This document shows positions 1-64,000 of a stretch of DNA of 64,000 bases, in pieces; position 1 is the first letter of the stretch; each line of letters begins with the position of its first letter. The translations under genes and the position numbers were made by a program. The DNA is from Arthrobacter sp. MMS18-M83. Its GTDB lineage: Bacteria; Actinomycetota; Actinomycetes; Actinomycetales; Micrococcaceae. Location: assembly GCF_026683955.1 (NCBI RefSeq), contig NZ_CP113343.1, forward strand, positions 930,001 to 994,000, read 5' to 3'. The notes under the pieces were generated by a model. The model was not told the origin of the DNA. It did not search any database and saw only the letters and a list, made by a program, of their open reading frames with translations.

Positions 1-1015
1 AACCGCGGCGCAGGAACCGTGACCGGTCGGTGTCTTTGGTGCGAGGGTTGGCGAGGCGGATGTGCGCGTCCAGGGGTATTATTCGGCCTTTCGGGTCGTT
101 GGCGTAGTCGGGGGTGTCGGTCTCGTTGGCGGCGCCCAGGGGCGCGCCGGTGGCGCGGTGCCTGCCGATCATGTTGTCCTGTTTGCGCAGTCCGACACGG
201 TCCCAGAGTTCGACGCGCATGCGGATCAGACGTACGACCAGAAAGGTCCCGCCCACGGCCCAGTCGGGTTGGCCTGAGTCCTTGGTGAGCCAGACCAGGG
301 ATTCCTCCGGAGCAGGGTTGACGATCCCGTCCTTGTATCCGAAGAGGTTCCGCGGGCTGCCAGCGGGGCGGGGCGCGGAATGGAAGCCGTTGATTTTCCA
401 TTGCAACTGCATCAGCCCCCGAGTGGCTCTGGCGATGTCCCGTAGCGCGTAATGGATCATGTCGGTTGAGTCGGCGCAGAGCTGCAGGATCAGATCTCCG
501 CCAGTCCACGCGGGGTCCAGGATGTCGTTGCGGAAGACTTTCATCGAGGTCAGGCCCACGGGCTTCTGATGGGCCAGACCGAAAGATGGGTTGTCGAAGA
601 CACTGCCGGCCAGACCGACGGTCATGGTGAATGAATCTGCCGGGACATCCTCTCCCAAGACACCGGAGTTGGCTGGCAGTGCGCCGGCGGCCCGTCCGAT
701 GGCCAGTTGGGAGCCTTTGACGGTGAGGATCTGAAGCAGGCCCTTCAGCTCGCTCCGGCCCCGTACCAGGACCTTGAAAGAGGCGAAGCAGGCCTGGGCC
801 TGTTGGACGGCGGGCCGGTAAATACCTGCCTGGTTGGCGCCGCGGAAGTCCACGACGCGTGACCCAGCCTGAACCGGGGCACCGTCCGTGCGGTGGTTTG
901 CCGCGTTCAACCCCGTGGCGGTCACAGCGGTCCCCGCACCTGCACCAATGAGGAAGGAACGCCTCCCGAAACTGTGCCCCGGGCCGCTGATCCGGTCAGT
1001 TCCCGGGGCAGTCAA
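1..1015 (-). CDS. efeB: EfeB-like Tat-exported Dyp-type haem peroxidase (partial, C-terminus outside window)
   Basis: Reverse-strand frame open from a TTG start to the window edge, about 338 codons. AAGGAG lies five bases upstream of the TTG, which fixes the start. The N-terminus has a twin-arginine motif (GRRSFLIGAGAG) near residue 17, then a hydrophobic stretch. GYKDGIVNP near residue 220 matches the GxxDG haem-pocket motif of Dyp peroxidases, and the visible end (HIRLANPRTKDTDRSRFLRR) matches the EfeB C-terminal half. EfeB works with EfeO/EfeU in iron acquisition or haem deferrochelation outside the membrane. The gene upstream is only a short unidentified ORF, so the usual EfeO partner is not present here. 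Confidence 0.88.
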   Translation of the reverse strand, partial: MTAPGTDRISGPGHSFGRRSFLIGAGAGTAVTATGLNAANHRTDGAPVQAGSRVVDFRGANQAGIYRPAVQQAQACFASFKVLVRGRSELKGLLQILTVKGSQLAIGRAAGALPANSGVLGEDVPADSFTMTVGLAGSVFDNPSFGLAHQKPVGLTSMKVFRNDILDPAWTGGDLILQLCADSTDMIHYALRDIARATRGLMQLQWKINGFHSAPRPAGSPRNLFGYKDGIVNPAPEESLVWLTKDSGQPDWAVGGTFLVVRLIRMRVELWDRVGLRKQDNMIGRHRATGAPLGAANETDTPDYANDPKGRIIPLDAHIRLANPRTKDTDRSRFLRRG

Positions 1016-1218
1016 GAGATCTCCTTGTAGAAGTGGCTGGCCCGGGCGACGTCGCTGAATGACGAGCCGGCGGTGCAATGATTGCAGGCTTGCCGGTCGA
1101 AGGGTAGACGAATGCGGCCTTCGCCTCCTGCGGGGCGCTCCGGGTAACCGCGGCCAATGAAAGCAAGGGCATCACGGCCGGCTCGCCCAACCTTTTCGAT
1201 TCCATCCCCAAAACCCCT
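1012..1218 (-). other. Short ORF tail with an SLH-like motif, coupled to efeB
   Basis: Frame open from just after an in-frame stop (1219-1221) to a TGA that overlaps the efeB TTG by two bases. No convincing start was found. It ends FSDVARASHFYKEIS, which resembles the opening of an S-layer-homology-type repeat found in actinobacterial secreted hydrolases, but the repeat stops straight away. It could be the C-terminal scar of a deleted secreted protein, or chance. The overlap with efeB is the main argument that it was once translated. Confidence 0.25.
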
Positions 1219-1443
1219 TCACCCAGGTTCGCTGCACAGGTCGAGGCTCATGCGAACACATGCTCAGGACCTTACGAGACAACCAGCCTATGCACGCGCG
1301 GCAGCCCAAACACGAGTGGGCGCCACCCATCTCATTTGCACAGCACTCAACGGTGGGTTGCCCAACCACCCGACTACCCGGATCCAGCTACTCGCTTACG
1401 CCGAGTCCCTCGGCCGAGGCCGGGCGGGGCCGCCTGAATAATG

Positions 1444-2183
1444 TGTGTAGGGTCCGGCCTGATCCGAAAAGAGACACCCGGATCGGAGTCCACGACCAAG
1501 ATGTAAAGGGTGATGATCGATCCTGTGACGGGAGAGATCATCGATCAGCAGGAGCTTGCCGAGCGGTTGCTCGCACAGGACAGGGATCAGGGCGTGAGCC
1601 TGGAAGGCCCCGGCGGGCTGCTGAACCAGCTCACGAGGAACGTGCTGGAGACCGCGCTGGAACCGGAACTGACCCAGCACCTCGGGCACGAGCATGGCCA
1701 GAGACCGATCGCAGCGAACAGGCGCAACGGCACCCGGTCCAAGACCGTGTTGGCCGAGATTGAGGTGCCCCGGGATCGGGACGGCTCGTTCGAGCCGGTG
1801 ATCGTGCCCACGCGGAAACGACGTCTGGACGGGATCGACCGGATCGCGCTCTCGCTCTTCCTCTGGGGGCTGACCACCGGCGAAGTCGCCGCGCGAGCAC
1901 GACGTGGAGATACGGCTGGTGATCTGCACACGCGATCGTCGATCGCGTTCGAGTCGATCAACGCCCGGTACCGTACGGGGCAGTGAGGGCCCGCGGGCAC
2001 TTTTCCGAACGAGGCCGCTGCCCTGAAATGCCTGTATCTGGTCACCAGGGCCTTTGATCCTGCCCACGGCGGTCGGGCACGCTGGGTCACGGGGTGGAAG
2101 CCTGCGCTGAACGGCTTCGCGATTACCTTCGCCGTCCGGTTTGAAAGAACCACTCACTAATGAAAACCGGCCGGACCCACACA
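1444..2183 (+). mobile_element. Degenerate IS256-family insertion sequence
   Basis: A broken IS256-type transposase is bounded by inverted sequences: TGTGTAGGGTCCGGCC at 1444-1459 and GGCCGGACCCACACA at 2169-2183, which differ by a one-base indel. At about 740 bp it is roughly half the usual 1.3-1.5 kb, so the middle of the element has been deleted. It cannot transpose by itself. Confidence 0.7.
1513..2160 (+). pseudogene. IS256 (Mutator-type) transposase, internally deleted and frameshifted
   Basis: The N-terminal 130 residues are typical of IS256 transposases (DPVTGEIIDQQELAERLLAQ, then LEPELTQHLGHE and the conserved RNGTRSKTV). After LSLFLWGLTTGEVAARAR the catalytic core is missing. Sequence resumes in shifted frames with the family C-terminus: VEIRLVICT, then FESINARYR, then FPNEAAALKCLYLVTRAFD and WKPALNGFAITF, ending at the TAA at 2158-2160. 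The central DDE domain is lost and at least two frame changes are present. Confidence 0.8.
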
Positions 2184-2436
2184 CCGTTTTTCGGACGGTC
2201 CCGAGCCAGATCGCAGGGTGTTCATTTCACCGGGTGCCTGAGCCGGTCCCGATCCACCTGCTCGGATTGGCGCGGGCCGGATTCCGGTCGGGGCAGGTAT
2301 CTGACCTCGTGTCCGGGGGTGTGCGGGTGTCCGGATTCAGGTGGTGGCACTCGTGCGGAACCCATCGGCTGGCTTCTATGCTGGGGCATCGGTTATCGGG
2401 GGCGGCACAGCCATGGATCGGTCCGGGAGGCTAAGG

Positions 2437-3179
2437 ATGGAGCAGGTTTGGGGGGACAGGTTTTTATCCGGGCAGCGTGTGCTGGTCATCGCACCGCATG
2501 CCGATGACGAGAGCTACGGCTGTGCCGGAACGATCGCGAGAATCAAGTCCCTGGGCGGTGAAGCCTATGTGCTGCTGGGGTCCCCGGGCGGCGTTGATCA
2601 TTATGGCCCGGCGGGTCACGGCGAGATGATGCACCGTGTCAGCGCGCAGACACGGCTGCGGGAATTCGCCGCGGTAATGGAACTGTTGAAGGTCGATGAC
2701 TGGGAAGTGATGTACACCGGGGAATCGATGCACCTGGCCCTTGACACCGTTCCCCGCAAGGACCTGGTCAGGCTGATCGAACGTGATGCCCGTCTGGCGG
2801 TGGAGAATGTCCAGCCCACGATGCTGTTCATTCCTTCCATGAGTTACAACCAGGATCATGAGGCCCTGTTCCGTGCCTGCATGACCGCGGCCCGTCCCGG
2901 GCTGCGGTCCGAACGCCATTTCATCCCCTTCGTGCTCGGCTACGACAACACCAGCCTGTTCTGGGCCCCAGAGCCGAACGGTTCCACCCGAGCCTGTACA
3001 TCGATGTCAGCGATTTCCTGACCGTCAAGCTCGATGCCCTGCGCGCCCATGCTTCCCAGCTCAGGGGGCCGCTCTTCCATGGAAGCCCCGAGGGCCTGGA
3101 ACTGCAGACCCGGCTGCGGGGCCGGGAAATTTCCGCCGAGGCCGCCGAAGGATTCCTCCCCCACCGGGCGGTGTTCTGA
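2437..3179 (+). pseudogene. PIG-L/LmbE-type deacetylase, frameshifted near the C-terminus
   Basis: The ATG at 2437 follows GGGAGG with six bases of spacing. APHADDE near residue 17 is the metal-binding motif of the PIG-L/LmbE family, and SMSYNQDHEAL supplies the downstream histidine. These enzymes de-N-acetylate sugar conjugates. The frame ends early at 3021, but the +1 frame from about 2975 continues with a sensible C-terminus (ERFHPSLYIDVSDFL onward) to the TGA at 3177-3179, which overlaps the next ATG. One indel near 2975 therefore explains the break. The coupled WbqC-like gene suggests a glycan-modification locus. Confidence 0.75.
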
Positions 3180-3415
3180 TGGTGATTGTCTCGGTCCACC
3201 AGCCCAACTTCATGCCTTGGCTCAAACTCATGGCCAAGGTCCTAGGCTCCGACGTGTACGTCGCGTACGACAGTGTCCAGTTCACCCGGCAGGAATTCCA
3301 TGCCCGCCAGCTGCTCAAGTCCCGGGCCGGGACCCAGGAATGGCTGACGGTGCCGGTGATGAGCACCGGCACCCGGCAGATCCTGAACAATGTCCGCGTC
3401 GCGGAAAACGGCTGG
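3179..3415 (+). pseudogene. WbqC-like protein, 3' truncated
   Basis: The start overlaps the PIG-L stop (TGATG). VSVHQPNFMPWLKLMAKVL and VYVAYDSVQFTRQEFHARQL are the N-terminal hallmarks of the WbqC family, which is linked to surface polysaccharide synthesis. Recognisable sequence stops after about 78 residues (ILNNVRVAENGW). There it abuts the truncated end of an opposite-strand hydrolase. The remaining frame to 3610 is antisense to that hydrolase and is not WbqC-like. Confidence 0.7.
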
Positions 3416-3978
3416 CCAAAACCTGCGGGGTGGACCCGTCGGATTGCAGCGCCGAATGCGTCAACCAGTTCGGGGGGTGCCGACGCCGCGAACATGGTGG
3501 GCAAGAGGGCGTCCACCAATTTGTCGGAGGCAAGCTCGGACAACGCCAGGGCCTGCTGCAGGCGCTGCTGGGCCGCTTCACGGGGCAGCGAACCCGCCCA
3601 CCCGGCATAAGCGGACGCAAGAACCAGACTCGCCGGGACACTTGGGTGGCGCCGGCTAAACTCAATTGCTAGTGCTCCGCCGAAGGACAACCCGACGATG
3701 TCCGGATTCCGCAGATTGAGACGATCGATGAATTTGGCTAAACAGTCCGCGTACCCGGCGATGCCGAAGTCCTCCGGAGGGTCGGTGGACCGCCCGGCCC
3801 CGGGAGCGTCCCAGGCGACCACCATGAATTCATCCGAAAGATCTTCAAGCTGGCGCTGCCAGGTAGTGGGGCCGTCTCCGACATAGCCATGCAGCAGGAC
3901 CAGCGGTGGCCCATTGCCAGAGCATTCGTATGCCACGCTCAGGCCGTCGAGATCGACCGAGTCCCCTACCGACACCAC
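3415..3978 (-). pseudogene. Alpha/beta-hydrolase, C-terminus lost at a recombination junction
   Basis: The N-terminal 185 residues read as an alpha/beta-hydrolase: oxyanion-hole HGYVGDG near residue 30, WDAPGAGRS near residue 57 and nucleophile elbow GLSFGGAL near residue 97. The catalytic His region should lie further on. However, after RRVHPAGFGQ (about 3415) the frame runs through the antisense of WbqC and PIG-L, so the end is not native. The product probably lacks its catalytic His. Confidence 0.65.
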
Positions 3979-4201
3979 CCCAAATAAGAGCTAGCCTGAC
4001 CCCGGTAACAATACTCCAACTCGAAGCCATGCGAGGCAAGAGACGGACCGGTGTCATGGACGCTGGCAAGTGACCCTAGACGGACCATTTGTGTTCGGTG
4101 GAGGATCCCTCGCCGGGACACGGTGAGGGACTCGTTGGAGCCGCGCCCAGCATGACAATTGGTGGATCTCCGGAGATTGGGTTGGCTGCCGTCTGTTGCG
4201 G

Positions 4202-4687
4202 TCAGGGTGTTGGTTTGGCCGTCGCGATCGTCTCACCCCCGGCGGCGATTACATTTCTGGTCCCGAGCGGGGCCCTCAGCGTGAGGGTGATGTCATGGTT
4301 TTTGGCTATCTGACAGGTGCTCGAGGAATCCGGTTCTCGGTGCACGGTGATGGTGATGGTGACGGAGTCTGCCTGTTCCTTGGCTTCTGCGGATTTGAAC
4401 GTGTCGCATGCACCGTAACCGGCAGTGACGGTGATCGAGTTCGATGTCGGGTCGGTCCGATAGGTGAACAGCAGCGCGATGTAGTCGGCCGGGCTGTTCG
4501 GGGGGACGGTACCGGTTGGGGTTGGCGGCTGGGTGGGCGTGCACCCACCGGACAGAAGCCCTATCAGGAGCAGCAACCCTGCGCGCGACGCTGGCCGGAT
4601 CAAGGTGTGCAGCCATCCCGGATAAACCCAGTGCACCGCCACGGCGGCCGCCGCTGCGGCGACGCCTCGAAGGTATCGGGTTGCCAT
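4202..4687 (-). CDS. Putative small secreted lipoprotein
   Basis: 161 residues from ATG 4687, with GTG/TTG alternatives inside. A hydrophobic run followed by LLSGGC near residue 50 is a lipobox. The rest is Thr/Pro-rich near the lipid anchor and then a compact 100-residue domain with two cysteines (YGACDTF and SSTCQIA) that could form a disulfide. A start nearer the lipobox, at the GTG for VHWVYPGW, would give a more normal signal peptide. I do not recognise the family. Confidence 0.55.
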   Translation of the reverse strand: MATRYLRGVAAAAAAVAVHWVYPGWLHTLIRPASRAGLLLLIGLLSGGCTPTQPPTPTGTVPPNSPADYIALLFTYRTDPTSNSITVTAGYGACDTFKSAEAKEQADSVTITITVHREPDSSSTCQIAKNHDITLTLRAPLGTRNVIAAGGETIATAKPTP

Positions 4688-4909
4688 GCGCCAAGCCTCC
4701 CTGTCGACAGCTGCCCGGTCAAGGACCTCCTGGATAGGGGCGTTGCGGTTTCGGGACCGACGCGCGGATTACACCCGATGTGGAGGTCTGAGGACTCCAG
4801 TTGCGGCTCCCTGGCATCTCGGCCGCGGCAGAACTGTTGTTTTCTTGAAGACGGACAGAGGCGTCATTGAAGTAAGTGGTTCGGTCATTGGCCTGAAGGC
4901 CGCTGGCGC

Positions 4910-5250
4910 CTACCCGACGGAGGCCGCGTAGGAAGCACGCCGAGAAACAGCATTGAGACGTCGGCTATAGTTGCCGCCCCGACGGTCCCACTCGGCCCTG
5001 TGGGCTTCCTCCTCATCCCATAAGTGCTTGTCGTGGCGGCGAACGTAAAACAGATACGCAAGACCCGCCACGGCTGCACAGTGGCGAGCGACAGATAGTT
5101 GCCCACGACCCAGCCTCTCCCCTCAGCACCTCTGAGAACCAGAAAGATCACCTGTGTCACGGCTATGAAAGTCCAGACGACAAACAGGCCGCGGAAGCCT
5201 CCACGCGTCATCCTTGACGCCAAGCGCTTTGGTCTTTCAGGGCCCTTCAT
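4910..5250 (-). pseudogene. Small two-helix membrane protein, frameshifted
   Basis: The frame from ATG 5250 encodes a basic N-terminus and a membrane helix (FRGLFVVWTFIAVTQVIFLV). Near 5080 the good coding frame switches to one reading AAVAGLAYLFYVRR (second helix), then a charged tail (KHLWDEEEAHRAEWDRR), ending at the TAG at 4910-4912. Composition and the paired helices support one gene of about 113 residues broken by a single indel. Function unknown. Confidence 0.5.
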
Positions 5251-5543
5251 GGACCGACCGTACTAGGCCCAGCTCGACTTCGTAACAGGCACATCGGGCA
5301 TTGGCTAGGAAAATTCGTCCAGACCCGTTTGAGAGATGGCCAATCCAGCCATAACGAATGGCCGATACTGAATATTGACGACCGACAGATTGAAGCATCT
5401 TAGGACAGTGAGTGGGCCCCAGGTAGCCTCGACGCTTAGCGCCACAGGTGTCCGGTGAAGGATCGACTAACGGATTCCATGGCTGTCTCGGTTCGCCCGA
5501 GCGGGCGACCGTCAGAAACCGGTGTCCTCGTCTTTCGAATGGG

Positions 5544-6026
5544 CTAATAGGTCAATTCGTCCTGCTCTTCAAGCCATCGTCGACCCGTCGCCGTGAGGTG
5601 TCCGGCGAACGATCCTCCATACATGAGCGAGCCCTGAATAAAATTGCGACCCAGGAAAACACGGATTATTGTCCGCACAAGAACATCCGGAACCGTGTCG
5701 AGGGCCGAAACCGAGCCCTGTTCGTCGATTGTTTTCAGTAGTCTGCGCTGTTCCGCGCCGACGTCGATTCCCTTCGCTTCGTACCTCTTCAGAATCTCGT
5801 GGTCGGACATGCCCGTGACAAGCCACCCGCCGCCGAAAAAAAGCTTGCGCGTAATTTGGCCGCGGGCGGCCAAAATATCAACGGAATCGTTAGCCTGCTC
5901 AGGATCCAGGCTGTCAATCCTGACGACAAGATCTTCGCGTGAGATGCTCTCGAGTCCAGTCTCGTCGAACGCTCGGAAGATCGCGTCCATAACGCACTCA
6001 TCGCGCTCCGCACCATTGCCAGTCAT
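5544..6026 (-). CDS. Hypothetical protein, possible winged-helix fold
   Basis: The start is placed at ATG 6026 because AAGGGGG lies just upstream. An ATG ten codons earlier has no ribosome binding site. The 160-residue product is acidic and soluble. Residues 15-55 look like a helical bundle (MDAIFRAFDETGLESIS) and the end reads HLTATGRRWLEEQDELT, a pattern often seen at the end of winged-helix domains. No family is recognised and no operon partner is adjacent. Confidence 0.6.
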   Translation of the reverse strand: MTGNGAERDECVMDAIFRAFDETGLESISREDLVVRIDSLDPEQANDSVDILAARGQITRKLFFGGGWLVTGMSDHEILKRYEAKGIDVGAEQRRLLKTIDEQGSVSALDTVPDVLVRTIIRVFLGRNFIQGSLMYGGSFAGHLTATGRRWLEEQDELTY

Positions 6027-6244
6027 TGCTGCCCCCTTCAATGAGCGCTCCCCCAATTAGAGCGCGGGTAGCACGAACACTAGCGCAGCCACGAGTCTGA
6101 TGATAGACGCCCGGTCGTGTAAAGGAAGGCCGTGTGGATGCGCGAGGTGGACCAAGCATCCGGCAGCCACATCACGCCGGTCGAAAGCGAGATGCCCACT
6201 GTGCGTAGCGTCTAACCCGTCACCACGCACCTTCTGGATGATGA

Positions 6245-6274
6245 GTGCCGGGTGACGGAACCCTCACCCGGCAC
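6245..6274. terminator. Strong hairpin between two reverse-strand genes
   Basis: An 11-bp perfect stem (GTGCCGGGTGA paired with TCACCCGGCAC) with an 8-base loop lies about 60 bases beyond the stop of the reverse-strand gene ending at 6333. There is no clear U-tract, so it may be a bidirectional or non-canonical terminator. The rest of 6057-6332 shows nothing else clear. Confidence 0.6.
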
Positions 6275-6332
6275 CGGAAACCCGCTACGAGCTAGTCCTT
6301 ACCTTCGCCTAAAGCAGCCGGTATTGCCGCTC

Positions 6333-6770
6333 TCAGAAACGCGAATCAAGAATCGCGTTTATCTCCGAGACCTTCTCAACCAGCGCTTCGAGGGTCTCTG
6401 CTTCGCGTGCCGTGTTCAGCTTTCGCAGGGCCGCCTCGGCTCGGGGACTGTTTCCGCTCTGGTAGATGGCCTCGATGACCATGGCCGCCGGCGTGCCTTG
6501 TTTGTAGACCATGATGATGTCGTTCTGGTCAGATGGAAGCTCCAACGGCAGGTGGCCGAGGCCCAGACCCGCGAGACGCCTGCTTATCTCCGTTCGGACG
6601 TGAACGCCCAAGCGTCCCTTATCCTGCAGGTCTCGGAGCAACCACATCGCCACCCGAGACACATCTCCGTTTGCCGTAACGACATGACGCAGAGAGTCCC
6701 AGTCGGTTACGAGGTCCGCGGCTCCGCCGCTCGTCAGATCCACGGACCGCTCAGGCATTTCGACACCCAT
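6333..6770 (-). CDS. Hypothetical soluble protein
   Basis: 145 residues from ATG 6770, mostly amphipathic helix. The C-terminal half (SPRAEAALRKLNTAREAETL, then LEALVEKVSEINAIL) is a likely coiled coil. Upstream lies an AT-rich stretch (6776-6820) unlike the local GC content, including the palindrome GAAAATATTTTC at about 6780-6791, which could carry the promoter. No family recognised. Confidence 0.6.
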   Translation of the reverse strand: MGVEMPERSVDLTSGGAADLVTDWDSLRHVVTANGDVSRVAMWLLRDLQDKGRLGVHVRTEISRRLAGLGLGHLPLELPSDQNDIIMVYKQGTPAAMVIEAIYQSGNSPRAEAALRKLNTAREAETLEALVEKVSEINAILDSRF

Positions 6771-7012
6771 TCAACCAAAGAAAATATTTTCCTTAAAAAT
6801 ATCATTGTCGATATGTTTGCGTCCAGAGTTCAGGATGCCGCACGTGCGATGAGGGATCCAATGCGGACACTCGAGCCAGGGAACATCACCGACGTTGTCA
6901 GGGACTTCCTCCATGTGTCCAGCGGGGAGCAGCCGAGCAAGACCATCCGCTCGCGCAGCTGGGATTACGGCTACAACTGCGCGGATCGACATACCTGTTT
7001 GCCGAAACGAAC

Positions 7013-7195
7013 ATGTACCACTACGCCAAAGCGGTCCATGTGATTGAGGACTTCAACCCGACCATGTGCGGGATTGACGCGGATAGCTACCTTGATCCGA
7101 GTGCCCGTGCGGAGATTATCGGCGCATATCAGGCGTTGCGGAAGGCACTTGTGCCAGATGGCATCGAAATTTTGAAGTGGACACCAGACACGTAG
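7013..7195 (+). CDS. Small hypothetical protein, possibly truncated
   Basis: 60 residues (starts MYHYAKAVHVIEDFNPTMCG, ends EILKWTPDT) with balanced composition. The same frame continues coding-like sequence upstream (RGSTYLFAETN) without a clear start, so this may be the tail of a damaged gene. No family recognised; the 6771-7012 region before it holds no other convincing gene. Confidence 0.35.
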   Translation: MYHYAKAVHVIEDFNPTMCGIDADSYLDPSARAEIIGAYQALRKALVPDGIEILKWTPDT

Positions 7196-7271
7196 ACATG
7201 CGTCTGGCGCGCCCATAGAGTCGATATTGCTCCAGCACAGCGGCAGGGGCTGGGTATTGGAATGAGTCCTC

Positions 7272-7484
7272 ATGACCAGCGCGCAAGTAGCTCTAACGCT
7301 CATCTTCATCGTCGGCGTACTGATGAGTGTCCCCTACGCCGTATTCGCGTCCCGCCACCCGCGTCAGGAAGGCGAGCCGCTGGGTTCCCGCCGGATCGCC
7401 CTTATTAGCCTGGCATTCACGGGCATCATGCTGGACGTAGGTCTAAGCGCTGCAATGTTTTCGATGTTGAGGCCTGGGGAGTGA
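7272..7484 (+). CDS. Small two-helix membrane protein
   Basis: 70 residues with two predicted membrane helices: VALTLIFIVGVLMSVPYAVF near residues 6-25 and ALISLAFTGIMLDVGLSAAM near residues 43-62, joined by a basic loop (ASRHPRQEGEPLGSRR). The hairpin topology and conventional codon use support a real gene. The stop abuts the ligase remnant that follows. Confidence 0.5.
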   Translation: MTSAQVALTLIFIVGVLMSVPYAVFASRHPRQEGEPLGSRRIALISLAFTGIMLDVGLSAAMFSMLRPGE

Positions 7485-7827
7485 AGGCCCGTTCGGTGGC
7501 GGTGCGCAGCAGGGACTGCCCATCCATGACGAACTGCGGATAGTTGGCCACTCGCCCCTGAGCCAAGGAGACAGCCGGGTCTTGGCGCGCCGGCTCCGCC
7601 CGGCCAGAGGTCCTCATCCTTGGCCGCGAACAGTCAAAGGAACCACGATTGATCGGTTCAACCGCGACGCGTCGCCGGTCGATCTGACACTCGTTGAGCC
7701 GATCGTCGTTGAAGTTGCCGCTGACGCTGCATGGTCTGGCGGGGCCTTCCGCCATGCTTTGCGCTTCCGTCGAGTCCGTCCGGAGTTGCATCCGGATGAC
7801 GTCTCTTCACCCTTTGATACCGCCTGA
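7485..7827 (+). pseudogene. ATP-dependent DNA ligase, C-terminal OB-fold remnant
   Basis: An open frame with no plausible start. It reads LRIVGHSPLSQGDSR, then ARRLRPARGPHPWP, then VDLTLVEPIVVEVAADAAWS and FRRVRPELHPDDVSSP. It parallels the C-terminal part of the ligase at 57,000-57,447 (for example VRLTLVEPVVVEVSADVAWS there), so this is a second, diverged remnant of the same kind of gene. The adenylation domain is absent, so no activity is expected. Confidence 0.7.
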
Positions 7828-7924
7828 ATTCCGGGGTTCTTCAGTTCGAGGGTGGAAGCCCGGTCTTTGCCCTGCAAAGCAGACCTTGTGCAATTACTCA
7901 CTGTTGTGAGCGGAGAATACTCAC

Positions 7925-8236
7925 ATGAGGATTGAACTGCTGTACATCAACGAGTGCCCGAACTCGGACGAAGCAGCCCGGCGCCTCGGCGTGGCTCTGG
8001 CCGCTTTGGGCCATCGAGGAACCACAATCCACATGCGGTTGATCGACTCTTCGGAGGACACCGTCGGCACCGGCTTCGCCGGATCCCCGACGATCGCCGT
8101 CGACGGAGCCGACATTTTCCCAGGCGGCGCAGTAGTCAGCGATCTCGCGTGCCGGATCTACCGAACCCCAAGCGGTCTGGCGGGCCTGCCGACCATTGAC
8201 CAAATCAAGGAAGCCCTCACTAACCACGGACTTTAG
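7925..8236 (+). CDS. Small thioredoxin-fold protein (DF-family/alkylmercury-lyase-like)
   Basis: 103 residues, ATG preceded by CGGAGAAT. The pattern MRIELLYINECPNSDEAARR, GFAGSPTIAVDG, then CRIYRTPSGLAGLPT matches the small thioredoxin-like proteins often labelled thioredoxin family, DF-family (seleno)protein or alkylmercury lyase in actinobacteria. Cys10 is in a CPN motif and a second Cys lies near residue 77. A close paralogue is at 20,835-21,146. Function is probably thiol or metal related, but this is not established. Confidence 0.65.
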   Translation: MRIELLYINECPNSDEAARRLGVALAALGHRGTTIHMRLIDSSEDTVGTGFAGSPTIAVDGADIFPGGAVVSDLACRIYRTPSGLAGLPTIDQIKEALTNHGL

Positions 8237-8260
8237 GGGTCGCTGGGTGGACCCCAGCGG

Positions 8261-8745
8261 CTCGCCCGGGTTCCGGCGGCGCGCCGGTTCTTTTCTGTGG
8301 ATGGCCGGGCGCTGGTTGTCCACAGTCCGCGGCTGGTCGGTCCGTGTGGTTGTGGGTATCGGGTGCGCAACGCACCGGGGCTGCGCGGGAGGGCCGGGTG
8401 GGTGTCGTTCCTGGCTTCTAGGATGGTTTCCCCACTGGGCGAAGGGGAAGGGGAAGCATGGAGGATGGACGGCGGCCGCGAGCCAGTGCCTGGCAGATTG
8501 CAGGCGTCTGGATCGCGGCTGCGGCGTTGCTGGTGACGGCGGCAAGGTTGGGTCTGGATGTGTGGCAGATGGCAGGTCATAGTCAGGGGTGCTGCTTGGT
8601 TAAGCAACCAGGGGCCGGCATGTGCCGGCCCCTGGTTGCTTCCTCTGCAAGGGAAATCTGTGGGTTCAGCTTAGCTGAACGGGTTGTTTCGTCCCGGCCT
8701 GCGGGCCGGCCCTGGTTCGGTAGTGCCGCCGGTCGGCAGGGGGTC
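8261..8745. repeat. Duplicated ~485-bp module, copy 1 (DnaA boxes, microprotein, hairpin, palindrome)
   Basis: High identity with 58,261-58,745, offset by almost exactly 50 kb. In order: two divergent DnaA-box-like sites (TGTGGATGG at 8296-8304 and TTGTCCACA at 8316-8324), a ribosome binding site and microprotein ORF, a long hairpin (8602-8641) and the 17-bp palindrome GTTCAGC-TTA-GCTGAAC (8664-8680). Both copies lie downstream of a DNA-ligase C-terminal remnant. An origin or partition role is inferred only. Confidence 0.65.
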
Positions 8746-8868
8746 CGGAGCTCTGCGACGGCACGCCCTGAACCCAACAGCTGTCCGCGCCAGCGGACGC
8801 CCGCCAACTGCTTGAAGCGCAGTGGAAACCAGCGCGAGCACAGCGAGCATGCACTTGGCCCTGAGTAG
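8458..8868 (+). CDS. Single-helix membrane microprotein, copy 1 (C-terminal extension doubtful)
   Basis: ATG preceded by GGGGAAGGGGAAGC. The first ~40 residues (starts MEDGRRPRASAWQIAGVWI, then AAAALLVTAARLGLDVWQMA) match the 41-residue microprotein at 58,459, with only conservative changes. Here the stop codon is missing, so the frame reads through the hairpin to 8868. The extension is probably not native. The conserved part is a short basic head and one membrane helix. Confidence 0.4.
   Translation: MEDGRRPRASAWQIAGVWIAAAALLVTAARLGLDVWQMAGHSQGCCLVKQPGAGMCRPLVASSAREICGFSLAERVVSSRPAGRPWFGSAAGRQGVRSSATARPEPNSCPRQRTPANCLKRSGNQREHSEHALGPE
8602..8641. terminator. 40-base perfect hairpin (terminator-like)
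   Basis: 19-bp perfect arms (AAGCAACCAGGGGCCGGCA and its complement) around a two-base centre. The same core hairpin occurs at 58,607-58,634, where a T-rich run follows. It could be a terminator or a protein-bound site in the duplicated module. Confidence 0.65.
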
Positions 8869-9094
8869 GGTGGGGGCATGAGCGATCCAGCTCCACACGC
8901 TGGTCAATGCCGCTCGCGTCAGATCAAGGAAGTGGTCCGCCCACCAGGCGTCCGGATCACTTCCGCCCGTCCCGGAGCAGATCCCGCTAACCCGAGAAGC
9001 CCGACGCTCAGAATCCGCAGTGCCGCCGACAGAGGCCGGGCTCGCCGACACGGTATGCCGCGCACGCGAAGTATGTCGACGGCGATCTTGTGTT
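8746..9094. other. Gap between duplicated module and GGDEF gene
   Basis: No convincing gene on either strand. The long reverse frame crossing it has no family-like sequence apart from one hydrophobic patch. The stretch is past the end of the duplicated module and downstream of the reverse-strand GGDEF gene. No clear terminator was identified. Confidence 0.4.
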
Positions 9095-10003
9095 TTACAG
9101 TGCCAGTTCCACCCTGTTCCGCCCGGCCGCCTTGGCGGCGTAGAGGGCCTTATCGGCCTCACCCAACAGGGTGTCGGCGTCGGCCCTGTGCCCGTCGGTG
9201 AACGCCGAGATCCCGGCACTGAGCGTGAGGTGCCCCGTCGGATCCCCGGAATGGGCTATTTTCAGCTCCCGGACCGTGTCCAGTGCGCGTTCCATAAACG
9301 CCTTGGCGCCTGGCTGCGACTGGTTGGGCAAAACCAGCAGGAACTCCTCGCCGCCGTACCGGTACAGGCCGTCGCTGCTGCGTGCCGCGGCGGCCAGTGC
9401 ATCCGCTACGGACCGCAGCGCCACGTCGCCCGCCTGATGGCCGTAGATGTCGTTGTAGCTTTTGAAGTTGTCCACATCGCACATGGCCACGCAGTATTCC
9501 TCGGTATAGCGCTGGCTGCGGGCGTGCAGCTGCTCGAGGTCTTCAGAGAGCTTGAGCCGGTTGTGCAGGCCGGTGAGCGGATCGGTCCGCGCCTGCCGCG
9601 ACAGCACTTTCCGGTAGTGCGCCAGATCGGCGTGCAGCGTGGTCACCCGCAGTGCCACCAGCAGCCGCGCATGCATGACGAACGGGTCAAGTGGCTTGGT
9701 GACGTAGTCGTCCGCTCCGGCCTCAAGCCCGGCCAGCACGTCGTCCCGGGACCCCTGCGAGGTCAGCAGCACGATGTACGTGTACCGATCCCCCTCCAGC
9801 GCCCGGATGGCCCGGCACAGCGCCAGCCCATTCAGGCCGGGCATCATCCAGTCCGTGACCACCACGTCCGGCTGCCGTTCCAGGTACAGCGCCCACGCCT
9901 CGTCGCCGTCCGTCGCTGTCAGGCAGTCGTGACCGGAACGCTCGACGGCGGCCCTGGCCACCAGGAGCGAGCCCGGATCGTCATCTGCTACCAGGACCTT
10001 CAT
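9095..10003 (-). CDS. Response regulator with GGDEF domain (PleD-like diguanylate cyclase)
   Basis: 302 residues. An N-terminal REC domain (1-120) has the acidic pair (VADDDPG), phospho-acceptor Asp in VVTDWMMPG near residue 50, and the conserved Lys in YVTKPLD. The GGDEF domain (130-300) has an active RYGGEEF signature, and an RSSD five residues before it fits the inhibitory I-site for c-di-GMP feedback. It would make c-di-GMP when phosphorylated. The start overlaps the stop of the upstream REC-HPt gene by four bases. The PilZ-containing glycosyltransferase across the divergent promoter is an obvious target. Confidence 0.92.
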   Translation of the reverse strand: MKVLVADDDPGSLLVARAAVERSGHDCLTATDGDEAWALYLERQPDVVVTDWMMPGLNGLALCRAIRALEGDRYTYIVLLTSQGSRDDVLAGLEAGADDYVTKPLDPFVMHARLLVALRVTTLHADLAHYRKVLSRQARTDPLTGLHNRLKLSEDLEQLHARSQRYTEEYCVAMCDVDNFKSYNDIYGHQAGDVALRSVADALAAAARSSDGLYRYGGEEFLLVLPNQSQPGAKAFMERALDTVRELKIAHSGDPTGHLTLSAGISAFTDGHRADADTLLGEADKALYAAKAAGRNRVELAL

Positions 10004-10715
10004 GGTGCCGCTTCCAGCGCGGTGTCCAGTTCAGCATTTACCTGAACGAGTTCCGCCTCCACCTGGCTGACCAGTTGGGGGCCGCCGCCGGGCTTTCCCG
10101 TCGCTCCCATTTCCTCAAGTTGGCCGCACAGGGCTTCGACGACCGTGGCCCCGATATTGGCCGCGGAACCCTTCAGGGCGTGCGCGGCCTGTGCCAGGGC
10201 CGGTCCGCCGTCGTTCACGGCAGCGCGCAGTGCGGCGAGCCGGGAAGGTACATCCTTCCGGAACGCCTCCGTGGCAGCTGGCAGCAGGCCCAGGCCATCG
10301 TCGGGGCCGAGGTCGCGCAGGATGGCCAGCCGGGCCGGATCCAACGCCGGGGGACGCCCGCCCGTGAGCGCCAAAGGTTGCGGCGGCAACGCCTGCGCAG
10401 CCTGGATCGGGAATTCCGGGACCCAGTGGGCAAGGGTGGCCTCCAGTTCCGCGGCATCCACAGGCTTGGAAAGGTAGTCGTCCATGCCTGCGGCCAGGCA
10501 GCGTTCCCGGTCCCCGTCCAGGGCACCGGCGGTCATGGCAATGATGGGAACGATGTTGCGCATTCCATCCCGGTTGCGGATGATCCGGGTGGCGTCGAAT
10601 CCGTCCATCACCGGCATGTGGCAGTCCATCAGGACGGCGTCGTAGCTTGTCCTTGAGGTGGCGGCCACGGCTGCGGCGCCGTCGGACACCACGTCCACCG
10701 CGTATCCGAACTTGG

Positions 10716-13421
<2,706 letters not shown>

Positions 13422-13927
13422 GTGGAGCCCTCCCCATAGGTGCGCCCGTAACCCACGCGAAGCTGAGACCCGGGGCCGCCCGAGACCTGGGCGGAAAGCG
13501 CACCCTTATGCTAACCCTCACGACTCAAGAACGTGATGGGCCATGTCCTCCGTGCCGATGGAGGGTGGTGCTGCGCACAGGCTGGATCGGACCATGGGAA
13601 CTGCATCACCCGGTCCGCGTAAGTAGTTGGGGCGGGACAACGTATTCACTGAGGATTTTTTCTCGCACCGAAATTTTAGCCCCCGGTGCTGCGGTTCATC
13701 AAAAGCCGCGGAGCAAGCCTCGTGCGGGCAAAGGCGGCAGCGCATAGTAGCCCCTAAACCAGCCAGCTGACTTGAGAGTGGCCGCAGGGGGATGTCTTTC
13801 CCAAATCCTGTGGCTTCTCGGCGTTAAAGCTGGGGCGATGCTGCGGCCAGCCGGGGATGATGGGGGGAGCCCATGCAAAAGCGTCGGGCGTCCCGAAAAA
13901 CAAAAGAACCGACAGCAGGGGAACTGC
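13422..13927. other. Divergent promoter region between kinase and cellulose-synthase-like gene
   Basis: About 500 bases with no convincing gene. It contains the divergent promoters by position, and an AT-richer patch at 13,640-13,680. I looked for a c-di-GMP (GEMM) riboswitch ahead of the glycosyltransferase and could not align one. Confidence 0.5.
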
Positions 13928-15991
13928 ATGCGCTCCGCCAATACTGCCGAACATACCCGCGTTCCGGCGCGTATCAGAAGCCGGCGGTCCCTCGCCGCCA
14001 AGGATCTGTCCAGGGCCGGCCTCGCAGGCTGGGTCATGCAGATGGGAGCCCCTTCAGTTGAACCGGTCCGGTCACGGCGGATGGCGCGCATCGGCGGGGT
14101 GACCGCCGTCGTCGCCCTGATCATGTACCTGACGTGGCGGGCGGTATTTACGCTCCCGGCCGGAGACTGGAACATGGCCATCGCAGAGATCCTTTTGAGT
14201 TTCGAGGCACTTCCTCTGGCGGGCATGATCCTAAACGTCATCACGCTGTGGAGCATCGACAGTCCTGCGCCCGCTCCCGTCACGGAGCCGACCGCCGGCA
14301 TGCGGGTCGCGGTGCTCATTCCGACGTACAACGAACCACTGGAGGTCATTGCCCCGACCATCGCAGCTGCCTGCGCCTTGGCGCCGGTCCACGAAACGTG
14401 GGTCCTGGATGACGGCGACCGGGACTGGGTCCGGCAGCTCTGCCGGAGCTACGGAGCCCGGTACGTCCGGCGCGACGTTCACGACCATGCCAAAGCCGGC
14501 AACATGAACCATGCGCTGGACCTGATGGCCCGCGAAGAGGCCGGCGGCGCCCCGGCCATCGACATCATCGCCGTCCTGGACTGCGACCACGTGCCGCTGC
14601 CCGCGTTCCTGACGGCCACCCTCGGCTGGTTCAACGACGAAGAAATCGCCCTCGTTCAGGGACCGCAGTCCTTCTACAACGGCGGGGCGTTCGACGACGA
14701 CGGCGTCACCGGCGAGCAGGGCCTGTTCTTCAACGTCCAGATGCGCGCGCGCAGCGCCTCCGGGGAGGGACCCTTCTGGTGCGGCTCAACCTCGTTCCTC
14801 AGAGTCAGTGCATTGCGTGAGGTGGGGGGCGTTGCCACCGACACCATCACCGAGGACATGCACACCACCCTGAAACTGATCCGCGCCGGCTGGAAGACCG
14901 CGTATCACCACCAGACACTCGCCCTGGGGCTGGCGCCGGACACCCCCGAACAGTACCTGCTGCAGCGCCGCCGCTGGGGCATGGGTGCCATGCAGATCCT
15001 TGCCCACGAGCGGCTCTGGACTGCGAAGAGCTGGATGTCGTGGCGGACCTACCATGAATACCTCAACGGCACCCTGTGGTGGCTCGAGGGAATCGCCACC
15101 CTGGTGGCCTTCTTCATCCCGGTGCTCATGCTCGCCTCCGGGGCGCAGACCTCCACGGCGCCGCCCCTGATGTTCGCCGCAGTCTTCCTGGCCACGTTTT
15201 CGGCCCGTCTGTGGGGCGCAAAAAGGCTGATGCGCCACCAGATCCACTGGCCCACAGCATTCGCCCTGCGGATCTTCCGCATCCCGGTAGGCATCGCCTG
15301 CCTCTGGTGGCTGATTTCGCGGAAGACGCTCAAGTTCGAGGTCACCCCCAAAGGCGCAGCCCACGCTCGCCTGAAAGGAAGCGCACCCCGCATCCTCATT
15401 GTCCTGCTGGCCATCGTCGGCGCGGTCCTGCTCTACGCCGGTGCGGGGTCCCTCGGCTGGGTCCCGTGGCGGACCGGCCCGGCGTCCACCGCCGCCGCGT
15501 GCTCCTGGCTGATCCTGGCCGCGGTCGTGCTCGCCCTCGGCATCCGCCGGATCCACGCTGCCAAATACTCGACGTCACGCCGCAACGCACACCGGATCAG
15601 CGTCCCCGTTACTGTAAAAGTCAACGGGGTCGCTACGGAACTGAGGGACATCTCGGTGGGCGGAGCATCCGTGGTGCTCCCGCTCCCGATGCTGTCCGGA
15701 GGGGCACATACCGTCCGGTTCCAACTTCCGGGGGCAGATGTCCTCGACCTCGAGGTGGTTTCGCTCACCCAGGCCGGCGACGGCTCCCAAATCGTGACCC
15801 TTAAGACGACGGACCGCGACTGGGACGCCTACCGGACGCTGTCGATGTGGCTTTTCCACACACCTGAGGGCGCCATACCCCACTTCCCGGCCGGCGTCCC
15901 CGCCGTGGCCTCCACACTCACCGCCCCGCCCCCACTGCCAGGCATGGCGATGAACGAAGCTGTCAAGGGCCCCACGACGAACTCCCGCTGA
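13928..15991 (+). CDS. Cellulose-synthase-like glycosyltransferase with PilZ domain (BcsA-like)
   Basis: 687 residues. The ATG at 13,928 is chosen for its CAGGGGAA site and family length; the frame opens earlier. Membrane helices flank a GT2 domain with VLIPTYNEP, the DxD in VLDCDHVP, TED in DTITEDMHTT and QRRRWGMGAMQ (the QxxRW motif), so the catalytic set is complete. Further helices follow, then a C-terminal PilZ domain with RRNAHR and DISVGG, matching the c-di-GMP binding pair RxxxR and DxSxxG. Likely makes a beta-glucan exopolysaccharide under c-di-GMP control from the divergent kinase/GGDEF genes. No BcsB-like partner follows. Confidence 0.88.
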   Translation: MRSANTAEHTRVPARIRSRRSLAAKDLSRAGLAGWVMQMGAPSVEPVRSRRMARIGGVTAVVALIMYLTWRAVFTLPAGDWNMAIAEILLSFEALPLAGMILNVITLWSIDSPAPAPVTEPTAGMRVAVLIPTYNEPLEVIAPTIAAACALAPVHETWVLDDGDRDWVRQLCRSYGARYVRRDVHDHAKAGNMNHALDLMAREEAGGAPAIDIIAVLDCDHVPLPAFLTATLGWFNDEEIALVQGPQSFYNGGAFDDDGVTGEQGLFFNVQMRARSASGEGPFWCGSTSFLRVSALREVGGVATDTITEDMHTTLKLIRAGWKTAYHHQTLALGLAPDTPEQYLLQRRRWGMGAMQILAHERLWTAKSWMSWRTYHEYLNGTLWWLEGIATLVAFFIPVLMLASGAQTSTAPPLMFAAVFLATFSARLWGAKRLMRHQIHWPTAFALRIFRIPVGIACLWWLISRKTLKFEVTPKGAAHARLKGSAPRILIVLLAIVGAVLLYAGAGSLGWVPWRTGPASTAAACSWLILAAVVLALGIRRIHAAKYSTSRRNAHRISVPVTVKVNGVATELRDISVGGASVVLPLPMLSGGAHTVRFQLPGADVLDLEVVSLTQAGDGSQIVTLKTTDRDWDAYRTLSMWLFHTPEGAIPHFPAGVPAVASTLTAPPPLPGMAMNEAVKGPTTNSR

Positions 15992-16302
15992 CGGATAACA
16001 GGATGCGCACACACGCGCACAGTGTCACCTCGGACTAACCGCTTCGATCGAATACTCAGACGTTTCGGAAACACACGACGGAACGCCCGTTACTAGATCC
16101 CCTGCGGGCTGTCGGGTGTCATCCGCTGGGGAGGATCGACATGTCCGTCGACGGGTGGGAGAGTGTGCAATGTCATTCTTTCCGGAGGTTGAACGGGCGG
16201 TGGAACCGCGTCCAAGTCTTTGGTGTGTACCCGGGCAATAGACGGGATGCTGCACTGGTCGCGTTCTAATTCATAGACTGATGGGCAATCGGGGTGGAAA
16301 GT
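15992..16302. other. Intergenic region after the glycosyltransferase gene
   Basis: About 310 bases with no convincing gene, hairpin or promoter that I can support. Confidence 0.4.
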
Positions 16303-16538
16303 GTGAAGCCTAAGGTTCTAATTTCACTTGGGTGCGCGCTGGCACTGATTGCGGTGGCAGCTCGCACCAGAACCCGGACAAAACCAAGGGGGAATTGTGT
16401 CCCATATCAGGGCTTGGCGTAGCCACCAGATACCCATTCCGGCAATCCGACCTCAACCCTCACGATGTGCGCTTGAGGATCCTCCACCGGGACGGGGGAC
16501 TGATCGTTTCGGTGACGGCGCCGCGCGTGCTCGACTAG
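16303..16538 (+). pseudogene. Possible small exported protein, frameshifted
   Basis: GTG at 16,303 opens a signal-like peptide (KPKVLISLGCALALIAVAA) that stops at 16,420. A second frame then reads SSHQNPDKTKGELCPISGLG through LRILHRDGGLIVSVTAPRVLD to the TAG at 16,536-16,538. One indel near 16,355 would join them into a ~78-residue exported protein. It converges on, and overlaps by four bases, the end of the barstar-like gene. Identity unknown. Confidence 0.3.
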
Positions 16539-17062
16539 TCGCCAGTGTCCACTCGTGGCGCGAGCCGCTTCGAATCAAGCCACTCCTCGTCATTCCAGAG
16601 GACAGGTGTGGCGCCGACTGGATCAAAACTAATCCTGGGATCATTGCTCTGCGCAAGGCAGACCATCCTGTGCCCGAATAGAGCCGCTTCGCGGGAGCGC
16701 TGGGCGATGATATCCAGAAGGGTCTGCGCCGCCCGGGGACAAGCCAATGCGAAGGCGTCGTATCCGAGGAACGCCAGCACGAAGTCATGCGAGATGACAT
16801 CCCGAAGGCAGTCATTCAGGGCGTCTAAGTTATGGCCGTAGTAGCTCGGGAAATCAAGCGTCTCGGAGATCGCCCCGTGCATTTCCGCCTCGCTTGACCA
16901 CGATGATGCGTCCAAAATAGTGACCTGGTAGCCTTGTTCGGCCAGCCATGTGGTTGTCTCATCGAACACATGCCGCCGATAGAACAACGAGACCGCCGTA
17001 TTAATCAATAGGCGGAAGTCTAGATCGTGCTCAAGATCTGCCTCGGAGTCGAAAGCATTCAT
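16535..17062 (-). CDS. Barstar-family ribonuclease inhibitor-like protein
   Basis: 175 residues. The stretch QGYQVTILDASSWSSEAEMH followed by TLDFPSYYGHNLDALNDCL carries the barstar signature FPxYYGxNLDAL near residue 75. Barstar proteins bind and block secreted RNases, often as immunity to toxin domains. No barnase-type RNase is recognisable nearby. It is longer than barstar itself (about 90 residues), with extra N- and C-terminal regions. Its start overlaps the stop of the upstream ORF by four bases (ATGA), which suggests co-translation. Confidence 0.75.
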   Translation of the reverse strand: MNAFDSEADLEHDLDFRLLINTAVSLFYRRHVFDETTTWLAEQGYQVTILDASSWSSEAEMHGAISETLDFPSYYGHNLDALNDCLRDVISHDFVLAFLGYDAFALACPRAAQTLLDIIAQRSREAALFGHRMVCLAQSNDPRISFDPVGATPVLWNDEEWLDSKRLAPRVDTGD

Positions 17063-17310
17063 GCAGAGATCTTACGGTCCTTCGCCTGATGGCCAGCCTC
17101 GAGGAATTGGAGACGACCCCGGCGAGTCGAGAGACACGGGATCGGCACCGACCGAGTCATAAAATGGCCAAGTCCGCCCGGTAGCCGATCCCTTACCGGA
17201 CGCTCAGCGGAGAGGATGACATTTGCGTCCGAAGCGCCCTCAAAGCCCTGCGTGAATCGTCCCCACAACTTGCCCTCTGAGGTCACCTTGCTCATGCTGA
17301 CACTAGGCAT
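17059..17310 (-). CDS. Small ORF coupled to the barstar-like gene
   Basis: 83 residues, unknown family; an internal ATG gives MSKVTSEGKLWGRFTQGFEG. The stop overlaps the barstar-like start (ATGA), the main argument that it is translated. The C-terminal half is Arg/Gly-rich and may be degenerate. It has no recognisable RNase motif. Confidence 0.35.
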   Translation of the reverse strand: MPSVSMSKVTSEGKLWGRFTQGFEGASDANVILSAERPVRDRLPGGLGHFMTRSVPIPCLSTRRGRLQFLEAGHQAKDRKISA

Positions 17311-17316
17311 CTGAAA

Positions 17317-17670
17317 TTAGGAGTGCTGCGCCAGTTGCGGGAACTTGCTCTCCCACAACTCCCTACAACGCACAGGCAACATCAGCTCGTTCCACACCCG
17401 CACCAAAAGGCCGGCGTTCATCAGCTCAACCTGGTCCGCTCGTGCACCCTCCCGCAGGATCGCCTGAAAAGCCTTGATCACGCCCTCCGGTTCGCTTAGA
17501 TCACACTCGGCCTTAGGACCCCAGTACACATGCTGCGGCAGGGTCAGGATGCCTTCTGCCGGGCCGCGCAGGTCTTCGAGGCGTTCGGGCGCTTCGTAGG
17601 AGATCACGTCCTGGATGAGGACCCGCGGTTCGCTGTGGTGCCCCGCGGTCCTGGGCTTGAGGGTGGTCAT
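17317..17670 (-). CDS. Hypothetical protein
   Basis: 117 residues. The start is set at ATG 17,670, preceded by TAGGAGACACGAA. A near-duplicate of this leader (CGCTA, A or G, TAGGAGA) lies 25 bases further upstream, suggesting a small local duplication. The product is soluble, with a Trp/Leu-rich C-terminal helix (LLVRVWNELMLPVRCRELWE). No family recognised. Confidence 0.55.
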   Translation of the reverse strand: MTTLKPRTAGHHSEPRVLIQDVISYEAPERLEDLRGPAEGILTLPQHVYWGPKAECDLSEPEGVIKAFQAILREGARADQVELMNAGLLVRVWNELMLPVRCRELWESKFPQLAQHS

Positions 17671-17911
17671 TTCGTGTCTCCTACTAGCGCGTCGCATCTC
17701 CTATTAGCGCGGCTGGTTGTTCCCGCTGGACTCAGGTTACCAAGCTGCACGAAACTCAATACAGATCCGCATCGTTCGCTTTCCGGTTTCGTGCAGTGTT
17801 TCGTGCAAACGCAGTCAATCTGCTTCCCCGGATTTCCGGGGCCTCGAAAAACGCTCCCGGACCCCGGTGGTGCCTGCACGTAAACGACCGTTACTGGTCA
17901 CGCTCACTGAC

Positions 17912-18247
17912 TTAGGGTGCCTCGTCCTGCAGCAGCTCATCGATCACTGCTCGCGCCATCTCCCGGCTGCCCCAAATCCACTCGGCCGCGAACTCATGGA
18001 TGCGTGGATCATCCCAGTTTGCTGCCATTACCCCCAGCGCCGGACGGGTCTTGGCCCTGCGTGCAACATCGGACTTACTTAGGCCGGCGAGCTCTGCGAC
18101 AGCCCGCTGACTCATTCCCGAGTCAAGTAACAAAGCCACAGCCTGGGACTGGGCAACATCCGCTAAGAGGTTTGCCCTGATCCTCAAAAGCCGGGCCTGG
18201 GTAATCGCACGGGCCGCTACCGCTTCAAAATCCAATTTCTGAGTCAT
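17912..18247 (-). CDS. HTH-containing DNA-binding protein, probably autoregulated
   Basis: 111 residues from ATG 18,247. An N-terminal long helix (LLRIRANLLADVAQSQAVAL) is followed by a helix-turn-helix near residues 45-66 (SGMSQRAVAELAGLSKSDVA). The C-terminus (ANWDDPRIHEFAAEWIWGSR) is unlike common regulators. A 38-bp near-perfect palindrome begins ten bases upstream of the start, where a bound repressor would block the promoter or translation. Target genes beyond itself are unknown. Confidence 0.65.
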   Translation of the reverse strand: MTQKLDFEAVAARAITQARLLRIRANLLADVAQSQAVALLLDSGMSQRAVAELAGLSKSDVARRAKTRPALGVMAANWDDPRIHEFAAEWIWGSREMARAVIDELLQDEAP

Positions 18248-18256
18248 ATACCCACC

Positions 18257-18294
18257 GTACCAGAAGTGCCCCAAGTTTGGGGCACTTCTGGTAC
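18257..18294. promoter_or_regulatory. 38-bp palindromic operator
   Basis: 18-bp perfect arms (GTACCAGAAGTGCCCCAA and its complement) around a GT centre, ending ten bases from the start of the HTH gene. Position and symmetry suit a dimeric or tetrameric repressor site. It could instead fold as an RNA hairpin in the leader. Confidence 0.7.
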
Positions 18295-18500
18295 ACGTTG
18301 CACGGGTGGTTGTAGTAACCCCCCGTCTCCGTGCATTTGATCGCGCGGGTCTTACGTAAATGGTCGCAACCAGCAATTCGCGCGGGGCCCGGCCGGCGGG
18401 CTACCACGGCACTGCGATCGCCTGCCTAACGGGCCTTCTGCTTTCTTCCCGCTTAGGCGTTTCCTGCGTTCTAGCTAGGTATCGCGCTGCATTTCCGGGC

Positions 18501-19031
18501 CTATGAGGTCTTTGATGAAGCCGCGTCAGCGCTAGAAAGCAACTCGTTTCGGCGTGTAAGCAGCTGCCAAAAAAGCATCACGGCGGTAATCCACAGGACT
18601 GGAACGTAAACGGCGAGGATGATCCATGACCAGTTGCTGGCCGTGTCAATCAGATGGCCGCTGATCCCTACCATCGTGGCGGACACCAGATCCGCGGTCC
18701 CTATGATCGCCGTTGCCCAAACTAGGACCCTAGCCGCTCCTCCCAACTCACGGCGTAGTGCCGCAATCGAGATCAGAGCCAGCACGGCAGTGACCAAATC
18801 TCCGAACGCGATCGTCTGCAGCGTTCCGCTGCTTGCGTTCAGGCCTCCCACGGCGCCTGCGCTGAAGATTTGCAGCGCGACGTAGCGGAAGGCATGGAAC
18901 CAAAGCAGGATGGTGAGCGCCCCGGCGAGTGGTTTCCGCTTGAGGGCAGGAGCAAGATACCAAAGCGCGACCAGGGTGAACGCGATAAGAGTGAGTAGCG
19001 AGGCGATGAGGTTGGCAGCGAGAAGGTCCAT
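18501..19031 (-). CDS. Multi-pass membrane protein
   Basis: About 176 residues from ATG 19,031, just after the stop of the preceding gene (19,037); earlier in-frame starts overlap that gene. About six helices, including IASLLTLIAFTLVALWYLA near the start and SWIILAVYVPVLWITAVMLF near the end, with a short charged tail. No family is identified. It is probably co-transcribed with the small soluble gene upstream. Confidence 0.6.
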   Translation of the reverse strand: MDLLAANLIASLLTLIAFTLVALWYLAPALKRKPLAGALTILLWFHAFRYVALQIFSAGAVGGLNASSGTLQTIAFGDLVTAVLALISIAALRRELGGAARVLVWATAIIGTADLVSATMVGISGHLIDTASNWSWIILAVYVPVLWITAVMLFWQLLTRRNELLSSADAASSKTS

Positions 19032-19036
19032 CGGAG

Positions 19037-19519
19037 TCAGCCCACCAGCCATTTCATGGCACTCTCTCGGGTCCGGAACCATTGGGTGGGAAATTGGGCG
19101 GCCGGCCCATCGAAGACAGGGGCAGCGCCGGATTCAGCTGTCGGTCCCGGGTATCCCTCGGGCATCACGAAGGCGAACTTCTGCACACCAGCGTTGTTAT
19201 AACGCGGGATGACCCTTGCGTCCCGCCAGGACATCGCGGCCTCCCGGTCTTCAAAGCCATGACGGAAAGAAGTGGCATCGATCAGGATCGCGGTTACGTC
19301 GGCGGCCGCTGCCTCTGCTGCCAGCATCATGAGGCCGGTCATCCAGTCCTCGTCGGACATGGCAGAACTTGTCTGCAGCCAAGTCAGTTCCAGGACGGGA
19401 TGCTGCGCATGCCTGACAACATATCCAAATCTGTAGCGGGCCAATTCCTCAGGGGCGTTGATTTCAGTATTCACATTCTCGACGTTATGTCCCTGCCACC
19501 CTCGTCGGCCAGTGTCCAA
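19037..19519 (-). CDS. SpoIIAA/STAS-like soluble protein (tentative)
   Basis: 160 residues; a GTG at about 19,474 is an alternative start (VNTEINAPEELARYRFGYVV). The alternation VTAILIDATSFRHGF then VQKFAFVMPEGYPG resembles STAS/SpoIIAA-like folds, where a strand-helix unit follows a conserved Asp. The assignment is by pattern only. It precedes a membrane protein in the same direction with a gap of a few bases. Confidence 0.5.
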   Translation of the reverse strand: MDTGRRGWQGHNVENVNTEINAPEELARYRFGYVVRHAQHPVLELTWLQTSSAMSDEDWMTGLMMLAAEAAAADVTAILIDATSFRHGFEDREAAMSWRDARVIPRYNNAGVQKFAFVMPEGYPGPTAESGAAPVFDGPAAQFPTQWFRTRESAMKWLVG

Positions 19520-19598
19520 TCAGACAACCTTGGGGCCTAATCGGACACGACTTTGTCCTGCCGTCATGTGCCCCTGTAGGCGGTGGTTGAATGAAGGA

Positions 19599-20609
19599 AT
19601 GGTTCGTGTAGTTGTGATTGCCCCCGCTGAGACCGCGTCAATCACCATGACGGGGCTGTTCGATGTCATCGGCAAAGCCGACAGGGCTTTCGGCGCGTTG
19701 GAAGGCCGTCCGGGAAGGGACACTGTCTTCGACGTGAAACTGGCGAGCCTCGACGGGAGACCAGTCCATTACCAAGACAGGGTGACGGTCAACGTGGACC
19801 TCGCCGCTGAGGAAGTTAACGCCCCGGATCTAGTGATTGTCCCGGGCCTGGATGACGATCTCGGCCCTTCGTTCGCGCTCAACGCCGCATGGGCTCCATG
19901 GCTGGCCCGATGGCACGCCGCCGGGTCCGTCGTCGCCTCCAGCTGCAGCGGGGCCTTCCTGATCGCAGAAGCCGGCCTGCTCAGCGGCCGCACGGCCACG
20001 ACACACTGGCTCTACGCTGACGAGTTCCGTCGCCGGTTCCCGGCAGCGCGGCTCGCCGTCCAACGCCTGATCATCGACCACGGCGACGTGATTACCAGCG
20101 GCGGAGCGACAACCTTCCTTGACCTTGCCCTCTACTTGGTTGAGCGGTTCGCCGGCCGGGAGCGGGCTAACGCGGCCGCCAGGGTTCTGTTGATCGACGG
20201 CGCCCGCACCAGCCAGCTGCCCTACGTGACGAACGGAGCGGGGTACCGGGACCACGACGATGATTTGGTCCGCAAGGCCCAAAACCTCATCGACGCCAAA
20301 TTGTCAGGATCAATTCGGGTCGAAGACCTGGCCGGGAACGTCGGACTCAGCAGCCGCACGCTCGCCCGACGCTTCCACGACGCCGTCGGACAGGCACCAC
20401 AGGCGTACATCCAGTACTGCCGCGTCGACACTGCCCGCAGGCTCCTCGAGACCGGCGACTCGCCGATAGAGAACATCCGACGCCAGGTTGGCTATAGCGA
20501 CCCCACGGCATTCCGGCGCGCATTCAAAGAACAAACCGGCCTCGCCCCCTCCGAATACCGGGACCGATACGGCTGGACCGCCGATGCGGGCACAGACCAC
20601 TTGACCTAG
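19599..20609 (+). CDS. GlxA-type transcriptional regulator (DJ-1/PfpI domain plus AraC HTH)
   Basis: 336 residues; ATG 19,599 follows GAAGGA. The N-terminal DJ-1/PfpI domain (1-190) has the nucleophile-elbow region ASSCSGAFLIAEAGLL with its Cys near residue 116. The C-terminal AraC-type double HTH (230-325) includes VEDLAGNVGLSSRTLARRF and RRQVGYSDPTAFRRAFKEQ. Such regulators usually control a neighbouring enzyme gene, but no clear target is adjacent. Confidence 0.88.
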   Translation: MVRVVVIAPAETASITMTGLFDVIGKADRAFGALEGRPGRDTVFDVKLASLDGRPVHYQDRVTVNVDLAAEEVNAPDLVIVPGLDDDLGPSFALNAAWAPWLARWHAAGSVVASSCSGAFLIAEAGLLSGRTATTHWLYADEFRRRFPAARLAVQRLIIDHGDVITSGGATTFLDLALYLVERFAGRERANAAARVLLIDGARTSQLPYVTNGAGYRDHDDDLVRKAQNLIDAKLSGSIRVEDLAGNVGLSSRTLARRFHDAVGQAPQAYIQYCRVDTARRLLETGDSPIENIRRQVGYSDPTAFRRAFKEQTGLAPSEYRDRYGWTADAGTDHLT

Positions 20610-20834
20610 ACCCTTTATTGGACCGAGGTCAGCAAGCTTCTGAGCGTCCGATGAGTGAAGCCCCTGCATGATGGCGTTGACCCCATCCCCGCGTTTGATG
20701 AGGTCCGGGCTTTCCCCGCAGCCGCTCTCATCACCGCAGCCATTCACTGCCAGGACAATGGCGGTAGTTCGCGGAATCGAAGGCGCCAACGCTGAACCGT
20801 GTCCGGCCCCTCGGCACGAAGCGCCGCTTGTCCC

Positions 20835-21146
20835 TCAGAGCCCGTGACTCCTGAGGGCTTCCTTGATTTGATCAACCGTCGGCACGCCCACCAATCCGCG
20901 CGGGGTCCGGTATAGCCTGCAAGTGAGGTCGTTGGCTGCTGCACCATCGGGGAAGATGTCGGTTCCGTCGATGGTGATCGTTGGTGATCCTGCGAAGGCG
21001 GTCCCGATGGTGTCCTCCGAGGATTCCATCAGCCGCCTGTGGATTGCTGCGCCGCCGTGACCCAAGGCGGTCAGAGCGGCACCCAGGTGCCGTGCTGCTT
21101 CATCCGTGTTGGGGCAATCACTGATGTGAAGCAGTTCGATCTCCAT
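20835..21146 (-). CDS. Small thioredoxin-fold protein, paralogue of 7925-8236
   Basis: 103 residues (starts MEIELLHISDCPNTDEAARH). Close to the copy at 7925: GFAGSPTI becomes AFAGSPTI, CRIYRTP becomes CRLYRTP, and both end in QIKEALxxHGL. The conserved CPN cysteine and the later Cys are kept. The shared length and motifs point to a duplication or two captures from the same source. Role probably thiol/metal related; not proven. Confidence 0.65.
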   Translation of the reverse strand: MEIELLHISDCPNTDEAARHLGAALTALGHGGAAIHRRLMESSEDTIGTAFAGSPTITIDGTDIFPDGAAANDLTCRLYRTPRGLVGVPTVDQIKEALRSHGL

Positions 21147-21215
21147 GGAACCATTCTCCAGCTCTCAGTGTGCCCGTGGAGCGTGCGGATTATCGACCGG
21201 TCGGTTCCCGGCACA

Positions 21216-21242
21216 GGAACCGACTCCTGCGGAGTCGGTTCC
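21216..21242. terminator. 12-bp stem hairpin upstream of the thioredoxin-fold gene
   Basis: GGAACCGACTCC and GGAGTCGGTTCC flank a three-base TGC loop. It lies between the divergent starts of the small thioredoxin-fold gene and the GGDEF-EAL gene, so it is either a leader attenuator, a protein site or a relic terminator. Confidence 0.5.
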
Positions 21243-21335
21243 ATAGGTTTCATGTTGCCGGAATGCAACCTATTGTTCATCCGCCGGCAGTGAACCCGGT
21301 GTCCGTGCGCGGCCCTGGCGTGATAACAACAGTCA

Positions 21336-23072
21336 GTGAGGGACACTGAAAGCACTGCGACGCCGTACAGCCAGCAAAATGTCCTAGTGCTCGGGCAGCT
21401 CGGGTTTGAGGCGATTGTTCTGCCAGGTTCCACCCAGGCCCTTGACGTCGACGAACTCTTCCGGGCCGACAGCAGCCTCCGTGGTGTAGTGATAGATGGC
21501 CCGGCCGGTCCGGCGTTGCTGAGCCGGGATCAGCTCGAATACAAGATGTCAGGCCGTCTTGGGTTCGGCCGCGCCCTCCATGCCCGCGCCACGGCCGCGG
21601 ACATGCTGGGCGCGTCCCATTTCTCGGTCCCGGACGCGCTCGGGATGTCCGAGGCGGTCGCGGTCATCCTGGAAAGGCCCGAAGCGACCCGTTACCAGGA
21701 TCTGCTCGTCGTCGGCGAGGGCGCACCCCGGATCGTGCCCGTCTCGGAAGTCTTCGAAGGCCTGTCGGCTGTTTTCCGGCATGCTTCCCTGCATGATCCG
21801 CTCACGGGCCTGCCGAACAGGCGCATGCTCGAGCTCGAAGTGCCGGCCCTGACCCGGGACACGCCCAGGTCCCGGGTAGGGATCCTCTTCATCGATCTGG
21901 ACGATTTCAAGGGCGTCAACGACACCTACGGGCACCGGGCCGGGGACATCGTCCTCGCCGAATTCGCCGCCCGCCTCTCCGGATGCGTCCGGGACGGAGA
22001 CACCGTGGTCCGGCTTGGCGGCGATGAGTTCGCCGTGCTGTTGGTCGGTGTGGATGAAGACGAGGCCGGAGCCGTCGCCGACCGCGTGCTCGAATGCATG
22101 GACGAGCACTTCGTCGTGGACGGCCAGCACCTGGACGTCACCGCCACGCTCGGCCTGGCCATGGGCAGTGATGTCCCCGACGATGATGCCTTGAGCCGGC
22201 TCGAGGCAGTCCTGCGGCACGCCGACGATGCGATGCTCAACGCCAAACAGGCCGGCAAACGCCGCGTCGGACGGATCTGCCCCACGGTCGATGCGGCCGG
22301 GATAACCCGCGAAGCGCTCATCCGCAGACGGCTTCCCGATGCTCTTCGGGACGGCACGCTGAGCCTGCAGTACCAGCCCCTCAGGGACCTGGCCACGGGC
22401 GAGGACCATGGCGTCGAGGCCCTGGTGCGCTGGACGGACCCTGAACTGGGCCAGGTCCCGCCGACCGAGTTCATTCCCGTCGCCGAACATACCGGGGAGA
22501 TCCTCAGGATCGGTGCCTGGGTCATCGACCGGGCCTGCGCGCAGGCAAGGCTGTGGTCCGATGCCGGAACTCCGCTGAGGATCGCGGTGAATGTTTCACC
22601 CCTGCAATTGGCATCGGGCACGCTGGTCGGCGACGTCCTGGACGCACTGGCCAAGCACGGTGTCCCGGCCGACCTCCTGGAAATCGAAATCACCGAAGGG
22701 ACCGCCATAGAAGATATGCCCGGGGCCGCGGCGCAACTGCAGCAACTGATCGACGCCGGTGTCGGGGTAGCCCTGGATGATTACGGGACCGCGTACTCCA
22801 CCCTCGCGCTGCTCCGGGCCCTTCCCCTGACGACCGTCAAGATCGCCAAGTCCTTCATCGACGAGATCGACACGGACGCACGGGCAGCGGCCATCGTCAA
22901 CGGACTCATCCATGTCCTGCAAGCCGCAGGAGTCAAAACAACAGCCGAGGGCGTGGAGCGGACCGCGCAACTCACCGCACTTCGCGGAATGGCCTGCGAC
23001 ACCGCCCAGGGCTACCTGATCTCACGCCCGGTAGCACCGGCCGACGTCCCCGCAGCCAGTTGCCGTCGATGA
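21336..23072 (+). CDS. GGDEF-EAL protein with N-terminal CBS-like region
   Basis: 578 residues from GTG 21,336; no strong ribosome site, so a later start is possible. Residues 1-140 resemble a CBS pair (GFEAIVLPGSTQALDVDELF, then VVGEGAPRIVPVSEV). GGDEF domain with DPLTGLPNRR and an intact RLGGDEF signature. EAL domain with GVEALVRW, EIEITEG, DDYGTAYS (usually DDFGTGYS), VKIAKSFID and AEGVE; most catalytic metal ligands are present. It could make or degrade c-di-GMP. It is separate from the phosphorelay c-di-GMP locus at 9-16 kb. Confidence 0.88.
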   Translation: MRDTESTATPYSQQNVLVLGQLGFEAIVLPGSTQALDVDELFRADSSLRGVVIDGPAGPALLSRDQLEYKMSGRLGFGRALHARATAADMLGASHFSVPDALGMSEAVAVILERPEATRYQDLLVVGEGAPRIVPVSEVFEGLSAVFRHASLHDPLTGLPNRRMLELEVPALTRDTPRSRVGILFIDLDDFKGVNDTYGHRAGDIVLAEFAARLSGCVRDGDTVVRLGGDEFAVLLVGVDEDEAGAVADRVLECMDEHFVVDGQHLDVTATLGLAMGSDVPDDDALSRLEAVLRHADDAMLNAKQAGKRRVGRICPTVDAAGITREALIRRRLPDALRDGTLSLQYQPLRDLATGEDHGVEALVRWTDPELGQVPPTEFIPVAEHTGEILRIGAWVIDRACAQARLWSDAGTPLRIAVNVSPLQLASGTLVGDVLDALAKHGVPADLLEIEITEGTAIEDMPGAAAQLQQLIDAGVGVALDDYGTAYSTLALLRALPLTTVKIAKSFIDEIDTDARAAAIVNGLIHVLQAAGVKTTAEGVERTAQLTALRGMACDTAQGYLISRPVAPADVPAASCRR

Positions 23073-23234
23073 ACTTCAGCCTGACCTGCATCGCGGGCGC
23101 GTGCGCTGCCGCGTCACGGACCAGCCCCCAAAGTCTCTGACGCCCGCTGCCGAGTCTCACAAACCGTAGGTGGTGGCTCATTGCGTTCCACCTGGCTGTC
23201 GGACATTTTGCTGCGCCGTCAGGAGGCATGGGAA

Positions 23235-23266
23235 GGGGCCGGACGCCGATTCCGGCGCCCGGCCCC
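23235..23266. terminator. Convergent terminator hairpin
   Basis: An 8-bp stem (GGGGCCGG with CCGGCCCC), an A/C mismatch, then a further 4-bp stem around a GATTCC loop. It lies between the convergent GGDEF-EAL and repeat-protein genes, just beyond the stop of the latter. Confidence 0.65.
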
Positions 23267-23277
23267 TCGAGGCGGGG

Positions 23278-24270
23278 TTAGCCGCCGATGATGCCGGTGC
23301 TGGTGCCGTTCGTGCTGTTCTGCACGGTGCTGGCGATGCCGGCGTTGGCTCCCAGGTTCAAACCGAGGTTCGAGGCCGAAGCGACGGACCCGCGGTCAGT
23401 GCTGGTGCCGTTCGTGCTGTTCTGCACGGTGCTGGCGATGCCGGCGTTGGCTCCCAGGTTCAAACCGAGGTTCGAGGCCGAAGCGACGGACCCGCGGTCA
23501 GTGCTGGTGCCGTTCGTGCTGTTCTGCACGGTGCTGGCGATGCCGGCGTTGGCTCCCAGGTTCAAACCGAGGTTCGAGGCCGAAGCGACGGACCCGCGGT
23601 CAGTGCTGGTGCCGTTCGTGCTGTTCTGCACGGTGCTGGCGATGCCGGCGTTGGCTCCCAGGTTCAAACCGAGGTTCGAGGCCGAAGCGACGGACCCGCG
23701 GTCAGTGCTGGTGCCGTTCGTGCTGTTCTGCACGGTGCTGGCGATGCCGGCGTTGGCTCCCAGGTTCAAACCGAGGTTCGAGGCCGAAGCGACGGACCCG
23801 CGGTCAGTGCTGGTGCCGTTCGTGCTGTTCTGCACGGTGCTGGCGATGCCGGCGTTGGCTCCCAGGTTCAAACCGAGGTTCGAGGCCGAAGCGACGGACC
23901 CGCGGTCAGTGCTGGTGCCGTTCGTGCTGTTCTGCACAGTGCTTGACAGTCCAGCGCCCGCACCGAGGTTCAGACCCAGGTTTGAAACGCTCCCGAAGTT
24001 CCCGCGGCTGCCGTTCCAGCCGTTGGTGCTGTTGGTGTTGTTCTGCACCATGCTGGACAGGTCAGCGCCGGCGCTAAGGTTTACGCCCAGGGCAGAGGCA
24101 AAGCTGTCCCGGTTGTTCGTCATGGAGTGGGAGCTGACGCTGGACCCGGCACGGGTGCTCAGGTTCTGGTGTGTGCCGGTGTCGGCCGACGCCATTCCGG
24201 CTCCGGCGCCGAGCACAAGGACTCCGCCGGCGAAAGCGGTGCAAAGGGTTTTACGGACGAATGATTTCAT
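23278..24270 (-). CDS. Secreted tandem-repeat protein
   Basis: 330 residues from ATG 24,270 (site AGGAAAA). The signal peptide MKSFVRKTLCTAFAGGVLVL...ASA is cleaved near residue 31. After a diverged N-terminal unit, six 34-residue repeats follow, each containing SNLGLNLGANAGIASTVQN and STNGTSTDRG. The product is Gly/Ala/Ser/Asn-rich and nearly uncharged, fitting an extracellular structural or matrix protein. Repeats are identical at the DNA level, so length can vary by slippage. The next gene upstream is also secreted. No known family. Confidence 0.75.
   Translation of the reverse strand: MKSFVRKTLCTAFAGGVLVLGAGAGMASADTGTHQNLSTRAGSSVSSHSMTNNRDSFASALGVNLSAGADLSSMVQNNTNSTNGWNGSRGNFGSVSNLGLNLGAGAGLSSTVQNSTNGTSTDRGSVASASNLGLNLGANAGIASTVQNSTNGTSTDRGSVASASNLGLNLGANAGIASTVQNSTNGTSTDRGSVASASNLGLNLGANAGIASTVQNSTNGTSTDRGSVASASNLGLNLGANAGIASTVQNSTNGTSTDRGSVASASNLGLNLGANAGIASTVQNSTNGTSTDRGSVASASNLGLNLGANAGIASTVQNSTNGTSTGIIGG
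23297..23940. repeat. Perfect 102-bp tandem repeat array
   Basis: The phrase GTGCTGGTGCCGTTCGTGCT recurs at 23,297, 23,399, 23,501, 23,603, 23,705, 23,807 and 23,909, giving a period of exactly 102 bp (34 codons). Units appear identical through about six periods, with a diverged version beyond. All reading frames stay open across it, so the long forward-strand frames here are artefacts of the repeat. Confidence 0.95.
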
Positions 24271-24367
24271 GGTGTTTTTCCTCACGTGAAATGAATGGTG
24301 AACCGGCATGGTGCCGGTCTGCCTGCAGGCGTGCCGCGGAAAGCAGGGCGCGGACGCTTGGGCGTCA

Positions 24368-25348
24368 TCAATCGGGTGAGAAACCGGTCTCCTGCGCAGG
24401 TGTCCCCGGTAGGACGAAGCTGAAAACGGAGCCGACCCCGTCCCGGGTCACGGGCAGAACGAAGCGGTAGCCGAGATCGGCAACAGCCATCTGGCCGGCC
24501 GGGGCTGTATTGCCGGCCCCGGATTGGCCCTGGCTGCCCGTGTTGGACACTGGCGCGGGCAAAACGAAGGGATCGTCCCCGCCCCGAGCCGGGGACGGGC
24601 GCTGAAGGGGGCTGCCCTGACCTGTCATGGAAAGCAACGGGGCCGAGTGGCCGCGTGTGGAAGTGAGAGGGAACGACGCCGGAAGAGAGCCCGTCGGGAC
24701 CGCAGCTGGACCGCCGGCGGCGGGCTGCCGGGGCGTCAAAGCACCCTCAGCGGTCCCGCTGACAGGGGTTTCGACAGCCCCGGCCGAAGCGGGAAGCGAG
24801 GTCACCGGCGGGGCAGTCACGCCGGTAAGCGGAACTTGAACAAGCGGTTGTTCAAGGGGAGGCAGCAGGCTCAATGCGCTGCCCGTCAGGCTGTTCGCCG
24901 GGCCGGAGACCGGCTGAATGGCATCCGTGACCAGTTGCGTGACCGGGGCAATCGGTGCCGTAAGTGCACTGGGAAGGGGAGGAATCACCTGCGTTGCCTG
25001 CTTGGTCAGTTCTGCCACGGGTGCCAGGACCGGGGTAACGGCGTCCGTCACCGGCGTTGTGGCTACCGGGTTCTGCAAGATCGGGGCCAGGAGTGCAGGG
25101 GCCTGCGCGGCGGGGACGGGCGGTGCCGGGGGGTGGGCCGGGGTGACGAGCGATGTGACCGGTCCGGCAAGGGAAGGCAGGAGGCCGCCGGCTGCTGCAG
25201 GTTGCGGCTGGCTCAAGGAGCCGGTGGCAGGGGATGATTCAGCGGCCTGGGCTGTGCCGGCGCCGAAAATCAGCCACATCACCACGAACAGTCCGCTGAC
25301 CAAAAGCAAGCGAACAGCCGAAAGAGGATTGATGCCTATCCGGTCCAT
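24368..25348 (-). CDS. Secreted Pro/Ala/Val-rich protein
   Basis: 326 residues; ATG 25,348 chosen because MDRIGINPLSAVRLLLVSG then LFVVMWLIFGAGTAQA makes a normal signal peptide. The mature protein is low-complexity, with irregular repeats of VTxLVTPxxPP/PVTDAVxPVLAP type and a C-terminal segment with two related patches (PFVLPAPVSN and YRFVLPVTRDG). No catalytic motif seen. Lies 98 bases upstream of the tandem-repeat protein gene and may form an operon with it. Confidence 0.65.
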   Translation of the reverse strand: MDRIGINPLSAVRLLLVSGLFVVMWLIFGAGTAQAAESSPATGSLSQPQPAAAGGLLPSLAGPVTSLVTPAHPPAPPVPAAQAPALLAPILQNPVATTPVTDAVTPVLAPVAELTKQATQVIPPLPSALTAPIAPVTQLVTDAIQPVSGPANSLTGSALSLLPPLEQPLVQVPLTGVTAPPVTSLPASAGAVETPVSGTAEGALTPRQPAAGGPAAVPTGSLPASFPLTSTRGHSAPLLSMTGQGSPLQRPSPARGGDDPFVLPAPVSNTGSQGQSGAGNTAPAGQMAVADLGYRFVLPVTRDGVGSVFSFVLPGTPAQETGFSPD

Positions 25349-25592
25349 TCCACCTCCAATCAGCCCGCCGTCGCGATAGCCGTTGCCGTCCTCCGACACC
25401 CTGGAACTCGCAAAAAGCGTCGTGAGTTGCTCGCTGTTTCATAAGGGATTCGGTGACACACGCCGCCTGGATGGGTCACTCTTCAAATAAACACACAGGC
25501 TTGACCAGGAGTTGCTGATGCTCTGGTCCGTTTCTGTTGCGCCCGGCGGGGTCCGCGAGCACGGGAGCAGGGCGTGGGGTCGGGGAACCCGC

Positions 25593-25850
25593 TTAGGCCT
25601 TGTGGCGGGATAGTTCGTCTTTGGTGCGCCGGCCGGTGCGGGCGCTCCCCGGCGGTTGCGGTTCCCAGGGTTTGCCGTTGTTGTGGCGGCGCTGCATCCG
25701 GCGGACTTCTTTGAGGGTTGCGGCTTCGATGAGTTCCGAAATGGACGCGTACCCTTCGTCTTGGCCGGCGGCCGTGAACGCTGCCCGGACCTGGCCGGCG
25801 TCTTCGGCGGTGAAGTATGGGGAAAAGCTTTCGGGTTTGGCTTTGCTCAC
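25593..25850 (-). CDS. Small plasmid partition (ParB-like) or DNA-binding protein
   Basis: 85 residues: a flexible N-terminus (SKAKPESFSPYFTAEDAGQ), a short helical region (YASISELIEAATLKEVRRMQ) resembling ribbon-helix-helix or small ParB centromere-binding proteins of actinobacterial plasmids, and a basic Pro-rich tail. No ParA is adjacent within the window. The function is inferred from pattern; moderately uncertain. Confidence 0.5.
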   Translation of the reverse strand: MSKAKPESFSPYFTAEDAGQVRAAFTAAGQDEGYASISELIEAATLKEVRRMQRRHNNGKPWEPQPPGSARTGRRTKDELSRHKA

Positions 25851-25856
25851 GGAGAC

Positions 25857-26300
25857 TTACGCCTCGTTCCCCTTCGGCCACGGGTACAACGTCGTGAGAT
25901 GTGTGAAGGCTTTCGGTGTGCCCGCCTCATCGAAGGTCATGCCTGAGTGCTCGTGGCTTCCGCCGGCGTGGGACACGGCGGCAAGCACGAGCTCCAGGTT
26001 GTCTCGGTCCAGGCCGGGCAGGACGTCGGAGAGGATCACCGGCTCTCCCCCGCCAAGGGAAGCGGCGAGCAGCAGGAATCGCCGTTCACCGCCGGAGAGC
26101 GCACCTACGTGCTCGGGAATCGAATCGAAGTCGATCCAGGCACGAATCTGATGGGGTCCTTCTGGTGTCTTGCTGGCGCCGATCCAGGGGTTGCCCGGGG
26201 CGGCGAAACGACCATTGAAGGCACGGAGGAGCAGCTCGGTGCCGGCTTCGATCGCGTACACGCCTTTTGCCCAGGCGCGGAGGTCATCTGCATGCGTCAT
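25857..26300 (-). CDS. Hypothetical plasmid-type protein
   Basis: 147 residues from ATG 26,300; earlier in-frame codons lack a ribosome site. Soluble and mixed alpha/beta, with RAWIDFDSIPEHVGALSGGE, SGGERRFLLLAASLGGG and CFxx-less C-terminus TLYPWPKGNEA. Seven bases before the small ParB-like gene, so probably one transcript. I do not recognise its function. The SGGE resembles an ABC signature, but no Walker motifs are present. Confidence 0.55.
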   Translation of the reverse strand: MTHADDLRAWAKGVYAIEAGTELLLRAFNGRFAAPGNPWIGASKTPEGPHQIRAWIDFDSIPEHVGALSGGERRFLLLAASLGGGEPVILSDVLPGLDRDNLELVLAAVSHAGGSHEHSGMTFDEAGTPKAFTHLTTLYPWPKGNEA

Positions 26301-26426
26301 GGTCTTGTCCTTCTGGCAGTTATTGTGCGGCGCGGGTGAGGGCGGTTTTGGCCTGGTTCCTGTCGTCGCCGGCTCGATGGCGGCTGTCAGGGCCAGCATA
26401 TGCGCCGGCCCCGACGTTTGGAGGGT

Positions 26427-26712
26427 TTAGAACGGAGGTTCGGAGTCGGGGCCGTTGCCCCAGCCACCGGCTCCAGCAGTGGTTTGCGGGGTTGCCCAGG
26501 GATCGTCTTGCGGGAACGATTGGGCCGCGCCCTGGTTGCTGAACCCGCCGGCAACCGCGCCGCCCTGGGCGGCGGAGCGCTGGGTGCGGTTGACTGCCGT
26601 GTAGCGGAGAGATAGGGCAACCTCGTCGACCTCGAGCTCCACCACGGTCCGCTTCTCCCCCGCTTTCGTCTCATACGTCCGCGGCTTCAACCTGCCGGAG
26701 ACGAGCAAAGAT
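26427..26712 (-). pseudogene. ssb: Single-strand DNA-binding protein, C-terminal fragment
   Basis: Reverse-strand frame reading VSGRLKPRTYETKAGEKRTV and then VELEVDEVALSLRYTAVNRT, a Gly/Gln-rich linker, and the acidic tip DSEPPF at the stop. These are the C-terminal OB strand and the partner-binding tail of SSB. The N-terminal two-thirds of the OB fold is missing, replaced at about 26,712 by a ligase fragment on the other strand. The open frame continues only as ligase antisense. Confidence 0.75.
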
Positions 26713-27092
26713 TTGGGAAGGTACTTCCCGGACCTTGTGGCGGCGGCCGCCGCGCAGATCCCTCCGGGGTGTGTGGTCGATGGTGAGGTGGTCATCTGGT
26801 CCGGGGGTCGGCTGGATTTCGATGCGCTGCAGCGGCGCCTTGTCACGTCAAAGGCGGCACTGCCTGGGCTGGTGCGGGAGCTCCCGGCCTCGTTCGTGGC
26901 GTTCGATGTGCTTGCCGTTGCGGGGCATGACACAAGGATGGCGCCGTTGTCGGAGCGCCGCGCGCTGCTCGAGGAGCTGGCACGGGACTGGTCTGCCCCG
27001 TTGAACCTCTCCCCCGTGACCAGGGACCGGGACGTGGCGGTGACCTGGTTCGAAGAGATGACGGCCGCCGGCATTGAAGGGCTCGTGGTCAA
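26713..27092 (+). pseudogene. ATP-dependent DNA ligase, middle fragment (left of the transposon)
   Basis: About 126 codons: RYFPDLVAAAAAQIPPG, motif III in VVDGEVVIW, motif IIIa in SFVAFDVLAV, and motif IV beginning GIEGLVV at the transposon junction. The upstream part with the catalytic lysine (KYDG-type motif I) is missing because the SSB fragment abuts it. Removing 27,093-57,005 (the transposon plus one core copy) joins GLVV directly to KGASQPYAGGKRQWLKVK, restoring a standard ligase motif. LigC/LigD-type ligase. Confidence 0.85.
27087..27092. repeat. Left copy of 6-bp core (target site) GGTCAA
   Basis: Directly repeated at 57,000-57,005. It lies exactly at the boundary between ligase coding sequence and the left terminal inverted repeat. 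Tn554-family recombination uses a 6-bp core in this way. Confidence 0.85.
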
Positions 27093-27117
27093 TTCCCTGT
27101 TGAATGAGCGTGTTGAT
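27093..27117. repeat. Left terminal inverted repeat
   Basis: TTCCCTGT, six variable bases, AGCGTGTTGAT. The right end read on the reverse strand is TTCCCTGT, seven variable bases, AGCGTGTTGAT. Both begin directly at the GGTCAA core. Confidence 0.88.
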
Positions 27118-27140
27118 GCTGTTCAAGAGGGGTGTGTTTG

Positions 27141-28679
27141 GTGCAAGGATGGCGTGTTTTCTGGGTTCCGGCGGGGCGCTCAGTCGAGTCGAAACGATTG
27201 TCGGTCGTGGGTGGTTGGGATGGCCTGGCGGAGGACGAGGAGCGGGCCGGTGTCCGTCCGGGGACGCCGATCCTGCTTTCGCCGGACTGCCAGATCGACG
27301 GAAGGTTGGCCCGGTTTCTGGTCCGTTCCTCCTTCGCCAGGCTGGAGCAGGAGACGAAGCGGAATTATGCGACGGACTACTGCGTTTTCTTCGACTTCCT
27401 GTGGCGTCGAGACAAGGACTGGGACGGGGCCACCCCCGACGATCTGTGGGATTTCGAGGACTGGCGCACGAGGTCGCTGAGCAACCCGCGGCGGGTCGGC
27501 GGTGCCCGTTGGAATCGGGGCCTTGCGGCTTTGGGCCGCCTGTACTCGTGGGCGGTCAAGCAGGGTTACGTGTCCGCGAGCCCGGTTGAAACGCGGGAGG
27601 CGGTCGGCCGGCACGGGCAAGCGCTGGAGGTGCCGGCCGCCCGGGCGAAGAATGCGAGGTCCAGCGATGTGCGCTGGCTGACGCCAAGGATGTTCCGGCG
27701 TTGGGTGGATGTCGGCTTGCGCGGATTCTCCGCCGACGGTGTGCCGGGCGCGGCATGGGGCGGGCGGATGGAGGACCGGAATTCGGCTTTCGCCGATCTG
27801 TTGTTCTCATCGGGTCTGCGGCTGACCGAGGCCGCTTCGCTTCTCAGTCTCGAGGTCCCACAGTCCGAGGTGGGAGACCGCAGGTACTATTCGGGCCGGC
27901 TGGCTCCGGTGGTGACGAAGTCGAAGCGGGCCCGCACGTTCTATGTGGCGGCACCGGTGGTGGGCGAGATCGAGGCGTACTCCGATGCGGGCAGGGCCCG
28001 GGTGATCCGCCGTGCGCAGCGGCAGGGCCGGTATGACGTGTTGCCACGAATGCGTCTGGTGACGTCGGTCTCCGGGCGCCGAATGAAGGTCCTTCACTGG
28101 CGCGATCGTGACGGAATGCTTGGCGAGACGGCCCTGGCCCGGGCAAGTGTCGAGGAGCGGGCAATTCTTTTCACTGAGGGGCCCGAGGGTCCGGAACCGC
28201 TTTGGCTGTGGCTGAACGAATCCGGTCTGCCGTTTCGGCCAGCGTCCTGGGAGGGCGTGTTCCGGACGGCCACGGAACGGTGCGCGATGGCCCTCTCGGG
28301 AGAAAAGGGTGATGCTCCGTTCTGCACGCCGCATATGTGTCGGCATTCGTTCGCGCTCTTTATGCTGGTCGCTCTCCACCACGCGACGGATGTCCGGCTT
28401 GGCCTGACACCGAAGGAGCGCCGCGATTTCCGCCTCCTCTACGGGGATCCGTGGCGGATGGTCCAGGACCTTCTCGGGCACGCGGACGTCGAAACCACCC
28501 GCAGGATCTATCTGGCCCCGGTCTCCGATCTCCAGCTGCACTCGCTGATCTCCTCGCCTGTGCCTGGTTCGGGGGACCCGGAGGGCGGGGCAGCCGATGA
28601 TGTCTCCTGGATTCTGACACGGCTCGCAGCCGAGACAGGCACGATCCAGGACCTGGTTGAAGACGAGGCGGTCCTGTGA
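27141..28679 (+). CDS. Tyrosine recombinase 1 of the Tn554-like element (TnpA-type)
   Basis: About 512 residues. GTG 27,141 sits eight bases after AAGAGGGG; GTG 27,132 is an alternative. An N-terminal SAM-like core-binding domain (ARLEQETKRNYATDYCVFFD) precedes the catalytic domain, which keeps the full set: Arg in SSGLRLTEAASLL, HxxR in PHMCRHSFAL, and GH...Y in LLGHADVETTRRIYL. It is therefore the likely strand-exchange enzyme. The stop overlaps the next start (GTGA). Confidence 0.85.
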   Translation: MQGWRVFWVPAGRSVESKRLSVVGGWDGLAEDEERAGVRPGTPILLSPDCQIDGRLARFLVRSSFARLEQETKRNYATDYCVFFDFLWRRDKDWDGATPDDLWDFEDWRTRSLSNPRRVGGARWNRGLAALGRLYSWAVKQGYVSASPVETREAVGRHGQALEVPAARAKNARSSDVRWLTPRMFRRWVDVGLRGFSADGVPGAAWGGRMEDRNSAFADLLFSSGLRLTEAASLLSLEVPQSEVGDRRYYSGRLAPVVTKSKRARTFYVAAPVVGEIEAYSDAGRARVIRRAQRQGRYDVLPRMRLVTSVSGRRMKVLHWRDRDGMLGETALARASVEERAILFTEGPEGPEPLWLWLNESGLPFRPASWEGVFRTATERCAMALSGEKGDAPFCTPHMCRHSFALFMLVALHHATDVRLGLTPKERRDFRLLYGDPWRMVQDLLGHADVETTRRIYLAPVSDLQLHSLISSPVPGSGDPEGGAADDVSWILTRLAAETGTIQDLVEDEAVL

Positions 28680-30409
28680 GCGGCCGAGGACAGCGGGCGG
28701 TCCTGCCGCCGGAGCCGCACCACCGGCCGGTTCCGCGGCCCCATGATGGGCTGAAGGTCGAGCACCGCGACAGGAAAGGGCGCGTGGGCACGTTCAACTT
28801 CGAGGAACTCCCGGTCAGCGTGGAGCTCCAGCGCGCCTTCGCGCGGTGGTTCGCCGAGAAGTGCGCTCCGGGCGGCGGCTGGGACTCGCTCCCGTCCAGC
28901 AAAGCCATGTGGTTCCGTCTTACCGCATTTGGGCGCTTTTGCGCCGAACAGGACAGTCCGCCCCAGCTCCTCGCCGACATCACCCCGGCATTGTGGAACA
29001 GGTGGCGGATGCGGCGGCCGGAAGGCATCCACGGCTACTCACAGGTGACCTCACTGGGCGGCTTTTTCAGGAGACACGGCGAGCTGAGCGAGCCTACGAG
29101 GTCCGCGATGGCCCGACGGCTTCCCCTGGTCACGTCCACGGTACGGGCATTGGCCCCGGATGAATTCGAGGAGGTGCGCGCAGCGGCCCGGAGGATGTTC
29201 CGTTCCGCCCACCTGAGAATCCGGACCAACACAGAACATCTAAAACGATGGCGTGAGGGATCCTTCGAGCATCAAAGCCGCGATTGGCTCCTCGGAGAGG
29301 CCCTGGACTCGCTTGCCAGCACCGGATATGTCCCCTACATGCTTCGTGAAAGCGGGACCAAACGTACTATTCACCGTTATGTCGCAGTCCTCGGCGGGGA
29401 GGCCCCGCAGTACACGTGGATGCGTCTCTTCCTGACGCGGTCCGAAGCATACGCGCTGGCCGTGCTACTCGTGGTGGAGTTCGGGCTTAACGCGACCGTG
29501 GTGTCGGAAATGCGCGCCCCTCGGGCCTTGCAGGACGGCGGATCCGGGGGCTTCCCGATCTATCGGTTGGAGTTGGAGAAGCGGAGGCGGGGAGCCGGCC
29601 GTCACTTCGAGACCCGGAATGTCCCGGACACCGGTGCCGACACGCCAGGGCGGCTGATCTCGAAGGCTCTCGAGGCGACTTCCCATGCGCGTGCCTTTGT
29701 CGCCGCCGCCGACAGCACCCTGGACTTCCTGCTCATCTGGCGGAACGCCCAGCCGGGACCCAGGAACGTGTCCCCCGTGGCGCCGTTCGGGATCGGCCTG
29801 ACGAAGAACGCGGCCGACTCCTGGCTCCGGGAAACCGGCCTGACCGGCGCTCCCCTGCAAAGACTGCGGAAAACAGTCAATGTGCTGCACCGAAGGGAAC
29901 CCGGCCAGAACAGCCAGGACACCCACGACGCGGTCTATGTCCTTCCCGAACCCCAGGTGCAGCAGGCATCCGTCCCGATCATCGCCGAGGGCGCCGAGAG
30001 CGCCCTCGCACATGCCCGGCACACCGTCCTGCGCGCCCAGCTTGCCGACACGACCAGCCCGGGTTCCCTGGAGACCCCCACCGCCGCCTGCTGCGGCTAC
30101 AAGAACAGTCCGTTCAGCGCCCAGGGAACGGGATGTCGGGCCTCGTTCCTGATGTGCACGGCGTGCCCGAACGCGCGGATACACCCGAAGCACCACCCGC
30201 GCCTGGCATACCTGTACCTCGCGCTGGCCAGCCTGCGTTCGGTCCTGGATGACGAGATCTGGGCAGCGGACTGGGTAAACCCGTTCATGCGTCTGGAGGA
30301 CCTCAAGCGCAGGCTCGGTGACCAGGTCTGGGCGACCGCTCTCGCCGGCGTGAGCTCCACAGACAGAACAACCATCGGCAGTCTTCTGGAAGGACAGTAC
30401 GACCTATGA
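28676..30409 (+). CDS. Tyrosine recombinase-like protein 2 of the element (divergent catalytic site)
   Basis: 577 residues, GTG overlapping the previous stop. The fold order resembles a tyrosine recombinase (an N-terminal core-binding region, then VLLVVEFGLNATVVSEM where family members have a GLR-type Arg). The Arg is replaced here and the C-terminal HxxR/Tyr pattern is not clear (QRLRKTVNVLHRREP). A zinc-knuckle-like patch (PTAACCGYKNSPF, CRASFLMCTACPNARIHPKH) lies near residues 480-520. It may act as an accessory subunit, as TnpB-type partners do. Confidence 0.75.
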   Translation: MSGRGQRAVLPPEPHHRPVPRPHDGLKVEHRDRKGRVGTFNFEELPVSVELQRAFARWFAEKCAPGGGWDSLPSSKAMWFRLTAFGRFCAEQDSPPQLLADITPALWNRWRMRRPEGIHGYSQVTSLGGFFRRHGELSEPTRSAMARRLPLVTSTVRALAPDEFEEVRAAARRMFRSAHLRIRTNTEHLKRWREGSFEHQSRDWLLGEALDSLASTGYVPYMLRESGTKRTIHRYVAVLGGEAPQYTWMRLFLTRSEAYALAVLLVVEFGLNATVVSEMRAPRALQDGGSGGFPIYRLELEKRRRGAGRHFETRNVPDTGADTPGRLISKALEATSHARAFVAAADSTLDFLLIWRNAQPGPRNVSPVAPFGIGLTKNAADSWLRETGLTGAPLQRLRKTVNVLHRREPGQNSQDTHDAVYVLPEPQVQQASVPIIAEGAESALAHARHTVLRAQLADTTSPGSLETPTAACCGYKNSPFSAQGTGCRASFLMCTACPNARIHPKHHPRLAYLYLALASLRSVLDDEIWAADWVNPFMRLEDLKRRLGDQVWATALAGVSSTDRTTIGSLLEGQYDL

Positions 30410-32449
30410 CCCTCGCAACCGAAGAGACGGCGTCGCGCCCGGGACCGAATGCCTACGCCATCCTGCCCGGCCTGGTCGAGGAGGGCTTCTCGGGCCCGGT
30501 CCCCCTGTTCGGGGACCCGTCTTGGAGCCTGGACGCCCTGGCGCACGGCCCCGGCGTGTCACGCGCGACGATCCACTGGAAGACTGTGCCCGCGGCATTC
30601 AGGGAGGAACTGCGGCACCTGACATGGCTGCTGATCAACACTTCGCTGCCCGCCAGCTTCCTGATCGGCAGACACCCCCGGTGGCGGACCACCGTGTCAC
30701 CCCGGCACGTGTATCCCACCGTGGCGATATGGAGGGCATTCTGCCAATGGCTGGAAGAGAGGGGAGGCCCATCCCTCCGTGCCTGCACTCCGGCAGATCT
30801 GCAGGCCTACGCCCTCCACCTTGCAACAGACCGGGCAATGACGCGTAACCCCGCCCAGAAAGTCCTCGCAGCCCTGACCCGGCTCTGGGCACTGGACTCC
30901 TCGAACCCCTTCCCGGTCGGCTTCTGCGAACCGCCATGGCTGACAGAGGGCGCCGATGATTTCCTTCCGGCCGGCTCCTCCGCGGGCGAGAACTCAACAG
31001 AACCGATCACCCCGGAAACCATGGGACCACTGCTGATCTGGGCCCTGCGCGTGGTCGACGACTTCGCCGAAGACATCCTCACCGCCGTCCAACGTAAAGA
31101 AGAAATACTCGCCAGAAGCAAGCAGAACTCGGCCACTCCAGAAGGCCAGGCTGCGCTCGAGGACTACTTGGGAGCCCTCATTGCAGCCGGCACATCGCCA
31201 CCGAGCATGGCAGCCGGGAACAAGAGCGGACTCGCCGCGACGTACATCTCCTACGTAACGGGGGCGGCGGTTCATCAGGTCCACCATCAGGTATTCGCAG
31301 GGCGCTGGCGGGAACAGCTCTTGTCCGCCGGTGGTCCCGCTCCCGTCTTCACCGAGATCTCGGGCACGGTCGATGGCCGCGCCTGGAAGGAATTCATTGA
31401 CTACTCCGAGGCGGGGACTCTCAAGACCCATCTGACGACCGCGGCCTACATTGTGGTGTCGTACTTGACGGGAATGCGGCCCCGCGAGCTCCAGGGACTC
31501 GAAAGGGGCTGCTGCCCGGAGCCGGAATCGGGGCGCTACCTGATCTACGGCCGCGTTTACAAGACGGCCATCAACGACGACGGGAACCACGTCCCGCAGG
31601 GAACCCTCCGCGACGTTCCCTGGGTTGCCATCGAACCGGTGGTACGGGCCATCCGCACCCTCGAAAGGATCAACCCCGACGGGTATCTATTCGGAGACCT
31701 GCCCCCCGGCACCATAAACATGCGCATCGAAAAATTCATTACATGGGCGTCGAACCTCGCCAAGAGCCTGGACCGCCCCCACGACAATCCCCGGGGACAA
31801 GTACGGCTCGATCGGGGTCTCGCGGTTCCGCCGGACGCTGGCCTGGCACATCGGCCGCCGCCCCGGCGGACTCGTCGCCCTCGCTGTCCAGTACGGCCAC
31901 CTGCGCACCGCCATCAGTGGCGGCTACGCGTCCCGCAGCCGGAACGGAATGCACGACCTGCTCGACCTGGAAGCGGCTCTCGCCACCGCCGACACCCTCG
32001 CCTCGCTCAACGAAGACCTGGGCAACGGCGCAGGCATCTCAGGCCCGGCGGCACGCAGAGCCATCAACGCCGCCCGGCATGCCCCCGAATTCGCAGGCAC
32101 CATCGTCAACGCGAGGCAGGCCCGGGAGCTCCTGGAGAACCCATCGCTGACCGTCTACGAGAACCCGTCCGCGATGCTCATGTGCGTCTACAAACCGGAC
32201 CGCGCCCTCTGCAACCGCCTCACCGAACGCGAAACACCGCGCCTGGACCGCTGCGTCCCCTCCTGCGCGAACATCGCACGAACCGATGACCACGCACACC
32301 TGATGCGACAAGAGGCCGAATCCCTGGAGAACCAGGCTCCGAAGTCCCCCGAGCCCCTCGGACACCGGCTGGAAGCCCGGGCACGGCGGCTGCGTCAGGA
32401 AGCCGACCAACACGACCGTTCCCGCATCGTTATCGAGGAGCGACAATGA
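30406..32449 (+). pseudogene. Tyrosine recombinase 3 of the element, frameshifted
   Basis: The ATG overlaps the previous stop (ATGA). Catalytic Arg in SYLTGMRPRELQGLE near residue 365. Near 31,790 (the CCCCGGGG run) the frame breaks; the +1 frame continues KYGSIGVSRFRRTLAWHIGR, VQYGHLRTAISGGYASRS and a Cys-bearing C-terminal region to the TGA at 32,447-32,449. That end overlaps the DUF6262 ATG, so the native gene extends there. As written, the product loses HxxR, GH and Tyr. A sequencing error, decay, or programmed frameshift are all possible. Confidence 0.75.
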
Positions 32450-32847
32450 GCCCCGCGCACGACGAACGCGCCCGCATCCAGGCGGCCATGGAGCGAATCC
32501 TGGCCGGGAACCCGGAAAGATCCAACGGGGCCCTGACCATCATGGCCCTCGCCGCAGAAGCAGGCGTCCCGCGAAACGCGCTCACCCAGCGGCACGTCGA
32601 CCTGAAGAACCTCTTCTACGAGAAGGTACGGGCTCGCGGCGGGACACCTGACGGCGAACTGCGCCTCCGGCGCGAGACGGCCAGGTTGAAACGGTTGCGG
32701 GAGGACGACAGAAGAGTGATCCAGCAGCTGAAAGCAGACAACGAAACCCTGATAGGGGCACTCCACCTCGCACAACTCCAAAATGAAGAAATCCGACGGC
32801 GACTGGCAGAGTCCGGAAGCACGGTCCATGCCATCGGCAGAGGTTGA
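32446..32847 (+). CDS. DUF6262/TnpC-like accessory protein
   Basis: 133 residues, ATGA overlap with recombinase 3. N-terminal short HTH-like region (GALTIMALAAEAGVPRNALT) and a C-terminal coiled coil (RRETARLKRLREDDRRVIQQ). Proteins of this length and form sit after the tyrosine recombinases in Tn554-type elements, like TnpC. TnpC influences transposition frequency and orientation; a similar role is likely. Confidence 0.8.
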   Translation: MSPAHDERARIQAAMERILAGNPERSNGALTIMALAAEAGVPRNALTQRHVDLKNLFYEKVRARGGTPDGELRLRRETARLKRLREDDRRVIQQLKADNETLIGALHLAQLQNEEIRRRLAESGSTVHAIGRG

Positions 32848-32957
32848 TGCAAGGACTAGAAAGGAGGCGCCCTCCTCATGAACTGCGCCTTCGCCTGGAA
32901 ACCGGGGCAATCCCACAATCTGATATCGTCTGCAGTCCTTTCGTGGGAGCGTAGCTC

Positions 32958-34403
32958 TTACGGGTTGCCGCCCGGGTGCAGCCCTACCCTGCGGCGGCGC
33001 AAGAAGGCCAATGTCTTTACGGCCAGGCGGGCAGGCCCGGCCGTGGCGCGTTCGCGGACGTCTGCGATGGCTGCGTTCCAGATCCCGTCCGAGTAGGTGG
33101 GGTAGGCGTGGGTGGTGCGGGCAATATCGGCCGTTGTCAGGCCTTTTTGGACGGCCAGTGCCAGTTCGGCCAGGGATTCCCCGGCCCGGGGGCCAACGAT
33201 CGTGCCGCCCAGGATTTTTCCGCCCCTGCCCAGGGTGAGGCTGGTGAACCCGTCGGTGCGCTCGTCAGTGACGGCGCGGTCCACGTGCCGGTGCGTCACC
33301 GTCCGTGTCCTGTGCCGAGGGTGATCCGTCTGGGAGGATCCGACGGCGGCCAGTTCGGGCGAGGTGTAGGTCACCCTGGGCACGACGGGGCTGACGCGCC
33401 GGTTCAGACCCAGGACCGCGTTGGTGGCCGCGGTGCTGGCATGGACCCCGGCGACGTGGGTGAACCGGGGGTTGGCGGTCACGTCCCCCGCGGCCCAGAC
33501 CAGGGGGTTGCTGGTGCGCATCCTCTCATCGGTGAGCACTTGGCCGCGCTCATCCAGATCCACACCGATCCGGTCCAGACCCAGGCCTTCGGTGCGCGGT
33601 ATCCGGCCGGCGGCGAACAGGACGGTCCCGGCCTCGATGGACGTCCCGTCGTCCAGAAACAGACGGTACCCGGCGGTGGTGTCCTCAGCATGTGTCACCG
33701 CAGCTTGTTCCCTGATGTGCACGCCGTCCGCTTCGAGGCTTCGCCGCACGATGGCTACCGCGTCCGCGTCTTCCTTGGGCAGCAGTCGCGAGCGGATGAT
33801 CATCCTCACCTCGGATCCGAGGCGGGCGAAGGCCTGGCTGAGTTCGCAGGCGACCGGGCCGCCGCCGATGACGGTGAGCCTGTCCGGGAGCGTTTCAAGG
33901 TCCCAGATGGTTTCGGAGGTGAGCACCGAAGCCTCCGGCAGGCCGGGGACCGCGGGCCGGGCCGGTGCCGCGCCGACGGCGATCAGCGCCTGCCGGAACC
34001 GGATGGTCCTGCCGCCAATCTCCGCCGTTCCCGGCCCAGTGAAGGCGGCACTGCCGGCGATAACCTCAACCCCTGCCGTTTCCAGGGCGGCAGGAGAGTC
34101 CGCGGGTTCGATGGTTCTGATCGCACGGGCGATCCGCTCCCGCACTCCGGTAAAATCCGCATCATCATCCGTGTCACGATCCGTGGGGTTCCGGGCGGGG
34201 CTGCGGCGGGTTTTGGCCAGTGCCGCCGCGGAGAGGATCGTCTTTGACGGCACGCATCCTGTCCACAGGCAGTCCCCGCCGGTCCGGTCCCGTTCCACCA
34301 GGATGGTGCTCGCGCCGAAACCAGACGCCGTCATGGCTCCGACGATGCCTGCCGTTCCACCGCCGATCACCAGGAAATCGACGAGGCCGTCACTATTTAC
34401 CAT
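32958..34403 (-). CDS. Pyridine nucleotide-disulfide oxidoreductase (mercuric-reductase-like fold)
   Basis: 481 residues. FAD-binding VIGGGTAGIVGAM, redox-active DCLWTGCVPSK near residue 45, NAD(P) motif VIGGGPVACELSQAF, second FAD motif VWAAGDVTANPRF and C-terminal dimerisation part with THAYPTYSDG holding the catalytic His. No C-terminal CC pair, so it is not a typical MerA. The divergent start of the methyltransferase at 34,543 implies a shared promoter region. Substrate unknown. Confidence 0.85.
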   Translation of the reverse strand: MVNSDGLVDFLVIGGGTAGIVGAMTASGFGASTILVERDRTGGDCLWTGCVPSKTILSAAALAKTRRSPARNPTDRDTDDDADFTGVRERIARAIRTIEPADSPAALETAGVEVIAGSAAFTGPGTAEIGGRTIRFRQALIAVGAAPARPAVPGLPEASVLTSETIWDLETLPDRLTVIGGGPVACELSQAFARLGSEVRMIIRSRLLPKEDADAVAIVRRSLEADGVHIREQAAVTHAEDTTAGYRLFLDDGTSIEAGTVLFAAGRIPRTEGLGLDRIGVDLDERGQVLTDERMRTSNPLVWAAGDVTANPRFTHVAGVHASTAATNAVLGLNRRVSPVVPRVTYTSPELAAVGSSQTDHPRHRTRTVTHRHVDRAVTDERTDGFTSLTLGRGGKILGGTIVGPRAGESLAELALAVQKGLTTADIARTTHAYPTYSDGIWNAAIADVRERATAGPARLAVKTLAFLRRRRVGLHPGGNP

Positions 34404-34542
34404 CAGGGCGCTCCTTCACACAGGGTAGGGAATGCAGGGATCTGTCAGGACAGCGTGGAAACCTTATCCTCAGGCGCCAGCGTACCGCTCCGTTCCCCCC
34501 GGGCCGGGCGCGGCCGGCGTCAAGGTCAGGAGAGGAACGAGC

Positions 34543-35217
34543 ATGGCCGATGAAATGGCCGCTAAAGCCGCCGACAGGTACGCGGTCTTTGCCCGTTTCT
34601 ATGATGTGCTCTCCGCCGAGTACCCGGTGTACCGGGCAGGGCGGCGGCTGGGCATCAACGCCCTCGGGCTCCGGCCCGGACAGCGGGTCCTGGACATCGG
34701 CTGCGGCACCGGGCTGAATTTCAGCCTGCTCCGGGACCGGATCGGCCCGACCGGAACGATCATCGGCATTGACCGCAGCGCGGCGATGCTCGAGCGGGCC
34801 CGGCACCGTGCCGCAGCCCATGGTTGGGCCAACATCATCCTCATCCGGGCCGACCTGCTCACCCTGGACCCGGGCGCCGTCGGTAGGGACATCGCCGGTT
34901 CAGACGCGGCAGGAACCGCGCAGGCGGCGCTGGCCACCTATTCCCTATCCCTCATGCCGGACCGGCAGGCCGCGTGGAACACCATGGTCTCCTTGCTGGA
35001 AGACGGCGCGCGGGTCAGCGTCGTGGACATGCAGGACCCCGTCGGCCCTGCGCGCTGGCTGACCCCCCTGGCACGCTTCGCCTGCCGTCTGGGCGGGGCG
35101 GACATCACAGCGCACCCCTGGACTCTGGTCGAGGAACGCTGCACCGGCATCGTCAGCGCCTCGACCCGGGCAGGACACATCCAGGTCCGCGCCGGCACAC
35201 TTCGCCCCGCCTCCTAG
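34543..35217 (+). CDS. Class I SAM-dependent methyltransferase
   Basis: 224 residues; ATG after AGGAGAGGAACGAGC. Motif I in VLDIGCGTGLNF near residue 50, motif II region IIGIDRSAAMLERAR, and ALATYSLSLMPD downstream. C-terminal part RWLTPLARFACRLGGADI suggests a membrane-near or lipid/quinone-type substrate but does not define it. It is tail-to-tail with the MerR gene, 11 bases apart. Confidence 0.8.
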   Translation: MADEMAAKAADRYAVFARFYDVLSAEYPVYRAGRRLGINALGLRPGQRVLDIGCGTGLNFSLLRDRIGPTGTIIGIDRSAAMLERARHRAAAHGWANIILIRADLLTLDPGAVGRDIAGSDAAGTAQAALATYSLSLMPDRQAAWNTMVSLLEDGARVSVVDMQDPVGPARWLTPLARFACRLGGADITAHPWTLVEERCTGIVSASTRAGHIQVRAGTLRPAS

Positions 35218-35228
35218 CGGGAGTGGCT

Positions 35229-35621
35229 TCAGAGGTAGCTGCAGATCCGGCCGGCGTCGCAGGCATCCGGGTCCGCCGCGGCCGCGACGGCGTGGTACTC
35301 CGCGACGGTGGCGCGCAGCGCGGCAAGTTCGGCGATCTGCGCGTCGAGCTCGGTCAGTTGTCCGGCCAGGAGGTCCCGGACATGGGTGCAGGGGGAGCGA
35401 CCTGCGTCGTGCAGGCGCAGGATTTCCCGGATCTGCGCCAGCGCCAGCCCCGCGGCGCGCCCGCGGCGGATGAAGTCGAGCCGGCTGATGGTTTCGCCCG
35501 TGTAGTCGCGGTATCCGTTGGCGGTGCGCTCCGCAGCCGGCAGCAGCCCGTTCTCTTCATAGAACCGCAGGGTCTTGCTCGTCATGCCCGCGGCCTGGGC
35601 TACTTCACCGATTCGCACCAT
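35229..35621 (-). CDS. MerR-family metal-responsive regulator
   Basis: 130 residues. N-terminal wHTH (RIGEVAQAAGMTSKTLRFYE, then NGYRDYTG). Coiled dimerisation helix, then Cys in SPCTHVRDLL and two Cys in DACDAGRICSYL at the C-terminus, the layout of ZntR/CadR/CueR-type metal sensors. The divergent merA gene and a MerR-type dyad upstream at 35,647 make mercury or a similar soft metal the likely inducer. Confidence 0.88.
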   Translation of the reverse strand: MVRIGEVAQAAGMTSKTLRFYEENGLLPAAERTANGYRDYTGETISRLDFIRRGRAAGLALAQIREILRLHDAGRSPCTHVRDLLAGQLTELDAQIAELAALRATVAEYHAVAAAADPDACDAGRICSYL

Positions 35622-35646
35622 GTACCTCGTCTTCCCATCCTCCGGG

Positions 35647-35666
35647 CCTTCCAGTATAGGAGAAGG
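35647..35666. promoter_or_regulatory. MerR-type operator between merR and merA
   Basis: CCTTC, ten bases, GAAGG within the spacer of the divergent region, resembling dyads in the long spacer of MerR-controlled promoters. It is 25 bases upstream of the MerR start, so it would serve the MerR gene, the merA side, or both. Confidence 0.55.
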
Positions 35667-35846
35667 TTTTCATGGGGCAAAACCGGGGAGGCGGCCCCGG
35701 TTCGCCGGGCACCGTCGGCGGCTTGTCTGCCGTTTCCGGGTGGCCTCTTGACCTTCCTGCGCGGGGCAACGTGCAGACTGGGGGAAGGACCGGTACACCA
35801 AACTACACAGTGCAGCTGCGTGGCCGGCAACGACTTTGGAGGTCTT

Positions 35847-37292
35847 ATGAGCGCAGCATCGGTTTTTGATTACGATCTGGCGGTGATCGGTTCCGGCGGG
35901 GGCGCGTTTGCGGCCGCGATCCGGGCCAGCAACCTGGGCAAACGGGTGCTCATGGTTGAGCGCTCAACGGTGGGCGGCACCTGCGTGAATACCGGGTGCG
36001 TGCCGTCCAAGGCCCTGCTGGCCGCGGCCGAAGCCCGCCACGTGGGCCTGGACGCCACGGGACGCTTCCCGGGCATCAGCACCTCCGCCGGACCGGTGGA
36101 CATGCCGGCGCTGATGGAGGGCAAACGGATGCTGGTCGAGGGGATGCGCTCGGAAAAGTACGTGGACCTGATCGCCGACTACGGGTGGGACCTGCGCCAG
36201 GGAACCGCCTCGTTCGCCGGAACCCCCGCCGACCCGGTCCTTCAGATCAGCTACCCCGACCGGCCCGTGGAGTCCGTCACAGCTGCCCACTATCTGATCG
36301 CTACCGGCTCCGCTCCCTGGGCACCCCCGGTACCGGGGCTGGAAGAGACCAGATACTTGACCTCCACGAGCGCGATGGAACTGCAGGAGGTACCCGAATC
36401 CTTGCTGGTGGTCGGCGGCGGCTATGTGGCCCTGGAACAGGCCCAGCTCTTCGCCCGGCTCGGTTCGAAGGTGACCATGCTGGTCCGCTCCCGGCTCGCC
36501 TCCGCGGAAGAACCGGAAGCGTCCCTGGCGCTCATGAGCGTGTTCGCCGACGAGGGCATCCGTGTCATCCGCCGAGCCGTGTTGTCCTCGGTGCGCAAGG
36601 ATGAGTCCACCGGCATGATCATCGCGACCGCCGACGTCGCCGGCGGGCAGGAAGAGCTGCGGGCGCACCAGCTGCTGGTCGCCACAGGCCGCCGCGCCGT
36701 CACCGACGCCCTGGACCTGGACACGGTCGGGGTCAAGACCGGAGACCGGGGCGAGGTCCTGGTCCAGCCCACCCTGGCCAGCTCGAACCCGAGGATCTGG
36801 GCCGCCGGGGATGTCACCGGCCACCGCGAATTCGTCTACGTCGCCTCCTCCCACGGGGCCCTGGTCGTGGAGAACGCGTTCAACGACGCCGGCCGCGAGG
36901 TCGACTACCGCCACCTGCCCCGCGTCACGTTCACCAGCCCGGCCCTGGCCGCGGTCGGGCTCACCGACAAGGAAGCCAACGGCCAAGGCATCAGCTGCCA
37001 GTGCCGGATCCTGCCCCTGGAATACGTGCCCCGGGCACTGGTGAACAGGGACACCCGGGGATTCATCAAGATCGTTGCCGATAACGACACCGGGAAAATC
37101 CTTGGCCTGACCGCCGTGGCCAAAGACGCCGGAGAGCTCGCCGCCGCGGGCGTGTACATCCTCAAAGCCGGAATGAGCGTGGAGGACGTTGCCAACTCCT
37201 GGGCCCCGTACCTGACGATGGCCGAAGGCATCAAGATCGCCGCCCAGTCCTACACCACCGACGTCTCACGCCTTTCCTGCTGCGCCACCTGA
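35847..37292 (+). CDS. merA: Mercury(II) reductase
   Basis: 481 residues; ATG after TTGGAGGTCTT. FAD motif AVIGSGGGAFAAAIRA, redox pair TVGGTCVNTGCVPSK near residue 42, NAD(P) motif VVGGGYVALEQAQLF, and the defining C-terminal LSCCAT cysteine pair that passes Hg(II) to the active site. It lacks the N-terminal HMA domain found in some MerA. Reduces Hg(II) to volatile Hg(0) in the cytosol using NADPH. No merP or merB is adjacent; a MerT-like protein is in the other operon of this element. Confidence 0.93.
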   Translation: MSAASVFDYDLAVIGSGGGAFAAAIRASNLGKRVLMVERSTVGGTCVNTGCVPSKALLAAAEARHVGLDATGRFPGISTSAGPVDMPALMEGKRMLVEGMRSEKYVDLIADYGWDLRQGTASFAGTPADPVLQISYPDRPVESVTAAHYLIATGSAPWAPPVPGLEETRYLTSTSAMELQEVPESLLVVGGGYVALEQAQLFARLGSKVTMLVRSRLASAEEPEASLALMSVFADEGIRVIRRAVLSSVRKDESTGMIIATADVAGGQEELRAHQLLVATGRRAVTDALDLDTVGVKTGDRGEVLVQPTLASSNPRIWAAGDVTGHREFVYVASSHGALVVENAFNDAGREVDYRHLPRVTFTSPALAAVGLTDKEANGQGISCQCRILPLEYVPRALVNRDTRGFIKIVADNDTGKILGLTAVAKDAGELAAAGVYILKAGMSVEDVANSWAPYLTMAEGIKIAAQSYTTDVSRLSCCAT

Positions 37293-37554
37293 ACAGGCAC
37301 GGGCCAAAGGACGCGAGCCGGCAAGGAGCAGGAACAGAGCGCACCGTGTCGCCACGACGGCTGGGGTCGCCGCAGCCACCGGTTCGCCTGGTTTCTTTCG
37401 CTGTTTCCGCTGGCCGCTGCGGTGTGGATGTGAATTCGCCGAATATCCAACTGCCTGGGCGGTGTCGGTAACCAAGGATTCCAGCCAAACCGGCTTCCTC
37501 TGCGCAATGCCCTCCCATCTCCTCCAGGGTGTACGGGGCCGCAGGTTGGCCCTG

Positions 37555-38442
37555 CTATGAATTCTGTGTTTCCCGCAGCCTCGGTGCCTCCAGGGGCGCG
37601 GTGGAGGGTGGCCGGCGGAACAGGATCAGGAACGCGATCGCACCGGCGAGGAAGATCAGCGCGGCGACCCAGGTGTTCACGCGCAGTCCCAGGATCAGGT
37701 TTGCGTAGTCCGAGCGCATCAGTTCGAACACGAACCGCCCGGCCGTGTAGGAGGCGACGTAGAGGGCGAAAACACTCCCGGCGCCGAGGCGGAACCTCTT
37801 GTCCAGCAACAGGATCAGCAGCCCCACGACCAGGCACCACAAGGACTCGTACAGGTACGTCGGCTGGAAGTATCCCAGGACCACGGGCGCCCCGGAGGCG
37901 TCCGTGAGGGCAGCCCCGGTCTGCGGGTCCATGGGGTGGATCTGCAGTTTCCACGGCAGGGCCGTCGGGTCACCGTAAAGTTCGTTGTTGAACCAGTTGC
38001 CCCACCGGCCCAGCCCCTGGGCGAAAACAACACCCGGTGCCACAGCGTCCAGGAACCCGACGAAGGAGACCCCGGCCCTCCGGCAGCCGATCCACGCGCC
38101 CAGACAGCCCAGGGCGATGGCACCCCAGATCCCCAGCCCGCCGTCCCAGACCGCGAAGGCGTTCCACGGGTTTTTTCCCGGCAGGAAGTACAGTTCCGGG
38201 TCGGTGATCACATGGTAGATCCGGCCGCCGATGATCCCGGCGGGAATGGCCCAGATGCAGATGTCCAGTACCTGGCCGGGCCGGCCTCCGCGCGCCTGCC
38301 AGCGCCGTGACCCAAGCCAGAGGGCCAGGCCGATGCCGGCCATGATGCACAGTGCGTAGAAGTGGATCGTCAGCGGTCCCAGATGGAACGCGCTAACGGT
38401 CGGGGACGGAATGAAAGACTCGGTAGGGGGCACGGTGGACAT
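37555..38442 (-). CDS. lgt: Prolipoprotein diacylglyceryl transferase
   Basis: 295 residues, seven-helix membrane enzyme. Typical Lgt features: IHFYALCIMAGIGLALWLG, the GGRIYHVITD segment, WDGGLGIWGAIALG, and the signature GRWGNWFNNELYGDPTALPW near residue 145, followed by YLYESLWCLVVG. It transfers diacylglyceryl from phosphatidylglycerol to lipobox Cys. The chromosome should already have one, so this is an extra copy carried by the transposon. A fragment of another Lgt lies at 54,716. Confidence 0.93.
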   Translation of the reverse strand: MSTVPPTESFIPSPTVSAFHLGPLTIHFYALCIMAGIGLALWLGSRRWQARGGRPGQVLDICIWAIPAGIIGGRIYHVITDPELYFLPGKNPWNAFAVWDGGLGIWGAIALGCLGAWIGCRRAGVSFVGFLDAVAPGVVFAQGLGRWGNWFNNELYGDPTALPWKLQIHPMDPQTGAALTDASGAPVVLGYFQPTYLYESLWCLVVGLLILLLDKRFRLGAGSVFALYVASYTAGRFVFELMRSDYANLILGLRVNTWVAALIFLAGAIAFLILFRRPPSTAPLEAPRLRETQNS

Positions 38443-38623
38443 GGCATCCTGTCAGGAAAACAGCGGAACATGGAAGGCATTGAAAGCGGGCACGGGGCAC
38501 GGATACGCAGGCGCGTCGCGGGAGTCGGTCATCACCGGCGCCGGCACCGGCATCGAGTACCGGTGCGCCCCGGCCGCGCTCCGGGCAGCCCATACGGTCC
38601 GGGACGCCGGGCGTGTCCCTGGT

Positions 38624-39363
38624 TTACGGCAGCGGGGTGATGAGGCTGTTGTGCCACGTCAGACCGAGTGTTCCGGGAGTGGGTCCGTGGGGCTTTCCGT
38701 CGCTGTGCCAGATGATGACTGCCGCTTCGCGGTTGCCCAGACAACCGGAGACTGTGTTCGTTGCCGTCGCGGCACCGTTGGCGTCGGCGGTGAAGTTATT
38801 GGTGGTGCCCTGGCTGTCGCCCCAGGGGGTGAAGCGGCCCGGGCCCTGGACATCCAGGTGGACCACGAAGGTGCTGTAGGAGCCGTTGGGGACCAGGCCC
38901 GTCAAATGACTCACGGCGTTTTCACCGCCGGCGGTGCAGCTGAAGGACACCGTTCCGGCGGCTTTCTCCCATTGCCCCAGGGTGATATTGAGCGCCGAGC
39001 CGTCCGCTGCCACCAGCGCTGTCCCGGGGTCCGCGGCCTTGGCAGCCGGTACCGTTCCGGCAGCATGGGTGATGCCCTGCGGCCCGGAGCCGGCCGGGGC
39101 CCCGGGGAACTCTGGAACACCTGGGGATCGATCACGGAGCCAAGCTTGGATTCGTGGGAGAAAAAGTCCATGTGCAGCTGATAGGTTGCCTGCGCCGGGG
39201 CGGAGGACGCGGCCGTTGTGGGCGGAGCCGACGGCGAACCCTGTTGGGTGGTGGCTGCGCTGCAGCCGGCCAGCGCGGCCATGGTCACAATACCGGCGAG
39301 TGCTACCGGGCCACGGCGCAGGTGCCGCTTGAATCCTGACGTTAAACCTCTGTTGGTCATCAT
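38624..39363 (-). pseudogene. Small lipoprotein, frameshifted
   Basis: ATG 39,363 after AGGAGAG. The N-terminus (RGPVALAGIVTMAALAGC) is a lipoprotein signal with a lipobox, then a Ser/Thr/Pro linker and TYQLHMDFFSHESKLGSVID. Near 39,100, in the run GGGGCCCCGGGG, the frame is lost; the other frame continues EFPGAPAGSGPQGITHAAGT through NAVSHLTGLVPNGSYSTFVV to the TAA at 38,624. Together they form one ~245-residue extracytoplasmic lipoprotein. Function unknown; adjacent to lgt. Confidence 0.65.
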
Positions 39364-39796
39364 CTCTCCTGGACGTCGACATAAGGGGTGCGTTCCCCTC
39401 CATGAGCATGGCCGCACACCTGAACCACGTACACAACATACCGATCGTTCCGTCGTAGTACGGGCCCCCGCGGAAACCCCGCGACATGCCACTTTCTGCT
39501 GCATTCGGTAATGATCGTTCGCACGACACCGTTTGAGATCCTTCACGGACCAAGGAATAAAAGGGCTTGCCGTGCAACGGCTGCCGCGTACGCACCCTCG
39601 CAACGGGTACCGCCCTTCGCAATACACCAAATGTGCGAGGGCTTCGCGGCTTCTAACAGGCCAGGCCGCCATGGCCCTCGGCTGATTTTTGGTGAAATAT
39701 TCACGCTGGCGTCGGACCCTTCACTTTTTTACGAGCCTGTGTTTATCGGTCTTTGACCGCATCCGGTCTCCCCGGTACCGGCTGCGACCCTTGCGC
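39364..39796. other. Intergenic region between lipoprotein and HAD genes
   Basis: About 430 bases with no convincing gene. The forward frame at 39,511-39,756 has no coding character or ribosome site. It would hold the promoter of the lipoprotein gene and the terminator of the long operon ending at 39,797, but I cannot place either. Confidence 0.4.
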
Positions 39797-40480
39797 TCAG
39801 GTGCTTCTGCCGGCCAGGACGTCGGGAAGTTCGGTCAGGGTTGTGACCGTGTGGTCCGGTGGGGTGAAGTAGTCGGGGTAGCGTGCGCCGGCACGGTTGA
39901 TCCAGGCCGTTTGCAGGCCTGCTTTGGCTGCTCCGTGGATGTCCCAGGGGTGTACGGCGACCAGCAGCATCTGCGAAGGGGCGGTGTCGCTGGCCTGCGC
40001 GGCGTAGCCGTACGAGGCCGGGGCCGGTTTCCAGGCCGGGGCGTGTTCGACCGAGAGCAGGGCTTCGAACTCCCCGCGGATGCCGGCAGGTTCGAAGAGC
40101 TTCTCAGCGACCGTGGTGGAGCCGTTCGTCAGGGTGATCAGACGGTACCCGGCCTGTCGCAGTGCCCGGACACCGTCGGGGATCTCGGGGTGCAGGCCCA
40201 GCGCGGCCATGCCTGCCATGATGTGCTCCACGGCCTGGCCCGGCTCGCGGTTGAGGCCGGTGCCGGCGAGCAGGCCGCGCAGCGCCTCGGCCCCGATCTC
40301 GGCGAACGTGCCGTTGTCTCCGGCCACGGTGAGGGCGAATCCGTCTCTGAGGAGAGTGGCGAACCAGAGCTTGGCCAGGGCCGCGGGGGCGCCGACCTCC
40401 GTGAAGCGCTCCGTCATCGGCGACATGTCCGAAAGGGTTTCATTCACGTCAAAGACAATGACCAAGGGGTTCGTGCTCAC
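39797..40480 (-). CDS. HAD-family hydrolase (haloacid dehalogenase type II-like)
   Basis: 227 residues; GTG 40,480 after AAGGAGAACCTT. Motif I VIVFDVNETLSDM (Asp nucleophile near residue 9, with Asn in place of the usual Tyr/Gly), motif II LITLTNGSTTV (Thr/Ser), motif III Lys in PAWKPAPASY, motif IV in MLLVAVHPWDIHGAAKAG. Domains fit 2-haloacid dehalogenase-like HAD proteins, although phosphatase activity cannot be excluded. End of the long reverse-strand operon. Confidence 0.82.
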   Translation of the reverse strand: MSTNPLVIVFDVNETLSDMSPMTERFTEVGAPAALAKLWFATLLRDGFALTVAGDNGTFAEIGAEALRGLLAGTGLNREPGQAVEHIMAGMAALGLHPEIPDGVRALRQAGYRLITLTNGSTTVAEKLFEPAGIRGEFEALLSVEHAPAWKPAPASYGYAAQASDTAPSQMLLVAVHPWDIHGAAKAGLQTAWINRAGARYPDYFTPPDHTVTTLTELPDVLAGRST

Positions 40481-40587
40481 AAGGTTCTCCTTCAAAGCAT
40501 GGGGCCGGGGGTTCAAGGAACCGACTCTGTCGGATTCCCGGCCCGGATGGTAGGCGGCTGAACCGGTTACCGGGGGGCGGGTGCCGG

Positions 40588-40914
40588 TCAGCGCAGGTAG
40601 TCGGCGAATTCCTTTTCGAAGTACTGCTTGGGTCTGGCGCCGATGATGGAGATTTTTCGTTCGCCGTCTTTGAACAGGAACACGGACGGAATGGAGGTGA
40701 TCCCGAAGGCGCCGGCGGTTTCGGGGTTTTCATCGACGTTGACTTTCACAACGTCGATTTTGTCGGCGTATTCTTCGGCGAGCTGTTCCAGGACCGGGGA
40801 GAGCTTGGTGCAGGGTCCACACCAATCGGCCCAGAAATCCACGACGACGGGTTTGGCTGACTGCAGGACGTCGGCGTCGAATGAGGCGTCGGTGACCTCT
40901 TTGGTGGTTGTCAT
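40588..40914 (-). CDS. trxA: Thioredoxin
   Basis: 108 residues, classic thioredoxin: KPVVVDFWADWCGPCTKLSP with the WCGPC active site near residue 32, VVKVNVDENPETAGAFGI, and cis-Pro in ITSIPSVFLF. Cytosolic disulfide reductase. In this operon it could reduce the AhpD-like protein or the oxidised partners of metal/peroxide stress. Confidence 0.93.
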   Translation of the reverse strand: MTTTKEVTDASFDADVLQSAKPVVVDFWADWCGPCTKLSPVLEQLAEEYADKIDVVKVNVDENPETAGAFGITSIPSVFLFKDGERKISIIGARPKQYFEKEFADYLR

Positions 40915-40971
40915 GATTTTTTCCTTTCCTGAATGGCCTGATGTTGTTGTCCGGGCATGTTCCCGGTCTGA

Positions 40972-41922
40972 TCAGCGGGTCAGGCCTTTGTCCTTGAGCC
41001 AGGCTGCGGCTGCGTCGGCCGGGTTTTGTTTGGCGTTGCCGGAGACCTGTTCGTTGAGCCTGAGCAGGTCTCCGGTGGTCAGTGCGCGGGAGACCTTGTT
41101 GAGCACCTCGGCTGCTTTGGCGTCGACCCGGTCCGCCCGGACCAGGGGAACCACCTGCTGGGCGGCGAAGTTGTTCAAAGGATCCTCCAGGGTGAGCAGA
41201 TGGTTCTGGCTGATCAGCGGCGACGTGGTGAACACGTCGGCGGCCTGGATCGTGTCATCGAGCAGCGCTTTGACGGTGAGCGGACCCCCGCCGTCGCTGA
41301 AGGGGACGAACTGTTTGGGCACGCACCCGTACTTGGTTTTCAGGCCGGGCAGGCCCTGCGGACGGTCCTGTGCCTCCGGTGGCATGCCCAGGGCGATCCT
41401 GTCGCAGACACGGCCCAGGTCGGTGAGGGTTTTGAGCCCGTATTTCGCCGCGGTCGCTTCGGTGACGACGATGGAATCCTTGTCCTCGGCACTGGCCGCG
41501 TCCAGAACCGCGAGCCCTGCGGGAAGTTTTCCGGGAAGGGCTTTCATCACGTCTGCCGCGCTGACGGCGGCGGCGTTCTTGTCCGCGTAACGCAGCAGGT
41601 TGCCGCTGTAGTCCGGGACCAGGTCGATGGAGCCGTCCTGAAGGGCCCTGACATACACTTCGCGGGATCCGATACCGGGTTTGGTCGTCGCGTTGATGCC
41701 TGCCGCGTTCAGTGCACCGGCATAGATATTGGCCAGGGTCTCGCTCTCGGGGAAGTTCGCGGAGCCGACCACGAGCGGGCCGCCCTGGGCCGCGGTCCCG
41801 GTGGAGGCGTTGGACAGCGGGCTGCCGCCCGTGCCGCAGGATGCCAGGGCCAGGGTCAACAGGGTCCCGGCGGCCAGGACTGCCAGGCGGGCGACCGCCG
41901 GTCGGGGGTGCGGGGTATTCAT
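40972..41922 (-). CDS. ABC-transporter substrate-binding lipoprotein (glycine betaine/OpuBC-ProX type)
   Basis: 316 residues; ATG 41,922 gives a lipoprotein signal ending LALASCGT. The mature part has VVGSANFPESETLANIYAGA, GSREVYVRALQDGSIDLVPD and YSGNLLRYADK, the conserved start of OpuAC/ProX-type betaine-choline binding proteins. No permease or ATPase genes are nearby, so it must use another transporter or act alone as a scavenging or signalling lipoprotein. Between AhpD-like and thioredoxin genes. Confidence 0.85.
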   Translation of the reverse strand: MNTPHPRPAVARLAVLAAGTLLTLALASCGTGGSPLSNASTGTAAQGGPLVVGSANFPESETLANIYAGALNAAGINATTKPGIGSREVYVRALQDGSIDLVPDYSGNLLRYADKNAAAVSAADVMKALPGKLPAGLAVLDAASAEDKDSIVVTEATAAKYGLKTLTDLGRVCDRIALGMPPEAQDRPQGLPGLKTKYGCVPKQFVPFSDGGGPLTVKALLDDTIQAADVFTTSPLISQNHLLTLEDPLNNFAAQQVVPLVRADRVDAKAAEVLNKVSRALTTGDLLRLNEQVSGNAKQNPADAAAAWLKDKGLTR

Positions 41923-42027
41923 GGTGGTGCTCCTTCCCCGGCCGCAGGGGCGGCCGGTCTTGATCCAAGGGTCCATGCCGCCCGGCGGCGCGCTGCCGGC
42001 CGGTCCAGGGTTGGCGATTCCGGTTTC

Positions 42028-42576
42028 TCAGGCGGTCAGTGGTTCCGCGGACGGGAGGTCCAGGTCGGTGCGGGCGTAGTGGTTGAAGTAGTTGGTGAAC
42101 AGGTTCGCCGCGATATGGGCGAAGGCTTCGGCCAGTTCCGACTCGGTCCAGCCGGCTTCCAATGCTGCCTGCCAGAGGGCGTCGGAGACGTCGCCGGTTC
42201 GGGCGGCGGCCTGGCGTGCCACCTCGGTGATGGTCTCGAGTTTCGCATCGAAGTCTATTTCGCCGGCACGGATCGCGAGGATCTGTTCCTCCGTCAGCCC
42301 GGCTTTACGGCCGGAGACAGTGTGGGCGGCCTGGCAGTAGTCGCAGCCGTTCTGGTTGCCCACGGCCAGTGCGATGGCTTCCTTCGTGCGGGCGTCGAAG
42401 GTCCCGTGGGCGGCGATGGCCTGGGAAATGCCGTGGTAGGCGGCGATCACCACGGGTGAGTGGGCCATTTCGGCGTGGATGTTCAGCAGTTTGCCCATGC
42501 GTTTTTCCAGTTTCCCGGCGATCTCTTTGGATTCCTCGGGGGCGCTGGCGACGGTGTGGACGGGAATGCGGGCCAT
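42028..42576 (-). CDS. Carboxymuconolactone decarboxylase/AhpD-like protein
   Basis: 182 residues. The AhpD motif NQNGCDYCQAAHTVSGRKAG near residue 80 contains the CxxC pair and His of alkylhydroperoxidase D-type proteins. N-terminal HAEMAHSPVVIAAYHGI and the helical C-terminus fit a two-helix repeat fold. Probable thiol peroxidase or partner, fitting the adjacent thioredoxin. Confidence 0.85.
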   Translation of the reverse strand: MARIPVHTVASAPEESKEIAGKLEKRMGKLLNIHAEMAHSPVVIAAYHGISQAIAAHGTFDARTKEAIALAVGNQNGCDYCQAAHTVSGRKAGLTEEQILAIRAGEIDFDAKLETITEVARQAAARTGDVSDALWQAALEAGWTESELAEAFAHIAANLFTNYFNHYARTDLDLPSAEPLTA

Positions 42577-42664
42577 GGTGTCTCCTTCTGTTGGTTCATC
42601 GATGCTGTGGCTGGTTCACGGTGCGTTGGTCCCGGGCGGCAGGATGGTTCGGGGCCGGTTCTGC

Positions 42665-43546
42665 TCAAGACCGGATCCTGTCCGCTGCCAGTGTGGTCGG
42701 GTTGCCGGGGACTTCCGTGGACGTGCCGCACAGGGGTTTGCTGGCGGTGATCAGGGTGTAGCCGATGGCTCCGGCGTCCACTGCCCGGCGCACGGCCGCA
42801 AGGTAGGGGCGGATGGCGGCGGGGTCGGCGTTCGCTGCCTCCAGGAGGGTTGGGGCGGTCATGGCCAGCGCGTTGAGGCGGGCCTCGATCCGGTCCAGCA
42901 TGCCGGCCAGGGCATGGTTGTGGTCTTCGATCCGCTCCACCACCAGCCCGGCGCCGGTGAGCAGCGCACCGTAGTCCGCGGTGCTGCGGGCATCGGCGAT
43001 GCAGGCGATCCATGAGGTGAGCGTGCGCAGCTCCGGCGGAAGGACGCCCGTGACGGTGACGTCCGTGATGCCGGCCCGGCCCCCGGGTGCCAGGACACGT
43101 GCGAATTCGCGGGCGGCCTGTTCCTTGTCGGGGAAGGTGCAGAACGCGCATTCGCAGATCAGCGCATCGAACGTGCGGTCCGGGAAGGGGAGGTTTTCGG
43201 CGTCGGCGAGGGTGAACGACACGGACCCGCCCAGGCCGGCTTCGGCGGCCGCGCCGGTGGCCTGGTTGATTTGCCGGGCGCCGAGGTCCACACCGTGGAC
43301 GGTGCACCCGTGTTCGGTGGCCAGGAGCAGCGCGCTGGCGCCCCGCCCGGAGGCCACATCAAGAACGACAGAGGATGCGGCCAGGTCCAGGGCCCGGGCG
43401 AGGCGGCGGGTGAGCCCGGCGCCGCCCGGATGATAACTTTCCCCCAGAAGCAGGGTGACCGCGTCTGCCCCGTAACCGGCCGCGCAGCAGGCCTTGACCA
43501 CCTCGGCATTGACTTCCCGGGCATTTACGGGAATATCGGTGGTCAT
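42665..43546 (-). CDS. Class I SAM-dependent methyltransferase coupled to radical SAM enzyme
   Basis: 293 residues; ATG overlaps the radical SAM stop (ATGA). Motif I VVLDVASGRGASALLLA near residue 60, then VHGVDLGARQINQA and ADAENLPFPDRTFDALIC. Unusually Cys-rich: KACCAAGYG near residue 20, CECAFCTF near 140, and WIACIADA, so a metal(loid) or thiol substrate, or an Fe-S-linked partner, is plausible. Arsenite methyltransferases share a Cys-rich pattern but the spacing differs. Substrate unknown. Confidence 0.8.
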   Translation of the reverse strand: MTTDIPVNAREVNAEVVKACCAAGYGADAVTLLLGESYHPGGAGLTRRLARALDLAASSVVLDVASGRGASALLLATEHGCTVHGVDLGARQINQATGAAAEAGLGGSVSFTLADAENLPFPDRTFDALICECAFCTFPDKEQAAREFARVLAPGGRAGITDVTVTGVLPPELRTLTSWIACIADARSTADYGALLTGAGLVVERIEDHNHALAGMLDRIEARLNALAMTAPTLLEAANADPAAIRPYLAAVRRAVDAGAIGYTLITASKPLCGTSTEVPGNPTTLAADRIRS

Positions 43547-45153
43547 CGTCGCACCGCCGGCATACCCAGATTCGTCTGCCCGGTACCCGAGGTTTCCCCG
43601 CTGCTCAAGGCGGCCCCGGAGGGGCTGCCTGCGGCGGTTTTGGACCCGTAGACGGTGGGGGCGAGGAGGTTCTGGATGCCGGCGGCGTTGGGGGCGACGT
43701 CGGCGACCTGGACGCCGGACATCGCGGAGCGGACCTGTTCGCGGTAGCCGACGGAGTTGTAGGCGCAGAACGGGATGAGCCGGCCGTCGGGGGTGATTTC
43801 CTCCACGCAGCACTTCATGAGTTGTTTCACGTTCAGGGTGTAGGGGTCCTGGAAGTCCTGGATGACGATCATGAACGCCTTGTCGTTGAGGTCCTTGACC
43901 GCGGCCGGAAGGTCGATCCCGCAGCTGGCGCACTCCAGTTCCGCGGTCGCGGCGGCCAGGGACCGTGCGGTGGTCTCCGACCCCATCCCGGCCGAGGCGC
44001 TCCACAGGGTTTCGAGTGCGGCCCGGACCCGCGGGTCGGGCATGACCCGGTTGGTGACGTAGTCCAGGTAGTCGTCCAGGTCGATCAGCCGCGGGATGGG
44101 CACCACCGTGGTCCTGTCTTCTGTCTTGTCGACGAGCAGGTAGGTGATGGAGCGGCAGGTGGGGAAACAGCACGGGACGGGGAAGAAATCGTCCTTGACG
44201 AACCAGTCCGGGCACTGGCCGGTGAGGAATCCGATGACGTCGGGGTTGGTCAGCCGGGTCAGCGGGTCGAATTCGATGTGCCGGCCGGAGTGGGTGACGG
44301 GCTGGAACGCAACGGAGCGGACGGCGGGGTGCTCGATGCCGTACCGGACGATGTCGCCGACCTCGTGTTCGTTCAGGCCCCGTTCGATGGCCGCGACCAG
44401 GGTGACGGACAGGCCGGCGTCGGCGCAGTTGTCCAGGGCGCGGCGTTTGCGTTCACGCAGGTCCTTGCCGCGGATCTGCAGGTGGGTGCGTTCGTTGAAC
44501 CCGTCGAATTGGAGGTAGATGTTCACGCTCTTGCCCGGGGTCCGGTTGCGTTCTCCCAGGGCCTGGACGAATTTGCGGTCGGTGGCCAGGCGGATGCCGT
44601 TGGTGTTCAGGTTCACCGTGTTGATGGGGCGTTGCTGGGCCAGATCGATGAAGTCAAGGATGTTCTTGTGGATCGTCGGTTCCCCGCCGGAGAACATCAC
44701 CACTTCCGGTTCGCCCTCGGCCTCGACGAACACGTCGAGCATCCTGGCACACTGCTCGAGGGTGATGGAGTACCCGTCGGGCTGGTGGCCGGAATCGGCG
44801 AAGCAGATCGGGCAGTCGAGGTTGCAGTTGGTGTTGACCTCGATCACGCCCAGACAGGCGTGTTGCTTGTGGGCCGGGCAGAGCCCGCAGTCGGTGGGGC
44901 AGCCGTCCACGATTTCGGTCTGGGTGGTCAGGGGCAGGGTGCCGGGTTTGTTGTATTTGGCGGAGGCCAGGTAGGCGTCGGCGTCGCTGTAGACGAGGGC
45001 CTCGAACTCACCATGCTCCCGGCAGCGCTTGCGCAGGTACACCTTCGCGTCGCGGATGTTCACCTCTGCGTCCAGAACCACCTTGCACACCGGGCAGATG
45101 CTTTTGGTGTATTCGATGAAGACTTCATTGCGTGTGGTGCGTTCGATGCTCAT
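43543..45153 (-). CDS. Radical SAM enzyme of the MJ0619/tetraether-synthase (Tes)-like type
   Basis: 536 residues; ATG 45,153 overlaps the MerT-like stop. An N-terminal rubredoxin-like site (SICPVCKVVL...RCREHGEFEA) and CPTDCGLCPAHKQ precede the radical SAM cluster motif NCNLDCPICFA (CX3CX2C) near residue 110. A TIM-barrel with GGEPTIHK follows. C-terminal auxiliary Cys: VPCCFPTC, ECASCGID and MKCCVEEI plus DGRLIPFCAYN. This order matches MJ0619/Tes-like enzymes that couple lipid chains or add methyl(ene) groups. The substrate here is unknown. Confidence 0.82.
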   Translation of the reverse strand: MSIERTTRNEVFIEYTKSICPVCKVVLDAEVNIRDAKVYLRKRCREHGEFEALVYSDADAYLASAKYNKPGTLPLTTQTEIVDGCPTDCGLCPAHKQHACLGVIEVNTNCNLDCPICFADSGHQPDGYSITLEQCARMLDVFVEAEGEPEVVMFSGGEPTIHKNILDFIDLAQQRPINTVNLNTNGIRLATDRKFVQALGERNRTPGKSVNIYLQFDGFNERTHLQIRGKDLRERKRRALDNCADAGLSVTLVAAIERGLNEHEVGDIVRYGIEHPAVRSVAFQPVTHSGRHIEFDPLTRLTNPDVIGFLTGQCPDWFVKDDFFPVPCCFPTCRSITYLLVDKTEDRTTVVPIPRLIDLDDYLDYVTNRVMPDPRVRAALETLWSASAGMGSETTARSLAAATAELECASCGIDLPAAVKDLNDKAFMIVIQDFQDPYTLNVKQLMKCCVEEITPDGRLIPFCAYNSVGYREQVRSAMSGVQVADVAPNAAGIQNLLAPTVYGSKTAAGSPSGAALSSGETSGTGQTNLGMPAVRR

Positions 45154-45653
45154 GAGGCGAAGTGTCCTAACCAGGTCGTGAACCAGTAAAGGCAAACATA
45201 AGTGGCCACGCCGGTGAGGCCGGCCGCAGCGATGCGTTTCCACGCGCTTTTGACCCCTGCGACCGTGCAGGCTTTCCGGCGGTGCAGAACCCACCAGACC
45301 AGAGCACCGGTGACCGCGAGTCCGGCCAGCCGGAACGCCCAGTTCCAATGGTCGTAAAGGTCATTGGCCAGGGTGAAGGCGGTCGCGGCGCTGATCGCCC
45401 CGATCAGGGCCAGCACCGTGGGCCCGACGCAGCACAGGATCGCCGTCACACCCCCGGCCACACCGGCCCACCACCATCCCGGGCCACCGGACCCACTCTC
45501 GCGGCCGGGGCCGGGGCCAGTCCTGGTGCCGGTCTGCCCTTTCCGCCCATCGGCCTGCTTGGGGTCCGTTTGCTTGATGTGCCGTACCGGGGCCTCCTTC
45601 GACGCTGACTTTAGGTCGTTAATGCCGATGCCATCCGATTCGGTGCCGTTCAT
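45150..45653 (-). CDS. MerT-like mercuric-ion transport protein
   Basis: 167 residues; overlaps both neighbours by four bases. A disordered Gly/Arg/Gly-rich N-terminus (45 residues longer than MerT) is followed by a helix with vicinal Cys (VTAILCCVGPTVLALIGAIS near residue 70), a second helix (FRLAGLAVTGALVWWVLHRR) and a cytosolic-loop Cys (RRKACTVAG), then a third helix (GVATYVCLYWF). This is the MerT/MerC-type layout that hands metal across the membrane. In this operon the metal and partner are not proven. Confidence 0.75.
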   Translation of the reverse strand: MNGTESDGIGINDLKSASKEAPVRHIKQTDPKQADGRKGQTGTRTGPGPGRESGSGGPGWWWAGVAGGVTAILCCVGPTVLALIGAISAATAFTLANDLYDHWNWAFRLAGLAVTGALVWWVLHRRKACTVAGVKSAWKRIAAAGLTGVATYVCLYWFTTWLGHFAS

Positions 45654-45991
45654 GCCGGGTCTTCGCGGATGAGGATCCCGGCGGCCGGGTCGAAGGCGAC
45701 CATGTTCCTGATCTTCCGGGCCAGCGGGGACGGTGTGGGGTAGGCCCAGGCGGCGTTGCTGATCCGGTGCCCGTCCACCTGGACGTGGTAGTAGCGGGCG
45801 ATGCCCTTCCAGTAGCACAGGGTCCGCACCCAGCTCTTTTCCAGGACGCTATCGTCCACTGTTTCGCGCGGGAAGTAGTGGTTTCCTTCCAGGAACACGG
45901 TTCTCTCCGCACGGGCCAAGACGGTCCCTGCGTAGCTTGCGGTGACCGTCGTGGCCGCGGGCCCGGCCGCGTTCGGGTGTGTCGTGCTCAT
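45650..45991 (-). CDS. DUF427 protein
   Basis: 113 residues. Family pattern: VLARAERTVFLEGNHYFP, CYWKGIARYYHVQVDG, AAWAYPTPSPLARKIRN, including CYWKG (a PCPYKG/CxWKG-type motif). DUF427 is a small beta-barrel family of unknown function. Overlaps the Crp/Fnr stop and the MerT-like start by four bases. Two more DUF427 genes lie at 52,837 and 55,035 in the same transposon. Confidence 0.85.
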   Translation of the reverse strand: MSTTHPNAAGPAATTVTASYAGTVLARAERTVFLEGNHYFPRETVDDSVLEKSWVRTLCYWKGIARYYHVQVDGHRISNAAWAYPTPSPLARKIRNMVAFDPAAGILIREDPA

Positions 45992-46782
45992 TGGGTGCTC
46001 CGTGCCATGGTTCTGAGGGCCGCGGTGTTCTGGAGGCTGATCCGCCCCCGGCCCTGCCTGATGATGCCGCGGGCGGCCATTTCGGCGAGGATCCTGCTGG
46101 TAGCCTCCCGGGTGGCCCCGAGCAGCCCGGCGATCTGTTCATGGGTCAGCCGGATCTGTCGTCCGTGCCCGAAGCGTCCGGCCGGTGCGGTTTCGGCGAG
46201 GCTCAGGAGGGTCGAGGCGACCCGGGCCGCCAGCGGCCGCAGGGCCAGATCGGTGAGGCGTTCCTCGAGCCGGGCTACCTGTTCGCCGAGCAGGCGGGAA
46301 ATCCTGATCGCGATCCGCGGGTCCGAGAGCAGGAAATGCTCCACATCGATCGAATCGAGCCGGCAGATCGCCGAGTCCTCGATCGCCTCGGCGTAGTTGT
46401 CATACATCCGCTGACCGAGCAGTGTCATCTCCCCGAACACGGCACCGGGTTCCAGGATGGCCATCGTCAGGGCCTTGCCATCCTCCGTGACACGGAACAC
46501 CCGGACCCGGCCGCTCTTGAGGATGAACAGGGCGGTCACCGGCTGGGCCTGGCTGAACACGAGTTCCCCACGGCGGAACATCCGGGCCGGGGCCATCAGA
46601 TCCATCGCCTGGATTTCAGCCTCGGTGAGGTCCGCGAACAAGTCCACCTCGTTCAGGCAACTGAACCCATCGGATAGGCCGAAAGCCGGGGAGAGCGGAG
46701 AAACGTCACGCTCCTGCGGGGACCAAGGGCGGCGGTCGCCGGTCAGCGCCGACGCCACATCCTCGCCGCAGTCTTCGTTCAC
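45988..46782 (-). CDS. Crp/Fnr-family transcriptional regulator
   Basis: 264 residues; GTG 46,782 overlaps the preceding stop (GTGA). Cyclic-nucleotide-binding-type domain (30-150, FRRGELVFSQAQPVTALFIL, FGEMTLL) and C-terminal wHTH (RQIRLTHEQIAGLLGATREA and TSRILAEMAARGII). A few Cys lie at the N-terminus (Cys5, Cys34), but not the four-Cys Fnr cluster. The recognition helix TREATSRIL is Crp-like. The palindrome at 47,302-47,325 upstream of the operon is a candidate target, giving autoregulation. Confidence 0.88.
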   Translation of the reverse strand: MNEDCGEDVASALTGDRRPWSPQERDVSPLSPAFGLSDGFSCLNEVDLFADLTEAEIQAMDLMAPARMFRRGELVFSQAQPVTALFILKSGRVRVFRVTEDGKALTMAILEPGAVFGEMTLLGQRMYDNYAEAIEDSAICRLDSIDVEHFLLSDPRIAIRISRLLGEQVARLEERLTDLALRPLAARVASTLLSLAETAPAGRFGHGRQIRLTHEQIAGLLGATREATSRILAEMAARGIIRQGRGRISLQNTAALRTMARSTQ

Positions 46783-47237
46783 GCCCGGACCTTCAGGATC
46801 CGCACCGCGACCACGGCCAGGAGCACGCCGTAGATCATGTGGCCCATCAGCGACAACATAACCGTCAGATTGAAGGTGAGCAACGGCATGCCCAGCATCA
46901 TCGGCATGATCAGCAACGGTCCGATGATCCACAGAAGAACCCCATACACCAAGCCCGTCACCGTGGCCCGGCCGTAGGAGGCGAGGAAACGGCCGGCGAA
47001 GAACAGGGTCAGCACCAGACCGTAGGCGATGGAGATTACCAGGTGGATCCCCCAACCGACCCAAGGCGACTGGGAGCCGACCATGGACGCAATCATGCCC
47101 ATCATTCCCATCATGGTCATGAGCATCCCGAACACGATGCCGCCGGCCAGACCACCGGCCACACCGGCGATGGCCCGCCGCCCAAGAGGAGTTGCAAGCA
47201 CGTTCGGGCGGTGTGCTGCGCTTGATGAAGTGGACAT
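46779..47237 (-). CDS. Small four-to-five-helix membrane protein leading the operon
   Basis: 152 residues from ATG 47,237. Helices include Met-rich GGIVFGMLMTMMGMMGMIAS, GIHLVISIAYGLVLTLFFAG and LLIMPMMLGMPLLTFN, with many methionines, suggesting copper or other soft-metal handling, although this is only composition. First gene of a six-gene run with 4-bp overlaps. No family recognised. Confidence 0.6.
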   Translation of the reverse strand: MSTSSSAAHRPNVLATPLGRRAIAGVAGGLAGGIVFGMLMTMMGMMGMIASMVGSQSPWVGWGIHLVISIAYGLVLTLFFAGRFLASYGRATVTGLVYGVLLWIIGPLLIMPMMLGMPLLTFNLTVMLSLMGHMIYGVLLAVVAVRILKVRA

Positions 47238-47301
47238 CAGGTCCTGCCTTTCCTTGGAGAATACTGCCGACACCTGAAATCTAGGGCTCCCGCTGAAGCA
47301 T

Positions 47302-47325
47302 GTTCTGTGCGCCAGCACACAGAAC
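47302..47325. promoter_or_regulatory. Candidate Crp/Fnr operator upstream of the six-gene operon
   Basis: GTTCTGTG, eight bases, CACAGAAC, a perfect 8-bp dyad 65-88 bases before the operon's first start. Spacing and size suit a dimeric Crp/Fnr-type protein such as the one encoded in the operon. Confidence 0.55.
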
Positions 47326-47516
47326 GACCGGAAAGAAACATCTTTCCCTAACCCTCCCGGTCGCGGTGGGACACCCGTACCGCACGAAATCCCGGACCTG
47401 AGTGAATATCCCGATCGGGTGCAACGGACCTCTGGACCGCTTCCGTCAGCGCAATCGTTCGTGAAAGCCTGCGGGTCGCTCACGAATGCGTCGCAGCAGC
47501 CGTGGGAGCAGAAGGA

Positions 47517-48911
47517 CTACCTGGTTCCGTCATGGACATGCGCGGCGGCCGGACGGGCGGTATCCACCTCCATCCCGCACACCGGATCCACCGCCGTATC
47601 CTTGTCTGCACCCTTGCTCGCGCCGGCGGCTCCTGTTTCGGTGCCGGGCTGGTTGATGTAGTTCTCCGGGTCGTTGGTGAATTTTTCGTGGCAGCGGTCG
47701 GAGCAGAAGTAATAGGTGGCCCCGCCGTGGAGATGGGTGGCGGGGGCGTGGGCGCGTTCGACCTGCATCCCGCAGACGAGGTCCTTGGCGTATTTTTCCA
47801 TCCCGCCGAAGCGTTCCCTGTTCCGGTACAGCCAGTACACGACAGCGGCCACGATCAGAGCGGCGATGTTCAGCCAGGTGGTGTAGTTCCACTCGAAGGA
47901 GGTGTGGGCGATCTCCACCGGCCGGGCCGGGGCGGGGATCCCCAGTGCACGGAAGAGCAGGTCCACGACCAGCCCGGAAACGCTCATCACGGCCCAGAAC
48001 GAGAACAGGATCCGGACCGCGATCCGGCGGCCGTAAAACTTGCCGTAGATGATGACCAGCGGCAGGGCGATCAGGTCCGCGAACACGAACGCGACGGTGC
48101 CGCCGAAACCCAGGCCGCCCTTGAACAGGGCCGCGGCCAGGGGCACGTTCCCGATCGAGCAGACGAAGCTGATGAATGCCACGAACGGGCCCGCGATCAC
48201 GTTCTCCAGATCCGTCCAGAACCCGTGGCCGGAGAAGAAGACCACGTCGTAGGCCGAGGCCGGGACTGCGACGGCGAGGATGCCCGCGACCAGGTAGCCG
48301 ATGAGCAGTTCGCGGCGGAGCATGCTCAGATCCGAGACGGCGTACCCGGCCGCGTCGGCCCAGCCTGCCTTCGACCGCAACCGCTGCCACAGGTTTACTC
48401 CGTGACGTCCGGCCTCGTCGGATTCCCCGGAACGCCCCTTGACGGAAGCGCGGGCGTTCAACCGTTCCCTGGCCTGTTCGAGTTCGGCGGCGGGGAAGAC
48501 CCGCGGGGCGATGAGTACGAATAAGGCGATCATGATCGCCCCGCCGACGAATTCGGCCAGGGCGAACTGCCAGCCGATCAGCAGCCACAGCACGATGCCC
48601 AGTTCAACCACGAGGTTGGTGGAGGCGATCATGAACACCATTGCTGTGGTGAAGTCCGCGCCGCGTTGGAACAGCGATTTCGCCAGCGCGGTCGCCGCGT
48701 ACGAACAGCTCGACGAGGCGGCGCCGAGGAACCCGGTGCGCACCACAGTCCCGGCCCGGTGATCGCCCATGGCTTTCTGCATCTCGTGCCGGGACACAAA
48801 CGCCTGGACCGCACCCGAGAGCGTGAACCCGAGGATCAGGGCCCACAGGGTCGCCCAGAACATGAAAAATGCCTCCAGGAGGCTTTGCCCCGCTGTCTGC
48901 AGCAGCATCAT
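47517..48911 (-). CDS. YraQ-type permease with C-terminal YHS domain (second YHS cut by a stop)
   Basis: 464 residues. N-terminal permease (PF03773/YraQ type) with repeated SSSCSYAATALAKSLFQRG, STNLVVELGIVLWLLIGWQF and the second-half CSIGNVPLAAALFKGG. After a final helix (LNIAALIVAAVVYWLYRN), a YHS domain: DLVCGMQVERAHAPATHLHG...YYFCSDRCHEKF, with Cys ligands. A second YHS starts DPVCGMEVDTARPAAAHVHD, then stops at a TAG; the same frame continues SFCSHGCCDAFVSDPQAFTN. The YHS tail binds metal; the permease may export it. Overlaps the small gene upstream by four bases. Confidence 0.82.
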   Translation of the reverse strand: MMLLQTAGQSLLEAFFMFWATLWALILGFTLSGAVQAFVSRHEMQKAMGDHRAGTVVRTGFLGAASSSCSYAATALAKSLFQRGADFTTAMVFMIASTNLVVELGIVLWLLIGWQFALAEFVGGAIMIALFVLIAPRVFPAAELEQARERLNARASVKGRSGESDEAGRHGVNLWQRLRSKAGWADAAGYAVSDLSMLRRELLIGYLVAGILAVAVPASAYDVVFFSGHGFWTDLENVIAGPFVAFISFVCSIGNVPLAAALFKGGLGFGGTVAFVFADLIALPLVIIYGKFYGRRIAVRILFSFWAVMSVSGLVVDLLFRALGIPAPARPVEIAHTSFEWNYTTWLNIAALIVAAVVYWLYRNRERFGGMEKYAKDLVCGMQVERAHAPATHLHGGATYYFCSDRCHEKFTNDPENYINQPGTETGAAGASKGADKDTAVDPVCGMEVDTARPAAAHVHDGTR

Positions 48912-49213
48912 CCGCGCTTTCCTTTCCGGTCCTTGTTGCTCCGCCCGAGGCCTTCGGATTCGGCCGCAGCCCCGGAAACGGTCTGGGTTGCTTCAGTGCG
49001 GGTTCCGCTGGTTTTCCGGGCCCGTAAACGGGCCAGGGCGTGGCGGATTTCCCGGACCACGAACGCCGCCCGCCCGGCAGGTCCGGCATCACAGCCCGGG
49101 AGCCCCTCAACGATCGAACACCCCTCGCCGGCATTCCCGGCCTCAAAGGTGGAGTGCGGTGCCGGCGGGCCCGGAACGCTTGTCCCGTTCATCGTCCTTG
49201 TCTGCTTTGTCAT
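48908..49213 (-). CDS. Small hypothetical protein in permease operon
   Basis: 101 residues from ATG 49,213 (MTKQTRTMNGTSVPGPPAPH), Gly/Ser/Thr-rich with two Cys (GCSIVEGLPGCDAG) and a helix (GRAAFVVREIRHALARLRAR). Its stop overlaps the permease start. First gene after the MerR-type operator at 49,317. Function unknown; cysteines suggest metal binding. Confidence 0.5.
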   Translation of the reverse strand: MTKQTRTMNGTSVPGPPAPHSTFEAGNAGEGCSIVEGLPGCDAGPAGRAAFVVREIRHALARLRARKTSGTRTEATQTVSGAAAESEGLGRSNKDRKGKRG

Positions 49214-49316
49214 GTTCCCTTCCCTCCGGACCTCTTCCGCCCCGCAGTCTTGGCTTTCCCCGCTGACCGGACGAACGCTTGCCGTGGCGGTCGGAATCGT
49301 CCACCCCATCCTAAAA

Positions 49317-49341
49317 CCTTGCCCGGGGGTCAAAGTCAAGG
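49317..49341. promoter_or_regulatory. MerR-type operator 2 (permease operon)
   Basis: CCTTG, fifteen bases, CAAGG. On the reverse strand it gives TTGACT as a -35 and TAGGAT as a -10 about 19-20 bases apart, the lengthened spacer of MerR promoters. It differs at only three positions from operator 1 at 52,141. It overlaps the end of the P-type ATPase gene. Confidence 0.75.
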
Positions 49342-51804
49342 GGTTTTTGGTTCTCGGCCCTTCCGTGGGCCTCCCCTTCGGGCTTTGACGCTGCGGATGG
49401 CGTCGAAGAGCAGGGCGGGCCGGGTGCCGATGGAGTTCAGGAAGATTGCCGTGACGGAGGCGGCCATCGCGATCATGGCCCAGACCGGGTAGACCAGGCC
49501 CGTTGCGGCCAACGGGACGCCGATGCCGTTGAAGAGGAAGGCCAGGGCCACGTTGGCCCGGGTGCGGCGGTAGGAGGAGTCGCTGATCCGGCGGGCTTCC
49601 ATCACCCCGGCGACGTCTTCGCGCAGGAGGACGATGTCCGCGGATTCGACGGCGATGTCCGTGCCGGCTCCCGCGGCGATGCCGACGTCGGCCTGCATCA
49701 GGGCCGGTGCGTCGTTGATCCCGTCACCGACCATCGCGACCCGGGTACCTCCTGCCTGCAGTTCGCGCACGATCACGGCTTTGCCCTCGGGCCGTACCCC
49801 GGCGCGCACGTCGCTGATTCCGGTCTGTTCGGCTACGCGGCGGGCGGCTCGTTCGTTGTCCCCGGTGACCAGGACCGGTTCCAGGCCCGCGGCGCGCATC
49901 GAAGCAACTGCCGCGGCGGCGTCGGGACGGAGCCGGTCGGCCAGGGCGATCACCCCGACGGCACGCCCTTCCCGGGCAATGCCGATGACGGTGTTCCCTG
50001 CCGCTTCCCATTGATCGATCCGGTGCTCCAGGCCCGACACGTCTACGCCTTCACCGGTCAGGAAGGCCGGTGACCCGGCCAGGACCACGGCGCCGCCTAT
50101 CACGGCCCGGACCCCGGAGCCGGTGACCGATTCGAACTCCGCGGCAGGGGCCGGTGTGATGCCCCTGTCCCGGGCAACGTTGACAATGGCGCGGCCCAGG
50201 GGGTGTTCGGAGTGCTGTTCGCCCGCCGCGGCCAGCGCGAGCAGATCATCGGCGGTGCCGGTGGCCGGTTCGACGGCGGTGACGACGGGTTTGCCTTCGG
50301 TGAGGGTCCCGGTCTTGTCCAGCACGATGGTGCGGACCTGGCGGAAGGTCTGGAACGCTTCCCCGGTGCGCATCACGATCCCGTTATCCGCGGCGGTCCC
50401 GGCGCCGCGGACGATCGCCAGCGGTGCGGCGATGCCCACCGCGCAGGGGTAACCCATGACCAGCACGCTCAGGGCCGCGAACACGGCCCGGCGCACATCC
50501 GGTTCCCCGGTCAGGGCCCAGCTGCCAGCCAGCCAACCCACCAAGGCAAGGGCGGAGATGGCCAGGATCGCCGGGGTGTAGACACGCAGGATCCTGTCGA
50601 CTAGATGCAGGATCCCGGGCTTGAGGGCGCGGGCGTCCTCAACGTGGCGGATGACCTGGGCCAGGAACCCTTCGGCCCCCGTCGCGGTGACCTGAACCAA
50701 CAGGGCCCCGGTGGCATTAATAGAACCGCCGACCACCTGATCTCCGGGACCGACGTCGGCCGGGACCGGTTCACCGGTAACCAGGGACACATCCACAGCT
50801 GAGACCCCGTCCCGCACCTGCCCGTCCAGCGGGATCCGTTCCCCGGGGCGGACCCGGACCAGGTCCCCGACGTGGACTTCTTCGACCGGGACCTCGGACT
50901 CGGTCCCGTCACCGGCGAGCAGGCGGGCCAGGTCCGGCTGGAGATCCAGCAGTTTGCGCACCGACTGACTCGACCGGGTCTTGACCAGCAGCGAGAGCCA
51001 CTCGGAGAAGATGTGGTAATTCATGATCAGCACGGTCACCGCGAAAAACGCGGCGGTCGGGTAATCCGGCAACACACCGGTCAGACCGACCAGTCCGCCG
51101 GCGATCCCGGCGAACGCGCCGATCTCCAGCAGCACGTGCTGGTTCAGGATGCCCCGCCGCCCGGACTGGTAGGCCATCCGCAGGATGTGCGGGCCGATCA
51201 CGAACACCGCGGAAGCCGCCAGCACCCCGGCGGCGAAGCTGATCACCGGCTCCGCCAGCACCCCTGTTGCCCGCAGGGCCAGGGCCGCGACCCCCGGGGC
51301 GGCGACGACGGCGGCGCCGGCCAGGGCCCGGCCCCTGCCCGAGGGGCGCAGCAGCGCGTAGGAGAGCGGGACCATCAGTGCCACGACCGTGGCCGGGACC
51401 AGGACCGAGAGCACACCGGTCACGGCCGCTATCAGCCCGATCGCGGTCAAGCTTGCTGCCACCGCGGCCAGCAGCCGGAGGCCTTCCCGGACCAGGGCTG
51501 CTTCCTCTTCCTCGAAGGGGCGCAGCTTGCGCGGGTCGTAGAGTTCGTACCCGATGTCGCGCAAGGTGCCCAGGATCTGTTCCGGGCCCACCAGCGCCGG
51601 GTCGTAGTCGACCAGAGCCTGCTCGTGGGTCAGGGACACCGCGACCGTGCCGACCCCCTCCATCCGGCCCAAAGCTTTCTCGATCGTTCCCGTGCACAGC
51701 GAGCAGTGCAGACCCGCGATCCGGGCCCGGATCCGCTCATGACCGGGCTCAGCGCCCGGCTCCGAAGCCCATAACTGTGGGCTGTCCTTCGTCGCGGTGC
51801 TCAT
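49336..51804 (-). CDS. Heavy-metal P1B-type ATPase
   Basis: 822 residues; ATG 51,804 overlaps the chaperone stop (TGATG). N-terminal HMA domain with GLHCSLCTGTIEKALG (CxxC near residue 36). Eight membrane helices; ion site MGYPCAVGIAAPLA, Tyr-Pro-Cys instead of the usual Cys-Pro-Cys. Phosphorylation site DKTGTLTEG, EHPLGRAI and hinge GDGINDAPAL are intact. Exports monovalent soft metal, probably copper, though the unusual YPC leaves other metals possible. Directly coupled to a CopZ-like gene under operator 1. Confidence 0.93.
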   Translation of the reverse strand: MSTATKDSPQLWASEPGAEPGHERIRARIAGLHCSLCTGTIEKALGRMEGVGTVAVSLTHEQALVDYDPALVGPEQILGTLRDIGYELYDPRKLRPFEEEEAALVREGLRLLAAVAASLTAIGLIAAVTGVLSVLVPATVVALMVPLSYALLRPSGRGRALAGAAVVAAPGVAALALRATGVLAEPVISFAAGVLAASAVFVIGPHILRMAYQSGRRGILNQHVLLEIGAFAGIAGGLVGLTGVLPDYPTAAFFAVTVLIMNYHIFSEWLSLLVKTRSSQSVRKLLDLQPDLARLLAGDGTESEVPVEEVHVGDLVRVRPGERIPLDGQVRDGVSAVDVSLVTGEPVPADVGPGDQVVGGSINATGALLVQVTATGAEGFLAQVIRHVEDARALKPGILHLVDRILRVYTPAILAISALALVGWLAGSWALTGEPDVRRAVFAALSVLVMGYPCAVGIAAPLAIVRGAGTAADNGIVMRTGEAFQTFRQVRTIVLDKTGTLTEGKPVVTAVEPATGTADDLLALAAAGEQHSEHPLGRAIVNVARDRGITPAPAAEFESVTGSGVRAVIGGAVVLAGSPAFLTGEGVDVSGLEHRIDQWEAAGNTVIGIAREGRAVGVIALADRLRPDAAAAVASMRAAGLEPVLVTGDNERAARRVAEQTGISDVRAGVRPEGKAVIVRELQAGGTRVAMVGDGINDAPALMQADVGIAAGAGTDIAVESADIVLLREDVAGVMEARRISDSSYRRTRANVALAFLFNGIGVPLAATGLVYPVWAMIAMAASVTAIFLNSIGTRPALLFDAIRSVKARRGGPRKGREPKTP

Positions 51805-52085
51805 CACAACTCCTCTCCGGGGCCCGTGTCCGTGCCGGTTTCCGCGTCCGTCACTGTGTAACCGGCCGCAGCGATCTTCGCCGCCAACGTCTCCGGTTCC
51901 ACTCCCGGGCCGACGCGGACCCGGACCCGACCCGTGGTGTGATCGGCCGTGGCTTCCCGCACCCCCTCCACCCGGCGCAGCGTGTTGCCGATCCGGTGCT
52001 CGCACCCGGTGCACGACATGCCCTCCACCTGCAAAGTGATGACCGCCGGCCCCGGGTTCCATGTGCTCTCACTGTTGGTGCCCAT
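51804..52085 (-). CDS. CopZ-like HMA metallochaperone
   Basis: 93 residues; ATG 52,085 after GGAGAGACAGAC. Single HMA fold: ITLQVEGMSCTGCEHRIGNT (CxxC near residue 26), LRRVEGVREATADHTTGRV, and a final strand. Ends in an acidic tail. Delivers cytosolic soft metal to the coupled ATPase. Confidence 0.9.
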   Translation of the reverse strand: MGTNSESTWNPGPAVITLQVEGMSCTGCEHRIGNTLRRVEGVREATADHTTGRVRVRVGPGVEPETLAAKIAAAGYTVTDAETGTDTGPGEEL

Positions 52086-52140
52086 GTCTGTCTCTCCTGT
52101 GCCACGAGGGCTTGTTCCCTGTCGTGCAACCATGCTAAAA

Positions 52141-52165
52141 CCTTGACCGAGGGGTAAAGTCAAGG
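52141..52165. promoter_or_regulatory. MerR-type operator 1 (CopZ-ATPase operon)
   Basis: CCTTGAC, eleven bases, GTCAAGG, an almost perfect dyad. On the reverse strand TTGACT (-35) and TAGCAT (-10) flank it with 19-20 bases between. It lies between the divergent chaperone and MerR genes, so it may serve both. Nearly identical to the operator at 49,317. Confidence 0.8.
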
Positions 52166-52217
52166 GGTAGCGAAACCTGGCCGGGAACCCGGTGGGCATG
52201 GGAGGAAACAATCGAAA

Positions 52218-52640
52218 ATGAAGGTAGGAGAAGCGGCAGAAGCCGCCGGGGTAACCCCGAAAGCCGTAAGGCTCTGGGAATCAAAAGGTCTGCTGCCCCC
52301 GGCCGGAAGAACCGCCGCCGGATACAGGATCTTCACCGACGAAGACGTGCAGATCCTGCGGTTCATCCGCCAGGCCAAATCCCTGGACCTGACCCTGGAC
52401 GAAATCGGTGACGTGCTCGACCTCCAGCGCGACGGCGCCGTGACCTGCGGCCGCGTCACCGCACTGCTCGATGCCCACATCGAACGCCTCGACCGGACCA
52501 TGACCGAGCTGCGCCGGCTACGCACATCTCTGGACCGGGTCCGGCGCACCGCCAGGGAAGGACAGGCCCGCGGGGAAGAGGCAATGATCTGCCGCATCAT
52601 CGAAAGCGTTCCCTTGCCCGAGCCGGCGACAGCCGGCTGA
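52218..52640 (+). CDS. MerR-family metal-responsive regulator 2
   Basis: 140 residues. wHTH (MKVGEAAEAAGVTPKAVRLW, then GYRIFTDEDVQILRFI), coiled linker and sensor Cys in VTCGRVTALL and MICRIIE. Two-Cys pattern of CueR/HMRTR-type sensors. Divergent from the CopZ-ATPase operon with operator 1 between them, so the natural candidate to control it and operator 2. Confidence 0.88.
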   Translation: MKVGEAAEAAGVTPKAVRLWESKGLLPPAGRTAAGYRIFTDEDVQILRFIRQAKSLDLTLDEIGDVLDLQRDGAVTCGRVTALLDAHIERLDRTMTELRRLRTSLDRVRRTAREGQARGEEAMICRIIESVPLPEPATAG

Positions 52641-52836
52641 CAGACATCCCCGGCGCCAACCCTCCGGCGGCGCCGACGCCCCGCAGCATGGGAGACAGGG
52701 CACCGTGGCGAGTCGCCCCCGGACCTCGGATGCGGGCCTCACCGCCGCGCCTCGGCCCTCGGTTCTGCAACGCAGATCACAGACCAGCCCCGGTCCGCAG
52801 GCTACGTTTGGCCCAACAGGATGAAGGAGGAACACG

Positions 52837-53208
52837 ATGTCCGCCCCGCACAAGACCTATCAGGCGATCTGGAACGGCACTGTAGTCGCCGAATCGGACC
52901 GGACCGTCGAGATCGAAGGGAACCAGTACTTCCCACCCGGCTCGATCAACCCCGAGTACTTCCGCCCAAGCGGGCACACAAGCGTCTGCTTCTGGAAGGG
53001 GACCGCCAGCTACTACACGCTCGAGGTCGACGGCAGGACCAACCGCGACGCCGCCTGGTACTACCCGGCCCCGAGCCCGACGGCCCGCGAGATCAAAGAC
53101 CACATCGCCTTCTGGAAAGGCGTGCGGGTTCTCGAGACTGGAAAGCCCGAACCCGCAAACGAGACACCGGTCAGGGGCCTCGTGGCCCGGATCCTCGGCC
53201 GAACCTGA
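52837..53208 (+). CDS. DUF427 protein (second copy)
   Basis: 123 residues: VVAESDRTVEIEGNQYFPPG, VCFWKGTASYYTLEVDGR, AAWYYPAPSPTAREIKD. Same family as 45,650-45,991, with a longer C-terminus. Follows the MerR gene and precedes the disulfide oxidoreductase gene in the same direction, about 100 bases apart. Confidence 0.83.
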   Translation: MSAPHKTYQAIWNGTVVAESDRTVEIEGNQYFPPGSINPEYFRPSGHTSVCFWKGTASYYTLEVDGRTNRDAAWYYPAPSPTAREIKDHIAFWKGVRVLETGKPEPANETPVRGLVARILGRT

Positions 53209-53307
53209 GACCGGCCATGACCACCCCGGTCACTTCACGAGAAGCCCCAACCCGAAGACGGCACCCGGAGCGGCCCGTCCGCACAGCACAGGCGAGAGGA
53301 ACTGAAC

Positions 53308-54663
53308 ATGGCAGAAAAAGCTGACGTCATCGTCATCGGCATGGGACCCGGAGGAGAGGCCGCCGCAGCGCAGCTGGCCCAAGCCGGGCTGTCAGTGGTC
53401 GGGATCGAGAAGAACCTGGTCGGCGGGGAATGTCCCTACTACGGCTGCATCCCGACGAAGATGATGGTCCGCGCCGCGGATACTCTCGCCGAAGCACGCC
53501 GGGTCGCATTCTTGGCCGGGACCGCCGACGTCACGGCGGACTTCGGCCCGGTCGCTGAGAGGATCCGGGATGAGGCCACCGACAACTGGGACGACACGGT
53601 CGCCGTCGAACGCTTCGAAAAGGCAGGTGGACGCTTCGTCCGCGGGACCGCCAGGATCGCCGGCCCCAAGACGGTCAGCGTGGACGGGCGCGAATTCGAA
53701 GCCAGCAGGGCGATCGTGGTCAACACCGGAACGGAACCGGCTCTCCCGCCGATCCCCGGTCTTGCCGGCGCTCCGTTCTGGACGAACCGTGACGCCGTCG
53801 CCGCCAAAGAGGCACCCGAATCGCTGATCGTCCTGGGCGGCGGCCCGATCGGGCTCGAACTGGCCCAGGCGTTCGCGCGGTTCGGCACCCGCGTCGAGGT
53901 CCTCGAAGCCCTCGACCGCCTCCTCCCCCTCGAGGAGCCCGAAACCAGCCATCTCGTCGAAGAAGTCCTCACCTCCGAAGGGATCGTAGTCCACACCGGA
54001 ACCGCGGCCGAAACCGTCAGCCACGACGGGGCCCGGTTCACCGTCCAGGCCGGCGGATCCTTACTCACCGCCGAACGGCTGCTGGTCGCCACCGGCCGGC
54101 GCAGCGACCTCGCCGCGCTCGGGCTCGCCTCCATCGGCGTGGACACCAGCGCCCGCACCCTCGACACAGACCCGCAGCTGCGCATCGCCGAGGGCGTCTA
54201 CGCGATCGGCGACATCACCGGGCACGGCGCCTTCACCCACATGTCCATGTACCAGGCCGGGATCGCCGCCCGCCACATCCTCGGCGACACTGCCGCCAAG
54301 GCCGAATACCATGCCGTGCCCCGGGTGACCTTCACTGACCCGGAAGTCGGATCGGTCGGGCTGACCGAGCAGCAGGCCCGGGAAGAGGGCATGACCGTCG
54401 CCACCGGGATCTCGCAGATACCCGACTCGGCCCGCGGCTGGATCCACAAGGCCGGCAACCACGGAATCATCAAGCTCGTCGCCGACACCGACCGGGGCAT
54501 CCTCGTCGGCGCCACCTCAGCCGGCCCCAACGGCGGCGAGGTGCTCTCCATGCTCACCCTCGCCGTCCACGAACGCACATCCCTGAACCGGCTGCGGGAG
54601 ATGATCTACGCCTACCCCACCTTCCACCGCGCCATCGAAGACGCCCTCCGAAAGCTGACATGA
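53308..54663 (+). CDS. FAD-dependent disulfide oxidoreductase (dihydrolipoamide-dehydrogenase-like)
   Basis: 451 residues. VIVIGMGPGGEAAAAQLAQ, redox pair GGECPYYGCIPTKMM near residue 42, VLGGGPIGLELAQAFARFG, VYAIGDITGHGAFTH, and YAYPTFHRAIEDALRK with the catalytic His. No CC tail, so not MerA. Third such enzyme in this transposon after 32,958 and 35,847. Substrate unknown. Confidence 0.85.
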   Translation: MAEKADVIVIGMGPGGEAAAAQLAQAGLSVVGIEKNLVGGECPYYGCIPTKMMVRAADTLAEARRVAFLAGTADVTADFGPVAERIRDEATDNWDDTVAVERFEKAGGRFVRGTARIAGPKTVSVDGREFEASRAIVVNTGTEPALPPIPGLAGAPFWTNRDAVAAKEAPESLIVLGGGPIGLELAQAFARFGTRVEVLEALDRLLPLEEPETSHLVEEVLTSEGIVVHTGTAAETVSHDGARFTVQAGGSLLTAERLLVATGRRSDLAALGLASIGVDTSARTLDTDPQLRIAEGVYAIGDITGHGAFTHMSMYQAGIAARHILGDTAAKAEYHAVPRVTFTDPEVGSVGLTEQQAREEGMTVATGISQIPDSARGWIHKAGNHGIIKLVADTDRGILVGATSAGPNGGEVLSMLTLAVHERTSLNRLREMIYAYPTFHRAIEDALRKLT

Positions 54664-54719
54664 ACAACGAACCCGAGCTCATCGCACAGCGGCACGAGAA
54701 GCGCGAGGACACCCCGTGA
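54660..54719 (+). CDS. 19-residue ORF overlapping both neighbours
   Basis: ATG within the end of the oxidoreductase gene (ATGA), reading MNNEPELIAQRHEKREDTP, and a TGA overlapping the following GTG. Both overlaps suggest an evolved or residual coupled start; the peptide may be nothing more than a linker. Confidence 0.3.
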   Translation: MNNEPELIAQRHEKREDTP

Positions 54720-54868
54720 GCCCGCTCGCCATACCCGCGTACCTGCCCTCGCATACGGTCAACGCGATCAGAATCGGACCGCTGCCCATCCACTTCTACG
54801 CCCTGTGCATTCTCGCCGGCATCGGCGTGGCCATCTGGCTCGCGCCGTCGCGTTCACCCTCGCCATGA
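54716..54868 (+). pseudogene. lgt: Lgt N-terminal fragment
   Basis: Reads MSPLAIPAYLPSHTVNAIRI, then GPLPIHFYALCILAGIGVAI, then loses homology. It is the beginning of a second Lgt, like 37,555-38,442 (PLTIHFYALCIMAGIGLAL). The rest, including the GRWGNWFNNE signature, is deleted. Confidence 0.75.
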
Positions 54869-55034
54869 GGCGCGCCGGCCGGACACTCCCGATCCGCCCC
54901 TACAGTGCCGAAACGCCGGTGTTAGAAGACACAGGGTCCGTGTAGGGCGGCCCGGACCGCCGCCCCGACGCCGGTCCCCGCATCTCGGGATGCGCAGACA
55001 AAGTAACAAGCCTCGGAAAGGAAGGACTCAGACC

Positions 55035-55799
55035 ATGTCGATTCGAATGGAAGACGAGATACGCAAGCTCCGGGAGCAGCTGCGCTACGAACCAACCGCC
55101 AAGAGGATCCGCGCGGAAGCGGCCGGCCGTACCCTCGTGGACTCCCAGCGCGCGGTGCTCGTCTGGGAAGCACACCACGTCATCCCCGTGTACGCGGTAC
55201 CGGAGACTGACATCGCCGCCGAACTGATACCCGTCGAGGGCGCCGGTAAAGATTCGGGATCAGCATTCCGCCGCCACCCCGGCCAGGGGCAAGAGCTCAC
55301 CCTCAGGGCCCACGGACTCGAGCTGCCCGTTGCGGCCTTCAGGCCGTCCGATCCGGACCTATCCAAGTACCTGCTGCTGGACTTCGCTTCCTTCGAAAGG
55401 TGGAGGGAGGACGAGCAGGTCGTCGAAGGCCACCCCCGCGACCCGTTCCACCGCGTCGACGCCCGGGCCAGCTCGCAGGGGATCCGGGTCGAGTTCGACG
55501 GGCAGGTGCTTGCCGAGAGCACCAGTCCGGTGTTGGTTTATGAGACCATGCTGCCCGTGCGCACCTACATCCCGCGCACCGACGTCGACTTCACGCTCCT
55601 GGAGCGCTCAGAACGCCAGAGCATCTGCCCCTACAAGGGCCGCGCCTCTTACTGGTCCGTCCGCGGCGCCGGCGCCCGAGGACGGAACGTGGCCTGGAGC
55701 TACGAGAACGCCCTGCCCGACGCCAGCCAGCTCAAGGACCTGATCGCCTTCTACGACGAGCGCACCGAAATCAACGTGGAAGGCAGCCCGCCGCAGTGA
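55035..55799 (+). CDS. Double-domain DUF427 protein
   Basis: 254 residues; ATG 55,035 after GGAAAGGAAGG. First domain (residues 25-115) is diverged, second (145-250) has the family motifs RVEFDGQVLAESTSPVLVYE, SICPYKGRASYWSVRG and VAWSYENALPDASQL. Third DUF427 gene of the transposon and the only tandem one. Confidence 0.82.
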   Translation: MSIRMEDEIRKLREQLRYEPTAKRIRAEAAGRTLVDSQRAVLVWEAHHVIPVYAVPETDIAAELIPVEGAGKDSGSAFRRHPGQGQELTLRAHGLELPVAAFRPSDPDLSKYLLLDFASFERWREDEQVVEGHPRDPFHRVDARASSQGIRVEFDGQVLAESTSPVLVYETMLPVRTYIPRTDVDFTLLERSERQSICPYKGRASYWSVRGAGARGRNVAWSYENALPDASQLKDLIAFYDERTEINVEGSPPQ

Positions 55800-55878
55800 C
55801 AGACCCCCCGCTGGACATCCTCGCGCGGCCCCGGCCCGTATCACGCGATCCCAGGCCGCAGAGCCATCTGCGCCTGGG

Positions 55879-56910
55879 TTGGCCGGTGCCAGCACAGGTA
55901 GCGGAACCACGGCCCCGCCGGACCCAACGGCCGATGATGTTCCGGTCCCAGACACCGCGGACAATGGAGAACATGGGGATCTGGATGCTCCAGCCAGCCG
56001 GCGGGAGGCCGTCGAGACGTGGCCGTCCCCGGAGGGAACCGGGACCGTCGGCCTCCCGGCCGGACCGATGACCTCGGCCGAAGCACCCCGGCCTGAAACC
56101 GACCTTCCAAGGCCAGCGACACCCGGCCGGTCCAGGCCGCCACGTGCCGCCGGAAGAGCACCGGGTCAAACGGCGGACCGCCTCTGCGTCGAATCCCGCA
56201 GCCGCTCCGCTACCGATGAACTCCTCCGGGGCCTGCGCGACGAGGGCTGGGGAATCACCGCATGGTCGCACTTCCTGGGCAGGGCAACGCTGCGCTCGAT
56301 CCGACAGGCCATCCACCACGCGCCCGCACTCGCCGAGGCAACCGCCCTCCACGCGGGCCTCGCGGTCGCCGCACACCCACGCCATCGTCGCTGGGTGGCC
56401 GCAAGCTGGCTCCTGACAGTCACCCATCTGGGCATGCTCGAGAACCGCCGCACCCTCGGGCCCGCCAACGTCTTGACCCTCATACGCGCAAACCTCCCGG
56501 CGATGGAGGACCGCCTCGGGCCCTCGCTGCCGATGCTGGCACTCGCCACGGACTTCCTGGACGGGCGGATCTCCCGGGCCACAGGCACCGAAACCCCGTT
56601 CGGGCGCTACGCAGACTTCCTGGCCGACGCTGCCCTGTGGAACTGGTACGCCGCCCGGCACGAGCCCAGCCGATGGCTGCGGATCGCGGGCCTTGCCGCG
56701 TGGGTGCTCCCGATCGCCGCAGTGGCCACGTCCAGCTTTGCCGGCGCCAGGATGAAGGACGTCCCGCGTTCACCATGGATCCGGCCCGCCGCAGCTCTGG
56801 AGATCTTACTCGGAGCACGGGCCCTCCAGAGGACCATCCGATCACGGCAGACAGGGCGGCTCGACATCTCTCGCAAGGGAATCGGTATCCGCCCGATCCG
56901 GGCCAAGTAA
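55879..56910 (+). CDS. CDP-alcohol phosphatidyltransferase family protein
   Basis: About 343 residues if the TTG 55,879 is the start; it is unclear where the long Pro/Ala-rich N-terminus begins, and a GTG at 55,796 overlaps the DUF427 stop in another frame. The membrane core holds DFLDGRISRATGTETPFGRY, then ADFLAD, matching D-x2-DG-x2-(A/S)R-x8-G-x3-D-x3-D. Surrounding helices (WLRIAGLAAWVLPIAAVATS) complete the fold. It makes a phosphatidyl headgroup. Right-end cargo gene of the transposon. Confidence 0.75.
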   Translation: MAGASTGSGTTAPPDPTADDVPVPDTADNGEHGDLDAPASRREAVETWPSPEGTGTVGLPAGPMTSAEAPRPETDLPRPATPGRSRPPRAAGRAPGQTADRLCVESRSRSATDELLRGLRDEGWGITAWSHFLGRATLRSIRQAIHHAPALAEATALHAGLAVAAHPRHRRWVAASWLLTVTHLGMLENRRTLGPANVLTLIRANLPAMEDRLGPSLPMLALATDFLDGRISRATGTETPFGRYADFLADAALWNWYAARHEPSRWLRIAGLAAWVLPIAAVATSSFAGARMKDVPRSPWIRPAAALEILLGARALQRTIRSRQTGRLDISRKGIGIRPIRAK

Positions 56911-56973
56911 CCGGCAAGGCGGGTGCGTGGACAGAAGGCTCTTTTTGCCGCGACAAGTCGATCGCCGGCAGGG

Positions 56974-56999
56974 ATCAACACGCTGAACTTGACAGGGAA
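56974..56999. repeat. Right terminal inverted repeat
   Basis: ATCAACACGCT, seven bases, ACAGGGAA, directly followed by the second GGTCAA. It is the complement of the left repeat with one extra base in the variable part. Confidence 0.88.
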
Positions 57000-57005
57000 G
57001 GTCAA
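57000..57005. repeat. Right copy of 6-bp core GGTCAA
   Basis: Matches 27,087-27,092. Ligase coding continues immediately from it (V-K-G-A-S). Confidence 0.85.
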
Positions 57006-57447
57006 GGGTGCGTCCCAACCATACGCGGGTGGCAAGAGGCAGTGGTTGAAGGTGAAGACCCGCCAGTCTGTGGACGTCGTGTGCGCTGCGGTCATCGGCC
57101 CGCGCACAAAACCGACCGCCGCGGTGGTTGGTCTTCCGGTTGGTGGGCGGCTGCGGATTGTCGGCCGCTCCACTCCCCTGGCCGCGCATGCCGCCAGATC
57201 CCTTGCCATGCATTTGCGGGCACCTCGCGGGGATCATCCGTGGCCGGAAGAGATCACCGAGACGATGTTGGACAGGTTCAGCAGGGAACGGGGCACGGTG
57301 CGTCTGACGTTGGTGGAGCCGGTTGTCGTGGAAGTTTCTGCGGACGTGGCTTGGTCTGGCCGCTCGTTCCGCCATCCGGTGCGCCTGCTGCGGGTTCGGC
57401 CGGAGTTGAATCCGGACGAGATTTCGTCACCCGTTGATGCCCAATGA
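57000..57447 (+). pseudogene. ATP-dependent DNA ligase, C-terminal fragment (right of the transposon)
   Basis: VKGASQPYAGGKRQWLKVKT opens with motif IV's Lys and includes motif V (WLKVKT). The OB domain follows: VVGLPVGGRLRIVGRSTPL, VRLTLVEPVVVEVSADVAWS and RVRPELNPDEISSP, to the stop at 57,447. It joins in frame to 26,713-27,092 when the transposon is removed. The reading upstream of 57,000 is transposon sequence. Confidence 0.85.
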
Positions 57448-57544
57448 ATTCCGGGAGAGTTGAGAACAAGCTGGGGCCGCGAACGGGAGCCACAGCGAGA
57501 TGTCCGCGGCTCGGGTCAATGTCGGGACGTCTCAGACGCTCCAA

Positions 57545-58216
57545 CTAGTCGTCGTCGAAGTCGACGTCCTTACCGCGAAGGGCGGCGATGGCTTTGAGGA
57601 TCAACCGGATCGCGGCGATCATGATCACCGCTGAGACGACGAGTGCCAGGACCGGATCGAGCCAGTAGAGGCCCTGAGTGAGCAGGATGACGACACCGGC
57701 GATGACGATCGCCGCAGCGATCGCGGCATCCGCCAGGGCATCGAGGAGCACCGAGCGCATGTGGAGGTCCTCATCGGCCGAGGACATGCCCAAGACGAAC
57801 GCGCCGGCGAGCATCACGATTAGAGTGATCAGGCTGACGATCACGACCGGGAGCCCAGCCACCGGCGGGGAGCCCTCCTGCAGCCGGGAGACTGCCTCGA
57901 ATACCACCGAGACGGTGACCCCGAGAAGCAAGGTGCCGTTGATGAGCGCGGCAATCGCAATCGGGCGATGAGAATGCGGATGGTCCGGGTCGCGGTCACG
58001 TAACGTGATCGCGACTAGTCCCAGAATCAGGCCGAGACAGTCCGCGATGGTGTCCCCGGCGGCGGCGAGCACACTCACGGAGTTCGCCGCGATCCCGACG
58101 ATCACCAACCCGGCAATGAGCGCAATGTTGAAGCAGAGGACGATGAGCACTCGTCGTCGCTGGCTCCACCTGGACTTCTTCGACGGTTGCTTGACGGCCA
58201 AGGGCTCAGTACTCAC
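57545..58216 (-). CDS. Cation diffusion facilitator (CDF) transporter
   Basis: 223 residues. Six helices; metal-site region AAAGDTIADCLGLILGLVAI (Asp pair) in helix 2 and DLHMRSVLLDALADAAIA (HxxxD) in helix 5, with a His-rich loop (PDHPHSHRP). Short acidic C-terminus, no cytosolic domain. Exports zinc, cobalt or similar divalent metal by proton antiport. Outside the transposon, in the flanking plasmid-like part. Confidence 0.88.
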   Translation of the reverse strand: MSTEPLAVKQPSKKSRWSQRRRVLIVLCFNIALIAGLVIVGIAANSVSVLAAAGDTIADCLGLILGLVAITLRDRDPDHPHSHRPIAIAALINGTLLLGVTVSVVFEAVSRLQEGSPPVAGLPVVIVSLITLIVMLAGAFVLGMSSADEDLHMRSVLLDALADAAIAAAIVIAGVVILLTQGLYWLDPVLALVVSAVIMIAAIRLILKAIAALRGKDVDFDDD

Positions 58217-58458
58217 CCACAGATTGTTTCACGGCTGCGTGGCACGAAAGACCTTGGCGGCGCGCCCGGGTTCCGACGGCGCGCGGGGTCTTTTCTGTGG
58301 ATGGCCGGGCGCTGGTTGTCCACAGCCCGCAGCCGGACGGCCCGGGTGGTTGTGGGTATCGGGTGCACAACGCATCCGGGCTCCGACGGGGGCCGGTTTG
58401 CTGTCGTTCCTGGCTTCTAGGATGGTTTCCCCACTGGGCGAAGGGGGGAAGGGGAAGC

Positions 58459-58584
58459 ATGGAGGATGGACGGCGGCCGCGGGCCAGTGCCTGGCAGATC
58501 GCCGGCGTCTGGATCTCGGCTGCGGCGTTGCTGTTGACGGCGGCAAGGATGGGTCTGGATCTGTGGCAGATGGCAGGGCGTTGA
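58459..58584 (+). CDS. Single-helix membrane microprotein, copy 2
   Basis: 41 residues (MEDGRRPRASAWQIAGVWIS then AAALLLTAARMGLDLWQMAG R), site GGGGAAGGGGAAGC. Against copy 1 there are three synonymous and four conservative changes (A/S, V/L, L/M, V/L) and no disruptive ones, which is what selection on a peptide would give. One helix with a basic head; unknown role. Confidence 0.55.
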   Translation: MEDGRRPRASAWQIAGVWISAAALLLTAARMGLDLWQMAGR

Positions 58585-58606
58585 CCACGGGGGTTCTGTT
58601 AAGTAA

Positions 58607-58634
58607 CCAGGGGCCGGCATGTGCCGGCCCCTGG
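58607..58634. terminator. Intrinsic terminator-like hairpin after the microprotein
   Basis: CCAGGGGCCGGCA, TG, and its complement, followed by GGTTTTTCCC, so the 13-bp stem plus T run fit rho-independent termination of the microprotein transcript. Confidence 0.7.
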
Positions 58635-59000
58635 GGTTTTTCCCTCTGCAAAAGGAAATCTATGGGTTCAGCATAGCTGAACGGGTTGTTTCGTCCCCTG
58701 GCGACGGTGCGGGTCCGGGTTCGGTAGTGCCACCGGCCGGATTCCTGATGGCCCTTTCGTGTGGGCGTTGGCCGGGTCTGGAACCCAGCCTGAATGCTGT
58801 CTCTGACATTGAGGTGGCGCGCGGCACCTTGGGGGCCGCTTGGTGGTGGCGTTGAACGGCGGGCCGCCGCTGGTGACCAGCTGCGGTTGGTTCGCCCTGG
58901 TGGCGGAGGCCCGCCCCGACATTTCACGGTTCCCGGGCTGCGGGTGGTGAGTGGCCGGGGGCCGTGCCGGGCGGTGGGGGTTCCGCCCGGCACGGCGGTG

Positions 59001-60371
59001 TTATTCCGTTGTTTCCTCTCCGGTTTCGGTGGTGGTGTGCTTGTCGAGGATGATCTGTTCGACCTCGGCGGGGGGTGTATCTTCCCATGCCACGAGCTGG
59101 CCGAGGTAGTCGGCGTGCCGTTCGCTGGCCGAGCGCCACGAGTCCTTGACGATCGTCTTCTCGTATCCGGCGCAGACGAGCGCGATCAGGGAGATCTCGG
59201 GCCGTGCCTTGCTTCCGGCGACGTGGTCCCGGAGCGGGTTCCACGCCCAGCGGTCGCTGTCTTCGAACTTGGCTCCGATCATTTCGGCGGCCACCTTGCC
59301 GTCGTAGCCGCTGGCTACTTCGGGGTGGTGGGTGATCGCGTGGACGGTGAAGTACTGCCATCCCTTCGGCGCGGTCTTGCGGGACAGCAGGGTCTTGACC
59401 CAGTCGCGGCGCACGGTCAACAGGACCGATTCCATGGCCTTGTTGTTGGCGATCAGGGTTTTCCGTTCGGCCTTCTGCTCGTCGGTCATCGGGCCTTTCG
59501 GGGCCGGAGTGCCGCCGTCGTAGCGTTCGTATTTCGGGGTGAATCCCTGTTCCTTCCAGCCGGTGATGACGGGCTTCGCATTGTGCTGGCCCCGGTAGTC
59601 GGTGCTGATCAGGTAGGCGTTGGCGTCCTCCTCGGTGGCCGGTTCTCCATCTGCCCGGTTTGCCGCCGAGATGTACAGGTTCTCTTCGTCTGCGTAGTTC
59701 CCCGCGTCCTCCACGATTCTCTTGCCTTGGGCTTCCAGTTCCGCGATCAGCGCCGCGAGGGCGGCGGCCCGCTCGCGCTCGTCACGCAACTGCTGGGCTA
59801 CGTGGAACAGCTGCTCGGGTTTGTCCATGATGACCGATTCCAACTCGGCGATGGCTTCCTCGTCCGACTCAAACTCGGCGAGGATCAACGCTTCCTCGAT
59901 GGTGCATCCCTTGCCCAGGGCGGTGGCTCCGGCCTCGGATGCTTTGGCCTTGAGCGCTCCCTCGACGGTGGTCTTGGTGCGTCCGGTTTTCTTGGCGATC
60001 TGGGCGGCGGACACGCCGATGAGGGAGAGCTGGTGGTAGGCGTCGGCCTCGTCCGCTTCGGTCAGCTCGGCGCGCTGGATGTTCTCGACCACTTGCGTGA
60101 GGATGCGGTCGGCCTCTTCGGGTGACTCGATGATCATGACCGGGATGCTGTCCAATCCGGCTTCGACGGCGGCGCGGGTGCGGCGCTGTCCCATCAGGAC
60201 GTGCACGGTGCCGTCGTCCTTGCGGTGGGCGATCACTGGTTCCATCACACCGTGTTCCTTGATGCTGGCGATGAAGTCAGCGGTCAGGGCGGCGTCCTTG
60301 CGGACGTTGGTGTCCACGGTCAGGGTTGAGGGGTCGAGCATTTCCAGTACGGGTGTCTGGGTTGCGTTCAT
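59001..60371 (-). CDS. ParB/KorB-like partition protein
   Basis: 456 residues from ATG 60,371 (AAAGGACACC). N-terminal ParB domain: STLTVDTNVRKDAALTADFI, EHGVMEPVIAHRKDDGTVHV, then GQRRTRAAVEAG. HTH domain with QLSLIGVSAAQIAKKTGRTK. Long C-terminal region with an acidic tail is unlike chromosomal ParB. No ParA adjacent. The palindromes in the duplicated modules are candidate binding sites. Confidence 0.85.
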   Translation of the reverse strand: MNATQTPVLEMLDPSTLTVDTNVRKDAALTADFIASIKEHGVMEPVIAHRKDDGTVHVLMGQRRTRAAVEAGLDSIPVMIIESPEEADRILTQVVENIQRAELTEADEADAYHQLSLIGVSAAQIAKKTGRTKTTVEGALKAKASEAGATALGKGCTIEEALILAEFESDEEAIAELESVIMDKPEQLFHVAQQLRDERERAAALAALIAELEAQGKRIVEDAGNYADEENLYISAANRADGEPATEEDANAYLISTDYRGQHNAKPVITGWKEQGFTPKYERYDGGTPAPKGPMTDEQKAERKTLIANNKAMESVLLTVRRDWVKTLLSRKTAPKGWQYFTVHAITHHPEVASGYDGKVAAEMIGAKFEDSDRWAWNPLRDHVAGSKARPEISLIALVCAGYEKTIVKDSWRSASERHADYLGQLVAWEDTPPAEVEQIILDKHTTTETGEETTE

Positions 60372-60745
60372 GGTTTTGGTGTCCTTTGCAGAGGATGTCG
60401 GTGAGGGAGCGGCGTGACCCGGCCAGCTACTTGTCTTTCCTCCCCCGACGCTTCTATGTCTGTCAAGCGGCTGGAAACGGGTGCGGGCAGAGTTGTTTTG
60501 CCGGTGGGTGGGGCGGCCTTGGTGACCGGCCAGTTTCCCCTCTCCCCCCGTTGTTTTGGCTGCTGGCGAAGCTTGCGAGCTGTGGCCGACGGAGGCCTGT
60601 CTACCCGCAGGGCAAGGGGCGGGAAATTCCCGGAGGAAATCAGCGACGAAGGAGCGCCGCAGGGACATTTCCTGAACCGCAGGCCCCGACGAAGGAGGGG
60701 CTAGACGGGCCGGAGCGGACACGTACAATCCGACAGGACAGCAGC
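60372..60745. other. Gap between ParB-like gene and IS110 leader
   Basis: About 370 bases with no convincing gene. It has two copies of GACGAAGGAG (about 60,645 and 60,693) and must hold the ParB-like promoter. The left boundary of the IS110 element probably lies here or just beyond, but I cannot fix it. Confidence 0.4.
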
Positions 60746-60924
60746 CAAAACGGTAATACTGGAACAGTCCTTGAGCCGGCGTGACCCAGCCAAAAACTGA
60801 CGTGCCGGGCGGCACTGTCTTTCCGACGATCTGTCCGCCGGCTCAAGGTCAGTTAAAAGGGGTGTCGAGCCAGGCGGACATGACCTCATAGGAGCCTGAT
60901 ACGACCAGTCCCATTACCGTTTTG
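60746..60924 (+). ncRNA. Candidate structured leader RNA of the IS110 element (possible bridge RNA)
   Basis: Nested inverted repeats: outer CAAAACGGTAAT (60,746-60,757) with ATTACCGTTTTG (60,913-60,924), inner CCTTGAGCCGGCG (60,769-60,781) with CGCCGGCTCAAGG (60,836-60,848), plus a small hairpin GTGCC-GGGC-GGCAC inside. The span of 179 bases sits just upstream of the transposase, where IS110/IS621-type bridge RNAs are made. The identification rests on position and folding only. Confidence 0.45.
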
Positions 60925-60986
60925 TCTGCCCACCTGGCCCGCACCGATCAATCAGCATTCGACGCGACTGAGGGGCAATTTCCATC

Positions 60987-62282
60987 TTGGCAAGCGAACC
61001 AACAAAAGTCATTGCGGGTATCGATACCCACGCCGACACACACCACGTGGCCGTGATCAACGAGCACGGCAAACCCCTCGCGGACAAGGAATTCCTGGCC
61101 GTGGGATCCGGATACCGGAAAATCATCGACTTCATCACCTCCTACGGCACCGTCATTGCCGTCGGGGTCGAAGGAACCGGTTCCTACGGCGCCGAGATCG
61201 CCCGAACCCTGCGGGGTGAAGGGCTCACTGTGCTGGAGGTAAACCGCCCGAACCGGTCCGCCCGCAGACTAAACGGAAAGTCCGACCCGCTCGATGCCTA
61301 CCAGGCCGCCAAATCGGTGCTCGAGGGGCGGGCAAAGGCGATCCCGAAGGCCAAAGACGGACCCGTTGAATGCCTGCGGATCGTACGTTCCGGGCGCGCC
61401 TCAGCGATCAAGGCCCGGACCGCGGCCATCAACCAGATCAAGGCGCTCCTCGTTTCGGCACCGGACAAGATCCGGGCGAAATACCGGGCGATGGCCACCG
61501 CCGCGCTGATTACTGCCCTGCAGCGCACAAGACCTTCAGGGCACCTGGCTGACCCCGAGTACGTGACCCTGATGACGCTCAAGGCGTTGGCAGCACGCTG
61601 CCAGGCACTGGGAACAGAAATTGAAGCTGCTGACGCGGCACTCAAGGAAATCCTCGATAGCTATGCTCCGATGCTTTGCGATCTCCCGGGAGTCGGGACC
61701 GAAGTAGCCAGCCAGCTGTTGATCACCGTCGGGGACAACCCGGACCGGATGGGCAACGAAGCCCAGTTCGCCTCCCTTGTCGGGGTCGCCCCCGTACCGG
61801 CGTCATCCGGCAAAACAACCCGTCACCGGCTAAGTAGAGGCGGCGACCGCAACGCCAATAACGCTTTGCACCAGGTGGTGCTGGTCCGCATGCGATCGTG
61901 CCAGCGGACCAAGGATTACGTCGTCAAACGGACGACCGGGGGTAAGAGCAAACGCGAAATCATGCGCTGCCTCAAACGCTACGCAGCCCGGGAAATCTAC
62001 CGCCAGATCACCAACCCCTGGCCCGCACCAGACAACTCCGACCTCCGCCGCATTCGGACCGAGCTCGGCCTGACCATCGCGACCGTAGCCGGCGAACTCG
62101 GCCAATGGGTATCCATCCTTTCGCGTCTGGAACGCGGACACATCCGTAATGATGACCTCGCGAGAACCTACCGCCAATGGTTGACAGGCCAGCGTAAAAG
62201 AGGGGGTATCGAGCCGGTCTTTACGCCACCTGGGGGCGTAAGCTTAGCGTCCGTCGATCAGGCGGGCCGCCGTCTTCCATGA
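60987..62282 (+). CDS. IS110-family transposase with C-terminal HTH
   Basis: 431 residues from TTG 60,987. RuvC-like N-terminus with GIDTHADTHH, VEGTGSYG and SDPLDAYQAA acidic residues; C-terminal Tnp domain with LPGVGTEVASQLL and SLVGVAPVPASSGKT holding the catalytic Ser. Unusually, an extra XRE-like HTH follows (LRRIRTELGLTIATVAGELG, then LSRLERGHI). The final ~30 residues are Gly-rich and may be non-native. Works as a DNA recombinase guided by bridge RNA in its family. Confidence 0.88.
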   Translation: MASEPTKVIAGIDTHADTHHVAVINEHGKPLADKEFLAVGSGYRKIIDFITSYGTVIAVGVEGTGSYGAEIARTLRGEGLTVLEVNRPNRSARRLNGKSDPLDAYQAAKSVLEGRAKAIPKAKDGPVECLRIVRSGRASAIKARTAAINQIKALLVSAPDKIRAKYRAMATAALITALQRTRPSGHLADPEYVTLMTLKALAARCQALGTEIEAADAALKEILDSYAPMLCDLPGVGTEVASQLLITVGDNPDRMGNEAQFASLVGVAPVPASSGKTTRHRLSRGGDRNANNALHQVVLVRMRSCQRTKDYVVKRTTGGKSKREIMRCLKRYAAREIYRQITNPWPAPDNSDLRRIRTELGLTIATVAGELGQWVSILSRLERGHIRNDDLARTYRQWLTGQRKRGGIEPVFTPPGGVSLASVDQAGRRLP

Positions 62283-62369
62283 TGAGCAGGGAACGCAGAG
62301 CCACCTCAGAAGCCCTTACCTGTTCCGCCGCCGTGCCCCGCGGACATGCTTCCTGTCTTCTCCTCTGTT

Positions 62370-63140
62370 CTAACGGCGTTTGACGATCACGGCGACCGCC
62401 GTCCCGATGCTCACGGCGACCGCAAGGACTCCGGGTCCTGTTACGGGCTGACCAGGCCACCCTGCCCACGGTGCGGCGTTGGGGAGAAGCACCACCGCAG
62501 CGATCGCGGCCGGCACGAGCACCGCTACGTTGACAGCCAGCCGCATCCGGCGTCTCGGTGGCTCGGATGCGGGCGCGTTCTCTTGCTTCTGCCGGCGGAT
62601 GCGCTGGTGCCAGTCCTGGGCTATCAGTGCCGGGACACGGCGTACGTAGGCAACGACATGCACTGCGAGAGTGGCGAGCCAGACCAAGAAGCTGACAATG
62701 TGCATCCGCATCAGTATGTCGGGGGCAGGTCCGGTGATTGCCAAGGCGATACCAGTGCCGATCAGCGTGAGCGTGGAGGCAACGAGCAATGGAGCTATCA
62801 TGCGCAGCAACGGCCGGGGCGGGCCCTTGCGGCGGTATGCGGGATCCCTGGTGTAGTAGCGAATGAATCGCCAGCCGGTGCTTGCGGTCTTGGCCACGAC
62901 CGGACCTGCCAGGAGCACGCCGACGAAGAAGTGCGCCACCATCAGGCTGCCCAGCGTCGGAACGGTGGCGACCTCGGCCACCGACAACACCAACACCACA
63001 GCCCCTGCCAGGGCGGTCAGGCGCTCGTTGCCGGCGACGCCAGTGGGCTCAACTCCCACCCCGTGTTTGTCCGCCCCGAACTGGCAGAGCTGTCCATCCT
63101 GGCTCACATCCGGGTTCTGTTCAGGTTGCTGTGCGGACAT
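62370..63140 (-). CDS. Multi-pass membrane protein
   Basis: 256 residues; ATG 63,140 after GGAGGGAGCGGGGG. Helices include TALAGAVVLVLSVAEVATVP, LGSLMVAHFFVGVLLAGPVV, LRMIAPLLVASTLTLIGTGI and LVWLATLAVHVVAYVRR, resembling four-helix cytochrome b561-like or DUF4405-type folds. Two His-rich helix ends (AHFFVG and MRMHIVSFLVW) could bind haem. Next to, and probably transcribed with, the ABC exporter. Confidence 0.6.
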   Translation of the reverse strand: MSAQQPEQNPDVSQDGQLCQFGADKHGVGVEPTGVAGNERLTALAGAVVLVLSVAEVATVPTLGSLMVAHFFVGVLLAGPVVAKTASTGWRFIRYYTRDPAYRRKGPPRPLLRMIAPLLVASTLTLIGTGIALAITGPAPDILMRMHIVSFLVWLATLAVHVVAYVRRVPALIAQDWHQRIRRQKQENAPASEPPRRRMRLAVNVAVLVPAAIAAVVLLPNAAPWAGWPGQPVTGPGVLAVAVSIGTAVAVIVKRR

Positions 63141-63156
63141 CCCCCGCTCCCTCCTG

Positions 63157-63966
63157 TCAGGCCTTGACATCCTGGCGTGGGAACACAGAGGCGCTGGCCA
63201 GGACGAAGCCGACAATCCACAGGAGGGCGGCGGCGAGGGCCGCTGGATAACCTTGGGGTGGCGTCGGACCCACCAGGGGCACGGCCGCCCCCACGATGGT
63301 GTTGAACACCCGGCCGGGGAACCACTGGGTCACCTGTGGCAAAACCACCGCGATGATCCCTTCGACGACCAGCATGTACGCCAATGCGATCCCGACGGCG
63401 GCCGCGACCGAACGAGTGAGCACTGCGATGACCATGCCCAGGGCGCAGACCCCGATGAGGCACAGCACCTCGTTGCCGACAAACGCGAGGAAGACGCGTA
63501 TTCCCTCCGCTGAGGTCCAGGGGGTCGTCTGGATGCCTTGTCCTTGGGCAAGGATGAGGATGAACGTGCCGCTGATGAGCAGGGTGAGCAGCATCGAGAG
63601 CAGCACGAAGAGAACCAGCGCCAGCATTTTGCCTGCCAGCCACCGCAGGCGGCGCGGCTCGCGCACGAGCAGGTTGCGCAGTGTCCCCTGTGACCATTCC
63701 GCGGCGAGATTGGCGGTCACCATCACCAGCGCGATGGCAATGATCACAGAGCGGGCCTGACCGATGATGGAGACCAATCCTTGCGGGGTATCGAATGCCG
63801 CGATGAGGCCCGTCATTTCTTTGCCGGTGGCTCCGGAGGCGATCTGGTGGAAGGTCAAGTACGCGATGAAGGTACTCAACGCCAGCATTACCACGGCCCC
63901 GGCCAGGACGCTCCTGCGCCGAAGTTTGAGCACTTCGCTGAGGAAAGCGCGTATCACTGAAATCAC
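63157..63966 (-). CDS. ABC-2 type transporter permease
   Basis: 269 residues; GTG 63,966 after AAAGGAGACCGCTC. Six helices (ILMLALSTFIAYLTF-type first helix and IAVLTRSVAAAVGIALAYML further on), N-terminal FLSEVLKLRRRS typical of ABC-2 permeases and AEWSQGTLRNLLVREPRR of exporter subunits. The ATPase is coded upstream, out of the window. Likely a drug, lipid or peptide exporter. Confidence 0.85.
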   Translation of the reverse strand: MISVIRAFLSEVLKLRRRSVLAGAVVMLALSTFIAYLTFHQIASGATGKEMTGLIAAFDTPQGLVSIIGQARSVIIAIALVMVTANLAAEWSQGTLRNLLVREPRRLRWLAGKMLALVLFVLLSMLLTLLISGTFILILAQGQGIQTTPWTSAEGIRVFLAFVGNEVLCLIGVCALGMVIAVLTRSVAAAVGIALAYMLVVEGIIAVVLPQVTQWFPGRVFNTIVGAAVPLVGPTPPQGYPAALAAALLWIVGFVLASASVFPRQDVKA

Positions 63967-64000
63967 GAGCGGTCTCCTTTCACCAAAGCAAGGAACAATT
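63963..64000 (-). CDS. ABC transporter ATPase, last residues (partial)
   Basis: The frame into the window edge reads LFLALVKGDRS then TGA at 63,963-63,965, which overlaps the permease GTG (GTGA). That ending and coupling fit the C-terminus of an ABC-2 exporter ATPase. Only ~11 residues are visible. Confidence 0.5.
   Translation of the reverse strand, partial: LFLALVKGDRS

What the first reader, a model, noticed from the sequence alone, without database searches (positions are those of the whole stretch)
27087..57005. Tn554-like 29.9-kb transposon inserted exactly in a DNA-ligase motif
Seen: GGTCAA at 27,087-27,092 and 57,000-57,005; inverted repeats TTCCCTGT...AGCGTGTTGAT directly inside both; ligase reads ...EGLVV on the left and VKGASQPYAGGKRQWLK on the right. 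Removing 27,093-57,005 restores an in-frame ligase motif IV-V. Known: Tn554-type elements use tyrosine recombinases, a 6-bp core and fixed attachment sites. Inference: conserved ligase motif IV DNA is the att site of this family, and the element carries ~30 genes as a single mobile block.
Basis: partly seen in the sequence, partly recalled or inferred. Interest (0 to 1): 0.85.

Follow-up and report, generated by a model that had tools for sequence, protein, structure and literature searches.

The report
Mobile element targeting DNA-ligase active-site motif
A 30-kb block of metal-detoxification genes in a soil Arthrobacter sits inside a DNA-ligase gene, apparently because its recombination enzymes home on DNA that encodes a conserved ligase active-site motif, and relatives with quite different cargo sit at the same codons.

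Summary
In detail: a 29,907-bp element (27,093-56,999) with 25/26-bp imperfect inverted ends splits an ATP-dependent ligase gene at motif IV. All 5 close-subfamily elements with both ends readable (window, A. pascens, A. celericrescens, unnamed Arthrobacter G494, Sinomonas) split a ligase at the same codons, in two ligase families. A genus-wide scan for the right end alone found 9 copies in 8 of 206 genomes; 8 abut ligase motif IV. The four full elements share only the left ~5.76 kb (a four-gene recombinase operon) and the right end; cargo differs. One solo left end and one right end lie elsewhere.

'Tn554-like' is only partly right. The operon (515-aa recombinase, recombinase-fold protein lacking the first catalytic Arg, 681-aa recombinase, 133-aa protein) has the layout of strand-biased circularizing elements (SEs). 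The 6 bp are not fixed: left and right differ in 4 of the 5, and in 5 of 5 informative elements the native 6 bp are at the right and the foreign at the left, the mirror image of what is printed for SEs and Tn554. Distant relatives interrupt other genes. This copy is probably immobile: its third gene is out of frame. Movement itself is inferred.

The parts
26713..27086 (+). Left part of the target: N-terminally truncated ATP-dependent DNA ligase (LigC-like), up to ...EGLV
   Evidence: Translation and joined-flank reading; Pfam DNA_ligase_A_M on the joined protein; 8 uninterrupted genes (one on the genome's own contig C2) match across the junction at 60-68% identity
27087..27092 (+). Left 6 bp GGTCAA (in informative relatives this is the foreign hexamer)
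27093..27117 (+). Left terminal inverted repeat TTCCCTGTTGAATGAGCGTGTTGAT
   Evidence: recognisable in 10 of the 11 loci, in L015 only its inner part
27132..28679 (+). ORF1, 515-aa tyrosine recombinase (IntA-like)
   Evidence: Pfam Phage_integrase and Phage_int_SAM_1 above cut-off; R, HxxR, H..Y motifs present
28676..30409 (+). ORF2, 577-aa recombinase-fold protein with Asn where the first catalytic Arg is expected and a Cys-rich C-terminus (Tfp/GinC-like)
   Evidence: No Pfam hit; alignment of 11 (position by motif reading); low-confidence model whose best PDB matches are Cre (prob 0.99, E 0.02)
30406..32289 (+). ORF3, large tyrosine recombinase (IntB-like); reading frame lost before the catalytic R..H..Y region; whole in three relatives (681 aa)
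   Evidence: low-confidence model of the A. pascens protein, best PDB matches Cre variants (prob 0.96, E 0.1)
31838..32449 (+). Out-of-frame 3' remainder of ORF3 carrying the H and Y motifs (QYGH...GY)
   Evidence: alignment with relatives
32446..32847 (+). ORF4, 133-aa small protein (Srap/TnpC/GinD position), overlapping the ORF3 remainder by 4 bp
   Evidence: homologues in three close relatives 76-86% identical; no Pfam match above cut-off
32958..56910 (.). Cargo: MerA-like reductases (32958-34403 -, 34974-37292 +, 53308-54663 +), Lgt (37555-38442 -), thioredoxin, HAD, OpuAC, AhpD-like, radical SAM TrsS/Tes-like (43543-45348 -), methyltransferases, Crp/Fnr regulator, ArsP/SaoE-like permease (47517-48911 -), P-type ATPase (49336-52062 -), DUF427, CDP-alcohol transferase
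   Evidence: no DNA match to the cargo of the 3 other full elements (blastn)
56974..56999 (-). Right terminal inverted repeat (read outward TTCCCTGTCAAGTTCAGCGTGTTGAT)
   Evidence: right ends of four relatives and of the genus scan
57000..57005 (+). Right 6 bp GGTCAA (in informative relatives this is the target's native hexamer)
57006..57447 (+). Right part of the target ligase: (V)KGASQPYAGGKRQWLK... to the stop

Best explanation
This is a site-specific transposon driven by a four-gene tyrosine-recombinase operon at its left end, of the same general working type as SEs, GInts and Tn554. The recombinases join the two inverted ends around a 6-bp spacer into a circle (inferred) and insert it into DNA encoding motif IV of ATP-dependent ligases (shown by insertions in two ligase families). 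The spacer and target 6 bp need not match, so an insertion keeps the target's hexamer on the right and leaves a foreign hexamer on the left (read from sequence in five informative elements). Any cargo between ORF4 and the right end rides along; here it is a mercury/organometal detoxification set. This copy has probably lost the ability to move itself because ORF3 is out of frame.
For: Ends and in-frame joint. Same codon split in A. pascens (LigB, EGVVI|K), A. celericrescens (LigB, EGVVV|K), Sinomonas cellulolyticus (LigC-like, EGLMA|K), G494 (LigC-like, EGLVC|K; a 664-bp remnant without the operon) and the window. Scan of all 206 genus genomes held for the right end: 9 copies in 8 genomes, 8 of 9 abutting the motif IV reading (6 LigC-like, 2 LigB), 4 of these eight new (G019, G522, G532:C52, G533). 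29 of 30 fetched LigB loci are uninterrupted there, the other being the A. pascens gene itself; so are 9 of 10 LigC-like loci (about 60-68% identity), the tenth being G019. The four full elements align only over their first ~5,750-5,800 bp (77-90% identity) and G494 over 201 bp. Motif IV is the second most similar non-overlapping 24-nt stretch between LigB and LigC-like genes (0.623; best 0.662; 20 LigB, 8 LigC-like). ORF1 catalytic motifs are present; the ORF3 catalytic residues are invariant in 8 relatives.
Against: No transposition, circle or empty site of the same strain was seen. The window copy is uninformative for the hexamer rule (both GGTCAA). G477 has a 40-bp solo left end and G532:C44 a right end next to DNA without a ligase reading. 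The four new right ends have no left end by the pattern, and the G019 contig has no operon, so they are remnants or contig-split copies. The two LigB insertions might be one event. Structure models are low in confidence (mean pLDDT 65 and 55). ORF4 has no family match. Relatives were found with ORF2 or end patterns, so members lacking these are unseen.
Confidence: 0.9

Rival explanations
1. It is a true member of the SE class that has spread to actinobacteria, with the same strand bias (native hexamer at the left, brought-in at the right).
For: Same gene order, comparable sizes, overlapping genes, inverted ends with a 6-bp spacer and variable cargo (SE description read in passages of PMC10214605).
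Against: Hexamer sides are opposite in 5 of 5 informative elements. The SE paper reports no Tfp/Srap relatives outside Gammaproteobacteria. I had no SE protein sequences to compare.
Confidence: 0.15
2. It is a Tn554-family transposon in the narrow sense.
For: Large recombinase plus a small protein, target specificity, 6-bp footprint; Tn554-related pairs are known in actinobacteria (PMC3414803 section 10).
Against: Tn554 lacks a counterpart of the second gene (PMC10214605 passages); the foreign hexamer is on the other side. No staphylococcal record was among the 40 rows listed of 243 in an ORF3 search of plasmids, which is weak evidence.
Confidence: 0.1
3. The ligase coincidence reflects common descent: one insertion in a ligase was inherited or moved with the ligase region by homologous recombination.
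For: A. pascens and A. celericrescens LigB flanks are each 92-94% identical in DNA to the same uninterrupted gene L107, so these two could be one event followed by cargo exchange.
Against: LigB and LigC-like genes are different families (about 29-42% identity in partial matches), hexamers differ between elements, and most fetched genes elsewhere in the genus are uninterrupted.
Confidence: 0.03

Closest known systems
[quoted passage not shown] PMC10214605, passages read)
   Same: Four core genes in the same order: recombinase, recombinase-fold protein without catalytic motif, large recombinase, small protein; imperfect inverted ends; 6-bp spacer; few selected targets; variable cargo.
   Different: Host is an actinobacterium; no sequence homology shown; native hexamer at the ORF1-distal end and foreign hexamer at the ORF1-proximal end, opposite to SEs; inserts inside conserved codons of a gene.
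GInts (PMC5385486, parts 1-2 of 6 read)
   Same: Tripartite layout: operon, cargo starting about at the end of the fourth gene, short right end; three recombinase-like proteins and a small one; site specificity.
   Different: In GInts the protein lacking the first Arg is the third (GinC), here the second; GInts have 10-17 nt imperfect direct repeats, and those at ssb spare its product, whereas here only 6 bp lie at both junctions and the gene is split.
Tn554 and actinobacterial Tn554-related recombinase pairs (PMC3414803, section 10 read)
   Same: Long plus ordinary tyrosine recombinase, small third gene, site specificity, hexamer carried along.
   Different: No second-gene counterpart; brought-in hexamer at the right. 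The Nocardioides plasmid pNOCA01 of that paper's Table 2 also holds a 27.5% ORF2 relative (H32), so some listed elements may belong to the present family; not checked at locus level.
RIT elements (described in PMC3414803 and PMC10214605, passages read)
   Same: Three adjacent overlapping recombinase-like genes and terminal inverted repeats.
   Different: RIT proteins are 315-410 aa with catalytic Tyr in all three; about 3.5 kb, three genes.

Membership tests
SE | Core operon IntA-Tfp-IntB-Srap in this order at one end | tested here: met
   ORF1-ORF4 order, sizes, 4-bp overlaps; ORF2 lacks the first Arg; met by layout, not by homology
SE | Sequence homology to SE Tfp and Srap | not testable with these tools
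   Accessions tried were not in the collections; protein database off
SE | Imperfect inverted repeats around a 6-bp spacer in the joined ends | tested here: met
SE | Native 6 bp at attL, brought-in 6 bp at attR | tested here: not met
   Opposite in 5 of 5 informative of 10 complete elements; inferred from relatives' genes, not from parent strains
SE | Circular intermediate without an empty site (strand bias) | not testable with these tools
   Needs PCR and deep sequencing
GInt | ginABCD order with the Arg-less protein third | tested here: not met
   The Arg-less protein is second; ORF3 keeps Arg, His and Tyr
GInt | Tripartite structure with cargo beginning about at the end of the fourth gene | tested here: met
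   Identity between elements stops at ~5,750-5,800 bp, about the end of ORF4
GInt | 10-17 nt imperfect direct repeats | tested here: not met
   Only the 6 bp are comparable across the two junctions
Tn554 | TnpA, TnpB, TnpC only, no recombinase-fold second gene | tested here: not met
   ORF2 lies between and overlaps ORF1 and ORF3 and is conserved; the relatives were found with ORF2, so its presence in them is by construction
Tn554 | Homology of ORF1/3/4 to TnpA/B/C | tested here: inconclusive
   No reference sequence obtained; one search listed only 40 of 243 records, none staphylococcal
RIT | Three recombinases of 315-410 aa, each with catalytic Tyr | tested here: not met
   515, 577 and 681 aa; ORF2 degenerate

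The most novel reading that the evidence does not exclude
A separate class of four-gene recombinase transposons, widespread in actinobacteria, whose subfamilies each home on DNA that encodes a near-invariant protein motif (ligase motif IV, the ComEC DVGQGDA motif, a deoxyribosyltransferase TTNVEFG motif, a P-loop kinase VIDATN motif, even the Cys motif of a rival element's own ORF2), as inteins and homing introns do, but splitting the gene; and whose strand bias is the mirror image of SEs and Tn554, so that the hexamer at the left end is a fossil record of the previous home.
Probability: 0.45. Interest if true: 0.8.

Novelty: new variant of a known kind. Interest (0 to 1): 0.66.

Why it matters
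It shows how a gene-splitting transposon can keep a dependable target across hosts: use DNA that protein function holds constant, in more than one gene family. The left hexamer may let one read an element's previous insertion site from a single genome, and the opposite hexamer side makes a direct test of how strand bias arises in this group of transposons. It also shows one recombinase module carrying unrelated cargo, here metal detoxification, in Arthrobacter and Sinomonas.

Tried and rejected
Chance junction: rejected. Simple descent from one ligase insertion: rejected as the general cause (two ligase families, different hexamers), though the two LigB cases could be one event. GGTCAA as a fixed core: rejected. 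A programmed frameshift in ORF3: not favoured, because three close relatives read through in one frame; sequencing error not excluded. Similarity between the element's arms and the ligase arms: looked at by eye, none evident, not computed. A plain regular-expression scan missed some LigC-like sites and a stricter one gave no reading in any of 24 loci; replaced by tblastn-guided reading. Right ends were sought and not found for several distant elements and for G477. Some plasmid loci gave no credible left end (L144, L150, L154-L156; L148 weak). The SAO literature search listed nothing relevant.
Full report
Observation. The window lies on a 5.07-Mb chromosome contig (C1) of a two-contig genome. 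Its genus is Arthrobacter, inferred because the genus-mates G035 and G454 have the contigs of the A. pascens and A. celericrescens records. The ligase is not whole: it lacks about 60 N-terminal residues with the lysine motif and abuts an ssb-like gene on the other strand. A full-length uninterrupted relative (64% identity) sits on the 39.6-kb second contig of the same genome.

Anatomy. At the left end lie four same-strand genes with 4-bp overlaps: ORF1, a 515-aa tyrosine recombinase with its catalytic motifs; ORF2, 577 aa, no Pfam match, Asn where the first catalytic Arg is expected, a Cys-rich C-terminus, and an AlphaFold model (mean pLDDT 65) whose best PDB matches are Cre; ORF3, a large recombinase that is 681 aa and whole in A. 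pascens, A. celericrescens and Sinomonas but out of frame in the window before the catalytic R, H and Y; ORF4, 133 aa. About twenty cargo genes follow, among them mercuric-reductase-like enzymes (one above the NCBIfam MerA cut-off), a heavy-metal P-type ATPase, an ArsP/SaoE-like permease, a radical SAM protein and methyltransferases.

Target. A collection scan with ORF2 found 11 loci. ORF2 matched in 3 of 99 relatives and 14 of 395 family genomes, mostly distantly. A left-end pattern was present in 5 of 206 genus genomes and in 2 of 394 class genomes including the window's own. Five elements of the close subfamily have both ends readable: window 29,907 bp, A. pascens 11,217, A. celericrescens 19,256, Sinomonas cellulolyticus 13,033 and the remnant in G494, 664. 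All five split a ligase after the second base of the motif IV Lys codon: LigC-like in the window, Sinomonas and G494, LigB-like in the other two. A scan for the right end in the same 206 genus genomes, independent of ORF2, found 9 copies in 8 genomes; 8 of 9 abut the ligase motif IV reading (G000, G494, G019, G522, G532:C52 and G533 LigC-like, some of them decayed; G035 and G454 LigB). Exceptions are G532:C44, whose right end abuts DNA with no ligase reading, and G477, whose 40-bp solo left end lies where no ligase reading is seen. Relatives show the empty site: 29 of 30 fetched LigB loci (the exception, L135, is the interrupted A. pascens gene) and 9 of 10 LigC-like loci at about 60-68% identity (the exception, L086, is G019). 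Motif IV is the second most similar non-overlapping 24-nt stretch between the two ligase families, which may explain how one recombinase set uses both.

Modularity. The four full elements align only from the left end to about 5,750-5,800 bp, near the end of ORF4 (77-90% identity), apart from the short right end. Cargo differs: A. celericrescens carries a metabolic cluster, A. pascens an RHS-repeat protein and a STAS protein, Sinomonas two transposases.

Hexamers. Left|right are GGTCAA|GGTCAA (window), CATCAA|CGTGAA (A. pascens), GGTCAA|GGTGAA (A. celericrescens), GGCGAA|GGCCAA (Sinomonas), CTGCAA|CGTCAA (G494). Uninterrupted LigB genes have GGTGAA in 19 of 29 and GGTCAA in 2 of 29, Val at the changed codon in 28 of 29 and Ile in none; the 9 LigC-like genes have no Cys there. 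So the right hexamer is native in A. pascens and G494, and very likely in A. celericrescens (closest relative L107, 92% in DNA, has GGTGAA). In Kitasatospora the right hexamer restores the ComEC motif DVGQGDA (gene name and motif recalled; metallo-beta-lactamase domain found). In S. alfalfae the right hexamer encodes EG, as in 4 of 6 relatives, with E first in 6 of 6; the left would encode VI, seen in none. That is 5 of 5 informative of 10 complete elements. Window, Sinomonas, S. uncialis and Streptomyces sp. NBC_00466 are uninformative (same hexamer or same residues), and S. cyaneofuscatus was not tested against relatives. The SE paper states the opposite arrangement for SEs (native at attL, brought-in at attR) and says Tn554 shares it (passages); the Tn552-II paper likewise describes a brought-in site at the right end (passages). 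The foreign CATCAA in A. pascens LigB is native in 2 of 9 LigC-like genes and 0 of 29 LigB genes, which suggests, but does not prove, that this element came from a LigC-like site.

Wider family. The operon is common in actinobacterial plasmids (73 records match ORF2, 51 of them over at least 80%); ORF3 relatives occur in alphaproteobacterial plasmids. I fetched 20 plasmid loci of the 73 records. Distant members interrupt other genes: comEC (Kitasatospora; left end only in S. albus), a nucleoside deoxyribosyltransferase (S. uncialis; the upstream piece is annotated so; Pfam 23.1 bits, below its cut-off), a P-loop kinase (AAA_33), an unnamed gene (S. alfalfae), and in two plasmids the Cys motif of another element's ORF2 (L146, L149, compared). 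The reading of a NrdH-type redoxin target in Mycobacterium branderi rests on a recalled motif. Not every target is a recognised motif: the S. alfalfae and S. cyaneofuscatus targets gave no Pfam match, and many loci gave no readable target.

What is shown and what is inferred. Shown: ends, targets, hexamers, gene content, modularity. Inferred: circle formation, strand bias, the roles of ORF2 and ORF4, and that the window copy cannot move by itself. Print: the listings that I saw (titles and abstract starts, 3 of 3; 20 of 33; 13 of 13; 12 of 67; 6 of 6; 3 of 3; 10 of 30; 6 of 6; 20 of 47) showed no report of a ligase gene as target of such elements or of SE-type elements in actinobacteria; no paper listed held 'DNA ligase gene'. 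These cover open-licence papers only, and Tn554-related recombinase pairs in actinobacteria are in print.

Noticed in passing
window 26390-26725 and 26700-27086: C-terminal part of an ssb-like gene on the minus strand runs directly into the N-terminally truncated ligase on the plus strand, pointing to a rearrangement before or after the insertion.
   Followed up: partly
window 59004-62279: Right flank carries a ParB_N protein and an IS110-type transposase; with ssb and the accessory ligase this looks like plasmid-derived DNA in the chromosome.
   Followed up: partly
L003:7960-13088 (G000:C1:1007960-1013088): A second, distant operon of the same type (about 29-36% identity) lies about 14-19 kb right of the window, with its ORF2 split.
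   Followed up: no
L157 (G000:C2:18001-28000): The genome's 39.6-kb second contig carries an uninterrupted ligase of the target family, so a free target site may still exist in this strain.
   Followed up: partly
L146 and L149, just left of the left end: Two Streptomyces plasmid elements sit in what reads as the Cys motif (FLLCLACP / FLACLACP) of another element's ORF2, i.e. members of the family seem to parasitise each other.
   Followed up: partly
window 39797-52062: Cargo has sub-cut-off NCBIfam matches to TrsS, SaoE, a DVU_1556-type methyltransferase and a YciW-related (seleno)protein, suggesting a version of a selenoprotein-linked organometal system; not tested further.
   Followed up: no
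window 49306-49344 and 52130-52168: A 39-nt repeat (87% identical) with a palindrome-like ACCTTG...CAAGG core flanks the P-type ATPase gene; possibly a regulator binding site.
   Followed up: no
L073:2040 (G477) and L175 (G532:C44): A solo 40-bp left end next to a hairpin-like sequence, and a right end, both in DNA without a ligase reading; remnants or a different target.
   Followed up: partly
L174 (G522), L176 (G533), L179 (G532:C52), L178 (G019): Solo right ends at ligase motif IV, some next to decayed ligase reading frames: the genus holds several fossils of this element besides the complete copies.
   Followed up: partly
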